In this document: positions 1 to 64,000 of the stretch, piece by piece
Layout of the letters: the number at the start of each line of letters is the position of its first letter
How positions within the stretch are numbered: position 1 is the first letter of the stretch
Assembly (NCBI RefSeq): GCF_964355755.1
Contig: NC_092674.1
Location: forward strand, 1,369,001 to 1,433,000
Length of the DNA: 64,000 nucleotides
Reading direction: 5' to 3'
Source of the DNA: Antedon mediterranea
Taxonomy: Eukaryota; Echinodermata; Crinoidea; Comatulida; Antedonidae
Translations under genes and position numbers: made by a program
The notes under the pieces: model-generated
The model's database searches: none
What the model was told of the DNA's origin: nothing
Seen by the model: the letters and a program-made list of their open reading frames with translations, nothing else

Positions 1-2
1 TG

Positions 3-1442
3 CATAGCACAGAAAAATTCGTTGAGGTTTTTATTACCTTCAGACTTTGCTTCTTTGATTTCACGATTTACAGCTTTATTTACAATACAACGGTCAGTCA
101 TGGTATTTGAAATGTTATCAATTATCATCTGCGATGAATTGAATCCACTGGTGGCCTTGCTAGCTGCACCTAAATCATTGATTGTGTTGAAAATACCTTG
201 GGCATTAGAAGTTGATGTGCCCGATGACAAAAGCGATATGCCGGTTGTATAAGTATCATTATCATCTGCAATCTGTACTTCTAAATAATGATTTCGTTTT
301 TTTGTGGTACCATCATATTTGAGCGTCGTATTGTTTGCATATTGCAAAACCTCGCTCACATGTATTCTTGCTAGTTCTCTCATCTCTCGTAGCATTCGTA
401 AGCAGGTGACAGCTTCTGGTAGTATACCAATATTAATGCCAGCTAGTTCTGTTACAGCATGGTGTAAAACAGACGAAATATTTGATGCAGGAACTTCTTT
501 TTCCAAACAATGGTACACCGCACGACGAACACACCAATTAAAAGTCTTTCCATTTTTTTTTGTTTTTATGAAATTAGGAGATGATAACTCTGCAACTTCT
601 TCATTTAGTTTGAGGACTTCTTCATTCATTTTTTTGCATTTATCACGTTCCTTTTTCAAATATGTTCTAACTAATTCCTCTTGTGATTCCAATTGGTCAA
701 TTTTCTTCTTTAAATTTTTGACTATGGTTCGTTTTTCTCTCTTGATTTTTGACAGTGAAAGCTTAGCTTTCTTTAACTGCTCGTCTAAAACATCAGGTTT
801 CAATTTTTTTATTTCTCTCTTCATCCCACGTATCTTGCATTTCAAAGATTCAATTGTCTTGGTTTTTCTTTTGATAGTTTGATTTAGTCTTTTTCGTTGG
901 ATTTTTTTCGGCTTCTTTTCCAGTTTGGTTGTTAGCTTCTTTTCCAGTTTGGTTGTTAGCTCTCTTACAGAATCTTCAAGTAGTTTAATTTCTTCTGCTA
1001 ACTTCTGATTGACAGATTGTTGTGTTATGCAGTCTGCACAAGAAGTGAAAGGAAATTTCCGTTTGATGCCTTTTTTATTCACTTTTTCTGCTACAGGTAC
1101 TGGAAGGACAAATTCTTCTGCCAAAAAAACTTCCAATTTACTTCTTTCACTATCAGTCTTTCTTTTTGAGATATCTTGTCTATTTTTATTGATTTTATTT
1201 ATTTTTGAATACAAAGAACTTCCAATGTTTACATTCACATCGTTGCTTTTAAAAATCTTTGCAATCCATCGAACAAGTAACGATATTGGTTTTTTTAATG
1301 TACGTACCAGCTGTCTCATTTCGAGTACCGCACCATTTGTTAGTTTAACCCCACAAAAGTCATGCTCTTCAGCCTCTAATTTGGCTAATGATAGGCCAAG
1401 AGAGGCCGAATATTTACCGATAAAATCAACAGAGTCCTCCAT
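3..1442 (-). CDS. Coiled-coil ORF of unknown function, probably transposon-related; runs off the left edge
   Basis: An unbroken frame reads leftwards from the ATG at 1442-1440 for 480 codons to the window edge. A stop codon lies in frame two codons upstream of this ATG, so it is the first possible start. Residues 1-60 are a mixed N-terminus. About residues 150-275 are Lys/Glu-rich and heptad-like, including a directly repeated LTTKLEKK, and should form a coiled coil. The C-terminal part (about 285-480) is globular, with a W-C-V-R-R stretch, a YDGTTKKRNHYLEVQ motif and a later NTMTDRCIVNKA motif. Spaced Asp motifs of this kind recall RNase-H-fold transposases and multi-copy uncharacterised ORFs of marine animals, but that link is inference. 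No intron signals are needed, and its setting is intergenic and transposon-rich. The coding frame is certain; the function is not known. Confidence 0.7.
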   Translation of the reverse strand, partial: MEDSVDFIGKYSASLGLSLAKLEAEEHDFCGVKLTNGAVLEMRQLVRTLKKPISLLVRWIAKIFKSNDVNVNIGSSLYSKINKINKNRQDISKRKTDSERSKLEVFLAEEFVLPVPVAEKVNKKGIKRKFPFTSCADCITQQSVNQKLAEEIKLLEDSVRELTTKLEKKLTTKLEKKPKKIQRKRLNQTIKRKTKTIESLKCKIRGMKREIKKLKPDVLDEQLKKAKLSLSKIKREKRTIVKNLKKKIDQLESQEELVRTYLKKERDKCKKMNEEVLKLNEEVAELSSPNFIKTKKNGKTFNWCVRRAVYHCLEKEVPASNISSVLHHAVTELAGINIGILPEAVTCLRMLREMRELARIHVSEVLQYANNTTLKYDGTTKKRNHYLEVQIADDNDTYTTGISLLSSGTSTSNAQGIFNTINDLGAASKATSGFNSSQMIIDNISNTMTDRCIVNKAVNREIKEAKSEGNKNLNEFFCAM

Positions 1443-2079
1443 GATTCATCTAGTAGGATCTATTATGTGCTGATTTGAACAATCTGTGAAAAAGAAGTTT
1501 GATTTCATATAGTATTATGATGATGCTCAATGATCATCTTTCAAATTACTAAAACCCGTTGTGAAGATTTCAATAGAAAAATTCCATAATAATATTAAAC
1601 AGCATAATTTCATTAAATAAAAAAGTGTGTTTGTTTGATGTACGGTTTTCCCTAGTTATCCGGCCATGATGCCACAATTAACATTTTTTTGGGAGGTAAA
1701 GAAAACTATTTTTTGACCTGGCCTATCTCATTTTCCCTTCTCATTCAATATCAAATTCAGTCAATGATTGAATTAAGATGATACTTACATTAATCTCCGA
1801 GGTATCGTAGTATGCTACACATTACCTAAGTAAGAAACGTAATAATTTAATTATTATTTATCCATATTATATATTTTCAACATGACTATGAATTATTATT
1901 ATTATTATTATTGATTCTTTGTATCATTTTTACACAGAGCCTTTCTACTTGACAACAGAACATTTGTTAACTTTTATTTAGACCCTTATTTGGACTTTCT
2001 CTAATAACTTTCTGGGTAACATCGGTATTATGCGGCGTAACATACGCGCAATTCTATGAAATTATTAACCAAACTATTA
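1443..2079. other. Intergenic AT-rich stretch
   Basis: I see no coding potential. It includes a short (TTA)n run near 1895-1912 and upstream sequence of the minus-strand ORF. Any promoter for that ORF would lie here, but no clear TATA or CCAAT arrangement is visible. Confidence 0.5.
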
Positions 2080-2094
2080 TTTCAAAATCAACTT
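2080..2094. repeat. Target-site duplication, left copy
   Basis: The 15-mer TTTCAAAATCAACTT occurs here and again at 4092-4106, exactly flanking the LINE insertion. The poly(T) (poly(A) of the minus-strand element) starts directly after it. Confidence 0.88.
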
Positions 2095-4091
2095 TTTTTT
2101 TTTTTTTTTTTTTTTATTTTATCATATAATACATTACAAAGGAAAAACATAATCAAATAAAAAATTAAAATAAAAAGCAACAAACAAAAACAACAAAGAT
2201 ATCCATCTAACAAATTAAATAAAGGTTCATAAAAATTATTCTACTCTATAAACCATTTTATATTTGATTTATAAATTCTTCTAATTTTATCCATTTTCTA
2301 TTAAAAATACTGTCCTCAAAATTCTGATGATAAATAAATTTTTCTGTTTCATAAAACCTTTTTAACTCGTTCATAACCATTTTGATAGTTGGCTTACATT
2401 TAACTAGTTTACATTTATAAATAAATGATTTTACAATTAGAATAATTGCATTAATGGCTTTTAAATTAAAAAACTGATGCGCATCTTGGTATCCGAAAAT
2501 TATGCTCTCTTTACTAAAAATAAATTGCACTCCAGTTTTTTCTGAAATTTTTTCCTGGAGGAGGTTCCATATCCTTTTTACTATTGGACAATTACAGAAC
2601 AAATGCTGAATGGTTTCAATTTTACCATCTCCAAATGAGCACATTGAAGTTTCTTTTATATTCATTTTAAATAATTGTTCATTTGTTGCAATTATTCTAT
2701 TTACAATTTTATATTGAAAATATATTAAAGCAATATTCATTGTACACGTATGTGGAGCTAGGTAGATTGTTTTCCATTGTTCGTTATTGAATACAAATTT
2801 ATTTTCTGCCCATTTCTTTTGTGCTTTCCATGATTTAAACATTGAGTTATTTAAAACATCAGAAAAAATACGACATCCCTTTCTTTGTTGAAAGAGTACT
2901 TTTATGTGAAATGGAATATCTGGCAAAACTGTTTTTTTAATTTCACATATCATTAAATTGTTAAATTTTTCCCTAAGAAGCCTTTTTAATCCTATTAATT
3001 TTATATAATTTATCTTAATACCATAGGTATCTTCGACTTCTTTTTTATTCATAAATTGCCCATTGCTGTTAAACAAATCATTAACAAACAAAATACCTGC
3101 TTTTTCCCAATTTCCATATCTTATACATTCGTTGCCTATTCTTATTACTTCATTATTCCAAATTTGCATTCGTAATAGCTCGTCAACAGACTTTGGATAA
3201 TGAATAGAAATAAAATTACTCCATGCATCTATTACCTCTTTCCAGAAGAGAATTTTAACATTATCTCTAATGCTGGACAGACGTTTACAATTCGTTTCAA
3301 GTTGCATAGAGTTAGACAAATTTGTTATGTACTTAAATAGCTTAAATATTGGGTTGTCTTCGGATTTATTGTTGAAAATTCTACGCAACCAAGTTATTTT
3401 TAATGACATAAAAAAAAAGTTCAAATCTACCATTCTTAATCCACCATGTAAGTAATCACTTTTCATCTGATGCCGGTTTATTTTATCAGGTTTGTTTTGC
3501 CAAATAAAACGAAAAAATAAATTATTAAGACGTACTACGTATTCATTTGATGGGTTCGGTAAGGACATGATCATATGAATGAGTTTTGGTAACAAGAGTG
3601 ATTTAATAATAGTTATTTTACCAATTACTGTCAAGTTTCTTTTAGACCATTGGTTTATCATACGCTCTATCGTTAAAAACACTCTTTCATAGTTTACATT
3701 AATCATTTGAACTGCATCTAATGAAAAGTCAATACCTAAAATTGAAAATATGGCATTGCCTATCCAGTTTATCTTTTTTCTTGTTTTTAACCTTACATTG
3801 CTACCTCTCTTACTACCTATCCATACAACTTTTGTTTTTTCTTCATTTATTCTTAAACCGGAAATACTCTCGTATGTATCCAGTGTATCGAGTGTTGCAT
3901 GCAGTGATGCTTCAGACCCATCAAGTATAATGGTAGTGTCGTCTGCATATTGAGATATTGTATATTCCTCATCTCTAATTTTAACTCCCTTAATTAGTTT
4001 GTTTTGCTTTATTAAATTATTCAATATTTCTGCACAAATTATAAAAATATATGGAGAAAGAGGGTCTCCTTGTCTACAGCCTCTTTCAATT
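2095..4091 (-). mobile_element. 5'-truncated L1/Tx1-like LINE with poly(A) and perfect target-site duplication
   Basis: The minus strand encodes the C-terminal half of a non-LTR reverse transcriptase, from the RQGDPLSPYIF motif (about 4075-4040) through the YADDT catalytic box (about 3945) to a stop at 2258-2260. This is about 610 codons with no internal stop. Near the C-terminus the zinc-knuckle-like segment CSFGDGKIETIQHLFCNCP has Gly where the second Cys is usual. About 160 bp of 3' UTR and a run of 20-plus T (poly(A) on the minus strand) finish the element. The 5' end stops in mid-RT, and a 15-bp direct repeat flanks both ends, the mark of target-primed reverse transcription. The open frame and perfect duplication suggest a fairly recent insertion. 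The clade call rests on the style of the RT and knuckle. Confidence 0.92.
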
Positions 4092-4106
4092 TTTCAAAAT
4101 CAACTT
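4092..4106. repeat. Target-site duplication, right copy
   Basis: Identical over 15 bp to 2080-2094. It marks the truncated 5' end of the LINE. Confidence 0.88.
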
Positions 4107-4917
4107 GTTTTTATTTTTGTGAAATAAAAATGGCGTGCAACGATATAAATTACAAGTGCATATTTAATATTTTAAAATTTGCAAAATTAATGTCTAATTT
4201 AGTGCATGTTTCGGGCCAATTTGAGTAGGTATGTTCCATTTTCCAGAATGCTTAGCGCCGAGTTTGTACGCGCAGCAAATAACGTTAAAAAACAGATTTT
4301 TTTGTTCATACCTTTTGTGATCAATTCCATTAAAAACTCTAAATGGGAAATAAGGACTTTCACTTCAATATAAAAATTATATACAACTGAGTTCCTTTTG
4401 AATTTTTTGAATTTCTTTATTTGGTAATCAAGGTTTAAAAAAAACCACTAAAATATAGTACATAGAAAATAGAAAAACAATTGCACGGAAAAACAAGCCT
4501 TGATTACAGGAAGAATGCCAAGAAAAGTTAAAAACTTATTTCCACTTGGGTCCTAAAAACAAGGAACTGATAAAGAGAACATACAAATTACAACATAAGA
4601 ATCCTTAAAAAAACGTATAGATGTTAAAAATTACAATTTATCTTACAATTATCTAAATTTAATCCTAATTTACAGTTTTCAAAAAAGATTTATTATAAGA
4701 GCTATATATAAATATATATTTAATGCACTAAAAGTAAAAAAAAATTAATCTTACATTTATTTCATATTTATTCTTCATTTACAGATTACAGAAAATTATT
4801 GATTTATTGCATTATCCTAAAAACTTTTTATTATTTATTGCACATGAGAATTAAATGTTGAGGAGATGCTTTTTTGGCGCCAATTTAAAATTTTCTAATG
4901 AAATATTACTTTTAACA
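4107..4917. other. Intergenic; probably 3' UTR remnant of a LINE, otherwise nothing seen
   Basis: AT-rich, with no exon-like frame. It lies directly 3' (minus sense) of the LINE C-terminus at 4918-5105, so part of it may be that element's untranslated tail. Confidence 0.35.
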
Positions 4918-5105
4918 TTATAATGGTATAGCATTCCAGGCTTTTATTGAGTTGTAATAGAAAGTTGTTTGTTCGCAGCCCTTAATTATTGGAATTCTAT
5001 AATTTAAATTTGTGGCACTCGTGTCCTTCTAGAGTGATAATCAACAATGTTACTATTTAGATACATTAGGGCAGAATTATTAACAATTTTATATACAAAA
5101 TACAA
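4918..5105 (-). pseudogene. C-terminal fragment of a CR1/jockey-like LINE ORF
   Basis: In the minus strand, two frames joined by a one-base shift near 5020 give a LINE ORF2 tail. A KIVNNSALMYLN segment leads into a TNLNYRIPIIKG stretch and then TTFYYNSIKAWNAIPL before a stop at 4918-4920. Asn-Tyr-Arg followed by Phe-x-Tyr-x-x-x-K-x-W-N-x-x-P is the usual end of CR1-group LINE proteins. The frameshift shows decay. Only the extreme C-terminus is kept. Confidence 0.6.
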
Positions 5106-5339
5106 ATAGCAAACTCATTAATGAATTAATTTCTGTTTTTTGTTTTTTAATATATAAATCATGTATAACATATAAAATAATGTTGAAAAACGAGAATGTG
5201 TAAAAAATGATATGGAACCTATACAGAATAGAACTTTTTAATTTAATTAAGAATGAATACTCATGTAACATTATCAATGCTAGAAAAAAATGGGCTAACG
5301 TCAAAGAAAAACTGTCAGAATTTTTTCAGTAATTTAATG

Positions 5340-5660
5340 GAAATAAAGTATATTGTCTGTATGTATATGTATATTATACTTGTAATCTGTGTATATACAT
5401 TTCCATTTTATTACTTGACAGTTTTTATAGGTTTTTTAAGCCCATGTATATAGGTCTAATGTATTATATTTGTGTACATTTTTTATCGTTTTTGGTTTTA
5501 CTGTTAATTTTATGCATATGTGTATATATTGTATGGGTTTATATGTATATATATGTATATGTATATATATATGTATATATATATGTATATTTGTATGTAT
5601 ATATATGTTTGATATATGTTATGTACTTCTATATATATACGTGTGAATATACAAATATAT
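5340..5660. repeat. TA/GTATAT microsatellite
   Basis: Imperfect alternation of TATG, TATA and GTATAT, densest at 5530-5640. The long frames on both strands here are low-complexity artefacts. Confidence 0.8.
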
Positions 5661-5945
5661 AAACTGAAAGACGCACAAATTATGATAAATAAGTTAAGAA
5701 ACGTTTCATAACTAAACAACTTTTTTATTAAATATGCAATATATTTTGTAATAGAAAACATAAAAAAAAAATATGCAGAAAATAATGTAAATATATATGA
5801 GATTCTGTAATTGTTGTTTATGTAACATATTGAATGAATAAAGGTGGTAGTTAACCACAAAAGATAAAAAAAAAAACAATTTTATATACATTGCATAAAC
5901 TTTTGAACTTAACTCTTTCTGGGAAATTCAGATATCCGATTGATT

Positions 5946-6665
5946 TCAGCTCAGATTGGCCAACATGAGATCTTGAATCTGATTGAGTAATAAATCTGAA
6001 TATTTTGTTTTGAATATTTTGTTTTGAGTAGTCTGAAGCCAGTGTTTGTGTACCTGAGAAAAGTCATTATACCATGCTGGGAAAGCATAGTCAAAAATAG
6101 GCTGATTTAGAGCTGAAGAGAGAAGTTTCCTACTACCAAAATCAAGATATTTGGACAGCCGAAATAGTATTAGGGTTTCGGTCTGAATACAAGGGACAGT
6201 CTTCTGCATATAGCAGCATTTTACATTTTGATTCAACTGATGAAACAACATCATTTATGTAGACGAGAAACAGCAAAGGTCCCAATATGCTCCCTTGGGT
6301 GACGTCATGTGCAATATCCATATTTTTTTATTTACCTCCCTTTATTTCAACAATTTTTTCCTATTAGATAAATAAGAACGGAACCATTTAGTTTAATCGC
6401 ATCCGATTCTTTATGAAGAGTTTATCACAAATAATGAAGTGATCGACCGAATCGAAGGCCTTTCGAATGTCCAGCAAAACCATACCTGTAAGAAACTCAT
6501 TGGCCATTTTTTATTTCACATGATCATGATAAATGAGTAAGAACAGGTTTCAGTAGAAAACCCTTCTCTGAAACCAGACTGAGATTCTGTTTTCACATCA
6601 TTTCTTCCAGGTGTCTGGCTAGCTGGACATACACAGCCTTTTCTAGTATCTTAGAGGTACAACTT
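5946..6665 (-). pseudogene. Decayed CR1/jockey-like LINE reverse transcriptase
   Basis: RT motifs appear in order on the minus strand in broken frames: a QSGFREGFST stretch near 6590, then VLLDIRKAFDSVDH (palm motif A) near 6480-6440, then TQGSILGPLLFLVYIND near 6305-6255 (motif B, with Thr for the usual Pro), then a more C-terminal segment with LNQNVK and PIFDYAFPAWYNDF to 5946. The YADD box is not readable, and frames change between motifs, so it is dead. It is separate from the truncated LINE at 2.1-4.1 kb. Confidence 0.78.
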
Positions 6666-7189
6666 CAAACCCCTCATCAGCATACCTAAACATAAAATAG
6701 TTTTTTTAAATTTTAAAATCCTGTCAGGATCACCTCGACCACCTCTTGTAAGTGACAACCTCTATTGAACGACCACCTCCTTTAAATGGTTCTGCTAAAT
6801 GGTTCTCTGATCTTAAATTATATCCTTTCAACTTCAATAGAGTACACAATAATAATGTAATGCTTACCTAAAAATGAGGTATTTCCAAGTTTTAGCTAAT
6901 TCAGTGCAGTAATCATGATATATAAGTCTGTAATCTTTGGAAGTTGAAGCCTGACTGACTACTAACTACCATGTGCATGGTGGCCACCAGCAATGCAAAC
7001 AAAATTATGCTAGGTGGCAGCACAAAAATATGACAATTCGATTGGGACTTTTACCGTTGAGTACAGTTTTTCCGTTGGGTACTTATTTAACAGAGTATTT
7101 TAAGCGTTGACATTGTTCTTTAAAAAAAAGTTTGCGTCAATGTTTTTTATTCAAATAACTGTTTGTTCAGCACAATCTGATACCATTCG

Positions 7190-7335
7190 AATATAAAAAC
7201 TTTAAATTACTCAATGAATCTTATTCCGGCGCCGGAACCGGAACCTTGCCTGAGTAGGACGTGTGAAAGACGCTTTACAGAAGGACCCTAATTAATTAGT
7301 ATAAACATTATATTTATGGTGTAAAATTATTGTAA
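7190..7335 (+). repeat. Dispersed repeat, copy of the right half of the 23.2-kb foldback element
   Basis: A GGCGCCGG core, a CAGGACGTG-like segment, CGCTTTACAGAAGG and then TAAACATTATATTTATGGTG recur in the same order at 23345-23455. The left inverted arm seen at 23.2 kb is not evident here. Confidence 0.65.
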
Positions 7336-7724
7336 AAAGTCGCAACTCTTTATATATATGAGTCTGAGCATTTATTAATGAGTTGTCTAAAGATACTCAT
7401 TGGCATAAAACGTATAATTCATTTTACAAAATGTTAAGAAATTCATGACGTCATGTGAGTGTTTTTAAAATAATTGGTTATTCACAGTGCCCTCTCTTCC
7501 AAAATTACCGCTTCCTCCACACGTACCACCCCTATATTCGGAACACATTTGTCATGTGTTCCCTGAATAAGGGGGGTGGGGGAGTGTTTTAAAGGAGATG
7601 TGTTCTAATGTAGACGTGAATTTCTACAAACAAACACTAGAAGAGGTCTAACAACTGAAATATATTGTTATCACACTAGAAATAAATTGAAAACATCTAT
7701 AGAGAGCATCAGGGACTTTTTCAT

Positions 7725-7840
7725 GTCTATTTTATTTATTTTATTTCAACAATATTTTACGATGATGGTCCATCCAGCCGAAGCTGATCCTTAGGGACCC
7801 TCACAGAAATACATCATTACAAGACATAAACATGTAACAA
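7725..7840. repeat. Dispersed repeat shared with 25130-25215
   Basis: TTATTTCAACAATATTTTACGA, a TCCATC segment, AGGGA(C/T)CCTCAC and ACAAGACATAAAC occur in the same order in both places. It is probably the 3' tail of a retroelement inserted in minus orientation. Confidence 0.6.
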
Positions 7841-8263
7841 TAAAAATTAAATTAAAATAAATATAATTTATAAAGATAAAATAATGTACAAACGATTTAG
7901 AATAAAAAATTAAATAGATTAAATCAATTGGCCCTCTCAGAAGAAGAGATAGGAAAAAGGAAGCAACTAAACAAGAAGATGGTTCTTGGGCAGAAATTTG
8001 AAGGAATAGTAAGATGAAGCAAGTTGGATACACCTTTAGTCTAAATATATCATATATCAACAACATTTATTTAGAAACAGTTCATGAAATAAAAACAGCA
8101 TACATTAATTATAATAACTTAAAATGGTAACATTAAATAGGATCTGTTTCAGGAATCAGAAAAAGAAGTAATTTAAAGAACTTTTCAAACACCAACCCCT
8201 AAACAAAAACAACAACAAAACTTATTTTTGTTATATAATAATACTGTGTTCTATCACAAGGGC

Positions 8264-11200
8264 CTATAGCTTTCTCTTTATGGCCTTTTGTTTCTCCTCG
8301 TCTATGATGTCTTGAACAAGTTTAGCAGCATCTTCGGCACAGCCCCATGACATGCTAACACCTCGTCCACCATGTCCATAATTATGAACAATCTACAAAA
8401 TACAAACATTATAATTCATTTACAACAAAACGTGAGGTGGCTTTCCAAAAAGCAAATTCGTTTGGTTTTATTAATTATTTCACAAAGTTAAGTAAAATAA
8501 AAAGGACCTATACTAGCAAACCTTGGTAAATTATTGTATTATGGAGACAATGATCTAAACGGGGCTTTACGGCTGAGTTTCCAAATGTGGTAAATAAATT
8601 TATAATATAAAGTATTTTTCAAGAAAACATTTCTAAACTAAAACCAATAACATATCAAAACTGGCAGTTTAAAAAAAGTACTGTTATATAAAAACTGACA
8701 TTACAGTGTTTCTATTTACTATGGGCCGGCTATAGTGAATAAAACCATAGAGGTAAAACAATCCATGATGAAACTTTGTACGTACCGGTACAATGTTACC
8801 ATCTATGTTGATGGTTTCTCGTTCAAGACGAACAGTTGGCCTGCCTGGTCGCAGTCCTACCCATTCATGATCTAATTCAGCGTGCTACGAAAAAATCATA
8901 TTTCTATTGTAAATGGGCGAATAAACTGCAACTTGCAGCCAACTGGGCTGAATTGTGCACTCCCCAGGGTCCCTTTGTGTCGAGAACTGCCACCAAATTT
9001 CACTAAAATGGTGACTCATTTGGTTACAAAATATTTTCATTGTCCTTTAATTGATTATGGGTGTGCCTTGAAGAAAGATATTCCTTGACTATGGGTCTTA
9101 ATTTCCAAGAAAAATAACTAAACAGAGATTACTAACAGATACACTTGGGAACATGTTTACAGCTCTTCTCCAAATTTCTTCCCTGTCCTCTTTATCGACT
9201 TTTAAATTCCAATTGTTCTTTTGATATTTTCCGCCAACTACAACTGTGTCTCTACTAGAAAGTGAATCAAACAAAAGTTAGAAAAACAAATTGTGTATAT
9301 TTATATATGAGAGGGAAGTCATGATTCGATCTTCATTTGATCATAAGCATGTTATTACTTATTTTAACGCCTTCCGCAGAATAGTCATCTGACTTTTCCA
9401 CCTCATCCGCTCTGCTTTTTCTCATGCTGTGAAGTTCTCCAGAGTTTCTGTCAGGTGCTATGTTCTTTATTTTCTGTAAGTTTTTATAAATGTTGTATGC
9501 ATAGTAGAAATTCTTCAATTATATCAATATTAGAATGTTGGGGATAACAGTGGCTTGTAGCCTGAATTGCACACAAGTGTTGATCAGCCTATCTAAGGAC
9601 GTCCATGCACACAAGTGTTGATCAGCCTATATAAAGACGTCCATGCACACAAGTGTTGATCAGCCTATCTAAGGACGTCCATGCACACAAGTGTTGATCA
9701 GCCTATCTAAAGACGTCCATGCACACAAGTGTTGATCAGCCTATCTAAGGACGTCCATGCACACAAGTGTTGATCAGCCTATCTAAGGACGTCCATGCAC
9801 ACAAGTGTTGATCAGCCTATCTAAAGACGTCCATGCACACAAGTGTTGATCAGCCTATCTAAGGACGTCCATGCACACAAGTGTTGATCAGCCTATCTAA
9901 GGACGTCCATGCACACAAGTGTTGATCAGCCTATCTAAGGACGTCCATGCACACAAGTGTTGATCAGCCTATCTAAAGACGTCCATGCACACAAGTGTTG
10001 ATCAGCCTATCTAAGGACGTCCATGCACACAAGTGTTGATCAGCCTATCTAAGGACGTCCATGCACACAAGTGTTGATCAGCCTATCTGAAGACGTCCAT
10101 GCACACAAGTGTTGATCAGCCTATCTAAAGACGTCCATGCACACAAGTGTTGATCAGCCTATCTAAGGACGTCCATGCACACAAGTGTTGATCAGCCTAT
10201 CTAAGGACGTCCATGCACATAAGTGTTGATCAGCCTATCTAAGGAAGTCCATGCACACAAGTGTTGATCAGCCTATCTAAGGACGTCCATGCACACAAGT
10301 GTTGATCACCCTATCTAAGGACGTCCATGTCAAAATTATTCTAATTCAGTTATTTTACTGATAGATTTAACCTGTTTATGCAATTATTTATCATATTTAT
10401 AAAATTTTTTTTATATATAATGTATTATTAATACTGTACACACCGTATTTATTTATAAACTCCGACATCAAAACAAACTAAAATAATGTAAAATCTAATA
10501 ATTTGTGTTGAGCAGCCAGTTAGCGGCGCTAATTCGTCTGTCCAATCAAAGAAATTGAAAACAAGGAACATTTAAGAATAACAACAATGTTTACCATGGT
10601 ATAATATGGAGAGATGAGCCATCATACTTAGGATCGATGTCAATTACAAAATGTTTCACCCACGGTGCCTTGACCTGAAAAAAAAAAAATTGATTGTCAT
10701 AAATTGAATAAAATAAAGTGTAGGCCTATGATTAGCAAATAGCAGTATTATAAATCTCAAACCCGTATAACCTGATCTCTGATTGGATAAACTGAATCTT
10801 AATGTGTAACTAACCCGTATAACCTGATCTCTGATTGGATAAACAGAATCTTAATTTGTAACTAACCCGTATAACCTGATCTCTGATTGGATAAACTGAA
10901 TCTTAATGTGTAACTAACCCGTATAACCTGATCTCTGATTGGATAAACAGAATCTTAATTTGTAACTAACCCGTAACCTGATCTCTGATTGGATAAATAG
11001 AATCTTAACTTGTAACTAACCCGTATAACCTGACCTCTGATTGGATAAACAGAATCTTAATTTGTAACTAACCCGTATAACCTGACCTCTGATTGGATAA
11101 ACAGAATCATCGTTCACTAGTTTGCCCGCTCCTAATCCAGAGCAATTCACTATGATATCATATTCACCAAATATCTAAAAAAAACATTTAAATAAATTAA

Positions 11201-14200
11201 TCTCTAAATTGTTATTCTCCATCTCCATAAAAGGGTCCTGTAAAAACAGAATTGTAAACTTCTTTATGCAGGATCCTTGCCATCAATTATATACTGTAAT
11301 TGTAAAGTTATAAACAATGACTAAATAAATGTGAATGAATGAATGAATTAGTCTATAGACACTATTTTCATTGACCACTCAAGCCCGTAGCCAGGATTTT
11401 ACAGGGGGTTCTTTTTTCCCAAAAAGGCCCCTCTTATGGGAATTACCTCCGGTGTAACCAGCTTATATGATTTAATATCAAACGATCAAAACACCAATGA
11501 TATTGGTCACCAGCCACAAGAGCACCCCTCTCCTAAGAGTTTCCTGCCCCAGGACCTTGGCCAAAAAAATTGGAAAAGATAGAGCACTACAGGGGCAGTC
11601 GCAGACTCGCAGGACTATTTTAAGAGAATTGCCCAAAGACTCCAGTGCTGTAGACAATGAGTATTTGAGTAAGAAAATTGTTAAATGATACCCCTACATG
11701 GTACTCTCGCACGTAAAATTCATAATAAACTGCACCTCTAGTTCAACGGAAATGTCACTCACTCTATAGTGCGCTAGCAAACAGAGGATCGTAGTATAAT
11801 GTTATTCGACCGTTAATAAAACATACGCGACTAACAATAGGCCTATAAGATAACATTTTTGTTTTCGTTCAATGCGAACGTCATATCACGGGGAAGTTCC
11901 CGATGAAGGTAGGCCTACTTCTGGTACGGTATTACATTCTAATAACTGTACTCAATTATAGTAAATTTATTAGCAATTAATAATTTTAAAAAGTTATGAA
12001 TGATGGGAAAATAACGCTATTGGTGTTGTTGGATTTGTCAGCAGCGTTTGATACTGTTGATCACCAAAGACTGATAACCCGTCTGAGAAATCGCATTGGC
12101 ATTAATGGTGTTGCTCTTAACTGGTTCCAGTCATATCTTACAGGAAGACGTCAGCTAGTCTGTATCAATGATGTATTCTCAGATGAAGCTTGCCTGGAAT
12201 ATGGTGTACCACAGGGGTCAGTAATTGGGCCTGGCCAGTTTTCCATTTATACGCTTCCCCTTGGTGACATTATTCGCAAACACAGTCTACATTTCCATTT
12301 CTATGCAGATGATACACAGATTTATGTGTCAGTAAATCCAGTGCAAAGGGATGTTGCTGCAGCAATCAGTAAGATGGAAGCCTGTATAGAAGATGTTCGC
12401 AATTGGATGACAACAAATTACCTAAAGTTGAATGATGGAAAGACAGAGTTTATTTTCGTCGGGTCTAAATGTAACATCTCCAAAATCAACATCACACATA
12501 TCAGAATCGGAAACTCTAACATCGCTCCCTCATCGGTGGTCCGGAATCTGGGAATCATGCTGGATAGTAATCTCACTATGGAAGCACAAATAACAACGGT
12601 ATCCAAAGCAGCATGCATATCGATTAGGAACCTTGGTCGTATTCGCGGTAATCTTAACAAGAAAACAGCTGAATTGATTGTACACTCATTTGTCACTTCT
12701 AAAATTGACATTGGTAATGCCTTGTTGCAAAATCTCAAATACAACGTTTGCAGCGCTTGCAAAATATGGCAGCTAGAATTGTAACTTATACAAAATCAAA
12801 CGCTCACATAACTCCTGTTCTGATGGATTTGCATTGGTTGCCTGTTCAACAACGTATTAAGTACAAACTTGCGTTGTTTGTATTTAAGATCCTAAATGAC
12901 AGTGCTCCTGCTTATTTATCTGACCTTGTGGATCGTTACGAATCATCCCGCAGAGACCTACGATCATTGTCACAAAACCTTCTTCAAGAGCGTAGAGCGA
13001 AAAATCAATGGGGTCTTTTTACGTTGCGGCCGCAAGTGTATGGAACAGCTTACCAGCAACAGTTAAATGCTCAACTAGTCTAAACAGTTTCAAGACCAAC
13101 CTAAAGACGTCGCTATTCGCTGATGTTCTCGCACGTTGTTAATGCACAAAGCGCCATGAACGCCACATGGGTGGAGGATACCGGCGCTATATAAGTTTTC
13201 ATTTATTATTATTATTATACAAAAAATATGAAGCTGCTGCTATAAATATATTGCGCAAAACGTTAAATTGTGTTATTTTCAATTAAATGCTAAATAAAGT
13301 CAGATTTTAAAACCACAATTTCAAAAATTCATTGTTTATGTATCCACTATAAACTTTAAAAAAGGGTTGTTTAAACCACACTCCAAAATAAAACAAAGAA
13401 AATTATGATATGACATTTGCAGAAGGAAGCAAACTTTGCTCTGCTACCGGTATAAGTACACGGTTCAAATTTCGGAACTTCCATAAATTAATACGGAAAT
13501 TCGGCCTAATATTTACGGACGTATGGAAGTGAAGATAAATAGGGTACTACACGCATCGGAAAAAAAACTATACGCACAATTATGATTTCGCCTAAAAATT
13601 GGCCTTAGATTATGGAAAATCTCCGGCAAAACGCAACAATTATGGACAAATCGATTATCAGCATTGGTAATATGCCGCCTAATATTTAAAAGGAATGAAT
13701 ATAAGCTATATTTTTGTTTTGTCCCAAAGTTCATATGTGAATGCTTGATCCATTAGAAGTAATCTGTGATAGTTTTTATTGCAATATAGGGTTGGTGAAA
13801 TCTGTCCACAATAGGTTACTTTTCTGTCCATAATAGCTTACTTTCTGTCCATAATAGGTTACTTTCTGTCCATAATAGGGACTAGAGGGCGCTGTTGTTT
13901 GTCCAAAATAGGTAACTTTCATAATTGGCTGTCCAAAATAGGTGACTTTTTTGTCCACAATAGGGGATTTTATTGCCAGTCCCTATTATGGACAGAAAGT
14001 AACCTATTATGGAGAGAAAGGTAACCTATTATGGACAGATTTCACCAACCCCGCTCTTTTATTGCTTGTATTATAACACAAGTTCATTTTCGATTTTCAG
14101 TAAATTACCAATGGTTTGTTTAAGGTCCACTGTAACCCTCACTATTCAATCAAAAATTATTATACTACCATTGTTGAAAAACGGATTGCGTGATGTCAAA

Positions 14201-17200
14201 ATGGATTGCGTGATGTCAAAATGGATTGCGTGATGTCAAAATGGATTGCGTGATGTCAAAATGGATTGCGTGATGTCAAAATGGATTGCGTGATGTCAAA
14301 ATGGATTGATTTAACAAAGATACGACCTTGTCTGGTATTTGTGCAGTGATGAAGCGGAGGATTGTTTTTGTAGCGTTCCATTTAAAATAAATTTTCTTGT
14401 GAAATATTTTGGTTGTGAAGGTCGCTAAATTTGTTGGCGCCAGACTTCTTTTACCAATTTTAACAATAAGCTAATAACAAAACATGGAACAATGATAAAA
14501 TGCCGTAAAACTCTGTAACTACTTTATGACTAAGTCTATCAAGGTCCGAGTTTGCTCAGCTACCGACGCGGTATAATAATTACCTGTTAATTCTGAAATT
14601 CGCCCTAATATGACGGACGTGTACGGAAATGAAGATAAAGTGGGTAAACTACACGGAAAAATAAAACTATACGCAAAACTATAATTTGGCCTTAAATTAT
14701 GGAAAAACGCAATAATGAACAAATTGACGACCCATAGGACGGGTTATTCCCGAACACAGTGTGTGTTGGCCTCCTTTCGTATACCTCTCATCAAGAGAGA
14801 GATACATCTCCCTGCTCTCGGTAAGAAAATGTGGAGTTATTTACATGTATTTGACTAATACAGTACAAATATAACAAAATATAGCAAAATAGTCAACAAA
14901 ATATTGATAATAAAATACAATCATTTTAAAGTTAATATTGTGCCTTAAAGGGGGTTATTTGATTGTCAATTGGCTGTGTTTACAAAGGGCTGCCACACAC
15001 GCTATGGCTATACCATATTATTTGGCTATACTAGAAGAGCAGCAACTGGAAAGATGACAGCACATGTTTTTCCACTGTATTTTAGTAACCAAAATGGTTG
15101 ACACTTTTCGGGGAAAAGAATCATCAAAGACAGAAGTGAAGAATCTCTTATTACATATTATTTAGGCCTACTATTAAATTTTTTTTTTTATTAACTATAT
15201 TTTTTTACATAAAAATTGATTTGTTTAATAAAAGAAACCATTTGGTTTAGCGACGTTAATTGCTGGTTTGAGGAACAGGATCGTGCAGGCGATCCGTAAA
15301 AATGATGGACTGATCGCTTTCGGAAATTCGCTTTTATTGTGTAAAAAGAGTGATGGTCACAGAGAGGAGACCTACGCAAGAAACATCAATATTAAGCAAG
15401 GAGTTCTTAATTAGAACTCCCTATGCAGTTAGGGTTAAAAACGTCATTTTTTAACCAAACCTGGAAAAAATTATTTACAAAGGATTTTTATCATCAAACT
15501 TAACATATAAGTCCCAGGGGTCACCAAAAAAAGTTCTAGTGATTTTCTCTATGGGGGAAGGAGTTATGACCTTTTATATAAAGGTCAAATCTATTTTTAG
15601 TAACGAGTTAGTACTTCATTAACCACACAGTGTAGATGCTTAATTTTAGTCTCAAATTGTTCGCAATGTACAATTTCCTATTTGCAATAATGGAATATTT
15701 TTCTAAAAAATTACCAGCAATGCTATTTCTGACCTTTGACCTTTCTTGACCGGAAGTTTCATAGCTACATAACTATTTGACCTAGAGAGTGGGTTTTGGT
15801 CTTAATTTGTTTATAATGTACAACTTTATATTTGCAGTAATGACACATTTTTCTATAAAGCAAGTAGAAATACCATTTATTGACCGTTGAACCCAATTAA
15901 CCAATATTATTCAATTATTATTAATAATATAGTTCAAGTATTAACACCGCCACCACATGGCTGTACATAGGCTAAACTTTTTGACCAATCAGGAAGCGCC
16001 ATCTAGCAGGATACATTTCAAATGTTTGTTAGAAAGAGTGCAGCAACAGCATATCAAATCGAAAAACAGTGGGCAGGTGTATGGAGTGACATAGCAATTG
16101 AACAGACCCTTATGAGACATTCAAAATCACAGGGCGGTTTGTCTATGGGCCGGATGAGGGGTACTTCAACTACAAGCGGAGCAACATACCTGCCTTGGGT
16201 ACTGACTTTGAATCATGTTTCTGAGATCCATCACCTACTAGAAGACAAAGGAAATACTCCAAACCTGCCAAACAAAGAATGCTCACAAAGTGCAATGAAA
16301 ATTGACACATCTACCTTTGGTCAAGTACTCAATTGGTTCAATGAACGTTCTCCATTTGAAGATCCACAGAATAGTAAAATCATCGTTTCACTGTCGACAG
16401 GTTTATCCACTGAACGAAGTAAATTGTGACAATTGCTACAATATAGGTCTCACCATACAGAAACAAGTAGATGCTAAACCTCTGAATCACAGAATGTCTA
16501 CACGAAACATTAAACCATTATCATGTCTACAAAAATGTGTGAAAGTTGAAGAAAAGAATGCATATGTCAACAATACAACCCTATTTACAAGACTTGTCCT
16601 TCTCAGTGAACGTGATAACTTTTCACTACGTGAAACATTAAAATATGAACTGACACCTCTACCAACATCCCTGTATGATACCTCTGAATTTTTACAGAAG
16701 CCTGACAAGGCGTCACTTGGGAACTATCTCAAAACCATATCTGAGTCAGCCAGTGTTCAAACATCAACAATCCAACCCAGTGTGTACGTTATAGATGGAG
16801 GATGGTTGATACATCAGATTCCATGGACTCCAAATTAAAAATTCCTAGATATAATTAAATCCTACAGTAATTATATCAAAAAGAATTTCCAGGCAGGAAC
16901 ACTGTAGAAGTCATTTTTTACACTTACACACATGCATCAATAAAAGACCATGAACACAAACGCAGAACAAAGATTAAATGTGCAAATTATAAGGTGTCAA
17001 CAAACCAAAGATGTATTGTCCAAAAGACACAGTTTCTTTCAAATTTGAAAAATAAGCAAGAACTAATTAACTTATTAGGATCGACTTTAGCCGAGGATGG
17101 AGTTAATGTTTACCATGCTTATTCAGCAGATGCTGACATGCTCATAGTTGAACGTGCAATACAATCAACCGAACTAAGTTCCAATATAGTGGTTGTAGCA

Positions 17201-20200
17201 GAGGACGCGGACATTTTGGTTATGCTGGTTCACTGGAATAAGGGAAATAACATCTATCTTAAAACAAAATTAACTATGTATAATGTGTTAGAAATACAAG
17301 AGAAACTACCTAAGACTGTTCTTAAGTATATAATATTAATTCATGCATTCAGTGGATGTGATAGTACATCTTCTGTGTTTGGCAAGGGAAAAGTTAAACT
17401 AGCATCAAAGCTTGAAAAAATCAGTAATCTAGAGAAAATTGATGTATTTTATTCAGACACCCCCACAAATGAGGGGATACACAAAGCAGGCATCTCATTG
17501 ATGCAACTAATGTATGGTGCTGATGAAGACATGACAACATTAAGAGTACGTATGTACTCCAAAATGGTAGCGAGGGGTAGCTTAACAATTGAGCGTCACT
17601 CTCCAACTGAAGGTGCCATCCTACAGCACTCATTGAGGGTATGGTTTCAAGTACTGGACTGGAGGAAATTAGCACATCATGAAATTGATTCCACCAAATA
17701 CGGTTCAATGGTGAACTAACACCAGTCCCAACATTAGACGAATATGCTCCTATGTCACTCTTAAAGTTTATCTGTTGTAACTGTAAATCTGGAAATGGTA
17801 ATGAGATGTGTACAACGAATAGATGTAATTGTAGAAAGAGTAAGCTTAAATGCTTAAGTGCATGTGGGTCATGTATGGGCAAATGTGAAAATGGCTCATG
17901 TAACTTTTCATTCATTTTTCTGATGAAGACACCTAGGCTTTACTGACACAGTAATAATCTGGCTAGTCTCAACAACAAAAAAATCATCAGCTTTCGTCTA
18001 AGTGACGGTGTATGTTTTAAAGAAAGTTGATTATTTGGTAAAAATAATATCATTGTACGTCTATAATTACATGTAGATTTTAAACTATTACCAATAATAA
18101 GGAATCTTTAGTAAGTAAACGACTGGGAGCAATATCCAAGTTTCGGTGTTATTACATGATGAATAATCCCCTCGCCCACCCTCAAAAACATTTAAAATGT
18201 GATTTTTTTCTCAAGTTTGGTGCTCTTTTCACATATAAGGTTAAAAGTTAATAAAACCATACTTCTTGTCACAATTGTACATAATGCTCCATTATACCAA
18301 ATAGGAACATACATGTTCTTAACAATTTGAGACCAATATGAAGATTATGCGACCAGTAGTTATTGAGATATAATAAGCTGAGGTCAAAGGTCAAAACGTC
18401 AGAAATATCATTTCTGGTCACTTTTGGACAAAATGTTTCATTATGAAGAACAGGAATATGTATCTTCTAAACAATTTAAGACCAAAACCAAGTCTCCATG
18501 ATTAATGGTTACCAAGATACAAGCATGTCAAGTTGTAAGCGGCCATTTTGAAAATGGCGCCAAAAAAAAGTTTCCCATGGGCCAAATCCTTAGAACTTTT
18601 TTTTGGTGGTATTTTAGATTCATATAAAGGTTTTCCCATAAAAATCGCTTTGTAAATAATGTTTTCTAGGTTTGGTGCTGATTTTCCCTAACTTAAAGTG
18701 GCGAACGTCCCCTACGAAAAGCAACACGTGCGCAGTGTAACTAAAATGAACTACCTTTTTTTGCGGGGCTAATACTAAAGTCAGAGACGCCAAATGATGT
18801 AAAATCACGAATTTTCTTTGCCTGGCTGACCAATGCAGGGAATGGTCCGGCATTAACCACCATGTGCCTGGCTGACCAATGCAGGGAATGGTTCAGCATT
18901 GACCACCATGTGCCTGGCTGACCAATGCAGGCAATGGTCCAGCATTGACATTGAGACTATTCAGAAATATAGTATAGGAATATCCCTGGTATAACGTCAT
19001 TTCATACTAACCTCTGACATGGAATTGAGTCTTCTTTTCACAAGATTGCCACCATTTTCTTTAAATCTAAAAGATGTTGATCAATTTTTCAATTCAACCA
19101 GAAACGATTAAATCAGATTTTTTTTAATGCATAGAATTTTCTTAAAGTCGCAAAATGTCAACATTCATTTTGGAAACAGTTGTTTGGGCTGGTACAAGAT
19201 TTGGGAGAGTTTTGGGTCTGCAGCAATAATGTGCAACTTTGTTCATTCTCGTGCTCCCTGACACATACTATGAACAAGTTATTTTGTAAAATGTAGGCAT
19301 AACTCACTTATTCAACAACCATGGTAAGTATGTTCTACCATGCACTTGAAATGATGTCAAAAGCCATCCATTGCTAAAAAGAAAAAATTAAAAAATTATT
19401 GAAACACTCACACTCACAGTGCAGTTGATTTTACTAAGTACGAAACTTTAATAAATGGTACAATAGTATAGGCCTACAGGCCAATTTAAACAGACGAGCG
19501 ATAAACATACAATGTTATTCCTTATGATGACCATTTACACACAACATTAACGCGTAGCGGACGGGTGGTACAGATTTACTTGGACAAGCTACGCGGTTTT
19601 CCGATTACGTTACCGCTCACCTGTATAAATTGGCCTGGCATTTACACAATAGTTTATTTTGTTAGATATTTTTTTCACCTGTAGTTTGGAAAAAATGCAG
19701 TCATCTCTTTCGCATCAAGCTTTCTGCAGCCATAAAACTTTTCAGAACAGTCGTCCAACTACAAAGAGAGCACACTGTAAAATAATTCCACTTTTTAGAA
19801 TTAAATTCAAATTATTGTGTTGTGGAGAAATTGCATATTCTCACCTGTTCTTGCTTATTGCTGAGATAATAACCCGATAATATTGTCACACTGGCCGCTA
19901 CTGACTCTTTACTCCGTGTAATTGATTCCAGATATTTTCCAGTCCGTAAAATCCAGTCACTTAAAGAAAAGAGTTCTTCGGTTATTCGTGGAAAATAAAA
20001 ACTTGTTGTGATCAAAAGAAGTCAATTATGTTTATGTACATTTTAACTGTACAGAGAGATTTAGATAAAAGTAAAAATAAGAAAAAGTATTTTTTTTTTC
20101 TTTAAATGATTATACTCTTTAAGTGATAGCCCTGCCTATGTACGTTTATATAATTTCAGGCTCGAAAATGTCTTGTTTATTTAAAGATGTATTGTCCACC

Positions 20201-20996
20201 AAAAATCATGAAAAATAAAGATTTATAAATCAGATTTTTTAATAGCCTAATTTGCAGTTTTAATGAAGCTTTCACTTCGATAGAAATGCAATTTTTTTCA
20301 TTAAGGAAAAAAAAGTTTTAAAAAAAATTTATTTAACCAAAAACCCATAGTCAATTTGACTATTGTATGCGTTAGACAGTTTTTTTCAGGTAAATTCAAG
20401 ATTCAAGATTCAAGAAATTTTATTTGTCCATAAAAATGGAAATTCACTTTGCTTGGTAGATTAAAACAACAATATTGCAACAATTTAAAAACGTGCAGTA
20501 TAATAACAGATTAAAAATACAAGATAAAAAGTTAAAAATACTGTTAAAAATGTAAAACTATTAGAAATTGCATTAACGTCTTACATTAGAATTAAAAATA
20601 TGAATGCTATTTACAACGAAGGATTTTTTAGTTCTACAAAGATTTGCTCTTGGAAGTTGTAGCCTAATGCCTGATCTATTAATAAATAATTTCCAATTTC
20701 TGGTCAAAGTGAACAATTATGAACAAATTAAAATATTATTTTTTTCAGGGGGACAATTATATCTTGAATCAGCATGAATACCTCATCATTTGATTATCTT
20801 GGTGAGATCCACCACCTTCCAGCGTAGGTTCCCACAATCCTGCAGCACCATCACTTGTAGTATCTGGTGACAACTTGTCAGCAATGATAGTGACATGTGT
20901 ATTGGGGTTCTGTTGTTGGATGACAATGGCGGTAGATAGCCCTATAATACCGCAGCCAACCACACATACTTTGCCATACTCTTTGTTTATACTCAT
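8264..20996 (-). CDS. DDO: D-aspartate / D-amino-acid oxidase, complete ten-exon gene
   Basis: FAD-dependent oxidase that deaminates D-amino acids to 2-oxo acids, with H2O2 and ammonia; family members are peroxisomal. Exons (minus): 20996-20782, 20001-19845, 19758-19679, 19373-19308, 19066-19012, 11174-11073, 10674-10595, 9254-9137, 8884-8786 and 8392-8264. All junctions have AG/GT signals and phases agree, giving about 366 aa (mammalian enzymes are about 340-350). Exon 1 holds the Rossmann FAD motif [12 protein letters not shown]. Exon 4 has GWLLTSF and YLPWL. Exon 6 has [12 protein letters not shown] and YPIRGQVIR. Exons 7-8 give APWVKHF, HIIP and VVVGGKYQ. Exon 9 has [13 protein letters not shown] with the substrate-binding Arg. 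Exon 10 has [10 protein letters not shown]. The C-terminus KRKL is a weak PTS1-like tail. I cannot settle D-Asp versus neutral D-amino-acid specificity. Exon 8 could use either of two donors four codons apart in phase; GTTAGT fits the family length. Intron 5 is 7.8 kb and full of transposons. The tail of exon 6 is tandemly duplicated downstream. Confidence 0.93.
9569..10329. repeat. 38-bp minisatellite, about 20 copies, in an oxidase intron
   Basis: The unit starts GCACACAAGTGTTGATCAGC and ends GGACGTCCAT. Nearly every copy is identical, with AAGG/AAAG alternation at one site. It lies inside the intron between oxidase exons 7 and 8 and contains no exon sequence. Confidence 0.95.
10761..11120 (-). 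repeat. 52-bp tandem array made of an exon end plus its splice donor
   Basis: Seven units start at 10761, 10813, 10865, 10917, 10969, 11019 and 11071. The last is the real 3' end of oxidase exon 6 (YPIRGQVIR followed by GTTAGT). The other six lie downstream in the intron. Each carries the same coding tail and donor; one has a 2-bp deletion. The two most exon-proximal units keep the Gly codon of RGQ, while the more distal ones read Asp there. The unit length is not a multiple of three and contains TAA, so use of a distal donor would disrupt the protein. Confidence 0.93.
11990..13218 (+). mobile_element. L2/CR1-like LINE fragment, frameshifted, antisense in the oxidase intron
   Basis: A 262-codon frame (11996-12784) holds RT motif A ([16 protein letters not shown]), motif B-like [13 protein letters not shown] and the YADDTQIY box. 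Near 12735 the frame shifts; the C-terminal part resumes at 12748-13083 with [33 protein letters not shown] and APAYLSDL. A conserved 3' UTR (CGCCATGAACGCC, GGCGCTATATAAG) ends in an (ATT)n tail at 13202-13218. The 5' end is truncated near 11990. LVDRYESSR and the microsatellite tail rather than poly(A) fit the CR1/L2 group. One clear frameshift and the truncation make it inactive. Confidence 0.9.
13440..13740. repeat. Dispersed repeat family X, copy 1
   Basis: Shares an ordered series of words with 14515-14740 and 21236-21680: GGAAATTCGGCCTAATAT, GACGT, GAAGATAAA(T/G)(A/T)GGGTA, ACTATACGCA and TTATGGA(C)AAAT. Copies differ by many substitutions. Nothing coding is seen. Confidence 0.6.
13789..14051. 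mobile_element. 263-bp foldback element (MITE-like) with nested inverted repeats
   Basis: The ends are inverted copies: GGGTTGGTGAAATCTGTCCA at the left and its complement at the right. Behind each end, the words ACAGAAAGT(A)ACCTATTATGG repeat two to four times in opposite orientation on the two sides, so almost the whole element can fold on itself. No ORF. It lies in oxidase intron 5. Confidence 0.85.
14183..14302. repeat. 20-bp tandem repeat, six copies
   Basis: The unit GGATTGCGTGATGTCAAAAT repeats exactly, followed by a partial seventh copy. Intronic in the oxidase gene. Confidence 0.95.
14515..14760. repeat. Dispersed repeat family X, copy 2
   Basis: Same word order as 13440-13740, then GACCCATAGGACGGG and CACAGTGTGTG, which are shared with the third copy at 21.5 kb. 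Confidence 0.6.
15428..18692 (+). mobile_element. DNA transposon with long terminal inverted repeats carrying a PIN/CXC-type ORF
   Basis: Sequence at about 15428-15760 recurs in inverted orientation at about 18300-18692. Both arms hold, in order: GTTAGGG, ACCAAACCT, ATTATTTACAAAG followed within two bases by GATTTTTAT, CACCAAAAAAAGTTCTA, GACCTTTGACC and TCTCAAATTGTT. These arms enclose the broken ORF at 16022-17946, so the two belong to one element of about 3.3 kb. Exact outer ends and target duplication are uncertain; TTAA follows the right end but is not next to the left end. It sits in the 7.8-kb oxidase intron, antisense to the gene. Confidence 0.72.
16022..17946 (+). pseudogene. Decayed transposon protein: acidic-motif (PIN/XPG-like?) domain and C-terminal CXC zinc cluster
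   Basis: One protein is readable across several frames: 16022-16410, a shift to 16395-16838, a stop and shift near 16838-16920, 16990-17719, and a shift into 17705-17946. Middle motifs are [43 protein letters not shown] and [17 protein letters not shown]. The spaced Asp pairs recall PIN/XPG-fold nucleases (inference). The end is a dense Cys cluster, [20 protein letters not shown] then CRK and [13 protein letters not shown], resembling the CXC (tesmin/TSO1-like) zinc domain. At least three frameshifts or stops make it inactive. Multi-copy proteins of this build occur in many invertebrates. An Academ-type relation (XPG nuclease transposons) is possible but unproven. Confidence 0.75.
18819..18955. 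repeat. 46-bp tandem repeat, three copies
   Basis: The unit begins TGCCTGGCTGACCAATGCAG and ends ACCACCATG; the third copy is incomplete. It lies just upstream (plus sense) of oxidase exon 5 and holds no exon sequence. Confidence 0.9.
19478..19636. mobile_element. 159-bp foldback element (MITE-like)
   Basis: AGGCCAATTTAAACAGACGA at the left matches the complement of the right end (AGGCCAATTTATACAGGTGA) with three differences, followed by GCG(A/G)TAA in both arms. The centre is GC-rich. It lies in the oxidase intron between exons 3 and 4. Confidence 0.75.
20393..20720 (-). pseudogene. CR1-like LINE 3' end in oxidase intron 1
   Basis: On the minus strand, [21 protein letters not shown] followed by a stop matches the end of CR1-group LINE proteins. 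A 3' UTR follows and a 7-bp microsatellite tail (ATTCAAG)n at 20396-20416, typical of CR1 rather than poly(A) elements. Confidence 0.6.
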
Positions 20997-21235
20997 ATTT
21001 AAATTCTAGTGAAACTGAAAATGCATTTTTTGTTTGTTGACATAAAAATCAGAAAAAAACCTCAAATATATATAATAATTTAACATGATATTCCGTCCCA
21101 ATGAAATAAATAAACATCGAAATATTGACTCCTGATATATAACATTGTACATATTTTGTTAAAATATTTTGAATTTTGTTTTTTGTAAATAAATAAATGA
21201 ATGAATTAAACGCTGTTATTTCAACACTGTCAATT

Positions 21236-21680
21236 TCTCACTGTTATATTCTACATAAGATGAAGATAAATAGGGTACTACGAAAATACTTAAATGATGG
21301 GGCATCTCCGGTAAATGCAATAATAAAGCTTGGTTCCCACTAGAACGTAACGCAAGGACGTAAACGCAACGCAAGCGTTTTAACCAATGACAAGCAAAGT
21401 TATAGACAGTTAGCAATCACAAGCGAATAAGCCATCGCTTGTGATTGGTCAATTCACTTGCGTTGCGTTACGTCCTTGCGTTGCGTCGCTAGTGGGAACC
21501 ACGCTTTATGGACAAATCAACGACCCATATGACGGGGTTTACCACGAACACAGTGTGTAGTGGCATTTCGTACCTTCTCGTGACGCACACAAGCAATCCA
21601 AACAGTCAGAAATTCATTCTGAGCATGTTCAGAAATATATCCACTCACACAAATACGCTGACAGCCGGCGGTAAATTGTG
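21236..21680. repeat. Dispersed repeat family X, copy 3, split by a miniature element
   Basis: The left part (GATGAAGATAAATAGGGTAC...CATCTCCGGTAAA) and right part (TTATGGACAAATC, GACCCATATGACGGG, CACAGTGTGT) are contiguous in copies 1 and 2. Here they are separated by the MITE-2 copy at 21327-21508, so the MITE jumped into the older repeat. Confidence 0.65.
21327..21508. mobile_element. MITE-2 copy (complete foldback)
   Basis: Ends AGCTTGGTTCCCACTAG and its complement. Inner arms hold CGTAACGCAAGGACGT and ACGCAACGCAAGCG, with CTTGTGATTGGTCAA in the right half. Flanked by TAA/TTA-like trinucleotides. Confidence 0.85.
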
Positions 21681-22850
21681 CGCGGTATTGTAATGCTGGT
21701 TAATTTTGGGCTGCTATTTGTCAATTTACATATAGGCTCTTCCAAAACTGGACTTTTATAACGTTAATGGTTATTAGATATGATTAAATGGGATCTAAAT
21801 TTTAATTTAGTGACAGAAAAAAACATTTAGCATAAGATTAAGGGTGTTGCCCGGGCAATCGGGGCAACCCCCTGCGTTCGCCCCCTGCCATGATATGCAA
21901 TTGAATCTGAGTTCTATTCATATCATATTTATAGCCAGATGTCAGTGTTAGCTGGGCACTCATGAGTTCAGTAGCAAAAGGAGGCCATCGGCATGAAAAT
22001 GGGATCGGGGGATAGAGGGAGCGAGAAAAGGCCAACCTAAAGACCTCCCTAAACAATGTACATATGCCTAATGAAATAACTATCATATGTCTAATACTTA
22101 CTACTCTTCTTTATAGTATTTGTTACAGTAAATAAAATATCTGGAACCAGAGATATATCCAGTCTCGACGGGACTGGCAGGTAAACAAAATGAAACTACT
22201 AAAAGTTAAGTAGTATAATAGGATTAATAGTTATTATTTCTCTCAATGACGTTGACCTTTGTGAATTATCTACAGGAATCCTTCTCTATATAGATAGGCC
22301 TATTATATGCCATAGTGTGATACGTGCAGACCCCTATACTATACTAGGATGGATGTGCATTTTGACAAATATTAATTTAAGTTTCTAAACGTTACAAACG
22401 TAAAGATATAACGTGTCCCCTTAAATTTATTTATTTTTTGTTAAATATGCCATTTTGAGAAATGGTATTTAGAGAAGAGTCCGGAAGAACTTTCCAACCG
22501 TAATACTACGTTTATTAATTCGGTTTTAATAATTTAGCTCATTTCTCAGCAAATAATTCGATCGACGTAAGTGTAGCGTTGTTTGGTTTAGCTCTCCAAT
22601 CTCTAAGACCTTGGGGTGTGTTTCACCATCGTCGCTAGTGCTAAAATAACGATCTTGTCGTTTATAGGCCTATATCTTATCTTCGCTGCCAATCATCTCT
22701 CTTACTTTTTTCCATTCGCTACAACGCGTTGATTGGTTAAAAACGTTGTAAGTATTCAGCCAATAGGAAATCGTTAAATAATGCCATAGATATAATTATT
22801 TTCTTGATTTCAGTAAATCGAGTTTATACACAGGAAGGTAGCAGAACAGA

Positions 22851-25800
22851 ATGCGCAACATAGTGTTTAGTCTTTTTCTCACTTTCAAGGCAAGTACTAT
22901 TATTGTTCAAAGCTCAAATAGACAAGATCATTATTTTAGCGATTGTAAATGGTAACATTCTAAAACATCTATAGATTTTATGAAATGATTCTATTTTGAA
23001 AACCCATTGTTGTTGGCACCAATTCCTATAACGTACCGATGTAAACCTTCAATAAAGTAAGCCCTATTATTTCATTTAATTGTTTTGCTTTCTTGCAGGT
23101 TGTTGTCATTGTTGAATCTTCTTCCTATGGAAATTGTCCGGCTGATCCGACTGAAATAGGGTGTTCTAATGGTATATTATTTTATTATAATGATTAAAGG
23201 GTCTTTCATATCTGTTGAGGCAGGGTTTCGGTCCGGCGCCGGAAAATCTAATAGCACGTCAATGTTTCGTTTTCACGACGCTCCACGCGGCTATGCGTCA
23301 ATTGATATGCGCGTAGCCGCGTAAAAACAACACATTGGCGTCCGAATAGATTTTCCGGCGCCGGACCGAATCCGTGCTCAAGCAGGACGTGAAAGGCGCT
23401 TTACAGAAGGGTCCAATTAATGAATATAAACATTATATTTATGGTGCAAAATTATTTTTAAAAGAAACCAAAACCAAAACCTAAACTAATAATCAGTGTT
23501 ACTTTTAGAAACATTTTTAATTATCAATTTTGTTTATTTATCAGAAAACTGGATTCTGACTGATCGGTACATTGTACCTGGAACCGTTGACGTTTTTACC
23601 CACAAAAACTACCCTGATAAATACCGGAACTGCGAATTTCAAGGATGGAATATAACCACTGCGCCAGGCTATGTAATGACCGTTGTTTTCGAGATAGTTA
23701 ACTACGAATTGGGTAGCGATTTCTTGTATTTTGTTTACGAAGATTCTGGTGGTACCAATATAATTATAAAGGATGTATCCAGTCAAAATGATGAATTACT
23801 GCTTGATCTACAGTATAAGTATTTTGAGTCCTGGCAACTGTACATGTGTACCGATTTATCTATTAGGAAATATGGATTTCTCATCTATGTAACGCCTCAG
23901 CTTTGTAAGTTACCAGTATCTGTTACATTATTGCAACAAAATTAAACAGATAGATATGAATCATACCACACGTCCAATTAAAACGTGTCTAAAGCTCTGT
24001 CTACACTATCAAACTTTATGTGACAAAAAATGTGATGTTTGGGCACATTTTTTTGTCAAACTAGTTTAATAGTGTAGACAACGGAGTTTAAGAAAATGGT
24101 ATATATCTTACACAACAAGACAGTACCGTTTTGAAAAATCGTTAGCAGTACTATTTCGGGTCTTTTCTGCAGCTCAATATGCCTATTATAGTTCCGCATC
24201 TCCATACTATATTTTCGCAGCTCTATATTATAGTTCTACAGCTCTATGTTATAGTTCTACAGCTCTATATTATAGTTCTACAGCTCTATATTATAGTTCT
24301 ACACCGCTATATTATAGTTCTACAGCTCTATATTATAGTTCTACAGCTCTATATTATAGTTCTACACCTCTATATTATAGTTCTACAGCTCTATATTATA
24401 GTTCTACAGCTCTATATATTAATACAAGTATTGAAAAATATAGGCAATAAGCAGAATGTATTTTATTTCCACCAAACCCGTTTTTAGCACTCAGAATCGT
24501 ATTATGACTAAATACTATTTAATCATTGTAGCTTCAACAAGCGATATTAACCTAACCACAGAAGAAGAAGAAAGTACCACCACTAGTACAGGTTGGTGAA
24601 TTTTCATGGTGAATAACTATAATGATTTATGGTGACATTTTGAGGAAATAGATATTGAAATGAATTTGTCCTGTTACTGAAAATTCAATAATTTTGTTTT
24701 AGAAAATAATATACCTACATCAATTACTGGCTTTTTTGGAACATTCGACACCGGAACTTTACATCCAATCACCAACCCTAATACAATTGCAACATTTACT
24801 GAAACTTCGTCGACGGATACAACGTCATTATCGGTTTCAACGTCATCGTTTAATGCAACGTCATCGTCGGATTCAAGGTCATATGTAACGTCATCGTCTG
24901 ATTCCACGTCATCGTTGGATGCAACGTCATCGTCGGATTCAACGTCATCGTTTGATGCAACGTCAACGTCGGATTCAACGACATCGTTTGATGCCACGTG
25001 GTTCAGTTCCACGTCCGCTTCTGTTAGCATTTCTTATCAGGTATCGAATTAATATTTTACTCCTGATTAAATTGTGCATGTCTGGTTCAAGATGCAAGAG
25101 ATGATTAGCCTCTACGTTGATTTTTATTTTATTTCATTTCAACAATATTTTACGAGGGTGATCCATCATTAGGGATCCTCACAAAAATACAATATGACAA
25201 GACATAAACGATTTATTTAATCAGTCAATTTGTATTTTGTTTCTAATATTCTTCTCATTACCATGGACCTATAATTAGATATGGGCCTAGGTCCATGGTA
25301 TATTTCTTTATGTAAGAAAATATCTTAATCTTAATTAAGTGTAGTAAATGGTTTCCACAGATCGAGCATCTTTTGAATTACGCGGAATCACGTGACTCTT
25401 TGAGTGAATCGGAGGTTTTGCGTATCCTACAGTCCACTAAGGATATTACGTCAGACGATAGCAACTATTTGGACGTAAATGACATATTGAATGTAATCAG
25501 ACTGTTAGAAGTTATTGCAGATTCAGCGACATCATCAGAATCCTGTGTTGAGGTATAAAACGTCATGGTTCCCACAAGAAACTCAAGGACGTACGCGCAA
25601 CGCAAGCGAGTTGACCAATGAAAAGCCACTGTTTGAATAATCCATCGCTTGTGATTGTTCAAACCACTTTCGTTGCATTACGTCCTTGTGTTGCGTCGCT
25701 AGTGGGAATCAAGCTTAAGAGGGAACTTTTTTTATGATTGATTGTAAAATTGATTTTATGTTTACACGTTATGTAATGATGATGTGCCATGAGGCCACAG

Positions 25801-28800
25801 AGGGGTGACAGTAACGGATTTATTTGAGTCTTTATGTCGACCAAATGATACCTTGTTGTTTCTTGTTGATTTTCATGAACAATTATTTTACTGACAGTTG
25901 TACCTGTCGGTGTATGATGACATATTACGAGAATGTAACATGGATACACTCGCTTTATCAAATGAAAGTGAGGTAAGTATTCATATTCAGATAATATTCA
26001 GATAATATTTATTTAGATAATAATGAATGAATATATACAAAATAGAAAAAGATATTAAAGTGAACATAGATAAAGCAGTAATTGGTAGTCATTATTATCA
26101 TGGATCCCTTCTAGAAGTTAAAAACTTGTCTCGTAGGGACCCATAACAAAACACATTACTAAAAAAATAAAAATAACCTAGAATATATAATTATATAATT
26201 TAGGATAAAAAATTACAGTATAATAACATAACTAACATATACATGTATCTAGTGAATCTTTAAGCCGCAGCAGCAGTAGTAACGGATTGCGCATGATGCC
26301 GTCATTTGTTTTGTCTGTTTGTAAGTTCTCCATACTGGCCCGTTGAATATGCAAGGTTTAGAGCACGAACTATCAGCATCATCCCTTAAAGTTGTGTCTA
26401 AACTATCAAACTAGTTTGAAAAAACGTGTGTTATGACCAAATATGGTTTGATAATGTAGACAGAGCTTTACTGTGCAATGAATAAACTTTAGATCCTAAT
26501 TTGTCTATTTTCCATTATTTTATAGGGTGTTGCTAGTGACATCATGTCAATGATATTTACATACACGGCCGCCGTTTCTACTAACTTGGTCCAGGCAAAC
26601 GAATCGTCGGTCCTCAGTTTTGCGAATGAGAACATTGGTGAGGAAAAAAACATTGGTATTAAACAGAACGATATAATTATCGACAAAACATCATTTATTC
26701 ATATCTAATTTCGCAGTTGTAGAGACGGAATCTGTTGGAAGTAGTGACGTCACACTGTCAGTTGATAGAATGGAGATCTATGCCAGTGAGGATTCTTTTC
26801 ACGTTAGCTTACCCATGGTCAACTTGAAGAGCAAGTCAGGTAATTGGTTTACAGGACGTACCCGCAACGCCAGTAATTTGACCAATCACAAGTGATGGTT
26901 TGAATCATCTGTCGCTTATGATTGGTTGACATACTTGCATTGTGCACACCGTTCTTGCGTTGCGTCAAAACGACGGCAACGAAAAAAACGAGAATATTGA
27001 TAAGTGATAAAATAAGAGCAATTCAAAACTGAAAATGTGGATACAATGATGACAAAATTGGCTATGATGATGTTGTTGGAATACGGTAATAATAATCTAA
27101 AAAAGATGATGGAGATAAAGGTGAGAATATACGGTTTAATAGGCCTACTAACAATACTATTTCTCTAAATGTTTCAGTGAAAGTGATCACAATCTTGTAT
27201 AAGACATTGCATGTGATTTTACCAACCGTACTTGAGGGAGACCAAAGTGGACACGCCACAAGGATAGGATCATTTACAGTATCAATAACTGTAACGGCAA
27301 ATGACGTAGTGTTCAATCATTTTGATGGCAATGATCCACTTTACATAACTATTGATCACGTGGTTGTAAGTACCAATTAAAAGTATGTAAAGCTTGATTC
27401 CCACTAGGTCGCAACGCCAGACGGTATGAGCCTATCTGTACCATACGGATTGCATCCTTTCCTTTACTTTCATTGCCTCGTTCTTTAGATGGGACGTAAA
27501 GCCGTTGGTCCCATGTACAAAATGCACGTCAAAGAACTTGGTACAATATTCTTAAAGAGTAGGGGATCGTGTCCCGATGTGCTGATATGTGGTAGGCGCT
27601 GCACTGCTGGATGATGTTGGGCCTAAATCAAGTTTCCTCAGTTTCCATCCAATCTTAAAGACCAAGAATAATACATATCGACGCCAAATGCCGTAAGATC
27701 ATAACCTTTCGTAGGAACCGTCGACGTAACCACGAACGTGCCGTAGATGTATTTTTTTAGCATAGGATCCATGCTTTTTGCACAGAGAACCAATTAAATA
27801 CTAAAGGCATAGATAACATTGTTTGTAATATTTTAAAAGTGTGTTTATATTTCAGCAATTAAGAGAAAATGAAAAGTCTGTGTGTTCATTTTGGAAGTTT
27901 ACTGACAATAAGTAAGTAGACTCTATCGGTTGGTAGTTGGCTACTTTTGCTAGTTTACTAAATGTTGGACCTAAATCTATTACTCAACACTAGAAACTGC
28001 GCGCATACGCATGCGTATTGATAAAGCATGCCTAATCGTCACACATAATAAATAGGTCCTTTAAATACATTAAATGATTTTCTATTTAGTTAATTTACTA
28101 TTAATTTACATAATTTATACTGTCCTTTTTTTCTTTTTTTTATTTTCTGTATTTCATAAAACAGCATACATTACTTAACTTGGTTACATTACAAAGTAAT
28201 ACAAAATAAAAAAAATTATACTGTCCTAAATGACTGGAGTGAATGTGTACGCGAACATTAATTTTACAAACATTAATGTGAAATTAAAACTACAGTAAGC
28301 ATAACAATTATTTGTTGTCTTGTTGTAATTTGTGTAGTTTTGATGGGGGTGTATGGTCAGAGGACGGGTGCTTGGTTTCTTCATCAAATTCAAACCAATC
28401 CGTCTTTAGCTGTGATCATTTGACAAATTTTGCAATACTTATGAGAGTTCCAGGCCCGTCTCAGGTTAGAGTAGTGCGTTGACCTTTGTAAAGGCTCTGT
28501 ATAAATGACAATGTTAATGTTAAAATATAATAATATAATATGCTAAAACATCATTATACTATATTTAACATGTAAACTTCGTTTGGGTAACCAAATAATT
28601 TAGTTAAATTCAATAAGATTTGCTGTTCGTTTAAAAAATTTGCTTTTCTTTCGCCAGCATTTCATAATCTTTAAATTAGTTGACAATAAGGCATGTATTT
28701 ATACGGAAATTAATTTGGTTATTTATATCATTCACTAATGGTGAGCTGATTTTGTTGTGGTCTTTAACAAAACAAGAAAACAAACAATGATAAAGAAGCA

Positions 28801-31800
28801 TAAATGAATTATTATAATAATATAAATATATAGATGAGCGTACAATAAAACGTTATAAAAGTAATTCCTCTTCCACTTTATCCTCTAGGTTATTTCCGAA
28901 GGAGATACGTTTGCATTAGATGTTCTAACATACTTCTTAACGGTTCTCTCTATCATCTGTCTTGTTCTGACTGTTTGCACGTACATTTGGCTTCGGTAAG
29001 TTTTTATATTTCATTTTACCCTTACACTTGATTTGCTTTTCGTGGTGGTCTATACCTAAGCCTTGTCTACACTATCACACTTTATGTGACAAAAAAATTT
29101 GATGTGCTCATATATGGACACGATGATGTCAGATCACTACCATAATTAAGGATATCACTACAAATTGGGTACATTACACTTTTTTGTCAAACTAGTTTAA
29201 TAGTGTAGACAGAGCTTTAAGCCTGTTTTCCATCAGGCGAATTTGTTCGCGCGCGCGAATCCAACGTTTCTTCGCAGAGAAAAACAAATTGCGCTACTCT
29301 ATCCACTACAAGAGCAAATAGCTGCTAATTTAGCTGAAGAAGCGAAAAACTCAAGGAACTAGAATTCGTCGCAGAGGCATTTTGAAGATGAAAACAGCTT
29401 TCTCACCGCACCCGCCCCATTATTGCCTTAAAATATAGAAACTAAATGGTTTATTTTCTTCCTTTTACGTTTTACTTTTTTTATTTTAAAGAGCTTGGCA
29501 CCTAAGAAGAAACATCATCCATATAAACTTAGCCATATCACTTGCACTGGCTCAATTACTGTACATTGGCTTTGTCAATGCCACTGCAAATAAGGTAACA
29601 GTATGATACTCATAATAACATCGTTCCAATGTCATGAAGAAATTATCAAAAGTACTGTATTGTTAACTCTAAGCGTGTTGCATTATCAGATTATAATCCG
29701 AATAGACTATACATGTATTTTATAACCGTAGATAAATCACTTTGTATAATGCCTTACAATTAATATCGTACAATACACTGATATTTTCACGTTATTTAAT
29801 CAATATCTGTCCTTGTAGGATATTACTTAAAAGCTTCAACACTTTAAAAATCACATTTTTCATTATATGACCTTCATTGTAATAGACCTATTGTTAAAAT
29901 AAAATGCAGTGTGTTCGAAAAGCACAGTTAAAACTTTCTGTGCTTTTTAGAGTTTTAATTAATTGATTGTGTCGTGACGTAATTAGCTACACGATCACAC
30001 GTAAACGGAAGTACAGTACTTACAATATTAAATGGGAAAGTGTGTGATCTTCAGCTAAAATTTCTTGAATAAAAATAAAAACATCAAAAAATACCCAAAA
30101 TATAACGTCTAGTCCTTCTGAGTTACAAAAATAATTCAATGTTGGACTTATTTGTAGCATGGGTGCACGTTGGTAGCCGTTCTTTTACAATACATGTTTA
30201 CCGTCAGTTTTAACTGGATGTTATTAGAGGGCGTTCATCTTTTGATGATGTCCAACATCAACCTTCATCAAAGGAACCCGAAAAGTTATGTTTACGTCAT
30301 ATCCGGTTGGGGTAAGTTTCATCAACTTTCTCTGGGGATGTTTAGATGTACCAGATGGGTTAATTAAATCTACTTCACTTTTGTTCTAACATGTTTCTAA
30401 TTGTAGTGCCACCTCTTGGAATTGTGTTGATCTCATTTTCATCTAAACCATCTGGTTATGGAACTCAACAATTGTAAGTCTTACAGTATTTGTTAACAGT
30501 TAAGCCTTGTCTACACTATCAAACTTTATGTGACAAAAAATGTGATGTTCCTATTGACATGATGATGTCATATCACTGTTTGGGCACAATTTGTCAAACT
30601 AGTTTGATAGACAGAACTACGTCATGAAATGTTAAATCATAATTGTCTTGTTTTTCTCCGTAGTTGTTGGCTTGACACTTCAACGCCCATTATTTGGGCA
30701 TTTGTTGTACCGATCCTCATGGTGATTGCTGTAAGTACAATTTATTGAATGACGTGGTAGTTAGTGCGTAGTAACATTAACACCAAATGACGTGGTAGTT
30801 GACGCTTAGTAACAGAAATGACGTTGTAGTTGGTGCTTAGTAACACCAAATGATGTGGTAGTTGGCGCGTAATAACACAATTAACGTGGTAGTTGGCGCG
30901 TAGTAACAAAAATGACGTGGTAGTTGGCGCATAGTAACACCAAATGATGTGGTAGTTGGCGCGTAGTAACACAAATGACGTGGTAATTGGCGCGTAGTAA
31001 CACCAAATGACGTGGTAGTTGGCGCGTAGTAACACAAATGACGTGGTAGTTGGCGCGTAGTAACACAAATGACGTGGTAGTTGGCGCGTAGTAACACAAA
31101 TAACGTGGTAGTTGGCGCGTAGTAACACAAATGACGTTTTTTTTGGCGCGTAGTAGGCCTAACACAAATGACGTGGTAGTTGGCGCCTTGTAACACAAAG
31201 GACGTGGTAGTTAGAGCGTAGTAACACAAATGACGTGGTGTAGTAACACAAATGACGTAATAAAGACGTAGTGAAAATACCCATGCAATAATTGTCCTTG
31301 CAGGGGAACACGATTATTCTGCTCGCAGTTATCAGACGATTTATAAATTTAAAAGTAAATGCAACTAAAAGGAAGAAAGAACGAATGAGGTAAGACATGG
31401 AAATTGTTATTTTAGTTGTTGTAGTAGGGGTAGGGCTATGACGTACAAACAAATATGTAGGTACACGTTTACTGCGGTTTCTATGTGGAGATGTTCATGA
31501 TGTAATGAATGTGAAAACTACAAGCTGGCTATTTTCCTTTTTATTCATATTTTTACAGAACCAGTATTCGTGCAGTGTTGTTGATGCTACCCTTGATGGG
31601 ACTGACCTGGATATTTGGCTTGGTGGCGTCTTTTGATGATACACATTTCTTTGCATACGTATTCGTCATCTTTAACTCGTCACAAGTAAGCCTTACCCTG
31701 ACCACCAAATAAAATATTAACAACTGAGCCCGCAACTGAGTATGACGTTTTTACTTGCAGTTTGACTTTTTTGCGTTTTTAGCACTTAAACACAATAAAA

Positions 31801-32187
31801 AAATTTAATCACAATTTTGTCTTTATAGGGAGTATTCATTTTTTGCCAACTTATTCTGCTGAATGATGAGGTTTGTAGTTTTTATACGATTAATAATAAT
31901 AAATATTATTTACGACGGCAATAATTGAGAAAATTAAACTTAATAAATGTATGTATTATTTTATCATTTTGTTTTCACAATTTCAGATCCGGAGAATGTT
32001 TAATCAGAGATACACGAGGCGAAACGTAACAAGCACGTCACAATTGAGTAAAAGTGAACGAAAACACGTTAATCATGTGCGGCTACACAATTATTTCAAA
32101 CCATTACGACTATTGCTGAGTATAAAGCTCTGTCTACACTATCAAACTTTATGTGACAAAAATATTTGTGCCCATATATGGACATGA
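22851..32187 (+). CDS. Adhesion GPCR: signal peptide, CUB, Ser/Thr stalk, GAIN/GPS, 7TM
   Basis: Exons: 22851-22889, 23099-23171, 23545-23904, 24532-24591, 24703-25040, 25361-25552, 25898-25972, 26526-26637, 26717-26839, 27178-27365, 27856-27911, 28338-28464, 28889-28995, 29492-29594, 30158-30311, 30407-30473, 30664-30730, 31304-31389, 31559-31685, 31829-31870, then 31987 onward. All phases agree (832 codons through exon 20). Intron 1 has a GC donor (AAG then GCAAGT). Residues 1-24 are a signal peptide; about 38-157 are a CUB domain. Residues 158-290 are a Ser/Thr stalk built of 12-residue repeats. GAIN follows, and the GPS (exons 11-12) reads CDHLTNFAILM, so the HL/T autoproteolysis site and tethered agonist are kept; one of the four usual GPS Cys is Phe (residue 562). 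TM1 is in exon 13, TM2 in 14, TM3 and the start of TM4 in 15, TM4 completed in 16, TM5 in 17-18, TM6 in 19 (GLTWIFGLVA), TM7 in 19-20. The C-terminus is unresolved: exon 21 read through ends in a miniature element at 32187. Ligand and subfamily unknown. Confidence 0.92.
23206..23460. mobile_element. Foldback element with a 25-bp GC-rich inverted repeat
   Basis: TTCGGTCCGGCGCCGGAAAA (about 23229-23248) is inverted exactly at about 23348-23367. Inside are a CACGCGGCTATGCG stretch and its near complement CGCGTAGCCGCGT. The right flank is shared with 7190-7335. It lies in intron 2 of the GPCR gene, just before exon 3. Confidence 0.7.
23991..24090 (+). mobile_element. MITE-1 copy 1 (short)
   Basis: Ends AAGCTCTGTCTACACTATCA and inverted TTTAATAGTGTAGACAACG. 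Central half deleted. GPCR intron 3. Confidence 0.85.
24219..24420. repeat. 21-bp tandem repeat, about 10 copies
   Basis: The unit GCTCTATATTATAGTTCTACA repeats with few changes in GPCR intron 3. Confidence 0.92.
25130..25215. repeat. Dispersed repeat shared with 7725-7840
   Basis: Same order of words as the copy at 7.7 kb. GPCR intron 5. Confidence 0.6.
25563..25720. mobile_element. MITE-2 copy
   Basis: Left end GGTTCCCACAAGAA, then CAAGGACGTACGCGCAACGC. Right arm CGTCCTTGTGTTGCGTCGCT and AGTGGGAATCAAGCTTAA. It starts 10 bp after GPCR exon 6. Confidence 0.82.
26390..26470 (-). mobile_element. MITE-1 copy 2 (degenerate, short)
   Basis: GTGTCTAAACTATCAAACTA at the left and TTTGATAATGTAGACAGAGC at the right. 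GPCR intron 7. Confidence 0.7.
26850..26975. mobile_element. MITE-2 fragment
   Basis: GGACGTACCCGCAACGCC and TTGACCAATCACAAG match the MITE-2 left half; GATTGGTTGACA and CTTGCGTTGCGTC match its right half. Terminal bases are missing on both sides. GPCR intron 9. Confidence 0.65.
27388..27640. repeat. MITE-2 end fragment followed by a SINE-like segment
   Basis: AAGCTTGATTCCCACTAGG at 27391-27409 is a MITE-2 terminus without its partner. The following GATGGGACGTAAAGCCGTTG with GTCCCATGTAC and GGTAGGCGCTGCAC resembles conserved SINE bodies of marine invertebrates; that is from memory only. GPCR intron 10. Confidence 0.4.
29058..29222 (+). mobile_element. MITE-1 copy 3 (full length)
   Basis: CTTGTCTACACTATCACACT to AATAGTGTAGACAGAGCTTT, with the GACACGATGATGTCA centre. 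GPCR intron 13. Confidence 0.88.
30502..30619 (+). mobile_element. MITE-1 copy 4
   Basis: TTAAGCCTTGTCTACACTATC at the left. The right end is shortened to TTTGATAGACAGAAC. GPCR intron 16. Confidence 0.85.
30740..31257. repeat. 31-32-bp minisatellite, about 16 copies
   Basis: The unit AATGACGTGGTAGTTGGCGC followed by GTAGTAACAC. It starts about 10 bp after the donor of GPCR exon 17 but contains no exon sequence. It gives spurious long frames on the minus strand. Confidence 0.92.
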
Positions 32188-32290
32188 TGATGTCATCACT
32201 ACCATATTTAAGCGTATCACTACGATATTTGGGCACGTCACACTTTTTTTTGTCACATAAATTAGTTTGATAGTGTAGACAGAGCTAGCA
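32128..32290 (+). mobile_element. MITE-1 copy 5, overlapping the GPCR 3' end
   Basis: AAGCTCTGTCTACACTATCA to TTTGATAGTGTAGACAGAGC. If GPCR exon 21 is not spliced, the receptor's last 20 or so codons and its stop (32185-32187) come from this element. Confidence 0.88.
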
Positions 32291-32391
32291 TTATATACTG
32301 ACTTGCCATCAAATAACATTTACTAATTTCTTCTTTCAGATTTGTTTGAAGAAACAGTTAAATGAAGGTAGGCTTGCGCATTTTTTCCTTA

Positions 32392-32531
32392 AGCTTGGTT
32401 CCAACTAGGACGTAACGCAAGGACGTACGCGCAGCGCAAGCAATTTGACCAATCACAAGCAATGGATTCGAAAAGTCGCTTGTAATTGGTCAACTAGCCT
32501 GCGTTGCGTCCTAGTGGGAACCAAGCTTTAG
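32392..32531. mobile_element. MITE-2 copy (complete, TTA-flanked)
   Basis: TTA, then AGCTTGGTTCCAACTAGGAC at the left and CCTAGTGGGAACCAAGCT then TTA at the right. The body has ACGCAAGGACGTACGCGCAG and CAATCACAAGC. Confidence 0.88.
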
Positions 32532-32856
32532 TGATCAATGAAACAACGTCACATAGTACGAGTAATCAATGCTAACTAATTTAAAAACTACTTAGTTTGC
32601 ATGGAAGAGCAGAAGACAGGGTCCGTTCGTGTAAATAAAGCCTTACTCTCACATTAAGCTTGATTCCCACTAGGAGGCATGGATGCAACGCAAGGACGTA
32701 AACGGGCAGTAATTTGACCAATCATGTCGCAATAGATTTCTTTTTTTTTTATAAACATATTTCTACTGGATGACAATATCAACGTTGTCCCACAAAGGGG
32801 ACATTGTTGTTTTTCAAAAAGTCCAGCATAAAACCTAACAACATACATGATTATAT

Positions 32857-34836
32857 TCATTCATTCATTCATTCATTCATTTTATTTATACAAAGCAAAT
32901 TTCAAAATATGTTGACAAAGTATGAATCAAGTTAATATAAATGCATTGTATCTGGAGAAAACACAAATAAGCTCAAAGAGCTTTACGACAGGTTCCACCA
33001 AGAAAAAAGTTGTATAAAAAAAAAATTGGATCAACTGTTCATAGACAGAGACAAACAGGGGTTACAGACGGTACATACACTACGCAAGAGACCAAGTATA
33101 GACAAAGACAAGACAAACAAACAAATAAATAAATAAGGGTAAAAGAGGTGTTTGAAATAGGTCAAAATTTGGGTGAAATATTAAGTTTGTTTGTATTTTG
33201 ATATTAGGTATTTTTTGTATTTTGATTTAAATATGATGAAACTATAATCAAATAAAGACTTGTTAAGGGAGTTCCATAGTAAGGGGCCTGTGTGGATAAT
33301 TGAATTTCGGGAAGAGTTTCGATTTAGGTTAGATTGGACGTATTTGTTTGAATTTCGGGTATTATATTTGTGAAGCTCGTTATTTTTTTGAAAAAAATCT
33401 TTTTAAGGTATTAGGAAGTGTGTTATTGGAAAGTCGATACATGAAAAGGGCTGTCTGTAATTTGTTTATGTCAAAGATATTTAGGGTGTTTAGATCATGG
33501 AAAAGCGGTTTAGTATGTGAGAGATAATTTGATTGGGTACATATACGGACTGCCTTCTTTTGGAGTTTGAATAGTCTGTCAAGTTTAGTTGTTTCAGTAC
33601 TAAGCCATGGACAAAGAGTTTGATGCGTTGAATCTGTTGCTGCCCAGACAGTGTTACAATAGAAGAGGTGAGGCAAGATGAGTGTATTGTACAAAGAAGT
33701 GATGATTTTAGGAGGTAATGTAGATTTCAGTTTATTTAGTACACCAATGGTTTTGGAGATATTATTGGAGATTTGAGCTATATGAAGCTTCCAGTTTAAT
33801 TTGTTGTCTATTTGAACACCAAGAAATGATGTGCTTTCAACTTGTTTGATAGGGGTGTGATCGATGTATATATTTGCATTCGGATTGTTATTAGTTTTTT
33901 TGTTAGTGGAGAAGTGAATGTAGTTTGTTTTACTGATGTTAAGGGATAACTTATTTAGTTTGAACCAGTTTGAAACATTGCTGATTTCATTGTTGAAGGT
34001 TCTTGTTAGAGTGTTGAAATCAGGATGGGAAAGGAAGATATTGGTATCATCAGCAAATTGAACATATTAAAAAGAGTTTGAAGCATGGATTAAGTCATTA
34101 ACATAGATTAAGAAGAGAAGGGGGCCCAGAATGGATCCTTGAGGAACGCCGCATGTAACAGGAAGGAGTTCAGAAAAGTGGGAGTTATAGGAAGTAAATT
34201 GCGTTCTATTATTCAGGTAGTTCGTAAGAAGAGAAAGTGGTATGCCTCGGATGCCATAATATTTAAGTTTAGATAGGAGGATTGTATGGTCAATTGTATC
34301 GAATGCCTTAGACAGATCAAGAAATAAGCCAATGGTGTGGTAGTTTTTAGACAAAGCGGAAGAAATTGTGTTTTGGGTATCTAAAAGTGCAAGTTCAGTA
34401 GAATGATTAGGCCTGAAGCCGTATTGATTGCTTTGAAGAATGTTGTGAGAAGAGAGGAAGTTGTAGAGTCTGTTATAAATTAGCCGTTCAAGAATTTTAG
34501 AAAAACAAGATAATAAAGATATTGGACGGTAGTTGGCAAAATAATGGGGATCGTCCTTTTTGAAGATTGGAATGACTTTGGCAGTTTTAAGAGATGACGG
34601 AAATGTACCAGAAGACAAAGAAAGATTGAAAATATGAGAGAGGGGTTTGATAATGAAAGGAGCAATATCTTTGATAACTTTGGGATCGATGTCATCAGGA
34701 CCGGGGCTTTTTCCGTTTTTAAATTTGGAAGTGATTTCAACAATTTCTTTACAAGATGTAGGTGAGAAAAAGATTGAGTTCTTAATTGGGTTCTTAAGAT
34801 AGTTTGAAAAGTTACCAGAGTGAGCATGAATATTAT
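32857..34836 (-). mobile_element. CR1-like LINE, 5' truncated, nearly intact RT, (GAAT)n tail
   Basis: On the minus strand the RT reads from about 34835 with GKSPGPDDIDPKVIK, VIPIFKKDDPHYFANYRPIS and YGFRPNHSTELALLD. Motif A is FLDLSKAFDTIDHT, then GVPQGSILGPLLFLIYVNDL. One in-frame TAA (34067-34069) follows, and the same frame continues with VQFADDTNIFLS. The C-terminal part ends at 33380 because of a base change in an A-run; the shifted frame continues with NNELHKYNTRNSNKYV and GPLLWNSLNKS. The 3' UTR ends in ATTC repeats (32857-32882). With only one stop and one frameshift it is a young but dead copy. It landed inside a MITE-2 copy. Confidence 0.88.
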
Positions 34837-34910
34837 ATGAAATATATTATATAATACATCGTTTTTTAAAAATAGTAAAAAATGTTAAAATAGATCAAAA
34901 GAACAGTCGC

Positions 34911-35050
34911 TTGCGTTGCGTCTACGTGTAGTTGCGTTGCGTCTACGTGTAGTTGCGTTGCGTCTACGTGTAGTTGCGTTGCGTCTACGTGTAGTTGTGT
35001 TGCGTCTACGTGTAGTTGCGTTGCGTCTACGTGTAGTTGCGTTGTGTCAA
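34911..35050. repeat. 21-bp tandem repeat, seven copies, inside the MITE-2 right arm
   Basis: The unit GCGTTGCGTCTACGTGTAGTT repeats with one or two changes. It derives from the GCGTTGCGTC motif of the MITE arm. Confidence 0.92.
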
Positions 35051-35366
35051 AGTGGGAACCAAGCTTTATGACACATGCTGTCTGAATACCGTAACATATT
35101 CGCAATTTCTTCCTCATTATAGGTAATCTACAAGAGGCATGGTGAAAGTTTCAGATATGGACATTGGATAATCTTTTGCTGTGACTTTCGCCGTTTTTCT
35201 GACCGATCATTTGTCCACAACGTGACATGAATGAAAGTGGATGCTTTAAATCTATATAGTTTGTTGTATTGTATATTAGAATCCTGTAATGTAACACATG
35301 TATGTGGAGATGATTTTAACAGAAGTTTATTATTAAAACATTGCAAATATGTTATCTATACTGTAT

Positions 35367-35456
35367 TAAGCTCTGTCTACACTCAAACTAGTTTGACAAC
35401 AAAAAAAGTGCCCAAATATGGTAGTAATATGACATCATCAGACAAAGCTTTAAACC
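35367..35456 (-). mobile_element. MITE-1 copy 6 (deleted)
   Basis: TTAAGCTCTGTCTACACTCAA to GACAAAGCTTTA. The right terminal arm is largely lost. Confidence 0.75.
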
Positions 35457-35636
35457 AAAGGCTATATAGCTGATATATCGTTGATTTGTAATCTTATTAA
35501 ATGTTAGTATTATCGTATTATAGTAATTATGTGTGTGATATATAGAATAAATACAATTCCATTGTATTCACTGCATACTGTTGATTTGTTTATTTTATCA
35601 TAAGATTTCCAAAACAAAATTATCGTTGTGTATTAG

Positions 35637-35790
35637 GCCTCAAACTTTATGTGACAAAAAAAATGTGATGTGCCCATATTTGGACATGATGATGGCATAT
35701 CACTACCATATTTGGGCATATCACTACCATATTTGGGCACTTCACACTTTTTTTTGTCAAACTAGTTTGATAGTGTGAACAGAGCTTTAG
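35637..35790 (+). mobile_element. MITE-1 copy 7
   Basis: CTCAAACTTTATGTGACAAA to TTTGATAGTGTGAACAGAGC. The first bases of the left end are missing, and the central TTTGGGCATATCACTACCA is duplicated. Confidence 0.85.
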
Positions 35791-36214
35791 ATTGCCAATA
35801 TTTCAAAATATTAAAACCATTGTGGTGTATTCACATTTACAAGTAGCCAGTATGGGCTGTCCTGTGTTTGTATCTGTGCAACACTGTACAAATTTATTAT
35901 TAAAGAGACAATTATATGATATAATTCTTTTTTATTATCACTGTGTAATTATATTGATGAAAATACAAACATGTTACATTCTCATTAAATTAATTTAACA
36001 TTAGGTAATGTACACATAAATATACCAAACTATGTCTACATTAACACCAACAAATATCTATTTGTTTATACTGTTAAGAACTAGGTTTGTACAAATGCAT
36101 GGATAAAAGAAAATTGTCTTTTTTAATTACCTATATACACATTCCAAACTAAAACAACTTTCCGTCTCTTTTGCGATAATTTGTGCATTTATAATTTCAT
36201 ATAATTATGTTGAA

Positions 36215-39200
36215 TTACAATGGTAATTCAAACTGAACGTCTACTGCCGCTTCTTTTGCTAACTCAACAATTGCAGACAACTTGACCACCTACAAAACAA
36301 GATCGAGATACTGAGCAAAACCAGAGGAAAATGTTTTCACTAAAATAACAAGATAAATGTATTCACAAACAGAAATTATTATATACATGACATACACTAT
36401 GTTTAGCCGTCTGGAGAGTCCAAATAAGCCTCAAAGAGATTTGAGACTGGTTCCACCAGGGAGAAAAAGAAAGTTTAGATTGAGCTTTATAGACAGAAAC
36501 AGATTGGAGTTACAGATGATACATATAATACAGAGATAAAGTATGGACAGATGATACATACAACATCACAATTTGTATAGAGTATTATTCTAAAACACAC
36601 ATAACCAAGTTTCTCTTCAATTAAATTTATCCTCATGATGGATCTTCTCTGGGCCTTTTGACAACCATGAGTTTTACTCAAGATCTCTCTACACTATCAA
36701 ACTTCATGTGACAAAAAAATGAGATGCGACCATAATGATATTATATCACTTCCAAATTTGGGCACATCACATTTTTTTGTCAAACTAGTTTTGATAGTGT
36801 AAACAGAGCTTGATTCAAGAGCAAGATGTTTAGGGCTTTGTAACTCACCATTTTAGCTGCCTCATCAAGGTCATTACAGGCAATAATTCTCATATCACTA
36901 GCTGCTATTAGTGCTTTAGCATCTTCAACCTGTGTTCCTATATAAATACAATAAACACATTCAACAGTAGAAGCAAACAAAAGTAAGCTAGCACCAGACA
37001 GAATGGCTTTAAAGAAGATACGAAGACTCCAATGACAGTTGGAATTCACCAATCACACTTCAGGCAAAAGGAAATTTATCCCATCTATGTAATTACAGTA
37101 CCACAAGAGAAATTCATAACTATTATATTAATTTAGTATATCATCTTCTAAATGATATCTTTGATTGTATTCAAATGGTATTTTTGTTAATGTTCTATTG
37201 GTTTAATAAATGTTAACAACTCAAATCAAGATACAGTGTGATACAGTGTGATATTAATGAATACTTAAGTAAATGACTTACTTACCTTGTAACCTACATA
37301 CAATTGGTATTTTAAGACTAAGATCACTGGCAGCTGCTATGATACCTTGAGCAATCACATCACACCGCATAATGCCACCAAATATGTTAACCAATATTGC
37401 ATTCACCTTCAAAACAAACAAACTCATTTAGTAAGTATGGTAGTGATGTGCCCAAATATGGTAGTGATATGCCCAAATATGGTAGTGTTATGACATCATC
37501 ATGTCCCATATACGGGCACATCACATGCAAACATGGCAAGCTGTACATTTGACTTATATATATGAAACAATTAAATAAGCTTGGGAATGAGATCAGATGT
37601 TACGGTAGATTTTTTACTTTCAGTCATTAGTACTTGCATGCCATTTCGCTTGCCCAATTACTTTACGCTTTGTGATGGAATAGATGCTAGCTTAAATGTT
37701 TCTTTTTTGGCAGGGCATATTGGCTAACAATAAATTTAGTCATGGTGATAGATCATTTCTTACATTTGGATCTGATGTAATGAGTTTAAAAGCTTCTTTT
37801 ACTTGGTCTTTAGTTGCACCTCCTCCAACATCTAAGAAGTTAGCTGGTGAACCTTTGTTAAGTTTGATAATATCCATAGTAGACATAGCCAAACCAGCAC
37901 CATTCACTGCAAATAGTAAGTCCATACTTAGTAGAGGTTTTGACAATGTTGAGGAATTATGACCATTAAATTCATTCATTCATGTTTATATGACGGCCCC
38001 AGGATTATCAGCATATGCTATTTAGTGTTACCTTCTTTAAATAAGGTTTAATAAAAATTAAAATAAATTCATCTAATTATTTTTTCTTTTTAGCATGATA
38101 ACATATACATCTACAGCAAATGAAAAAGATTAATCTAAAAAATCGTTGTACAGATAAAAAACAAAAAAAGTTAAAAAAAATATATAGTTAAAACAAGAAG
38201 GCATTCCACTGTACTGTGCATTTTTGACACAATATAAATGACAGATGTTTTATGTGACACTTACCTAGACAACCTATTGTTCCATCAAGTTGAATGTAGT
38301 TCAGATTTGATTTTGATGCTTCTACTTCTCGTGGATCTTCTTGAGTATTGTCTCTCAATTTATGAATATCTTTTTGTCTGTATGACGCATTGTCATCAAA
38401 GTTGATTTTACAGTCCATGCATATAACTGAAGAAAGAACCATTTTAATTGATAATCAAGTTAAAACAGATAAGAAAAGAGAACATACATTCATACTACAC
38501 AGAAACAGTGCTTAAACTCTGTCTACACTATCAAACTAGTTTGACAAAAAAAGTGCGATGTGCCCAAATATGGTAGTGATATGATATCATCATGTCCATA
38601 TTATGGGCACATCACATTTTTGTCACATAAAGTTTGATAGTGTAGACAGCATTATATCAGATAAAAAGAGATCATACATTCATAATACACCGCAACAGTT
38701 TAGTAAAACAAATATTGGAATCTTGTGGCCAGTGGGACCAGTATTAGTTATAGTATGTACAGTAGTAATTCAATTGAAACCTACCTTTGCCTGTATTATC
38801 CTCAGCAAGTGGGTTAATCTCCAACATTGTTGCATCGTATTTTATGAGAAGATTATACAGTTTAATAAAGGTATCAGCAGCCTACAAACAAATTAAGTAT
38901 TTTTGTCATAATCCCAAAATACTATTTCATAGCAGGGTATAGCTTTGTCTACACCATCAAAGTAGTTTGACAAAAAAAGTGTGATGTGCCCAAATATGGT
39001 AGTAATAATATGTTTAAATATATAAGTGATATTTTTCAATTCAATTCAAGTTAACATTTATTTCTTTCAAAACAAAATAATATGACATCATCGTGTCCAT
39101 ATTATCTGCACATCACATTTTGTTGTCCCATCAAGTTTGATAGTGTAGACAAAGCTTTAGAACAACTACTGTATTTCAGTCAAATAATAACAATTATACA

Positions 39201-42063
39201 TTACAACATACTTACATCTTCAATACATGCTCCTGAAAAACCTATTCTTTTTGCTACATCTATTGCTACTTCTTTTGATAATCCTAGGAATAATACAAGT
39301 GTGCAAAGTGTTAAATTCTACCCTACATTTCCATTGGACTCTAATTTCAAATTATTTACTAATCAGCAGAATGCAGAGAGGGATGAAAACATAGCTTAAT
39401 ATCTGATTGAATGTCAGAATGAATATTAGTAAATACTGTAGATGCAACAGCCTACCTTCATTGATATCAATTCCTTGTTTAACAATAGAATCTGGACTTT
39501 CTTGAGCTATTTCTTCAATATTAACTCCTCCTTCTGAACTTGCAATAATTACGGGACCCTACAATAGCAAATAGATATACTGTAATGTTAACTTTTATTA
39601 CAGCTAGAAGATGAAATGTAGATTTACACCAACTATATTATAAAATAGAAGATCTTGAAAAACATTTAAAAGTAGATGAGAATAATGTTCTGAAAGATTA
39701 TGAATGTAGTCTATAAACAATCAAACATAGGAACTCAACATTTACAACTCAAACCTACCATATATGATCTATTTAATGTTAGGTGTGAATGCATACTTAC
39801 CATATATGATCTATCTAATGTTAGGTGTGAATGCATACTTACCATATATGATCTATCTAATGTTAGGTGTGAATGCATACTTACCATATATGATCTATTT
39901 AATGTTAGGTGTGAATGCATACTTACCATATATGATCTATTTAATGTTAGGTGTGAATGCATACTTACCATATATGATCTATTTAATGTTAGGTGTGAAT
40001 GCATACTTACCATATATGATCTATCTAATGTTAGGTGTGAATGCATACTTACCATATATGATCTATTTAATGTTAGGTGTGAATGCATACTTACCATATA
40101 TGACCTATCTAATGTTAGGTGTGAATGCATACTTACCATATATGACCTATTTAATGTTAGGTGTGAATGCATACTTACCATATATGATCTATCTAATGTT
40201 AGGTGTGAATGCATACTTACCATATATGATCTATCTAATGTTAGGTGTGAATGCATACTTACCATATATGATCTATCTAATGTTAGGTGTGAATGCATAC
40301 TTACCATATATGATCTATCTAATGTTATTGCAAAGTAATATTCACGTCTTGAATACATTCGTTCACACACTAAAACCTGAAATAACAAATAAACTATTAT
40401 ATATTAGCTATCACTGTAGATGAATTATTTACAGAAATTATACAGAGATTTACTACTTACTACTACTTTTAATAACTTACAGAATTGCATGGCCTGCCAA
40501 TAGCTCCGGTTTGCTTCGTTATTAACTTGTTTCCAATCATCTGAGATGCTAATTCACGTACTTCTGTTGGGCTACACAAAGATTATTTAATAATAACATC
40601 TTCAAAATATTTTTTAGAGTTGGAAAATATAAATCACTATTGGATTTAATTTTGTAATTCCAGAAATACCAATTAACTCATTGTTGTAGTATTGATTAAA
40701 AAAATGTTGTATAGGTATTATGAACAAAAATACATACGAGAAAGCTAATTTAACACCTCCTTTAAGACCACTCTCAAAGTAACCTTTGCCCCTTCCACCA
40801 GCCAGTACTTGTGCTTTGACCACTACATCATTCCCTCCTGTACAAAATAAAAAAATACACATAAAGTTGCAGATCTTAAATACTGTAGATATATTTATTT
40901 ATTTTCATAACTACGCCGCTTCTAGAGCTCTGTCTACTACACTATCAAACTTTATGTGATAAAAAATGTCATGTCATATCACTACCATGTAAACATACCA
41001 CTATCATGTAAACATATCACTATCATACTTGGGCACATCATTTTTTTTTGTAACACTAGTTTGATAGTGTAAACAGAGCTTTACAATATAATTTTGACAC
41101 CAAACATCGTAAACCTTCTTACCAAGATCTGTTGCTGCTTGAAATGCCTCATCTGGTGTCATAGCAACCTTTGACCCAGGGATTGAGACACCTGCTTCTT
41201 GCAGTAGGTTGAAACTTAGGTACTCATGAAGCGATAAATGTCTACGCTGCTGTTGTCCACACAGAAACCCATTACCAATGGCTGCAGCGACCTAGGAAAG
41301 ACAAAGTAAAATGTACAAACGATATAAATTCAATGTCAACTGAATGATTACTCAACAAGAATATGTTTGGTCTATCATCCCTGGTCTATTGCTAATTTTT
41401 TTTTCTAATATTAACATTAATTTTAAAGAAATTTATTTAATTAATAATAATATTAATAAATCCAAAGGCAAATTACTGACAAAATTCAGTGGCTGGATCT
41501 CAATGGAGATACAAAAAAAAGCTAGGCCTAAATCAAAACGATAAAGTAAACAGCCAGAAAAGTTAGCAGAGCTTTCGGGCAACACTGGCCTACTAGTACT
41601 ATAGACTAGGCCTAGCCCTTTATCAGAAATTAATAAAAATAAATAATAAATTAATGTGATAAAAATATAAAATAGATAGTAGGCCTATATTGTTTGTCAT
41701 CACTATTTCAATAAATAGAACTTGAGCCTACCTAATACTGGCTGGTTGTTGCGTGTCCAAATGTGCACTTTCTTAACTTATGTCATAATGACAGGCTAGG
41801 CCTAGGCCTCCCTACGCACTTTCTACTTCTCGCGACCGGAGCGAATCCCGTTGTCAGCCAGCTACGATTTGCGGTCATATTAATTTAGGTTAGTATGCCT
41901 AGGCCTAGACACTATTTTCACTAAATTTTGTAAAAATAAAATGCAAGAATATTTCCAAAATAATCCTATAATCAGTAAATCATAATCTTACCTTTGTATG
42001 ATGCTGTAATCCCTGTTTTGCAGCAATCAATCTGCTCCCGAGTCGACATATTGAAGAAGCCAT
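36215..42063 (-). CDS. SUCLA2: Succinyl-CoA ligase (ADP-forming) beta subunit, mitochondrial; complete, 13 exons
   Basis: Catalyses succinyl-CoA + ADP + Pi to succinate + CoA + ATP in the mitochondrial TCA cycle, paired with SUCLG1. Exons (minus): 42063-41992, 41291-41123, 40837-40738, 40571-40481, 40376-40305, 39558-39456, 39283-39216, 38881-38785, 38426-38265, 37906-37764, 37406-37286, 36937-36849 and 36289-36215. All have AG/GT ends and matching phases, giving 453 aa (the human protein is about 463). Exon 1 is a basic, Ser/Arg-rich mitochondrial presequence. Exon 2 has [20 protein letters not shown]. Exons 3-5 form the ATP-grasp part ([30 protein letters not shown]). Exon 8 has [15 protein letters not shown]. 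Exon 10 has [15 protein letters not shown] and [10 protein letters not shown]; exon 11 has [16 protein letters not shown]. The exon 5 tail and donor are amplified into a 14-copy array. Introns hold four or more MITE-1 copies. The gene starts 1.2 kb from the divergent PPP2R3 gene. Confidence 0.97.
36390..36545. repeat. LINE 3'-UTR fragment related to 32955-33110
   Basis: TAAGCCTCAAAGAG, GGTTCCACCA, ATAGACAGA, GAGTTACAGA and GATACATA occur in the same order as in the 3' region of the CR1-like LINE at 32.9 kb. It lies in the last SUCLA2 intron. Confidence 0.55.
36681..36812 (+). mobile_element. MITE-1 copy 8
   Basis: CTCTCTACACTATCAAACTT to GATAGTGTAAACAGAGCTT. SUCLA2 intron 12. Confidence 0.85.
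37434..37527 (-). mobile_element. MITE-1 copy 9 (internal fragment)
   Basis: Contains GTGCCCAAATATGGTAGTG twice, GACATCATCATGTCC and GGGCACATCACAT, without the terminal arms. SUCLA2 intron 10. Confidence 0.75.
38513..38650 (-). mobile_element. MITE-1 copy 10 (full length)
   Basis: TTAAACTCTGTCTACACTATC to AGTTTGATAGTGTAGACAGC. SUCLA2 intron 8. Confidence 0.88.
38941..39160 (-). mobile_element. MITE-1 copy 11 with a roughly 60-bp insertion
   Basis: The arms AGCTTTGTCTACACCATCAA and TTTGATAGTGTAGACAAAGC are intact. The middle is interrupted at about 39008-39080 by AT-rich sequence with ATTCAATTCAAG, flanked on both sides by AATAATATG, as if a short retro-insert landed here. Confidence 0.8.
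39757..40340 (-). repeat. 42-bp array: SUCLA2 exon 5 end plus 5' splice donor, 14 copies
   Basis: The exon-proximal unit is the true exon 5 end (LDRSYM then GTAAGT at 40304). Thirteen more copies follow downstream in the intron, each with the same exon tail. Twelve are followed by GTAAGT and the most distal by GTAGGT. Units are exactly 42 nt and open in the SUCLA2 frame (V-S-M-H-S-H-L-T-L-(D/N)-R-S-Y-M). Each distal donor could therefore be used without breaking the frame, adding 14 residues per unit up to 182. The array is open on both strands, which makes long spurious ORFs. Confidence 0.95.
40926..41084 (+). mobile_element. MITE-1 copy 12
   Basis: AGCTCTGTCTACTACACTATC to TTTGATAGTGTAAACAGAGC. 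The centre has a duplicated CATGTAAACATA. SUCLA2 intron 2. Confidence 0.87.
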
Positions 42064-43292
42064 TTTGAATGTTAAGAATGTTTTATCCTCATTCTATAAC
42101 TTTTAAATGTTAACTGTTTATTTCAGCTAATAAAAAAATATAATACTTTACTTATATATAAAAAAAAACCTAATAACATTTTTCAAGTTTAATTAGTTGT
42201 GTATTCAATATTAGAAAAATACAATTTAGAGCAATAAATGATTCATAATTTCAAAGCTAGTTTAAACTTTCAACTCTATGTTTATTTCCGGTCGCCAATT
42301 ACAAATTCCAGGTACCGAAATTAATTGTCTTCGACTTCTTTTTGTCATGTAAATAAGCACATTTCGTCAGTATTCTGAGTTGTATGAGGTAGATAAGTAT
42401 TCTATTAAAAACCACGCATTATAAGATTTTAAAAATAATGTGTCTGTAAAATTTATGCCTATTTTTATATCGAGGCCCACGTCGTTGACAATTTTGTTGT
42501 TGACTGTCTGTCTCATCATAAGCTCAACTCCATCAGACGTTCTCTCTGTTGACTGTCAAAAATGAGGAATTGATGTAGGCCTAGAGGCTAAACCATGAGT
42601 AATAATACGTCGGGGGAGGGCTAATACATTTAGGCCTACTTGTAGCCATGAAGACAGTAGCTCGACCTATAGTATTTGGTTATCATTATGAATACTGATG
42701 AGTGATGTTGAGATGATGTGAAAATTAAATAAAAATAAATTTCATTTTATTTTAATGATTTACACTACAGTATTAATAAATATTATATTTTAGGCTATAT
42801 TAGGCCTATTGCTATATATTTATAAATTTTCTTGCAGGTTTACAAAAATGGCTCATTATTATTGTTAATGAATAATTAATTTCATTTTTAATATTGATAG
42901 TATATATAATAAATAATATATTAATTTAATACGTATCATGCCATGGCAATACTCATTCATTTGGTTAATTTTGTTTTTATTTTAATTTTTAATATTTCCA
43001 ATGCCTTGCCATGTTCTTTATAAAGTATGCTCAGTTACTGATAAGTGTTATATTGGCAATGTGTATAAAATTATACTTCTAATTCTAAATACTAATGATT
43101 CTTTTATTTAACTTGAACTTTTCTATTAATATTATTGTTTCTTTTTAAGGAAGTGCACTTGTTGTTTACCATTGTAAACTTATATTGAATCAATGTTATA
43201 GTACAAACAAAATTAAATTTTATTTTTTCAGATGATTGCCAAAAATTGGTTTTAATGTTGTGTTTTTCAATCATGAGGTAGAAACAAAAATC
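42064..43292. promoter_or_regulatory. Divergent promoter region between SUCLA2 and PPP2R3
   Basis: 1.2 kb between two ATGs that face apart. TTTTTTCAG at about 43223-43231 is an acceptor, so the PPP2R3 5' UTR starts further upstream, perhaps near 42.4-42.6 kb. The palindrome TAGGCCTA is concentrated here and in SUCLA2 intron 1 (eight copies in 41523-42808). No TATA box is evident. The two genes may share control. Confidence 0.5.
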
Positions 43293-46200
43293 ATGGGAAA
43301 ATTAAAGCCACTTCTACGTCTAAAAATCGATGAACTATTTCTACGGTGGTTGAGTGAAGCGGACACGCAAGAAACCTTGCGTGAAAACCTATCACTCATC
43401 AAAAAGGGAGAAAACATAGACTACATTCCGTCGTCAGCATTTCAGTATAAGAGCCATGGTAGCCCTGCATCACCCTTACTCAGGGTCTCATCACCAACAA
43501 CTCCTCCTTGTTCACCAATTCCAAACAGTACTCCAAGTCCTCGGAGACGAAGCACTAACAAACTGTCAACATCATTATCCAAGTCACTCACTGCTAAGGT
43601 AAGTAACAAACCACACATTGTATTAATTCTAGTATAGTAATAACCTAACATGATGGTATGAAATTAATACTTATTTTATTAATGCTGCAACAAATCTATG
43701 TATTGAAAATGAAAGATGATTGTTGTGCTGTTTACATCCAATCTTGTGTTCATAGAAAATTATTAAAACAGTATTTTGTTTAAATATTAGACTGACTAAT
43801 TTGAAGGAAATAATTGTAACCCCTAACATAATAATAGAACATTCCAAAATATTTGACCAATCATTAGACAGTATTTAGTGACTTAATTCAATATAACTAA
43901 TGTAATTTACTAATAGCTCATTTTCTTGAATCGTATTAAATACATAGGAATTTATATAATTATTACTTTGTTCAACCCTAGATAGTTTATTTGGCACTAG
44001 ATGTTGCATACTCTGGTATACAGTACAATAGTGCCACACATTTGTGAAATTCAAGCTTATTAATTAAAGTTAGTAAGCATTTAATGATTGTTGAGTTATT
44101 TGCATTCGTTGATATAAATAAGATATTAAGTTTTCGTGCTAAGTGCTAAGATTAAACTTGCTTCGTCTTTTCAGGCTTGACCCTAAAGAGTTTGATATTG
44201 CTCTTTAATTGGCATGATAGGAATTTTACTAGCTTGCAGGCATGTTCTAATCTAGCTCAAATTCCTCAGGCGGCGGTCTTACTTTAAAACAGTTTATATT
44301 TATCACCTGCCACAATATTAAACACATAAACGACCAAGTAAATCATTTATTGTAAAAGATGTTCTGTTTATGCTTGTATAAATAAAAGATATTTGACATT
44401 TTTAGGATTTCAAGAGAAATGATATTTGATAATGTAATCCATGCTCCATTCCCTACAAATTAAATTCAAGCTAAATTATGACACAAAATCACCAATATTA
44501 AATTATTATTATGCTATCTGAGTATAATCCCACCACTAATTTTTTTTCTCTAAATTTCATACTCAGGTCCCCCTGTGGTCTCCCTACTTGACCATACGGA
44601 CATTTTTTTTTCTTTTTGTAAGATTATTTTGGTAAACTAAATATCGAAAAATGGTTTTTCCTTTTTTCTTGGAAAAACCAGTCACTGCAACATTTTGTTT
44701 GTTCTCTCATAGATACTGTACTTAAATAAACGTTATGTTGCTAGTTAAAGATGTATTGTTTCCTGTTTCCACGGAGACAACTTTCAATTACAGTATTTGT
44801 CACATGACCCAAAAAGTTGATTGAGGTCAAAGTGATTAACATTCTTACTCACTAACATTACCACATACTGTACTGATCCTACACTCAAATAGCCTCCAAT
44901 AGTATTAATAATAATAATAATCACTGAACATTATGCACCATTTTTATTACAATTTTTTTTTTTAATATAACACATTAGAGACACTGTTTAATTTTCTATT
45001 TATTCAATACTATACTTTGATTAAAATATTGTTAGCAGAATTTCTGGGGATAATTTTATGACACAATAAAGATAATAACAATAATTTGATATCGTGCAAT
45101 ATTAGATAATTGACTGTCTGTCACTGTTATTATTTGATAAATTAGGCTACCACATGCGGAGACAACTGTTAGTTAAAATCTATTAATGACCCGATTTTAA
45201 ATAGACTATGAAATGAAAGATGATGATGTTACAAATGGTAACCAGATCTAATCACCGACTTCTGTCATAGGCCTCTCATCATGCTTGCTTCCTTATAAGG
45301 GCATGCCATCTAGGCCTATACTGTAGCTTTAGCAAGCAGAGTGGATCAGTCCAAATGGTAAATTTTAAGGCCATTGAGATCTTATGAATCAAGTGAAACA
45401 GCTGGTACATGAGGCCTACAAAGAGGCATACTGTTAGTATCAGAAGGGAGGACATACTTCAATCATTGATATTTTGTTTTTTTATTGTTGTTGAATCAAA
45501 AGTGAATTTGTATTATATTGATGGTGACTACATGGGTACTGCATCAATTAACGTTAACTGTTAGCAACAATGTTTATAATTTTCCAGAGAAGCAAAGACG
45601 ATTTTGTTGATTTTTTTCTGCAATAGAAAGCTTTTCAATTGATTTGATGTCATCAGCGATGATTGATGTTTTTATTTGTGGTTTTGTACAATGTTGGACT
45701 CCAATCCAGGATGTAATTTGTCATGTATGTAAGGTGATGAAATGATTGACACATGGTGTGACTGTTTAGATTCTAAGGAATCACCAATCAATGATTGCAT
45801 ACGCTGTTTATTAGTTGTATGAACTCTTACAATACAAACACTAAATGTAGCTGTTACTCAAAGAACTTGAAATATTTTTTGCAGGCATTTTGTGTCAAAG
45901 ACTAAAGCCCACTTTGTGTTTCATGTTTCAATTTTGTCCTACACATCGTTATTGCATAAACTAATTGTATCAACGTCATTATGCATTTTAATACCCTACA
46001 AACATGTCAACTGTATTGCTGTTATTCTTATAGAATTTTAAAGTTTTTTAATTTGTTTTGTCATTAACATTGTTTTTCTTGATTGTTAATTGTGGTTTTT
46101 GCTGCAACCGGACTATTAGTTATTGAACAATAAATAGTCGTTTTCAACGTGTAATTGTGGTGTTTTGTAAATGCCAGCCATTCTTAATATGCAGACATGT

Positions 46201-49200
46201 CCTCAGCCAGCACCATATCACCTTGTATTTTCATCTCGCAACATTAATGAGAGTTTTTTCATCGATCAACGACCGGTTCGTATTGTTCACCATTTTCATA
46301 AGACTTGTCCGTTTCAGAAGCAAGACTCGTCTGGCAAGCCGTGTGACGCCGTTCATTTCGGATTCTGTTCTGATGTTTTTACTTCCAAAGATTTAATTCT
46401 GGATGTTAATCAAAATTGTATCATTAGTAAATCTAATAACAATATCAAGGTAGGCATTCATCAAATTTATGATCATGACACAGATGTAGCTCGAGAAATT
46501 TAGGGGTGGGTGGCACAATTCAAAACATAAAAAGATAACCTTTCAGCAAGAATTTGAATAGGTCCCCAGCCACACAGTAGTTACATCATTGCATGAGTTT
46601 AAATTAGCTTAGTTTTTTCTAACTTATTTAAATGCAATTGATTTTGTAACTGTAGACATCCATTTCTGAAATAAAAGTAAAATGAATGAATGAATTAACT
46701 AATTATTAAAGCCCAGTGTACTTTTTGCTTAGCAAAATTTATATAAGATAAGATAAGATAAATCTTTATTGTCATGAACACAACCAGGCGAACATGAAAT
46801 TGGTTTTCCTTGATGCTTAAAAACACATACAATATATAAAACATTAAAAATATCAATACAATACATTAAAACTATATACAGTAGTAAACAAACTATCTTT
46901 GAAATGTTGAGTTGGAAACATGAATAGAGTTGTGGACAAAGAACAGCCTATAGAAAAACAAGAAAAATAGTTCAATAATAACGTCATAAATAACAGTTAA
47001 CACAAAGAAAATTTTGTATTATTTATAGTAACATGGTCCGAAATATCAACATGTAAATGGCAATATATTTACTTAAGTTATATACAAGTGCTTTTATTAT
47101 AAAAGTTTTTCAAAGCCAACTACTTCATTAATAATATCATCACATGTAGTGATGTGATGAGTAATGTAATTGTCATGTATGTAGTAAGCCTTTACAAAAG
47201 ACAAGTTGTAACTCATTAAATATTTATCAAAGAATTTCTCGTGTGAATAGGAATGTTGCTCTCAACATCACAAAGTATGATAGTTAAGTTGTGATACTAC
47301 ATTTTAGAAATTTTTTGTTTTTCTTATTTATTTTTAAACATTTTGATTATTATATTAATAAAAAAAATTATCTTTTGTGTATGGTATTTGTAGTAAATAC
47401 TATTATTCGGGAAAATCCTGCAATTGTAAGTAATTCTTAATAATAAACAGAATGGTTATAATAATAATGTCCTTGTATGGAGGATAAAAACATGGTACTG
47501 TAATATTAGTGACCAGGCACATGGACTAATGTTTTCTAAGTTGAAACTTAAAAAAGATGGTATAATTAGTTCCATGTAATGACTTATTAAGTGATTACAA
47601 CAAGGTAAGCCACCAGTAGTGACTTATGTGTACATGTGGGATATGAAGGTCAACAAACTTTACAAGGGTTTTATTCCCAGTGTGATCTTATCTGGTGCAA
47701 TAAGTACCATCCTACCAAACTTAAGAAAGTTAGTGGACAATTAAATGTTCTATCCAAATTCATTAATCTGTAATTGTATTTTTTGCTAGTAGTAAAACCT
47801 TAAATTGATAGTAGGAACCAACCGACCAAATTTGAATATGGATATATCTATAAAAAATGTGATGTGCCCAAATATGGTAGTGATATACCCAAATATGGTA
47901 GTGATATGACATCATGTTCATATATGGGCACATCACATTTTTTTGTTATAATAAAGTTTGATAGTATAGACAGAGCTTAAGATTTAAGTTTCTAGACACC
48001 CTTTAGGAACAATGGGAAGAGATTTGGTTGATACTGTATGTACAAATAAGGAGTGAAATTGCCTGTGCTCCGTCTACAGATCCATACAGCTTAAATCATT
48101 TCCTGACAGACACTGTGTGTAACTCTGAGACACACATGGCACCTATTCACTAAATCTCAATGTTGTGATTTTAAACATTTTAAAAAACCTCAAATATATT
48201 TTTTTTCTGGGGTTTGAATGGGCCAAGAATTAATTTGTTTACCTATCTCTCATACTGTATGTGTACTGAGTAAATTGTATTGTATTGAAACAGTAATGTT
48301 TATTACATGAAAAAAAAGGGTAGCAATCAGATTAAATGCATTTCTAATTAATAATTCTAAAATATAATTGAAAACTTCTTATACAACATATCCTGCAAAT
48401 AAACTATAATTAGTCCGTGCGAGTTTAAAGTTTAAAGCCAAAAATTCTGTAATATTTATAATTATTAGATATGAATATTCTCATTCATCCAGTTAGTACT
48501 AAGTCCAGTGGATTACATTAATATCAAAACAAAAATAAATGTTATGTCATCTATTTTTTTTTTAGCTTTTTGAAGATCGTAAAGCAGCTGAGAGTAACCG
48601 GCAACCAGTAAACGTTCCACAGTTTTACTTTCCGTACGGCCGACCGGTTGACGCGGGGGTAAATGAAAAGGTGTTGGAAAAAGTGTCAGAGGTTTTTAGA
48701 TCATTACAAGTTATTAGAAAACATGAAATGGATGAGTTAACATTGGTATGTTGGTAGGCCTACATTTTCACTTTTATTATAGTTATGCAATTATGGAATT
48801 GTGGCTTGGTGGTTATGATGTTTGGCTACCAATCCAATGGTCCTGGGGTCAAGTCCTGTCATGTGTCAGGATTTTTTTCTTTCTAATGACAAGAAACTCC
48901 ACACCCAAAGACTTGTAATAAGACTTTGTTTATGTAGAGCATCTTGTGTATATGTTTGTATATGACCCAAGATTACCACCGTTAAGAAGGATAGTGAATA
49001 AATTTGCTTATGGTTATCCTTGCCTAAATATATTTTTTTAAAGTCAAATTCTAAAGTTTGAGACAGATTTTTTGAATGCTACGACAAAACTGATTTATTT
49101 GTAAGGATACATGCATTCAGTTTGCTTTATTGATTTAAAATATTTTTTGTTTTATCGTGTGAATAAAAAATACAAATACAGAAATCATCAGAAGTCATTG

Positions 49201-52200
49201 ACCTCATATTTATTACTACAGTATCATTCATTACAGGCATGTGGCTGCCCTAAATACTGGAGGATGGCCCTCTATCACGCAGCTGGAGGAAAGGATGATG
49301 TACCCCTTACACAAGAAATGTTTGTAACAATGTGGCAGAGGTTTGTAATACATTCTTTAATGTACAGTATATTCATTTTTTCAACCAATTGCAGCACCTT
49401 TCGATTGCATAAAGTTAAGCTCTGTCTATATTATCAAACTAGTTTGACAAAATAGTGTGATGTGCCCAAATATAGTAGTGATATGACATCACCACATCCA
49501 TATATGGGCACATCACATTTTTTGTTACATAAAGTTTGATAGTATAGACAGAGCTTTAGAAACTATTTTATTATTTATTTATTAATTATCAATCAACATC
49601 ATCTTTCTGAATCATCTTTTATTGAGTCTGAACTTAACATTGAAATTTGTTTTTATATTTCTTTTTCCCATTTGTGCATTTAAAAGTTGACCTCTAATTG
49701 ACCTTATCAGTTTCTGAGCCATCTTTTATATTTATTGCATCTGAACTTAACATTATTTTTTGTAATTTCTCTTACAGAGTGATTTCTGAATGCCATGACG
49801 ATAGTTCAAGATTATTTCGTCTTTTAGTCAAACCCAAGTGCAATTACATATCAGCTGAAGACTGGTACCCAATGATTCAGGTAAATATTTAAGAATACCC
49901 CTTGATACCGGTCTCAATTACATATCAGCTGAGGACTGGTACCCAATGATTCAGGTAAATATTTAAGAATACCCCTTGATACCGGTCTCAATTACATATC
50001 AGCTGAGGACTGGTACCCAATGATTCAGGTAAATATTTAAGAATACCCCTTGATACCGGTCTCAATTACATATCAGCTGAGGACTGGTACCCAATGATTC
50101 AGGTAAAGAACACCCCTTGATACCGGTCTCAATTACATATCAGCTGATGACTGGTACCCAATGATTCAGGTAAAGAATACCCCTTGATACCGGTCTCAAT
50201 TACATATCAGCTGAGGACTGGTACCCAATGATTCAGGTAAATATTTAAGAATACCCCTTGATACCGGTCTCAATTACATATCAGCTGAGGACTGGTACCC
50301 AATGATTCAGGTAAATATTTAAGAAAACCCCTTGATACCGGTCTCAATTACATATCAGCTGAGGACTGGTACCCAATGATTCAGGTAAAGAACACCCCTT
50401 GATACTGGTCTCAATTCAATCACCCCATCGGTAAACAACTCCTTCCAGTTTGTTTGAACCGACCTTTGACCAAAGTTGTTTTAGTGGTCTGTAAAGGAGA
50501 CTTCATCATTTTTGTCACAGAAGTCTGAATGTGGTTTTAGTTTAAAAGTCATTTAACGTCACTTAAGTGACCAATGTAATGTCATTACCATTGTCATCAT
50601 CATTTATAATCATCATAATATTTATCATCTTTTATTCTGTTCGTTATCATCAATTACCATTCCATTTTTTGTGAATTTTAAAGAATCAAAAGTACATAAG
50701 TGTAGAGTAATAAGTTACTACCGTATATCCTCTGGTATAATCCCACGCCTCTAGAACATGAATTAAATTACTACCGTATATCCTCTGGTATAATCCCACG
50801 CCTCTAGAACATGAATTAAATTACTACCGTATATCCTCTGGTATAATCCCACGCCTCTAGAACATGAATTAAATTACTACCGTATATCCTCTGGTATAAT
50901 CCCACGCCTCTAGAACATGAAGTATACCAGGGAAAGCCTGGTTCAATAAAAAAATTATTGGTAAAGCATTTCTTGTAAAAACTCATATGAACTATCTAGA
51001 GAGTGGCCTACATCCAGACCAAAAGTGAATACTGGGACTATACCCACCCAGGGATATGCCTGTTTTTGAAATCAGACATAAAGTAGGGGGTGGGATTATA
51101 CCTGAGGATATACGGTATTAGCCAATCATTTGCTTTGTTTTGCAGGATGTGGTAAATTCTCATCCTGGATTGTCATTCCTGCAGGATGCTCCTGAATTCC
51201 ATTCTCGTTATATCCACACGGTAAGTCGAACATTTCTTCCCGTCCTTCCAGATTTTCTAGGATTTGTTTTTGTGTGTCTCACTCTCAATCCTTTATTCAA
51301 TTTTTATTTTAATCTCAATGCGATTACGATACAAATTAAAATATAAAAAACAACAAAATAAGCAATTATAATGTTCACAAATGTTTATTCAGTTTTGAAA
51401 GAATATAAAACATAATTCTTTGGAAGATAAACATTTTTACAGGTAAAAAATGTGATAAAATACTAAAATGCTTGCTGCCCTCTATCGCAACTAATAAATC
51501 ATTTGGAGGAAATAAATCAGAACATCTACTTGGCAGACATTGTCAAGTTTCGTTTATTTACTTGAAAAACGTAAGAAAATTAGATTATATAAATAAATTG
51601 TTAAATACAAAAACTCATCCAGCCAATGGATTGTTTAATAATTTATAGTTTAGAGTTATTTTAAAAGTTTTTTTATAGAGATATCTTGGTCTTTTAGAGT
51701 AAAGGTACAAAATAATTCATAATTAAGTGTTATCAAGCAACAAGACCGTTTTTGATATTTAAAAAAACATTATTAGTGCTTGGTGTTAAAATATGTAGGT
51801 ACCAGGTGTACATTACTATTATAAAATCATTTTTTATAAATTTACTTTTTTTTGATTAATTAAAATAAATATTAAGAAGAATTAAGTGGCAAATTGATTG
51901 GTTAGTACGTAGTAATACATATGATTTACATATTGCATTTTATCAATGTTACTTGGAAAAAATTCATCATTTAAAGTGTTTAAACTTTGACCTTTCCACC
52001 ATTGTTACCGCCCTCATGGACATCCGTATCCTCTGCTTGTTTGTCATCTTCAGGATGAATGGTCTCTGTTGGCAAATCTGTTGAAAGCTCAATGATCACT
52101 TCAACCACATCTTCTTCAGCTATCTCTTCCTCTGCTATCTCTTCCTCTGTTTCTTCCACTACCTCCTCGATGACCTCTTCAACGACTTCTTCAACAATTT

Positions 52201-55200
52201 CTTCAACCATTCCTTCCAGAGCTTCCTCCACTGCCGCTTCAACAGCTTCTTTTACTTGGTCAACGACCTCATCAACGATTCTTTCCTCGATCTCTTCTAC
52301 CATTGTCGTGGCATCAGTGCTTGAGATTTCAATTTCTTCAGTTTCTTCTGTAGTGGATACCTGATCAATCTCTTCCTCTTCTAATTGTGTAGCTGTTTCT
52401 GGTTTTGTTTCTTCACTGTCTGATGTACTTAACAGCAAAGATGTGCGAGGGCGAATCATTTTGTCTTGTGTGGCATCTTCCTGCTCTTCTTCAGATGATG
52501 ACTCTGAGCTAGATTCTGGTGATGCAATTGTAGCTGTCACATCTTCTGTGTCAACTTCTTCCGACGACTCTTCCGATGATGATGATTCTGAGCTAGATTC
52601 TGTTGCTGCAATTGTAGCTGCTGTAGCATCCTTTGTTTCAATCTCCTCTGACTCTTCTGAGCTAGACTCTGTTGATGTGATTGCTGCTGTACCTTCCTTT
52701 GTTTCAATCTCCTCTGACTCTTCTGAGCTAGATTCTGTTGATGTGATTGCTGCTGTACCTTCCTTTGTGTCAATCTCCTCTACCTCTTCCTCTGAGCTTG
52801 ATTCCATTGGTGCATTTGTTGAGTCTTCTACCTCTAGGACCACGGTGACCATTTCTTCCACTTCAGTCATTGTCACTACTTGTTCATTGTGTTCGATTTC
52901 AAGCTCGTCGCCTTGTCCTTCCACTATTGCTAGCGTTTCATATTCGTCTGCAGCTAATGTTTCACCAGTTGGTACAGGTAAGCCTCTTGCCACAAACAAC
53001 AGGCAATTGCTGACGACTATTAACCAAAATGTATTCATGTTTAGAAATCTGCACAAAATTTAAAAAAATAAAAAGTTAATTTATGCTGCAATTCCTTTTG
53101 TAAGTAATATTTTAAAGAAATAATAATCTATGATTCATGAATCTAAAACCCTGCCTACACTATCATACTTTATGTGATAAAAAATGGACATAATGTTATA
53201 TTTGGGCATATTATAATACCATATTTTGGCACATCATACTTGTTTTGTCAAACTAGTTTTATAGTGTGGACAGAGATTTAAGTGTATTTTAATACTGCCC
53301 TCTATAGTTTGTCTTATGGAAACTTAACTTAATAAATATAATTCTGATTGGGAACTTGTTTGTGTTCAAAAGAAAATCTATTGAAACTTTTAATTTAAAC
53401 ATGGTCAGGTGATTAGGTCAAATATAAGTCAACAAAGGTCAGGAAATTGACCTGCCTGCCAAACCAATAAACTGAGTTGTTAATTACATGGCTGCACCTT
53501 TCATTTTATTGACCTAATTACAAGTTGACTTCTTTGGAAAAACAATTAAAAGGCAGGTGTTAATACAGTAGATGTAAATAATGTCAACAGGTGTTAATAG
53601 ATGTAAATTAAGCTGTCTGTCTGTCAGGATATTGAAATAATGAGTAGGAGGTTTGCTTTGAACAGAAAACAAAGTTCTGAATTATGAATTCTCTTAATTT
53701 GTAAAATTTGTTATTTCACAGCGAAATAACTTGCCAATTACAGGATATATAAACTATTTTATGATTTATCATGCTTTTAAAGGCCAGGTGCGGGCAAAAC
53801 ATTTCTAGTGATCATACATTCCAATAATTATCGATCTATAGTTTCCCCTATGTTTCATAATTTTTGGGATTTTATTTGTGTTACACGAGCTTGTTGAAAA
53901 TAAGCACTTTCTTATCAGTGGGGGGATAGTTCAAATTACACAGTAAAATCTCTATTCTTTTGTACACAAATTTTGTAAATAGAGAGGCATTAATAAAGCT
54001 ATGAAAAATAAACGGTGTGGTAAAAAATGTTATCAGATGACTAAATATAGGTAATATAACTTGAATATTACATTTCTGATATTTTTATTCAACTTCAGCT
54101 TTTTATTTTCATGCTATAGCAAAAATTATCCACCGTATATCCATCATCTTTTTTCACCGTCTAGGGAGTCAACAGACATGTTATTACATTAGGTTAACTA
54201 CCTAACTACTGAAAAAAAGTCTTTCTGGTTTTTATGGAAGAATTTTGCCAAATTTTGTATTTGACCATATTAAGGGAAATTCATGTTTTTTCGTCTCGAT
54301 TTCTGTTACAAATATTTGATTTATGTACAATAAACCAAATATTATATTTAAAATTCATGCCTGTAGCTTAGCTTTAAAGTCTTATTTGATACCAAAAGAT
54401 TTACTATTTAGATTTTGTTGTTTTTATATTATTCTACCTTCTGTTGCTATTAGCTCATATTTGTTATTGTGCCTTTGTGAGTAGCCTCTCATTGAAATAT
54501 TGAATACAAAATTTAAGGCTTAGGGAGTGGAGTTGAAAGAGCTGTGAGTTGGTACTACGGTCAGGACCTGAGATTGGAAGGCAAGCACATTAACCACCAA
54601 ACTATATTGTAAATGTTATATACAGTATGATACCAGAGGTCAAACATGATACCTAAAGGTTAACATTAATGTGTCAAATGAACTGATGAAAGGATTTAAT
54701 CAATTATAGAAAGTGTTGATGCATCATGTTTTAAATTAGCATAATCAGCTGGTAGCTCCATGTACTATGGTGATAATTAGACCACCTAAGGTCCAAGCTA
54801 AACCTATCTAAATAAACACATGTAGTTAATACTCAAGAATTGACATACCATGTCTATTCCTACATACATGATCATGTATGATTAACAATAGAATCAAAAC
54901 AATGCTCGCATTGTCATATTATTTATTAAGAATTTTAAGGGGTCATGTCAAAATTAAAAGTTACTACTATATTTTGTTTAATTCTTTAACCTGTTTATGA
55001 AGTTATTTAGCAAGTGTTTTTTGGATATACACTGTGTACATACAGTGGCGTAACGGCTATGAGCACTTACTGGCTACACCCAGGGACACTGTGTACATAC
55101 AGTGGCGTAACTGCTATGAGCACTTACTGGCTACACCCATGTACACTGTGTACATACAGTGGCGTAACTGCTATGAGCACTTACTGGCTACACCCAGGTA

Positions 55201-58200
55201 CACTGTGTACATATACAGTGGCGTAACTGCTATGAGCACTTACTGGCTACACCCAGGTACACTGTGTACATACAGTGGCGTAACTGCTATGAGCACTTAC
55301 TGGCTACACCCAGGTACACTGTGTACATATACAGTGGCGTAACTGCTGTGAGCACTTACTGGCTACACCCAGGTACACTGTGTACATATACAGTGGCGTA
55401 ACTGCTATGAGCACTTACTGGCTACACCCAGGTACACTGTGTACATATACAGTGGCGTAACTGCTATGAGCACTTACTGGCTACACCCAGGTACACTGTG
55501 TACATATACAGTGGCGTAACTGCTATGAGCACTTACTGGCTACACCCAGGTACACTGTGTACATATACAGTGGCGTAACTGCTATGAGCACTTACTGGCT
55601 ACACCCAGGTACACTGTGTACATATACAGTGGCGTAACTGCTATGAGCACTTACTGGCTACACCCAGGTACACTGTGTACATACAGTGGCGTAACTGCTA
55701 TGAGCACTTACTGGCTACACCCAGGGGCCCTGGAGCTTATGGGAGCCCCTGAGCAGTGCCCAGAGAAAAAAAAAAGCATTAACTTATGACGAAAAAATTT
55801 CATTATGGGGAAATCATAATAAAATCATGTGTTAAAGCTTCAAATTATTAACTTGTGTCGATTGTGTGTTGATAAATAGGTAAATGTTAAATCAATTTAG
55901 GAGAACGTTTTTAGTCATCCTCCAAAAAAAATGGGTGTAGACCTGCCTGCAGGCTTCTGTATTAAGTTACCTTTAAACAGTGGCTACTGTATACCTACAC
56001 TTTACAGTATTTATTTACAGTAATTCAAATACTAGGATATCCCTTGAATGATATCAGATAAAAGTAAAACAAGGGTAACTCCAAATTAAGAGTTGGAAGA
56101 AAGTTTGACTAATTGAAGAAAAATTTGATAAATTTTCAAACTCATCAGATTCTTGAACAATGAAAATAAAACTTTAAATTCTCGATTGTGTTCTGTCTAA
56201 TAGTTGTACTTGTATACCCTTTTATTTTTTTTAATTGCTGCGAAAAGATTTTTTTAGATGCTACACTTTTCCTTGACAACTAAATAATTTAATACTAAAG
56301 AAACTAACACTGTAGTGGTAATGTTATATACATGTTGTAGCAGGGAATTGGTTGCAGTTCAACTATTACACAAAAAATATTGAAAAGAAAACAGCCTTAT
56401 TTTTTAGTCAAAAGTTTAGTAGTATATTTATCTAATTTTTTTTTCAAGCAAAGTCATTAAAAAAATATATTAATACAAACAAAAATAAATACAAAATACA
56501 GCATTTAAATAAATATCTTATTATTTACTACTACTATTACTAAGCATTCAAATATAAATATCTTATAATAATATAGTAATATAATTTGTATAGCGCCTTT
56601 CCAAATTGATCAAGGCGCTTCACATTCTAATGCCTAGGGAAGTAAGTTTTAAGACCTTTCTTAAATAGATTTATCGACTTTAGTTCCCTTAAGTCTATTG
56701 GCAGAGGGTTCCAGATACAGAATTTAAAAACATAATAAAATTATTAAAACATGAATATAAATACTGTACACAATTTTAATACATGTCTTATCTACTATAC
56801 AATATTATTACATGGCATAAATAATAGTGTATTTCTTACCTGTGATAAATGTGAGATCCAACAGTTGGAAGAAGTGGACCAGTTAACAACTAACAGATGA
56901 ATGAATTGAGAATGAGTGACAAACAGAGAACAAACAGCCTTATAGCTTACCCTAGACCGTCCCAAGGCCAATGAAAACCAATCAGATTGCATTTTTAGCT
57001 TTCTCTTCCAAATCTACTAATTGGAAACTTTCTTTGAGTTTACCAAAAAGTTAATGTTAACCTAATCCCACCCATTTAGTTCATCAACCAATCAGATGAT
57101 GTGCTTAGTACATTTTAAGTGACTTTTAACCAATCAGATGCTGTGCTTAGTAAATTTTAAGTGACGTTTAACCAATCAGATTCATTTAGTTGGATTGTGT
57201 TACCTGATTTGAATTATGATACCATACTGATAATTATTTATTATTTAAGATAAGATATATTTTACAACAATGTTTTTTGCTAAAATTTAATCTTTGTTTT
57301 GCCTCAAAAGTTGAATATCTTTATGTGAATTTGCATTGTATATTGTTTCATAATTTTATTATGTGATAGAATTTCAGGGTGGACTTTATCAATAGACATA
57401 ATACTAGTACTGACTGATATGGTTTAATATTTTGTATATTTTACAATTTTTTTCATGACAAAATGCACGTACTGTAGTTGTTACACTTTCTTATTTCTAT
57501 CTTGTGATAAATGATGTGTGTCCTTCAGAAAAGAAACTATACTGTAATATCAGACGGCCTAAATTATGTTCGATTCATTATCAATATCAGGGACCTAAAA
57601 ATTGTGAAATTAAGTGCTGCTCAATTTTTTTCAAATTTAGGGTGTCCGTTCGATCTTTTTTAAAGCTAAGAGAGTAGTTTCTGAACACTCTGGTCTTTAT
57701 TTGAAGTCCTTTTTACTTTTTTAAAAATTTATTTATTTTTTTATTTATTCAATTTCTGCCATATACAATACATAGAAAAAACAAAACAAATATAAAAGGC
57801 AAGGAAAGACCAAACAGATGCTAAACACCTATGAACTTAAAAGCAAGTGCTTATGCCCCTCTGGATGTTTCTTCTCATGTTTTTAAGGCAACGAAATTGG
57901 TTTCTGGACATATGGTCTTCAATTGGAGTCGTTTTGAAAAGTGTGTCTTTTACAAGAATACAGTGGTATCTGTATGTGATTGGTTGCTGATATTGATCTG
58001 TCTAAAGCCTTTTAGGAAGATAACAAACAAGTTAAACCATTGTATATCCTTGTCTTCAGAGGCACGGTTTGTTTCTTCCTCTCACTAGAACCATTCTGTA
58101 ACTAATTCTACAACGTTTAAATGGTTTACTTCTTGACTGCCTCAGGTGTCTCTTAGGGATTTTAACAAACGAAACAGAATGCTTAATAAAGTTAGCAGCG

Positions 58201-61200
58201 AGTTCAGATGGTATTATGATGAGAAGGGCGCTTAGAATTGAATTTTAAATAATGATACAATCTGGGTTGTTGTCATTTCTGTTGTTTAAATGTTCTAAGG
58301 CGTTTGATCCGTTGATATAGTTCTTTCCGACCGATTCATGTTCACATTAAATCAGATTAATACGCTAATATCCAAAGCTATCTTTGATTATCTTGGTAGA
58401 TTAACAAGTTGAGTGCGTCACAGAATACAGGACCTGTCCCAGAATACAGGACCTGTCCCAGAATACAGGACCTGTCCCAGAAACTGAATCATGTCAAAAG
58501 TAACATTTAGTTCTCTTCTAACTTCATAAATTATGCAAGAAAATGTTTTTTATTTTTAAATGATTTGGGAAAAAATCTTGTCAAAATCCCACTTACTATT
58601 ATCGCCTACTCAACTCATTTCTAAGTACTTAATAGTACAATGACTAACACTGTATTCTAATAGGGTCTGTCAGTCACACATTTGGAGTGATGTCTTTCTG
58701 TAACTTATTTACTAAGCAATAGCAATTGTTGTAGTTAATAGAGAAAGCACCCAACACTCACTCAATCATGTGGGAAAATGACGTCGTCAACCATAAGGAG
58801 AATTGATGATCGTTTCCGACCTACGTATGTCAAGTTGTTGCCCTAGCTATTAAAACAAATTTAATCCCAAAACAAATTTCTTAAGCTCTGTCTACACTGT
58901 CAAACTAGACAAAAAAGTGTGATGTGCCCAAATATGGTAGTGATACTGTATGACATCATCATTTCAATATATTTTTTTGTCACAGCTTTAATTAACTTGT
59001 ATTGAAATAGAACTAGCTTTCCCACTTTTATATAATTTGGATAAACATGATGATGACAGCTATAATATAGTAATCTTACTCTATTTATAAAGCAGTTTTT
59101 AGGTACCTATTCTTAGTACAATTTTTTTTAGCCTTCCGTTTAATTTTCTTCCAATTTTTTTCAAATTATTAAGTGATCATGTTCTTATAAATGTGTTCTT
59201 ATAAATGTGTTCTTAAACTTAAACAAACCTGTAAAACAAATTGAACAAGTTTTAAAATGTATTAAAACTAAGCATTCAGTTCCACTCCCACTGATGCGAG
59301 TGGTATAACAGGTATTTTTCTGTAATACCCATTCAATAAACATTAGTTGAACGCCCACCTCATCCCAAACAGGTTTTTCCATTGTATCAATGTCACTATA
59401 AAATCTTTATTATGTTAAAAGAGAATACCTGCAGGGTATAGTTATGTGTGTTCCTTTCAAATTGTGTTTAAAACAACCTTGTAGAATTAGTATAGTAGTG
59501 TGCATCTTGAGATAAAATTAAACACACATGAAGGAATATCTGAATAAACCAAATACAGTATGATACTTTTTTTAGCAGACTTTAATTTAAGCAGGGAGTT
59601 GTAAAATAATTATTTTACAACTCCCTGATTTAAGTATACTTGTCTTAAATTTATTCCAATTTTTTGTCCAAATGAAAATGAACAGAAGACAATAAAATAA
59701 ATGAAGATGTGAATGGATGCAATATGTGTTGAAATAATATTTTGATAGTTTATTGTACTTAAGAGCTCTGTCTACACTATCAAACTTAATATGACAACAA
59801 AAGTGATGTGCCCATAATATGGACATGACAATGTCATATCACTACCACATTTGGGCATAACACTACCATATTTGAGCACATTAATGTCATATCACTACCA
59901 CATTTGGGCATAACACTACCATATTTGAGCACATTAATGTCATATCACTACCACATTTGGGCATAACACTACCATATTTGAGCACATTAATGTCATATCA
60001 CTACCACATTTGGGCATAACACTACCATATTTGAGCACATTAATGTCATATCACTACCACATTTGGGCATAACACTACCATATTTGAGCACATTAATGTC
60101 ATATCACTACCACATTTGGGCATAACACTACCATATTTGAGCACATTATACATTTTTTTGTCAAACTAGTTTGATTGTGTAGACAGAGGTGTAGCTGCAG
60201 ACGGTCATACATGTTCACATGTAACATTACATGCTATGAAGAAAGTATATATGTTTAGTACAGTAATATATAAACCGTAGTAATGTTAGTTTGATCATAC
60301 CATACAAAGGGGAATGCTATTGTATGTACAGTATGACATATTATAATGTTTTGTTTCATAACATTAAGAGATAACATAACCTTCAAAGTATCAATGGGAG
60401 TCATGCAAAGTTTACTTGATAAGGTATCTTTGCAGCATTTCAGTGAAATTGTAATCCTTTTTTCTGAATGATCAGGAATGAACGTAACACTTATAATTTG
60501 TATGCCATCATTTAATCAATAATAATTTCTCAATCAATTGATTGATTGTAATTATTTCAATATACTTTGAAAAAAAATTTCATATCTGTTTCAAATTTCC
60601 TATTTGTATTTTATTACCCTAAAAATAAATGTAAACTGCTGTCTACTAGTTTGACAAAAAAATTGTTGTGTACCCAAATATAGTGGTGATATGACATCAT
60701 CATGTCCATATATGGACACTACACATTTTTTTGTTACATAATGTTTGATAGTGTAGACAGAGCTTTACACTATATTCATCTTATCATCAATATAACAAAC
60801 TGGTCAGATTATACTAACCAGTTTGTTGCCCAACTGGTCATTATAATTTGATTTTACCAGAAAATGTATTTAAAATTACAACCTGATTGCTCTTCTGTGT
60901 GATTTATACAATAAAATGGTTAATAAAACCATATAACTCTTCCCTGATAATAATGATGAAATTGAATAAAACGATGAAAATGTATAAATTGACCAATTAC
61001 ACTAGTAAGTTCAAGGTATTTTGTTGTAGATTCTATGAAAATCAGTTTAAAATTCCCCAGTGTGTTACCACTAATAAGGTAGGCCTACTGACACCATTGA
61101 CCATATACCTCACATTGGTCATTGGAGAGCATCCTATTGACCACCACCAATAATGTTATTATTGAGTGTGGCTAGGTGATGACATACACCCTGTGGTGAT

Positions 61201-64000
61201 GATGGATAAGATTAATATACAATGTTAGCTACCTGCAAAGTTCACCAGAGGTCATTGACCACAAGAATTCAATTACTACTGATCATTTCTGATAAAAATG
61301 TTCATTAAATTAATTTTTCAGAATTAAACTGATGATTTTAATTTGATGATTTCATAAACATTTATAATGGAACCATATTATACTGTACTTGTTCATTATA
61401 AAACTAAATTATATGAATTATAGTCAAAAAGAAAAAAAAAATCTACAAGATTGTAGATTACCGAGATTAGTTCATTCATACATTTCCTTTGACTCCACTA
61501 TTAATATTTTCTTTAATTGTTTATCTTTTTTATAAATCCAACATTAAAAAATGTGATTGGTTCTTGTGAACTTCGTCAATGTATTTTTACGTATTCCAGT
61601 CCAGTCTCCCCAGCAATAGGATTTGAGTGATTGATCTGACCTAGTGCAATGTTTTGATCTATAGACTCAATAGGCTTCACCACATAATCCCCTTACACAG
61701 CATCTAGTGTATGTGGATCAACAATAACCTAATGCTATAATATTATCCTAAATCCAATAAAAAGCCATGTTTAAACAAATTATTTGTTTAGCGTTCTCCA
61801 TAAATGGCCCAATATGATTAATTTTTAGTTTTTCATATATTAATTTATTTGGTACAAACATGTTAACATGTTATAATAGGTTTTACACTATAGTTTTATG
61901 TACAAATATTGTGTAAAAGTTAGTGAAGATTTTCTCAAGTTAACATGTGTACTTACTTCACAGTAAGTCCTTGATTGTTTTAACAGACTCAAGTAAAATA
62001 GAAAATTTCTGGTTTGGAATTATTAAATATCTTGAATGTTTTTGTCATGATGTATTCATTGTAGAAAGTTTTTAAGTTATTAATTACAGTTTTTTGTTTT
62101 CAAAAAACATGGCTGTAAAAATACATAAGGCAGCCAAAGTCTATGCTCTTTCTATGCTATCAAACAAAACAATGTATGGGGTCTATATATGGACCTGATG
62201 ATGTCATATCACTACCATATTTAAGCATATCACTACCATTATGGGCACATCACACTTTTTTTGTCAAACTAGATTGATAGTGTAGACATAGCTTAATACC
62301 CCTTTTTTCACATCTGCCTAAATTTTAACAACTCGTAACAATGTTTGATCTCCCAAATTATTACATGTTTTCATACATGCATTACACAAACCTTGTGAAA
62401 TCTCATGAGAAAGGCATATAGTTGCGCACTATTTGATTGGTAAGTTTAATACCATGGCAATACACACACGCAGAGTAACAACTCAGAACATCTCAGAATA
62501 AAAACAGGCCTTTCATAGGTGTGCTTTCACAGAATATTGTCTTCACACTATGCCAACCTCATCATGGTTACAAGTTGTTACTTGTTGCAGGTTTAAAAAG
62601 GATATTAAGCTCTGTCTACACTATCAAACTTTATGTGACAAAAAAAATGTGCCCATATAATATGGACATGATGATGTCATATCACTACCATATTTTGGCA
62701 CATCACACTTTATTTGTCAAACTAGTTTGATAGCGTACTGCAGATAGAGTTTTAGAAATTATGCAACAATTTTTGACTGAGAATATATATTTTCCTTTAA
62801 TTACCATTTTCTTCCAGATTGTGTTTGATTCGTTTTCTCTATAGTGAAATAAAAATAGATTTTTCATTTCTTTACCTTTAGGTTATAGCAAGAATTATTT
62901 ATGTTGTTAACCGATCTTGGACGGGAAAGATAACATTACCAGAGTTCCGTCGTTCTAACATTTTGTCTGTGAGTATAATAAACATAAATGTTTACGCTTG
63001 CCTTAAGGTGTCTGTCCTCTGGTAAAAGTTATATAGCGGTAGTTTCACATGCTGATCATGATGATATTATTGTGTTTGCTGCACCATATGTGGATGCAGT
63101 TTGCAGATGGTTAAGACATGATGCTCACACTTTTGAATGACAACTTTCTGACCATTTGAAAACTATTGAGACTTTTCTCATCTGTTGTTTCAATTTAATT
63201 AATTATTAATTACTAAAGTATCTCAATTTCAGTATAGTTATCACCGAGCGGTTTAGAATTAATATTATGTGCCTTGTGTTTATATATTTATATGATATAC
63301 TGTAAATATTATTTATGTACTTCTGAACTATAGTTGATGCAACAATACCTGGCCTTCAAATGACCTCATTATATTGTCAAAATCATCTCTCACTTAATTT
63401 AAAATTACCCAATAACTACCCTAATGTATTTCATACTAAAAATACACATTTTGAAAGCATGATGAGTTGACCCGGTCATGTTTAACTTACTACCAAAACT
63501 AAATATTGAGCCAGCAAGTAATTAACTATGAAAAGATTATCAAGATTGATTAACCAAAACAAAGGAACAATTCAGTTTTTGATATATTTAGTATTCGGCC
63601 AAAGCTGTTATTATTACCGTTTATATTCTGTATAATTTTAACTTATCTGATGTTTGTGCTTTTAAATTATGTTTGTTCTTTCTCTGAGAAATAAATAAAT
63701 ATGTAAATAAACACTGTATCTGTATCTAAAAAAATATATATATGTACAGCATTGTTAATCTGTTTTTTTTTGGGGGGGGGGGGGGGCGTTCAATCCTCTT
63801 TGAATATTACTCCTATATATTATGACAAATATTATTTATGCCAAATTTTGATTTTTTTTAAATATTTTTTGATACTTTTGATAGGTACTACAATTACTTG
63901 AGGAGGAAGATGATATCAACCAAATCACAGATTTTTTTTCTTATGAACATTTTTATGTAATTTATTGCAAATTTTGGGAGTTAGATTCCAATCATGATCT
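43293..64000 (+). CDS. PPP2R3B: PP2A regulatory subunit B'' (PR70/PR72 type), 5' part; continues past the right edge
   Basis: Targets the PP2A catalytic core to substrates; family members bind Ca2+ through EF-hands. Exons: 43293-43598, 48566-48745, 49237-49340, 49778-49880, 51146-51220, 62882-62968 and 63885 to the edge, all phase-consistent (about 323 codons). The start [20 protein letters not shown] then SEADTQ matches the N-terminus of PPP2R3B-type proteins. A Ser/Pro-rich linker follows (residues 58-100). Exon 2 has [13 protein letters not shown]; exon 3 [18 protein letters not shown] and a W-Q-R end; exon 4 [20 protein letters not shown]; exon 5 [20 protein letters not shown] then RYIHT; exon 6 [15 protein letters not shown]; exon 7 [12 protein letters not shown] and [17 protein letters not shown], entering the first EF-hand at the edge. 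It may be the single ancestral gene of vertebrate PPP2R3A/B. Introns are large: 5 kb after exon 1, 11.7 kb after exon 5. The exon 4 end is tandemly duplicated. Confidence 0.95.
43599..46170. other. PPP2R3 intron 1, first part
   Basis: AT-rich, with no exon or clear transposon. One short AGTATAATCCCACCA word at about 44520 resembles the inverted-repeat end of the 50.7-kb element. Confidence 0.4.
46171..46449 (+). CDS. Candidate alternative first exon of PPP2R3
   Basis: A 93-codon frame opens with ATG and ends exactly at ATCAAG/GTAGGC in phase 0, the same phase as canonical exon 1, so it would splice in frame to exon 2 ([10 protein letters not shown]). The peptide is not low-complexity: [54 protein letters not shown]. 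Vertebrate PPP2R3A is known to make isoforms with different N-termini from alternative promoters, so this fits. I recognise no homology for the peptide itself. It could be a chance ORF or an unrelated gene's exon. Confidence 0.5.
46742..46840 (-). mobile_element. LINE 3' tail fragment
   Basis: On the minus strand, CCAATTTCATGTTCGCC, TTGTGTTCATGACAATAAAG and then repeated ATCTT/TATCTTATC units. CATGACAATAAAG followed by a 5-bp tail is a common LINE 3' end in marine animals (family knowledge). No coding part remains. Confidence 0.55.
47848..47980 (-). mobile_element. MITE-1 copy 13 (left terminal bases lost)
   Basis: AAAAATGTGATGTGCCCAAA through TTTGATAGTATAGACAGAGC. PPP2R3 intron 1. Confidence 0.85.
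48800..48990 (+). repeat. tRNA-derived SINE-like fragment
   Basis: An A-box-like TGGCTTGGTGGTTATGATG and a B-box-like GGGGTCAAGTCCT lie about 35 bp apart, without a foldable tRNA around them. TGGTGGTTA, CCAATC and GGTCCTG recur in the same order on the minus strand at 54490-54605. PPP2R3 intron 2. Confidence 0.5.
49418..49560 (-). mobile_element. MITE-1 copy 14 (full length, TTA-flanked)
   Basis: TTA, AGCTCTGTCTATATTATCAA at the left and TTTGATAGTATAGACAGAGCT, TTA at the right: the clearest case of a 3-bp duplication. Confidence 0.9.
49843..50405 (+). repeat. 66-73-bp array: PPP2R3 exon 4 end plus 5' splice donor, eight copies
   Basis: The first copy is the true exon tail ([13 protein letters not shown] then CAG/GTAAAT at 49880). 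Seven downstream copies in the intron repeat AATTACATATCAGCTGA(G/T)G...ATGATTCAG with GTAAAT or GTAAAG. Spacer length differs because ATATTTA is absent in three copies. The copies differ from the true exon at one shared site (GAA changed to GAG or GAT). The spacer reads GTA AAT ATT TAA or runs to TGA, so use of a distal donor adds a premature stop. Confidence 0.94.
50727..51118. mobile_element. Inverted-repeat element whose left end is tandemly repeated four times
   Basis: TACCGTATATCCTCTGGTAT then AATCCCAC is inverted at about 51071-51117 (GTGGGATTATACCTGAGGATA then TACGGTA). A 53-bp unit starting with the left end and running through GCCTCTAGAACATGAATTAA is repeated four times before the internal part. 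PPP2R3 intron 4, just upstream of exon 5. Confidence 0.82.
51221..51979. other. Start of the PPP2R3 11.7-kb intron
   Basis: AT-rich and without exons. It should hold the 3' UTR and poly(A) signal of the antisense acidic-protein gene; TTTATT (AATAAA on the minus strand) occurs near 51387 and 51553. Confidence 0.4.
51980..53038 (-). CDS. Secreted, highly acidic Ser/Glu-rich protein, nested antisense in a PPP2R3 intron
   Basis: 352 residues in one coding exon. A splice acceptor (TTTTGTGCAG) ends at 53049, so translation starts at the second Met (53038); an upstream ATG at 53056 straddles the acceptor. Residues 1-19 are a signal peptide ([19 protein letters not shown]). Residues 79-190 are Ser/Glu repeats: a 22-residue unit with [18 protein letters not shown] appears two to three times, then degenerate [10 protein letters not shown] copies. 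Residues 250-315 are Glu/Val/Ile-rich ([19 protein letters not shown]) and likely helical. The mature protein has no Cys or Trp and very few basic residues. S-x-E sites are abundant, as in secreted phosphoproteins that bind calcium or mineral. I do not recognise a family; a matrix or mucus role is inference only. Repeated low-complexity codons also leave open frames on the other strand. Confidence 0.85.
   Translation of the reverse strand: MNTFWLIVVSNCLLFVARGLPVPTGETLAADEYETLAIVEGQGDELEIEHNEQVVTMTEVEEMVTVVLEVEDSTNAPMESSSEEEVEEIDTKEGTAAITSTESSSEESEEIETKEGTAAITSTESSSEESEEIETKDATAATIAATESSSESSSSEESSEEVDTEDVTATIASPESSSESSSEEEQEDATQDKMIRPRTSLLLSTSDSEETKPETATQLEEEEIDQVSTTEETEEIEISSTDATTMVEEIEERIVDEVVDQVKEAVEAAVEEALEGMVEEIVEEVVEEVIEEVVEETEEEIAEEEIAEEDVVEVIIELSTDLPTETIHPEDDKQAEDTDVHEGGNNGGKVKV
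53150..53282 (+). mobile_element. MITE-1 copy 15
   Basis: CCCTGCCTACACTATCATAC to TTTTATAGTGTGGACAGAGA. It lies in the intron of the acidic-protein gene and so in the large PPP2R3 intron too. Confidence 0.83.
53283..54489. other. Intronic sequence, nothing recognised
   Basis: AT-rich with no exon-like frames. It is intronic for both PPP2R3 (plus) and the acidic gene (minus). Confidence 0.4.
54490..54605 (-). repeat. tRNA-derived SINE-like fragment, second copy
   Basis: On the minus strand TTTGGTGGTTAATGTGCTTG, CTTCCAATCTCAGGTCCTGA and then GTACCAACTCACAG. It shares word order with 48800-48990. Confidence 0.45.
55034..55735. repeat. About 59-bp minisatellite, 12 copies
   Basis: The unit CAGTGGCGTAACTGCTATGA, GCACTTACTGGCTACACCCA, GGTACACTGTGTACATA. 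Copies differ by TA insertions. TGGCGTAA and ACCCAGG...GCCC resemble a retroelement edge at the right end (CCAGGGGCCCTGGAGC). Confidence 0.93.
55736..56839. other. Intronic sequence with one dispersed-repeat fragment
   Basis: No exons seen. 56575-56720 (TGTATAGCGCCTTTCC, AAGGCGCTTCACATT, GGCAGAGGGTTCCAGAT) looks like a fragment of a widespread repeat of marine invertebrates; this is from memory and at low confidence. Confidence 0.4.
56840..56915 (-). other. Predicted 5' untranslated exon of the acidic-protein gene
   Basis: A strong donor (CACAG/GTAAGAA) lies at 56840/56839 on the minus strand, downstream of a TATA-like box at the proper distance. Joining to the acceptor at 53049 places the acidic ORF's ATG 10 nt into exon 2. 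The 5' edge is estimated from TATA spacing. Confidence 0.55.
56938..57010 (-). promoter_or_regulatory. TATA/CCAAT promoter for the acidic-protein gene
   Basis: On the minus strand GCTATAAGG (56946-56938) lies about 25-30 bp before the predicted start. Upstream are CATTGGCC and CTGATTGGTTTTC (inverted CCAAT boxes). Three more CCAATCAGAT(G/T) boxes lie at about 57089, 57131 and 57171. The cluster fits a regulated, tissue-specific promoter; that is inference. Confidence 0.55.
57200..58883. other. Intronic sequence upstream of the acidic gene, with possible LINE remnants
   Basis: AT-rich. Around 58270-58330 the plus strand reads a KCSKAFDP-like stretch reminiscent of RT motif A, but without other motifs it is weak. 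A 21-bp unit (CAGAATACAGGACCTGTCC) is repeated three times at 58427-58490. Confidence 0.35.
58427..58490. repeat. 21-bp tandem repeat, three copies
   Basis: CAGAATACAGGACCTGTCC plus CA repeats three times without change, with an inner palindrome CAGGACCTG. Confidence 0.9.
58884..58990 (-). mobile_element. MITE-1 copy 16 (right arm lost)
   Basis: TTAAGCTCTGTCTACACTGTC, CAAACTAGACAAAAAAGTGT, then the centre; it ends TTTTTTTGTCACAGCTTTA. Confidence 0.8.
58991..59763. other. Intronic sequence, nothing recognised
   Basis: AT-rich. A 15-bp inverted repeat (CAGGGAGTTGTAAAA ... TTTTACAACTCCCTG) at about 59592-59626 could form a hairpin. Confidence 0.35.
59764..60190 (+). mobile_element. MITE-1 copy 17 with centre expanded about six-fold
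   Basis: The terminal arms GAGCTCTGTCTACACTATCA and TTTGATTGTGTAGACAGAGG are single. The middle 53-bp segment (TGTCATATCACTACCACATT, TGGGCATAACACTACCATAT, TTGAGCACATTAA) is tandemly repeated six times, making this copy three times the usual length. Confidence 0.92.
60640..60770 (-). mobile_element. MITE-1 copy 18
   Basis: CTGTCTACTAGTTTGACAAA to TTTGATAGTGTAGACAGAGC then TTTA. Confidence 0.87.
60771..62139. other. Intronic sequence, nothing recognised
   Basis: AT-rich, with no exon signals in phase with PPP2R3 and no clear transposon. Confidence 0.4.
62140..62296 (+). mobile_element. MITE-1 copy 19 (diverged left arm)
   Basis: CTCTTTCTATGCTATCAAAC at the left; TTGATAGTGTAGACATAGCT then TTA at the right. 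Confidence 0.83.
62608..62757 (+). mobile_element. MITE-1 copy 20 (full length, TTA-flanked)
   Basis: TTA, AGCTCTGTCTACACTATCAA to TTTGATAGCGTACTGCAGATAG, TTTTA. It lies 125 bp before PPP2R3 exon 6. Confidence 0.88.
62969..63884. other. PPP2R3 intron 6
   Basis: AT-rich. A T-run followed by a 14-base G-run (63764-63786) is the only notable structure, and is a likely sequencing or assembly weak point. Confidence 0.45.

Follow-up and report, generated by a model that had tools for sequence, protein, structure and literature searches.

Minisatellites across splice junctions in the genome of the crinoid Antedon mediterranea

The human gene IFI6 has a repeat unit of 12 bp. Two of its downstream units are reported to act as donors, giving rise to three mRNA species (PMC4526556), and IFI6 is a precedent for the donor form of a junction minisatellite. 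A model of intron gain by tandem genomic duplication derives the donor and the acceptor of a new intron from exonic AGGT (PMC3443670). Engineered reporters in which intron-proximal and intron-distal sites compete in human cells have been described (PMC1877881), as have minisatellites within the introns of earthworm metallothionein genes (PMC12783039). Choice among near-identical splice sites has mostly been studied with few engineered duplicates. A search of open PubMed Central, with most of the subscription literature outside its reach, returned no report of genome-wide splice-junction minisatellites.

Anatomy of the arrays in the oxidase, SUCLA2 and PP2A B'' genes

The window, the whole 64-kb stretch of A. 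mediterranea DNA that was analysed, holds three genes in which a minisatellite unit covers both the end of an exon and its 5' splice site: a D-aspartate/D-amino-acid-type oxidase, SUCLA2 and a PP2A B'' subunit. The initial annotation had proposed these arrays, and TRF, combined with exon borders drawn by eye, found all three where it had placed them; a recount returned the same 7 (oxidase), 14 (SUCLA2) and 8 (PP2A B'') copies. As had also been described, a single architecture is common to the three genes, in that the unit starts in the exon and crosses the donor. Open frames resembling an adhesion GPCR and others, labelled by eye, are likewise present in the window.

Exon 6 of the oxidase (11073..11174, minus strand) ends in ...RGQVIR and is followed by the donor GTTAGT from position 11072, its 3' end being the first unit of a 52-bp minisatellite (10760..11108, minus strand; 6.8 copies by TRF). 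CGG/GTTAGT is kept in six of seven copies, the most distal one being altered, and exon 7 (VKAPW...) starts at 10660..10674 on the same minus strand, next to an acceptor CAG at 10675-10677. The SUCLA2 exon (40305..40376, minus strand) ends in ...LDRSYM, with the donor GTAAGT from 40304, and the 42-bp minisatellite across this donor extends over 39756..40327 (minus strand; 13.6 copies by TRF). Again, ATG/GTAAGT is kept in 13 of 14 copies and altered in the most distal one; the 42-nt unit corresponds to 14 open codons, and the frame is open through the array. The next SUCLA2 exon occupies 39456..39558 (minus strand, lower end read by eye). The PP2A B'' (PPP2R3-type) exon, on the plus strand at 49778..49880, ends in ...YPMIQ and precedes the donor GTAAAT from 49881, which is crossed by a 74/67-bp minisatellite (49841..50416, plus strand; 8 copies by TRF). 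All eight copies have CAG/GTAAA, the next base being G and not T in three of them, and the following exon starts in an open frame (DVVNSHPGL...) at 51146..51205, plus strand.

The three units are unrelated when compared by eye and each is local to its gene, in agreement with the separate origins first suggested. In the 354 Mb genome the SUCLA2 and PP2A B'' units had no match elsewhere at the sensitivity of that search, and the oxidase unit matched only a paralogue, dispersed copies not being found. This paralogue is inverted, lies 8 kb outside the window (G000:C5:1361045-1361251) and has an array of 4 copies at the same donor. The array and some unit variants are common to the two paralogues, so that the oxidase array is found in more than a single gene. 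Mobile or introner-like elements inserting at junctions would agree with the repeated involvement of unrelated genes; such an origin is nevertheless barely conceivable, as the search showed no dispersed copies of the three window units beyond that one paralogue match and as the units contain the gene's own exon end.

Arrays at other exon edges and their frequency

The expectation that such arrays recur elsewhere in the genome was borne out by further donor cases in DHX8, eIF3L, PAK and one kinesin. In total, nine genes and one paralogue are affected, with units of 29-80 bp, 2 to 22 copies and acceptors involved in two of the nine. DHX8 (L043) and eIF3L (L044) came from a search for tandem GGTAAGT patterns, in which six arrays, all on contig C1, were present among the matches listed, these two being at exon donors. 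The L042 array begins about 47 bases into the intron, the exon being judged by eye; no exon was found by eye at the L045-L047 arrays, and one candidate exon at L046 matched no solved structure. Tandem donor-motif patterns gave 1,412 matches against 2,505 with the motif reversed, and a second pattern gave 389 against 1,610. At face value these counts argue against a donor excess; as they are per copy and the rows listed stem from few large arrays, no conclusion was drawn from them.

Frequency was assessed in 207 exon matches (kinesin, myosin and kinase) chosen without regard to repeats and counted as 414 edges, two being assigned to each match though some are gene ends or cover small introns. 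The matches fetched (121 of 134 for kinesin, 27 of 80 for myosin and 59 of 140 for kinase) had been selected for compactness and as exon-like partial matches before repeats were inspected; many of the loci are paralogues, and some arrays extend past the fetched piece. Arrays were found at 4 of the 414 edges (0.97%, 95% interval 0.26-2.5%), namely at two donors (a kinesin, L029, and PAK, L089) and two acceptors (the kinesins L006 and L013), the TRF row 1836-1930 of L006 having been merged into a large array. The claim that arrays grow only downstream of the exon is thus not a rule of this genome, acceptors making up two of the four junction arrays, and a restriction to donors finds no support in this sample. 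Duplicate exons of a myosin (L057) were considered as an array and rejected, being an exon pair with spacing.

Repeats starting anywhere outside exons would give 2.85 junction arrays, against the 4 observed (P = 0.32), and P for an excess was 0.19-0.43 across eight threshold settings, while a strict 80-base rule gave 3 against 2.85. The L029 array lies 93 bases from the match because the exon continues past the domain; it was recognised by eye, and the count without it is 3. The junction count is a lower bound, since 20 of the 30 arrays are more than 93 bases from the matched exon and were incompletely checked for unmatched exons. Nine of the 30 arrays with a TRF score of at least 100 lie within 80 bases of a match, and those near an edge but not crossing it (e.g. 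L002, L028, L030, L034 and L048) were left out of the count. With 4 events, the data are compatible with as much as about a 3.6-fold excess (Poisson interval by hand). Array density was 20 arrays (TRF score at least 100, period at least 15), or 8.4% of the sequence, in the window and 30 arrays in 226,312 bases in the sample. The window has 3 junction arrays against a rough expectation of 0.6-1.4 (P 0.02-0.17), which depends on a guessed number of 40-100 junctions and on the 282-bp period that TRF gave for the PP2A B'' array; its 3 array-bearing donors, of about 30 assumed in all, compare with 2 of 207 in the sample (Fisher P = 0.015), in a window singled out for them.

These numbers bear on the proposal that exon-intron junctions, and donors in particular, act as hotspots for the initiation of tandem duplications, for instance through breaks or slippage at transcribed junctions. 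Three donor arrays within a single 64-kb window would fit such hotspots, as would a point estimate above expectation and the two donor arrays among the six GGTAAGT arrays listed, in a search that favours donor-like motifs by design. However, the excess is non-significant under all eight settings and comes to 3 against 2.85 under the strict rule, and donors and acceptors are equal in number in the sample. Besides, the exonic share of the unit, judged by eye, ranges from 3 of 29 bases in eIF3L and 5 of 50 in L013 to about 29 of 37 in DHX8, a spread as wide as expected from random placement. A moderate excess is compatible with the counts, but we regard a hotspot as unlikely. Errors of assembly are a very improbable source of the arrays: they would account for near-uniform ones such as that of L013, in which the acceptor stretch is present in 11 identical copies, but not for the scattered variants among copies in most arrays, for an oxidase array present with different copy numbers in two diverged paralogues, or for arrays in nine separate genes.

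The exon-proximal site and its decoys

Oxidase exon 6 and the next exon align across their junction without a gap to D-aspartate oxidase 6rkf. Likewise, the SUCLA2 exon and its successor are gapless over 59 of 59 residues against the ADP-forming beta subunit (9swj, 6g4q), and the PP2A B'' exon and its successor align gapless to 4mew and 4i5l. In DHX8, PAK and eIF3L the match to homologues runs up to the exon-proximal donor. The exon copy of PAK has CCA (Pro, as in PAK1) while all five decoys of the fetched piece have TCA, which indicates that the exon copy is held. The conserved protein suggests that the exon-proximal site is the one chosen by splicing, and this choice could operate through exon definition, that is the pairing of the sites flanking a short exon.

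Decoy donors frequently score level with the real site, where scoring was confined to exact copies of the motif. The initial annotation had raised the possibility that extra donors are under selection as spares, buffering splicing or providing isoforms, e.g. in-frame 14-codon insertions in SUCLA2. The retained scores of many decoys and the 42-nt SUCLA2 unit, open across its array, are consistent with this idea, and in human IFI6 downstream units are reported to be used, with three mRNA species (PMC4526556). Donor columns are also somewhat less variable than the remainder (within the 9-base donor 7 of 54 columns vary, compared with 70 of 303 outside it), but this reduction is non-significant (Fisher P = 0.11), and the variation outside the donor is inflated because units were compared ungapped and one oxidase copy was missed. 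Nor are the decoy donors invariant: altered sites make up 1 of the 6 decoys of the oxidase, 1 of the 13 of SUCLA2, 3 of the 7 of PP2A B'' and 2 of the 5 within the DHX8 sequence that was fetched, and motifs persist without selection in recently copied arrays. Use of the nearest decoy would lead to a frameshift or stop in eight of the nine genes, the frame staying open only in SUCLA2, where the solved alignment leaves no space for an insert. Selection for spare donors is therefore unsupported by donor variation and by frame, and we consider it improbable.

Origin of the arrays and relation to described systems

The arrays probably arose as ordinary minisatellites in a genome rich in repeats, and they would be kept if, as seems likely, splicing takes the exon-proximal site. 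A short stretch would be tandemly duplicated at a place unrelated to exon borders, and the array would then expand through slippage or unequal exchange, which are general routes of array growth. Where the first unit chanced to lie across a splice junction, almost all units would carry a copy of the donor or the acceptor, and the array could survive as long as the exon-proximal copy stayed intact and in use, the decoy copies sitting in the intron. Some observations stand against this blind model. The three junction arrays of the window all involve donors and are more numerous than roughly expected, and decoys that in many cases match the strength of the real site are not harmless by splicing models; the reported use of downstream repeat units by human IFI6 implies that decoys need not be silent (PMC4526556).

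We tentatively propose that about one exon edge in a hundred, donors and acceptors included, lies in a minisatellite that multiplies the splice site, and that the spliceosome may routinely pick the exon-proximal site among up to 22 near copies. If so, this choice is faced even in the gene for the spliceosome's own helicase, DHX8. The genome would then put exon definition to a natural test on a genome-wide scale, set against the preference for intron-proximal sites in duplicated-site constructs. The series is a natural one, with scores that are often equal, donors as well as acceptors, and conserved genes. Arrays that could pass for a special system when a single window is viewed occur at roughly the frequency that blind repeat birth predicts.

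As in IFI6, an exon-end tandem repeat yields several donor copies; an array unit that begins in the exon and contains the 5' splice site is found in the three window genes, DHX8, eIF3L, PAK, the kinesin and the oxidase paralogue. IFI6 is one gene, whereas the present set, read from genomic sequence, comprises nine genes and a paralogue, with longer units and with acceptors in two of the nine. The arrays are also akin to the AGGT model in that a segment resembling a splice site is duplicated in tandem, but in the present case the junction that is multiplied was already there, and an additional intron is not observed: in the three window genes homologues span the existing junction, coding sequence is neither lost nor gained, and the units include the first bases of the intron itself. 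Finally, one exon is offered competing splice sites, as in the reporter constructs; unlike those engineered reporters, the arrays described here are natural and present 2 to 22 copies.

Minisatellites across exon ends in three window genes

The window lies at G000:C5:1369001-1433000 in a 354 Mb eukaryotic genome of 18 contigs, and three of its genes, encoding a D-aspartate/D-amino-acid-type oxidase, SUCLA2 and a PPP2R3-type PP2A B'' subunit, carry a minisatellite spanning an exon end and its 5' splice site. The three places named by the initial annotation recur at the same positions in the TRF listing, and the shared design it had proposed, a unit over the exon end and donor with copies on the intron side, was confirmed for all three by reading the sequence: the first unit holds the genuine coding-exon end and the initial intron bases, while later units are intron-side. 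The exon-proximal donor begins at 11072 in the oxidase and at 40304 in SUCLA2, both on the minus strand, and at 49881 on the plus strand in PP2A B''. When the exons are joined at these donors, the two-exon peptides align without a gap over the junction with D-aspartate oxidase 6rkf (E 4.6e-14), with the ADP-forming succinate-CoA ligase beta subunits 9swj and 6g4q (E ~5e-23) and with PP2A B'' beta 4mew (E 1.6e-20), from which we infer that the exon-proximal donor is the one used by splicing in the three genes.

The array units appear, from their sequences, unrelated to each other and local. Searching the 354 Mb with the SUCLA2 and PP2A B'' units returned matches in their own arrays only, and the oxidase unit matched a single additional array, which lies 8 kb outside the window on its left side and runs on the opposite strand. 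This array lies in an inverted oxidase paralogue (L001:2781-7193, G000:C5:1358781-1363193; aligned inverted to window 8237-21068 in blocks 78 to 96% identical), in which the exon 6 donor carries this array too, in 4 copies. Both arrays contain variants of the unit, among them AGAGATCAGG and TCTATTTATCC, so the oxidase array most likely predates the gene duplication.

In contrast to the junction arrays, two window arrays that look coding, judged by eye from open frames and not a count of all window arrays, repeat in multiples of three: 24816-24999 with a 36- or 18-bp period and 52586-52789 with one of 66 bp. Two more large minisatellites, at 9568-10329 (38 bp x 20) and 55028-55725 (59 bp x 12), had no exon that we noticed. 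A 21-bp repeat (CATATCACTACCATATTTGGG and the complementary sequence) marks a dispersed element present in the window at 35694-35745, 37436-37492, 47859-47907 and 59830-60148 and likewise in several sampled pieces beyond it. The window also holds open frames resembling, by eye, pieces of retrotransposon reverse transcriptase (2261-4093, 11990-13139 and 33383-34846).

Frequency of junction-spanning arrays

The initial annotation had proposed a hotspot at exon-intron junctions. We examined exons picked independently of repeats, via family searches giving exon-by-exon places; these yielded 134 kinesin, 80 myosin and 140 kinase domain matches, of which 121, 27 and 59 were fetched (207 exons in 102 pieces, 226,312 bases). 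Four junction-spanning arrays were present, donors and acceptors being equal in number: at acceptors of the kinesins L006 (70-bp unit, 22 acceptors of which the last is the true one) and L013 (50-bp unit, 11 copies), and at donors of the kinesin L029 (65 bp, 2 copies) and of a PAK kinase exon, L089 (80 bp, at least 6 copies, the array continuing beyond the fetched piece). Edges within arrays thus amount to 0.97% (0.26-2.5%). Blind placement of 30 arrays (score >= 100, period >= 15) in ~179 kb of collapsed non-exon sequence with 414 edges would make 2.85 of them straddle an edge, against the four observed (P = 0.32; 0.19 to 0.43 over eight threshold settings). Under a strict rule, with the array at most 80 bases from the match, the count is 3, L029 lying 93 bases away and having been recognised by eye. 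As the observed count is near the blind expectation, no hotspot is shown, a few-fold excess being compatible with the data. Within the window, three donor arrays exceed a rough expectation of 0.6-1.4 (40-100 junctions assumed; P 0.02-0.17), and donor arrays are more frequent there than in the sample (Fisher P = 0.015, 30 window donors assumed). This excess is the strongest result against a blind birth of the arrays, yet it is given little weight because the window was brought up for those very arrays.

Outside the sample, a donor pattern search found at least 6 arrays among the matches listed on contig C1, and 2 of the 6 listed lie at exon donors. In the splicing helicase DHX8, the exon (PIFTIPGRTFPV...HLTEPP; 6hys, E 9.8e-20) ends in an array of a 37-bp unit (C1:17776366 to 17777061 as listed), and in eIF3L the exon (FLKLYTTMPISKLAAFLNL; with its preceding exon against 6zvj, E 1.1e-23) ends in an array whose 29-bp unit includes 3 exon bases (C1:18595971 to 18596432 as listed). 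Another listed array begins within an intron, and at the remaining three no exon was detected by eye.

Other repeated structures occur elsewhere in the genome. A 68-bp-unit array runs from G000:C1:19363306 to at least 19367257, with AGGTAAGT in >50 successive copies. Across G000:C3:19614624-25122537, a near-identical myosin head exon (positions 342-408) occurs at 19 places and another (about 564-629) at 12, a large local myosin gene expansion. At L057:417-722, one myosin head exon is present in two adjacent versions separated by about 170 bp, which may be mutually exclusive exons.

Decoy sites and the choice of splice site

Array copies other than the exon-proximal site were treated as decoys and scored with a matrix derived from 82 donors and 109 acceptors in the kinesin and myosin sample, donor-array scoring covering exact motif copies only. 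In the oxidase, SUCLA2, PAK, DHX8 and L029, such decoy donors score the same as the real site, while 3/7 in PP2A B'' are weaker; the 10 decoy acceptors of L013 equal the real one, and in L006 20 decoys score 6.2-6.3, below the real acceptor (9.2), and the first decoy scores 9.7, above it. Counting all copies, changed decoy donors number 1/6 in the oxidase, 1/13 in SUCLA2, 3/7 in PP2A B'', 0/5 in PAK and 2/5 in DHX8 (fetched parts), and 0/1 in L029. Selection for spare donors had also been proposed; decoy donor positions vary slightly less than the rest (7/54 versus 70/303), a difference that is not significant (P = 0.11). The PAK exon copy retains the PAK1 proline codon at a place where 5/5 fetched decoys have TCA, so that the exon copy looks constrained and the decoys do not.

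Use of the nearest decoy would cause a frameshift or stop in 8 of the nine genes, for instance a frameshift in the oxidase and an added stop in PP2A B''; SUCLA2 is the sole exception, its frame being kept with 14 extra residues. Classical work on duplicated donors found the intron-proximal copy to be preferred, and were this to hold here the genes would be damaged. As regards mechanism, the anatomy, the local units, the frequency, both junction types and the cost of decoy use are established, and splicing probably picks the exon-proximal site. Exon definition could provide one rule for donor and acceptor sides alike, because the true sites lie on either side of a short exon that a decoy would extend.

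Relation to known systems

Junction-spanning minisatellites are a real, recurrent and mostly explained feature and offer a useful natural test of how splice sites are chosen; that they form a dedicated system is not shown. A minisatellite that provides multiple splice donors is known from human IFI6; according to PMC4526556, which makes the link to this gene, two downstream repeat units act as donors there and three mRNA species result, making it less likely that decoys are always silent. Our searches of the open part of PubMed Central turned up neither a description of the acceptor form nor a figure for the genome-wide frequency. Intron gain by tandem duplication, as set out in PMC3443670, is related to the junction arrays, yet different from them. 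The arrays are new in degree, with nine genes, both junction types and roughly one edge per hundred in the sample.
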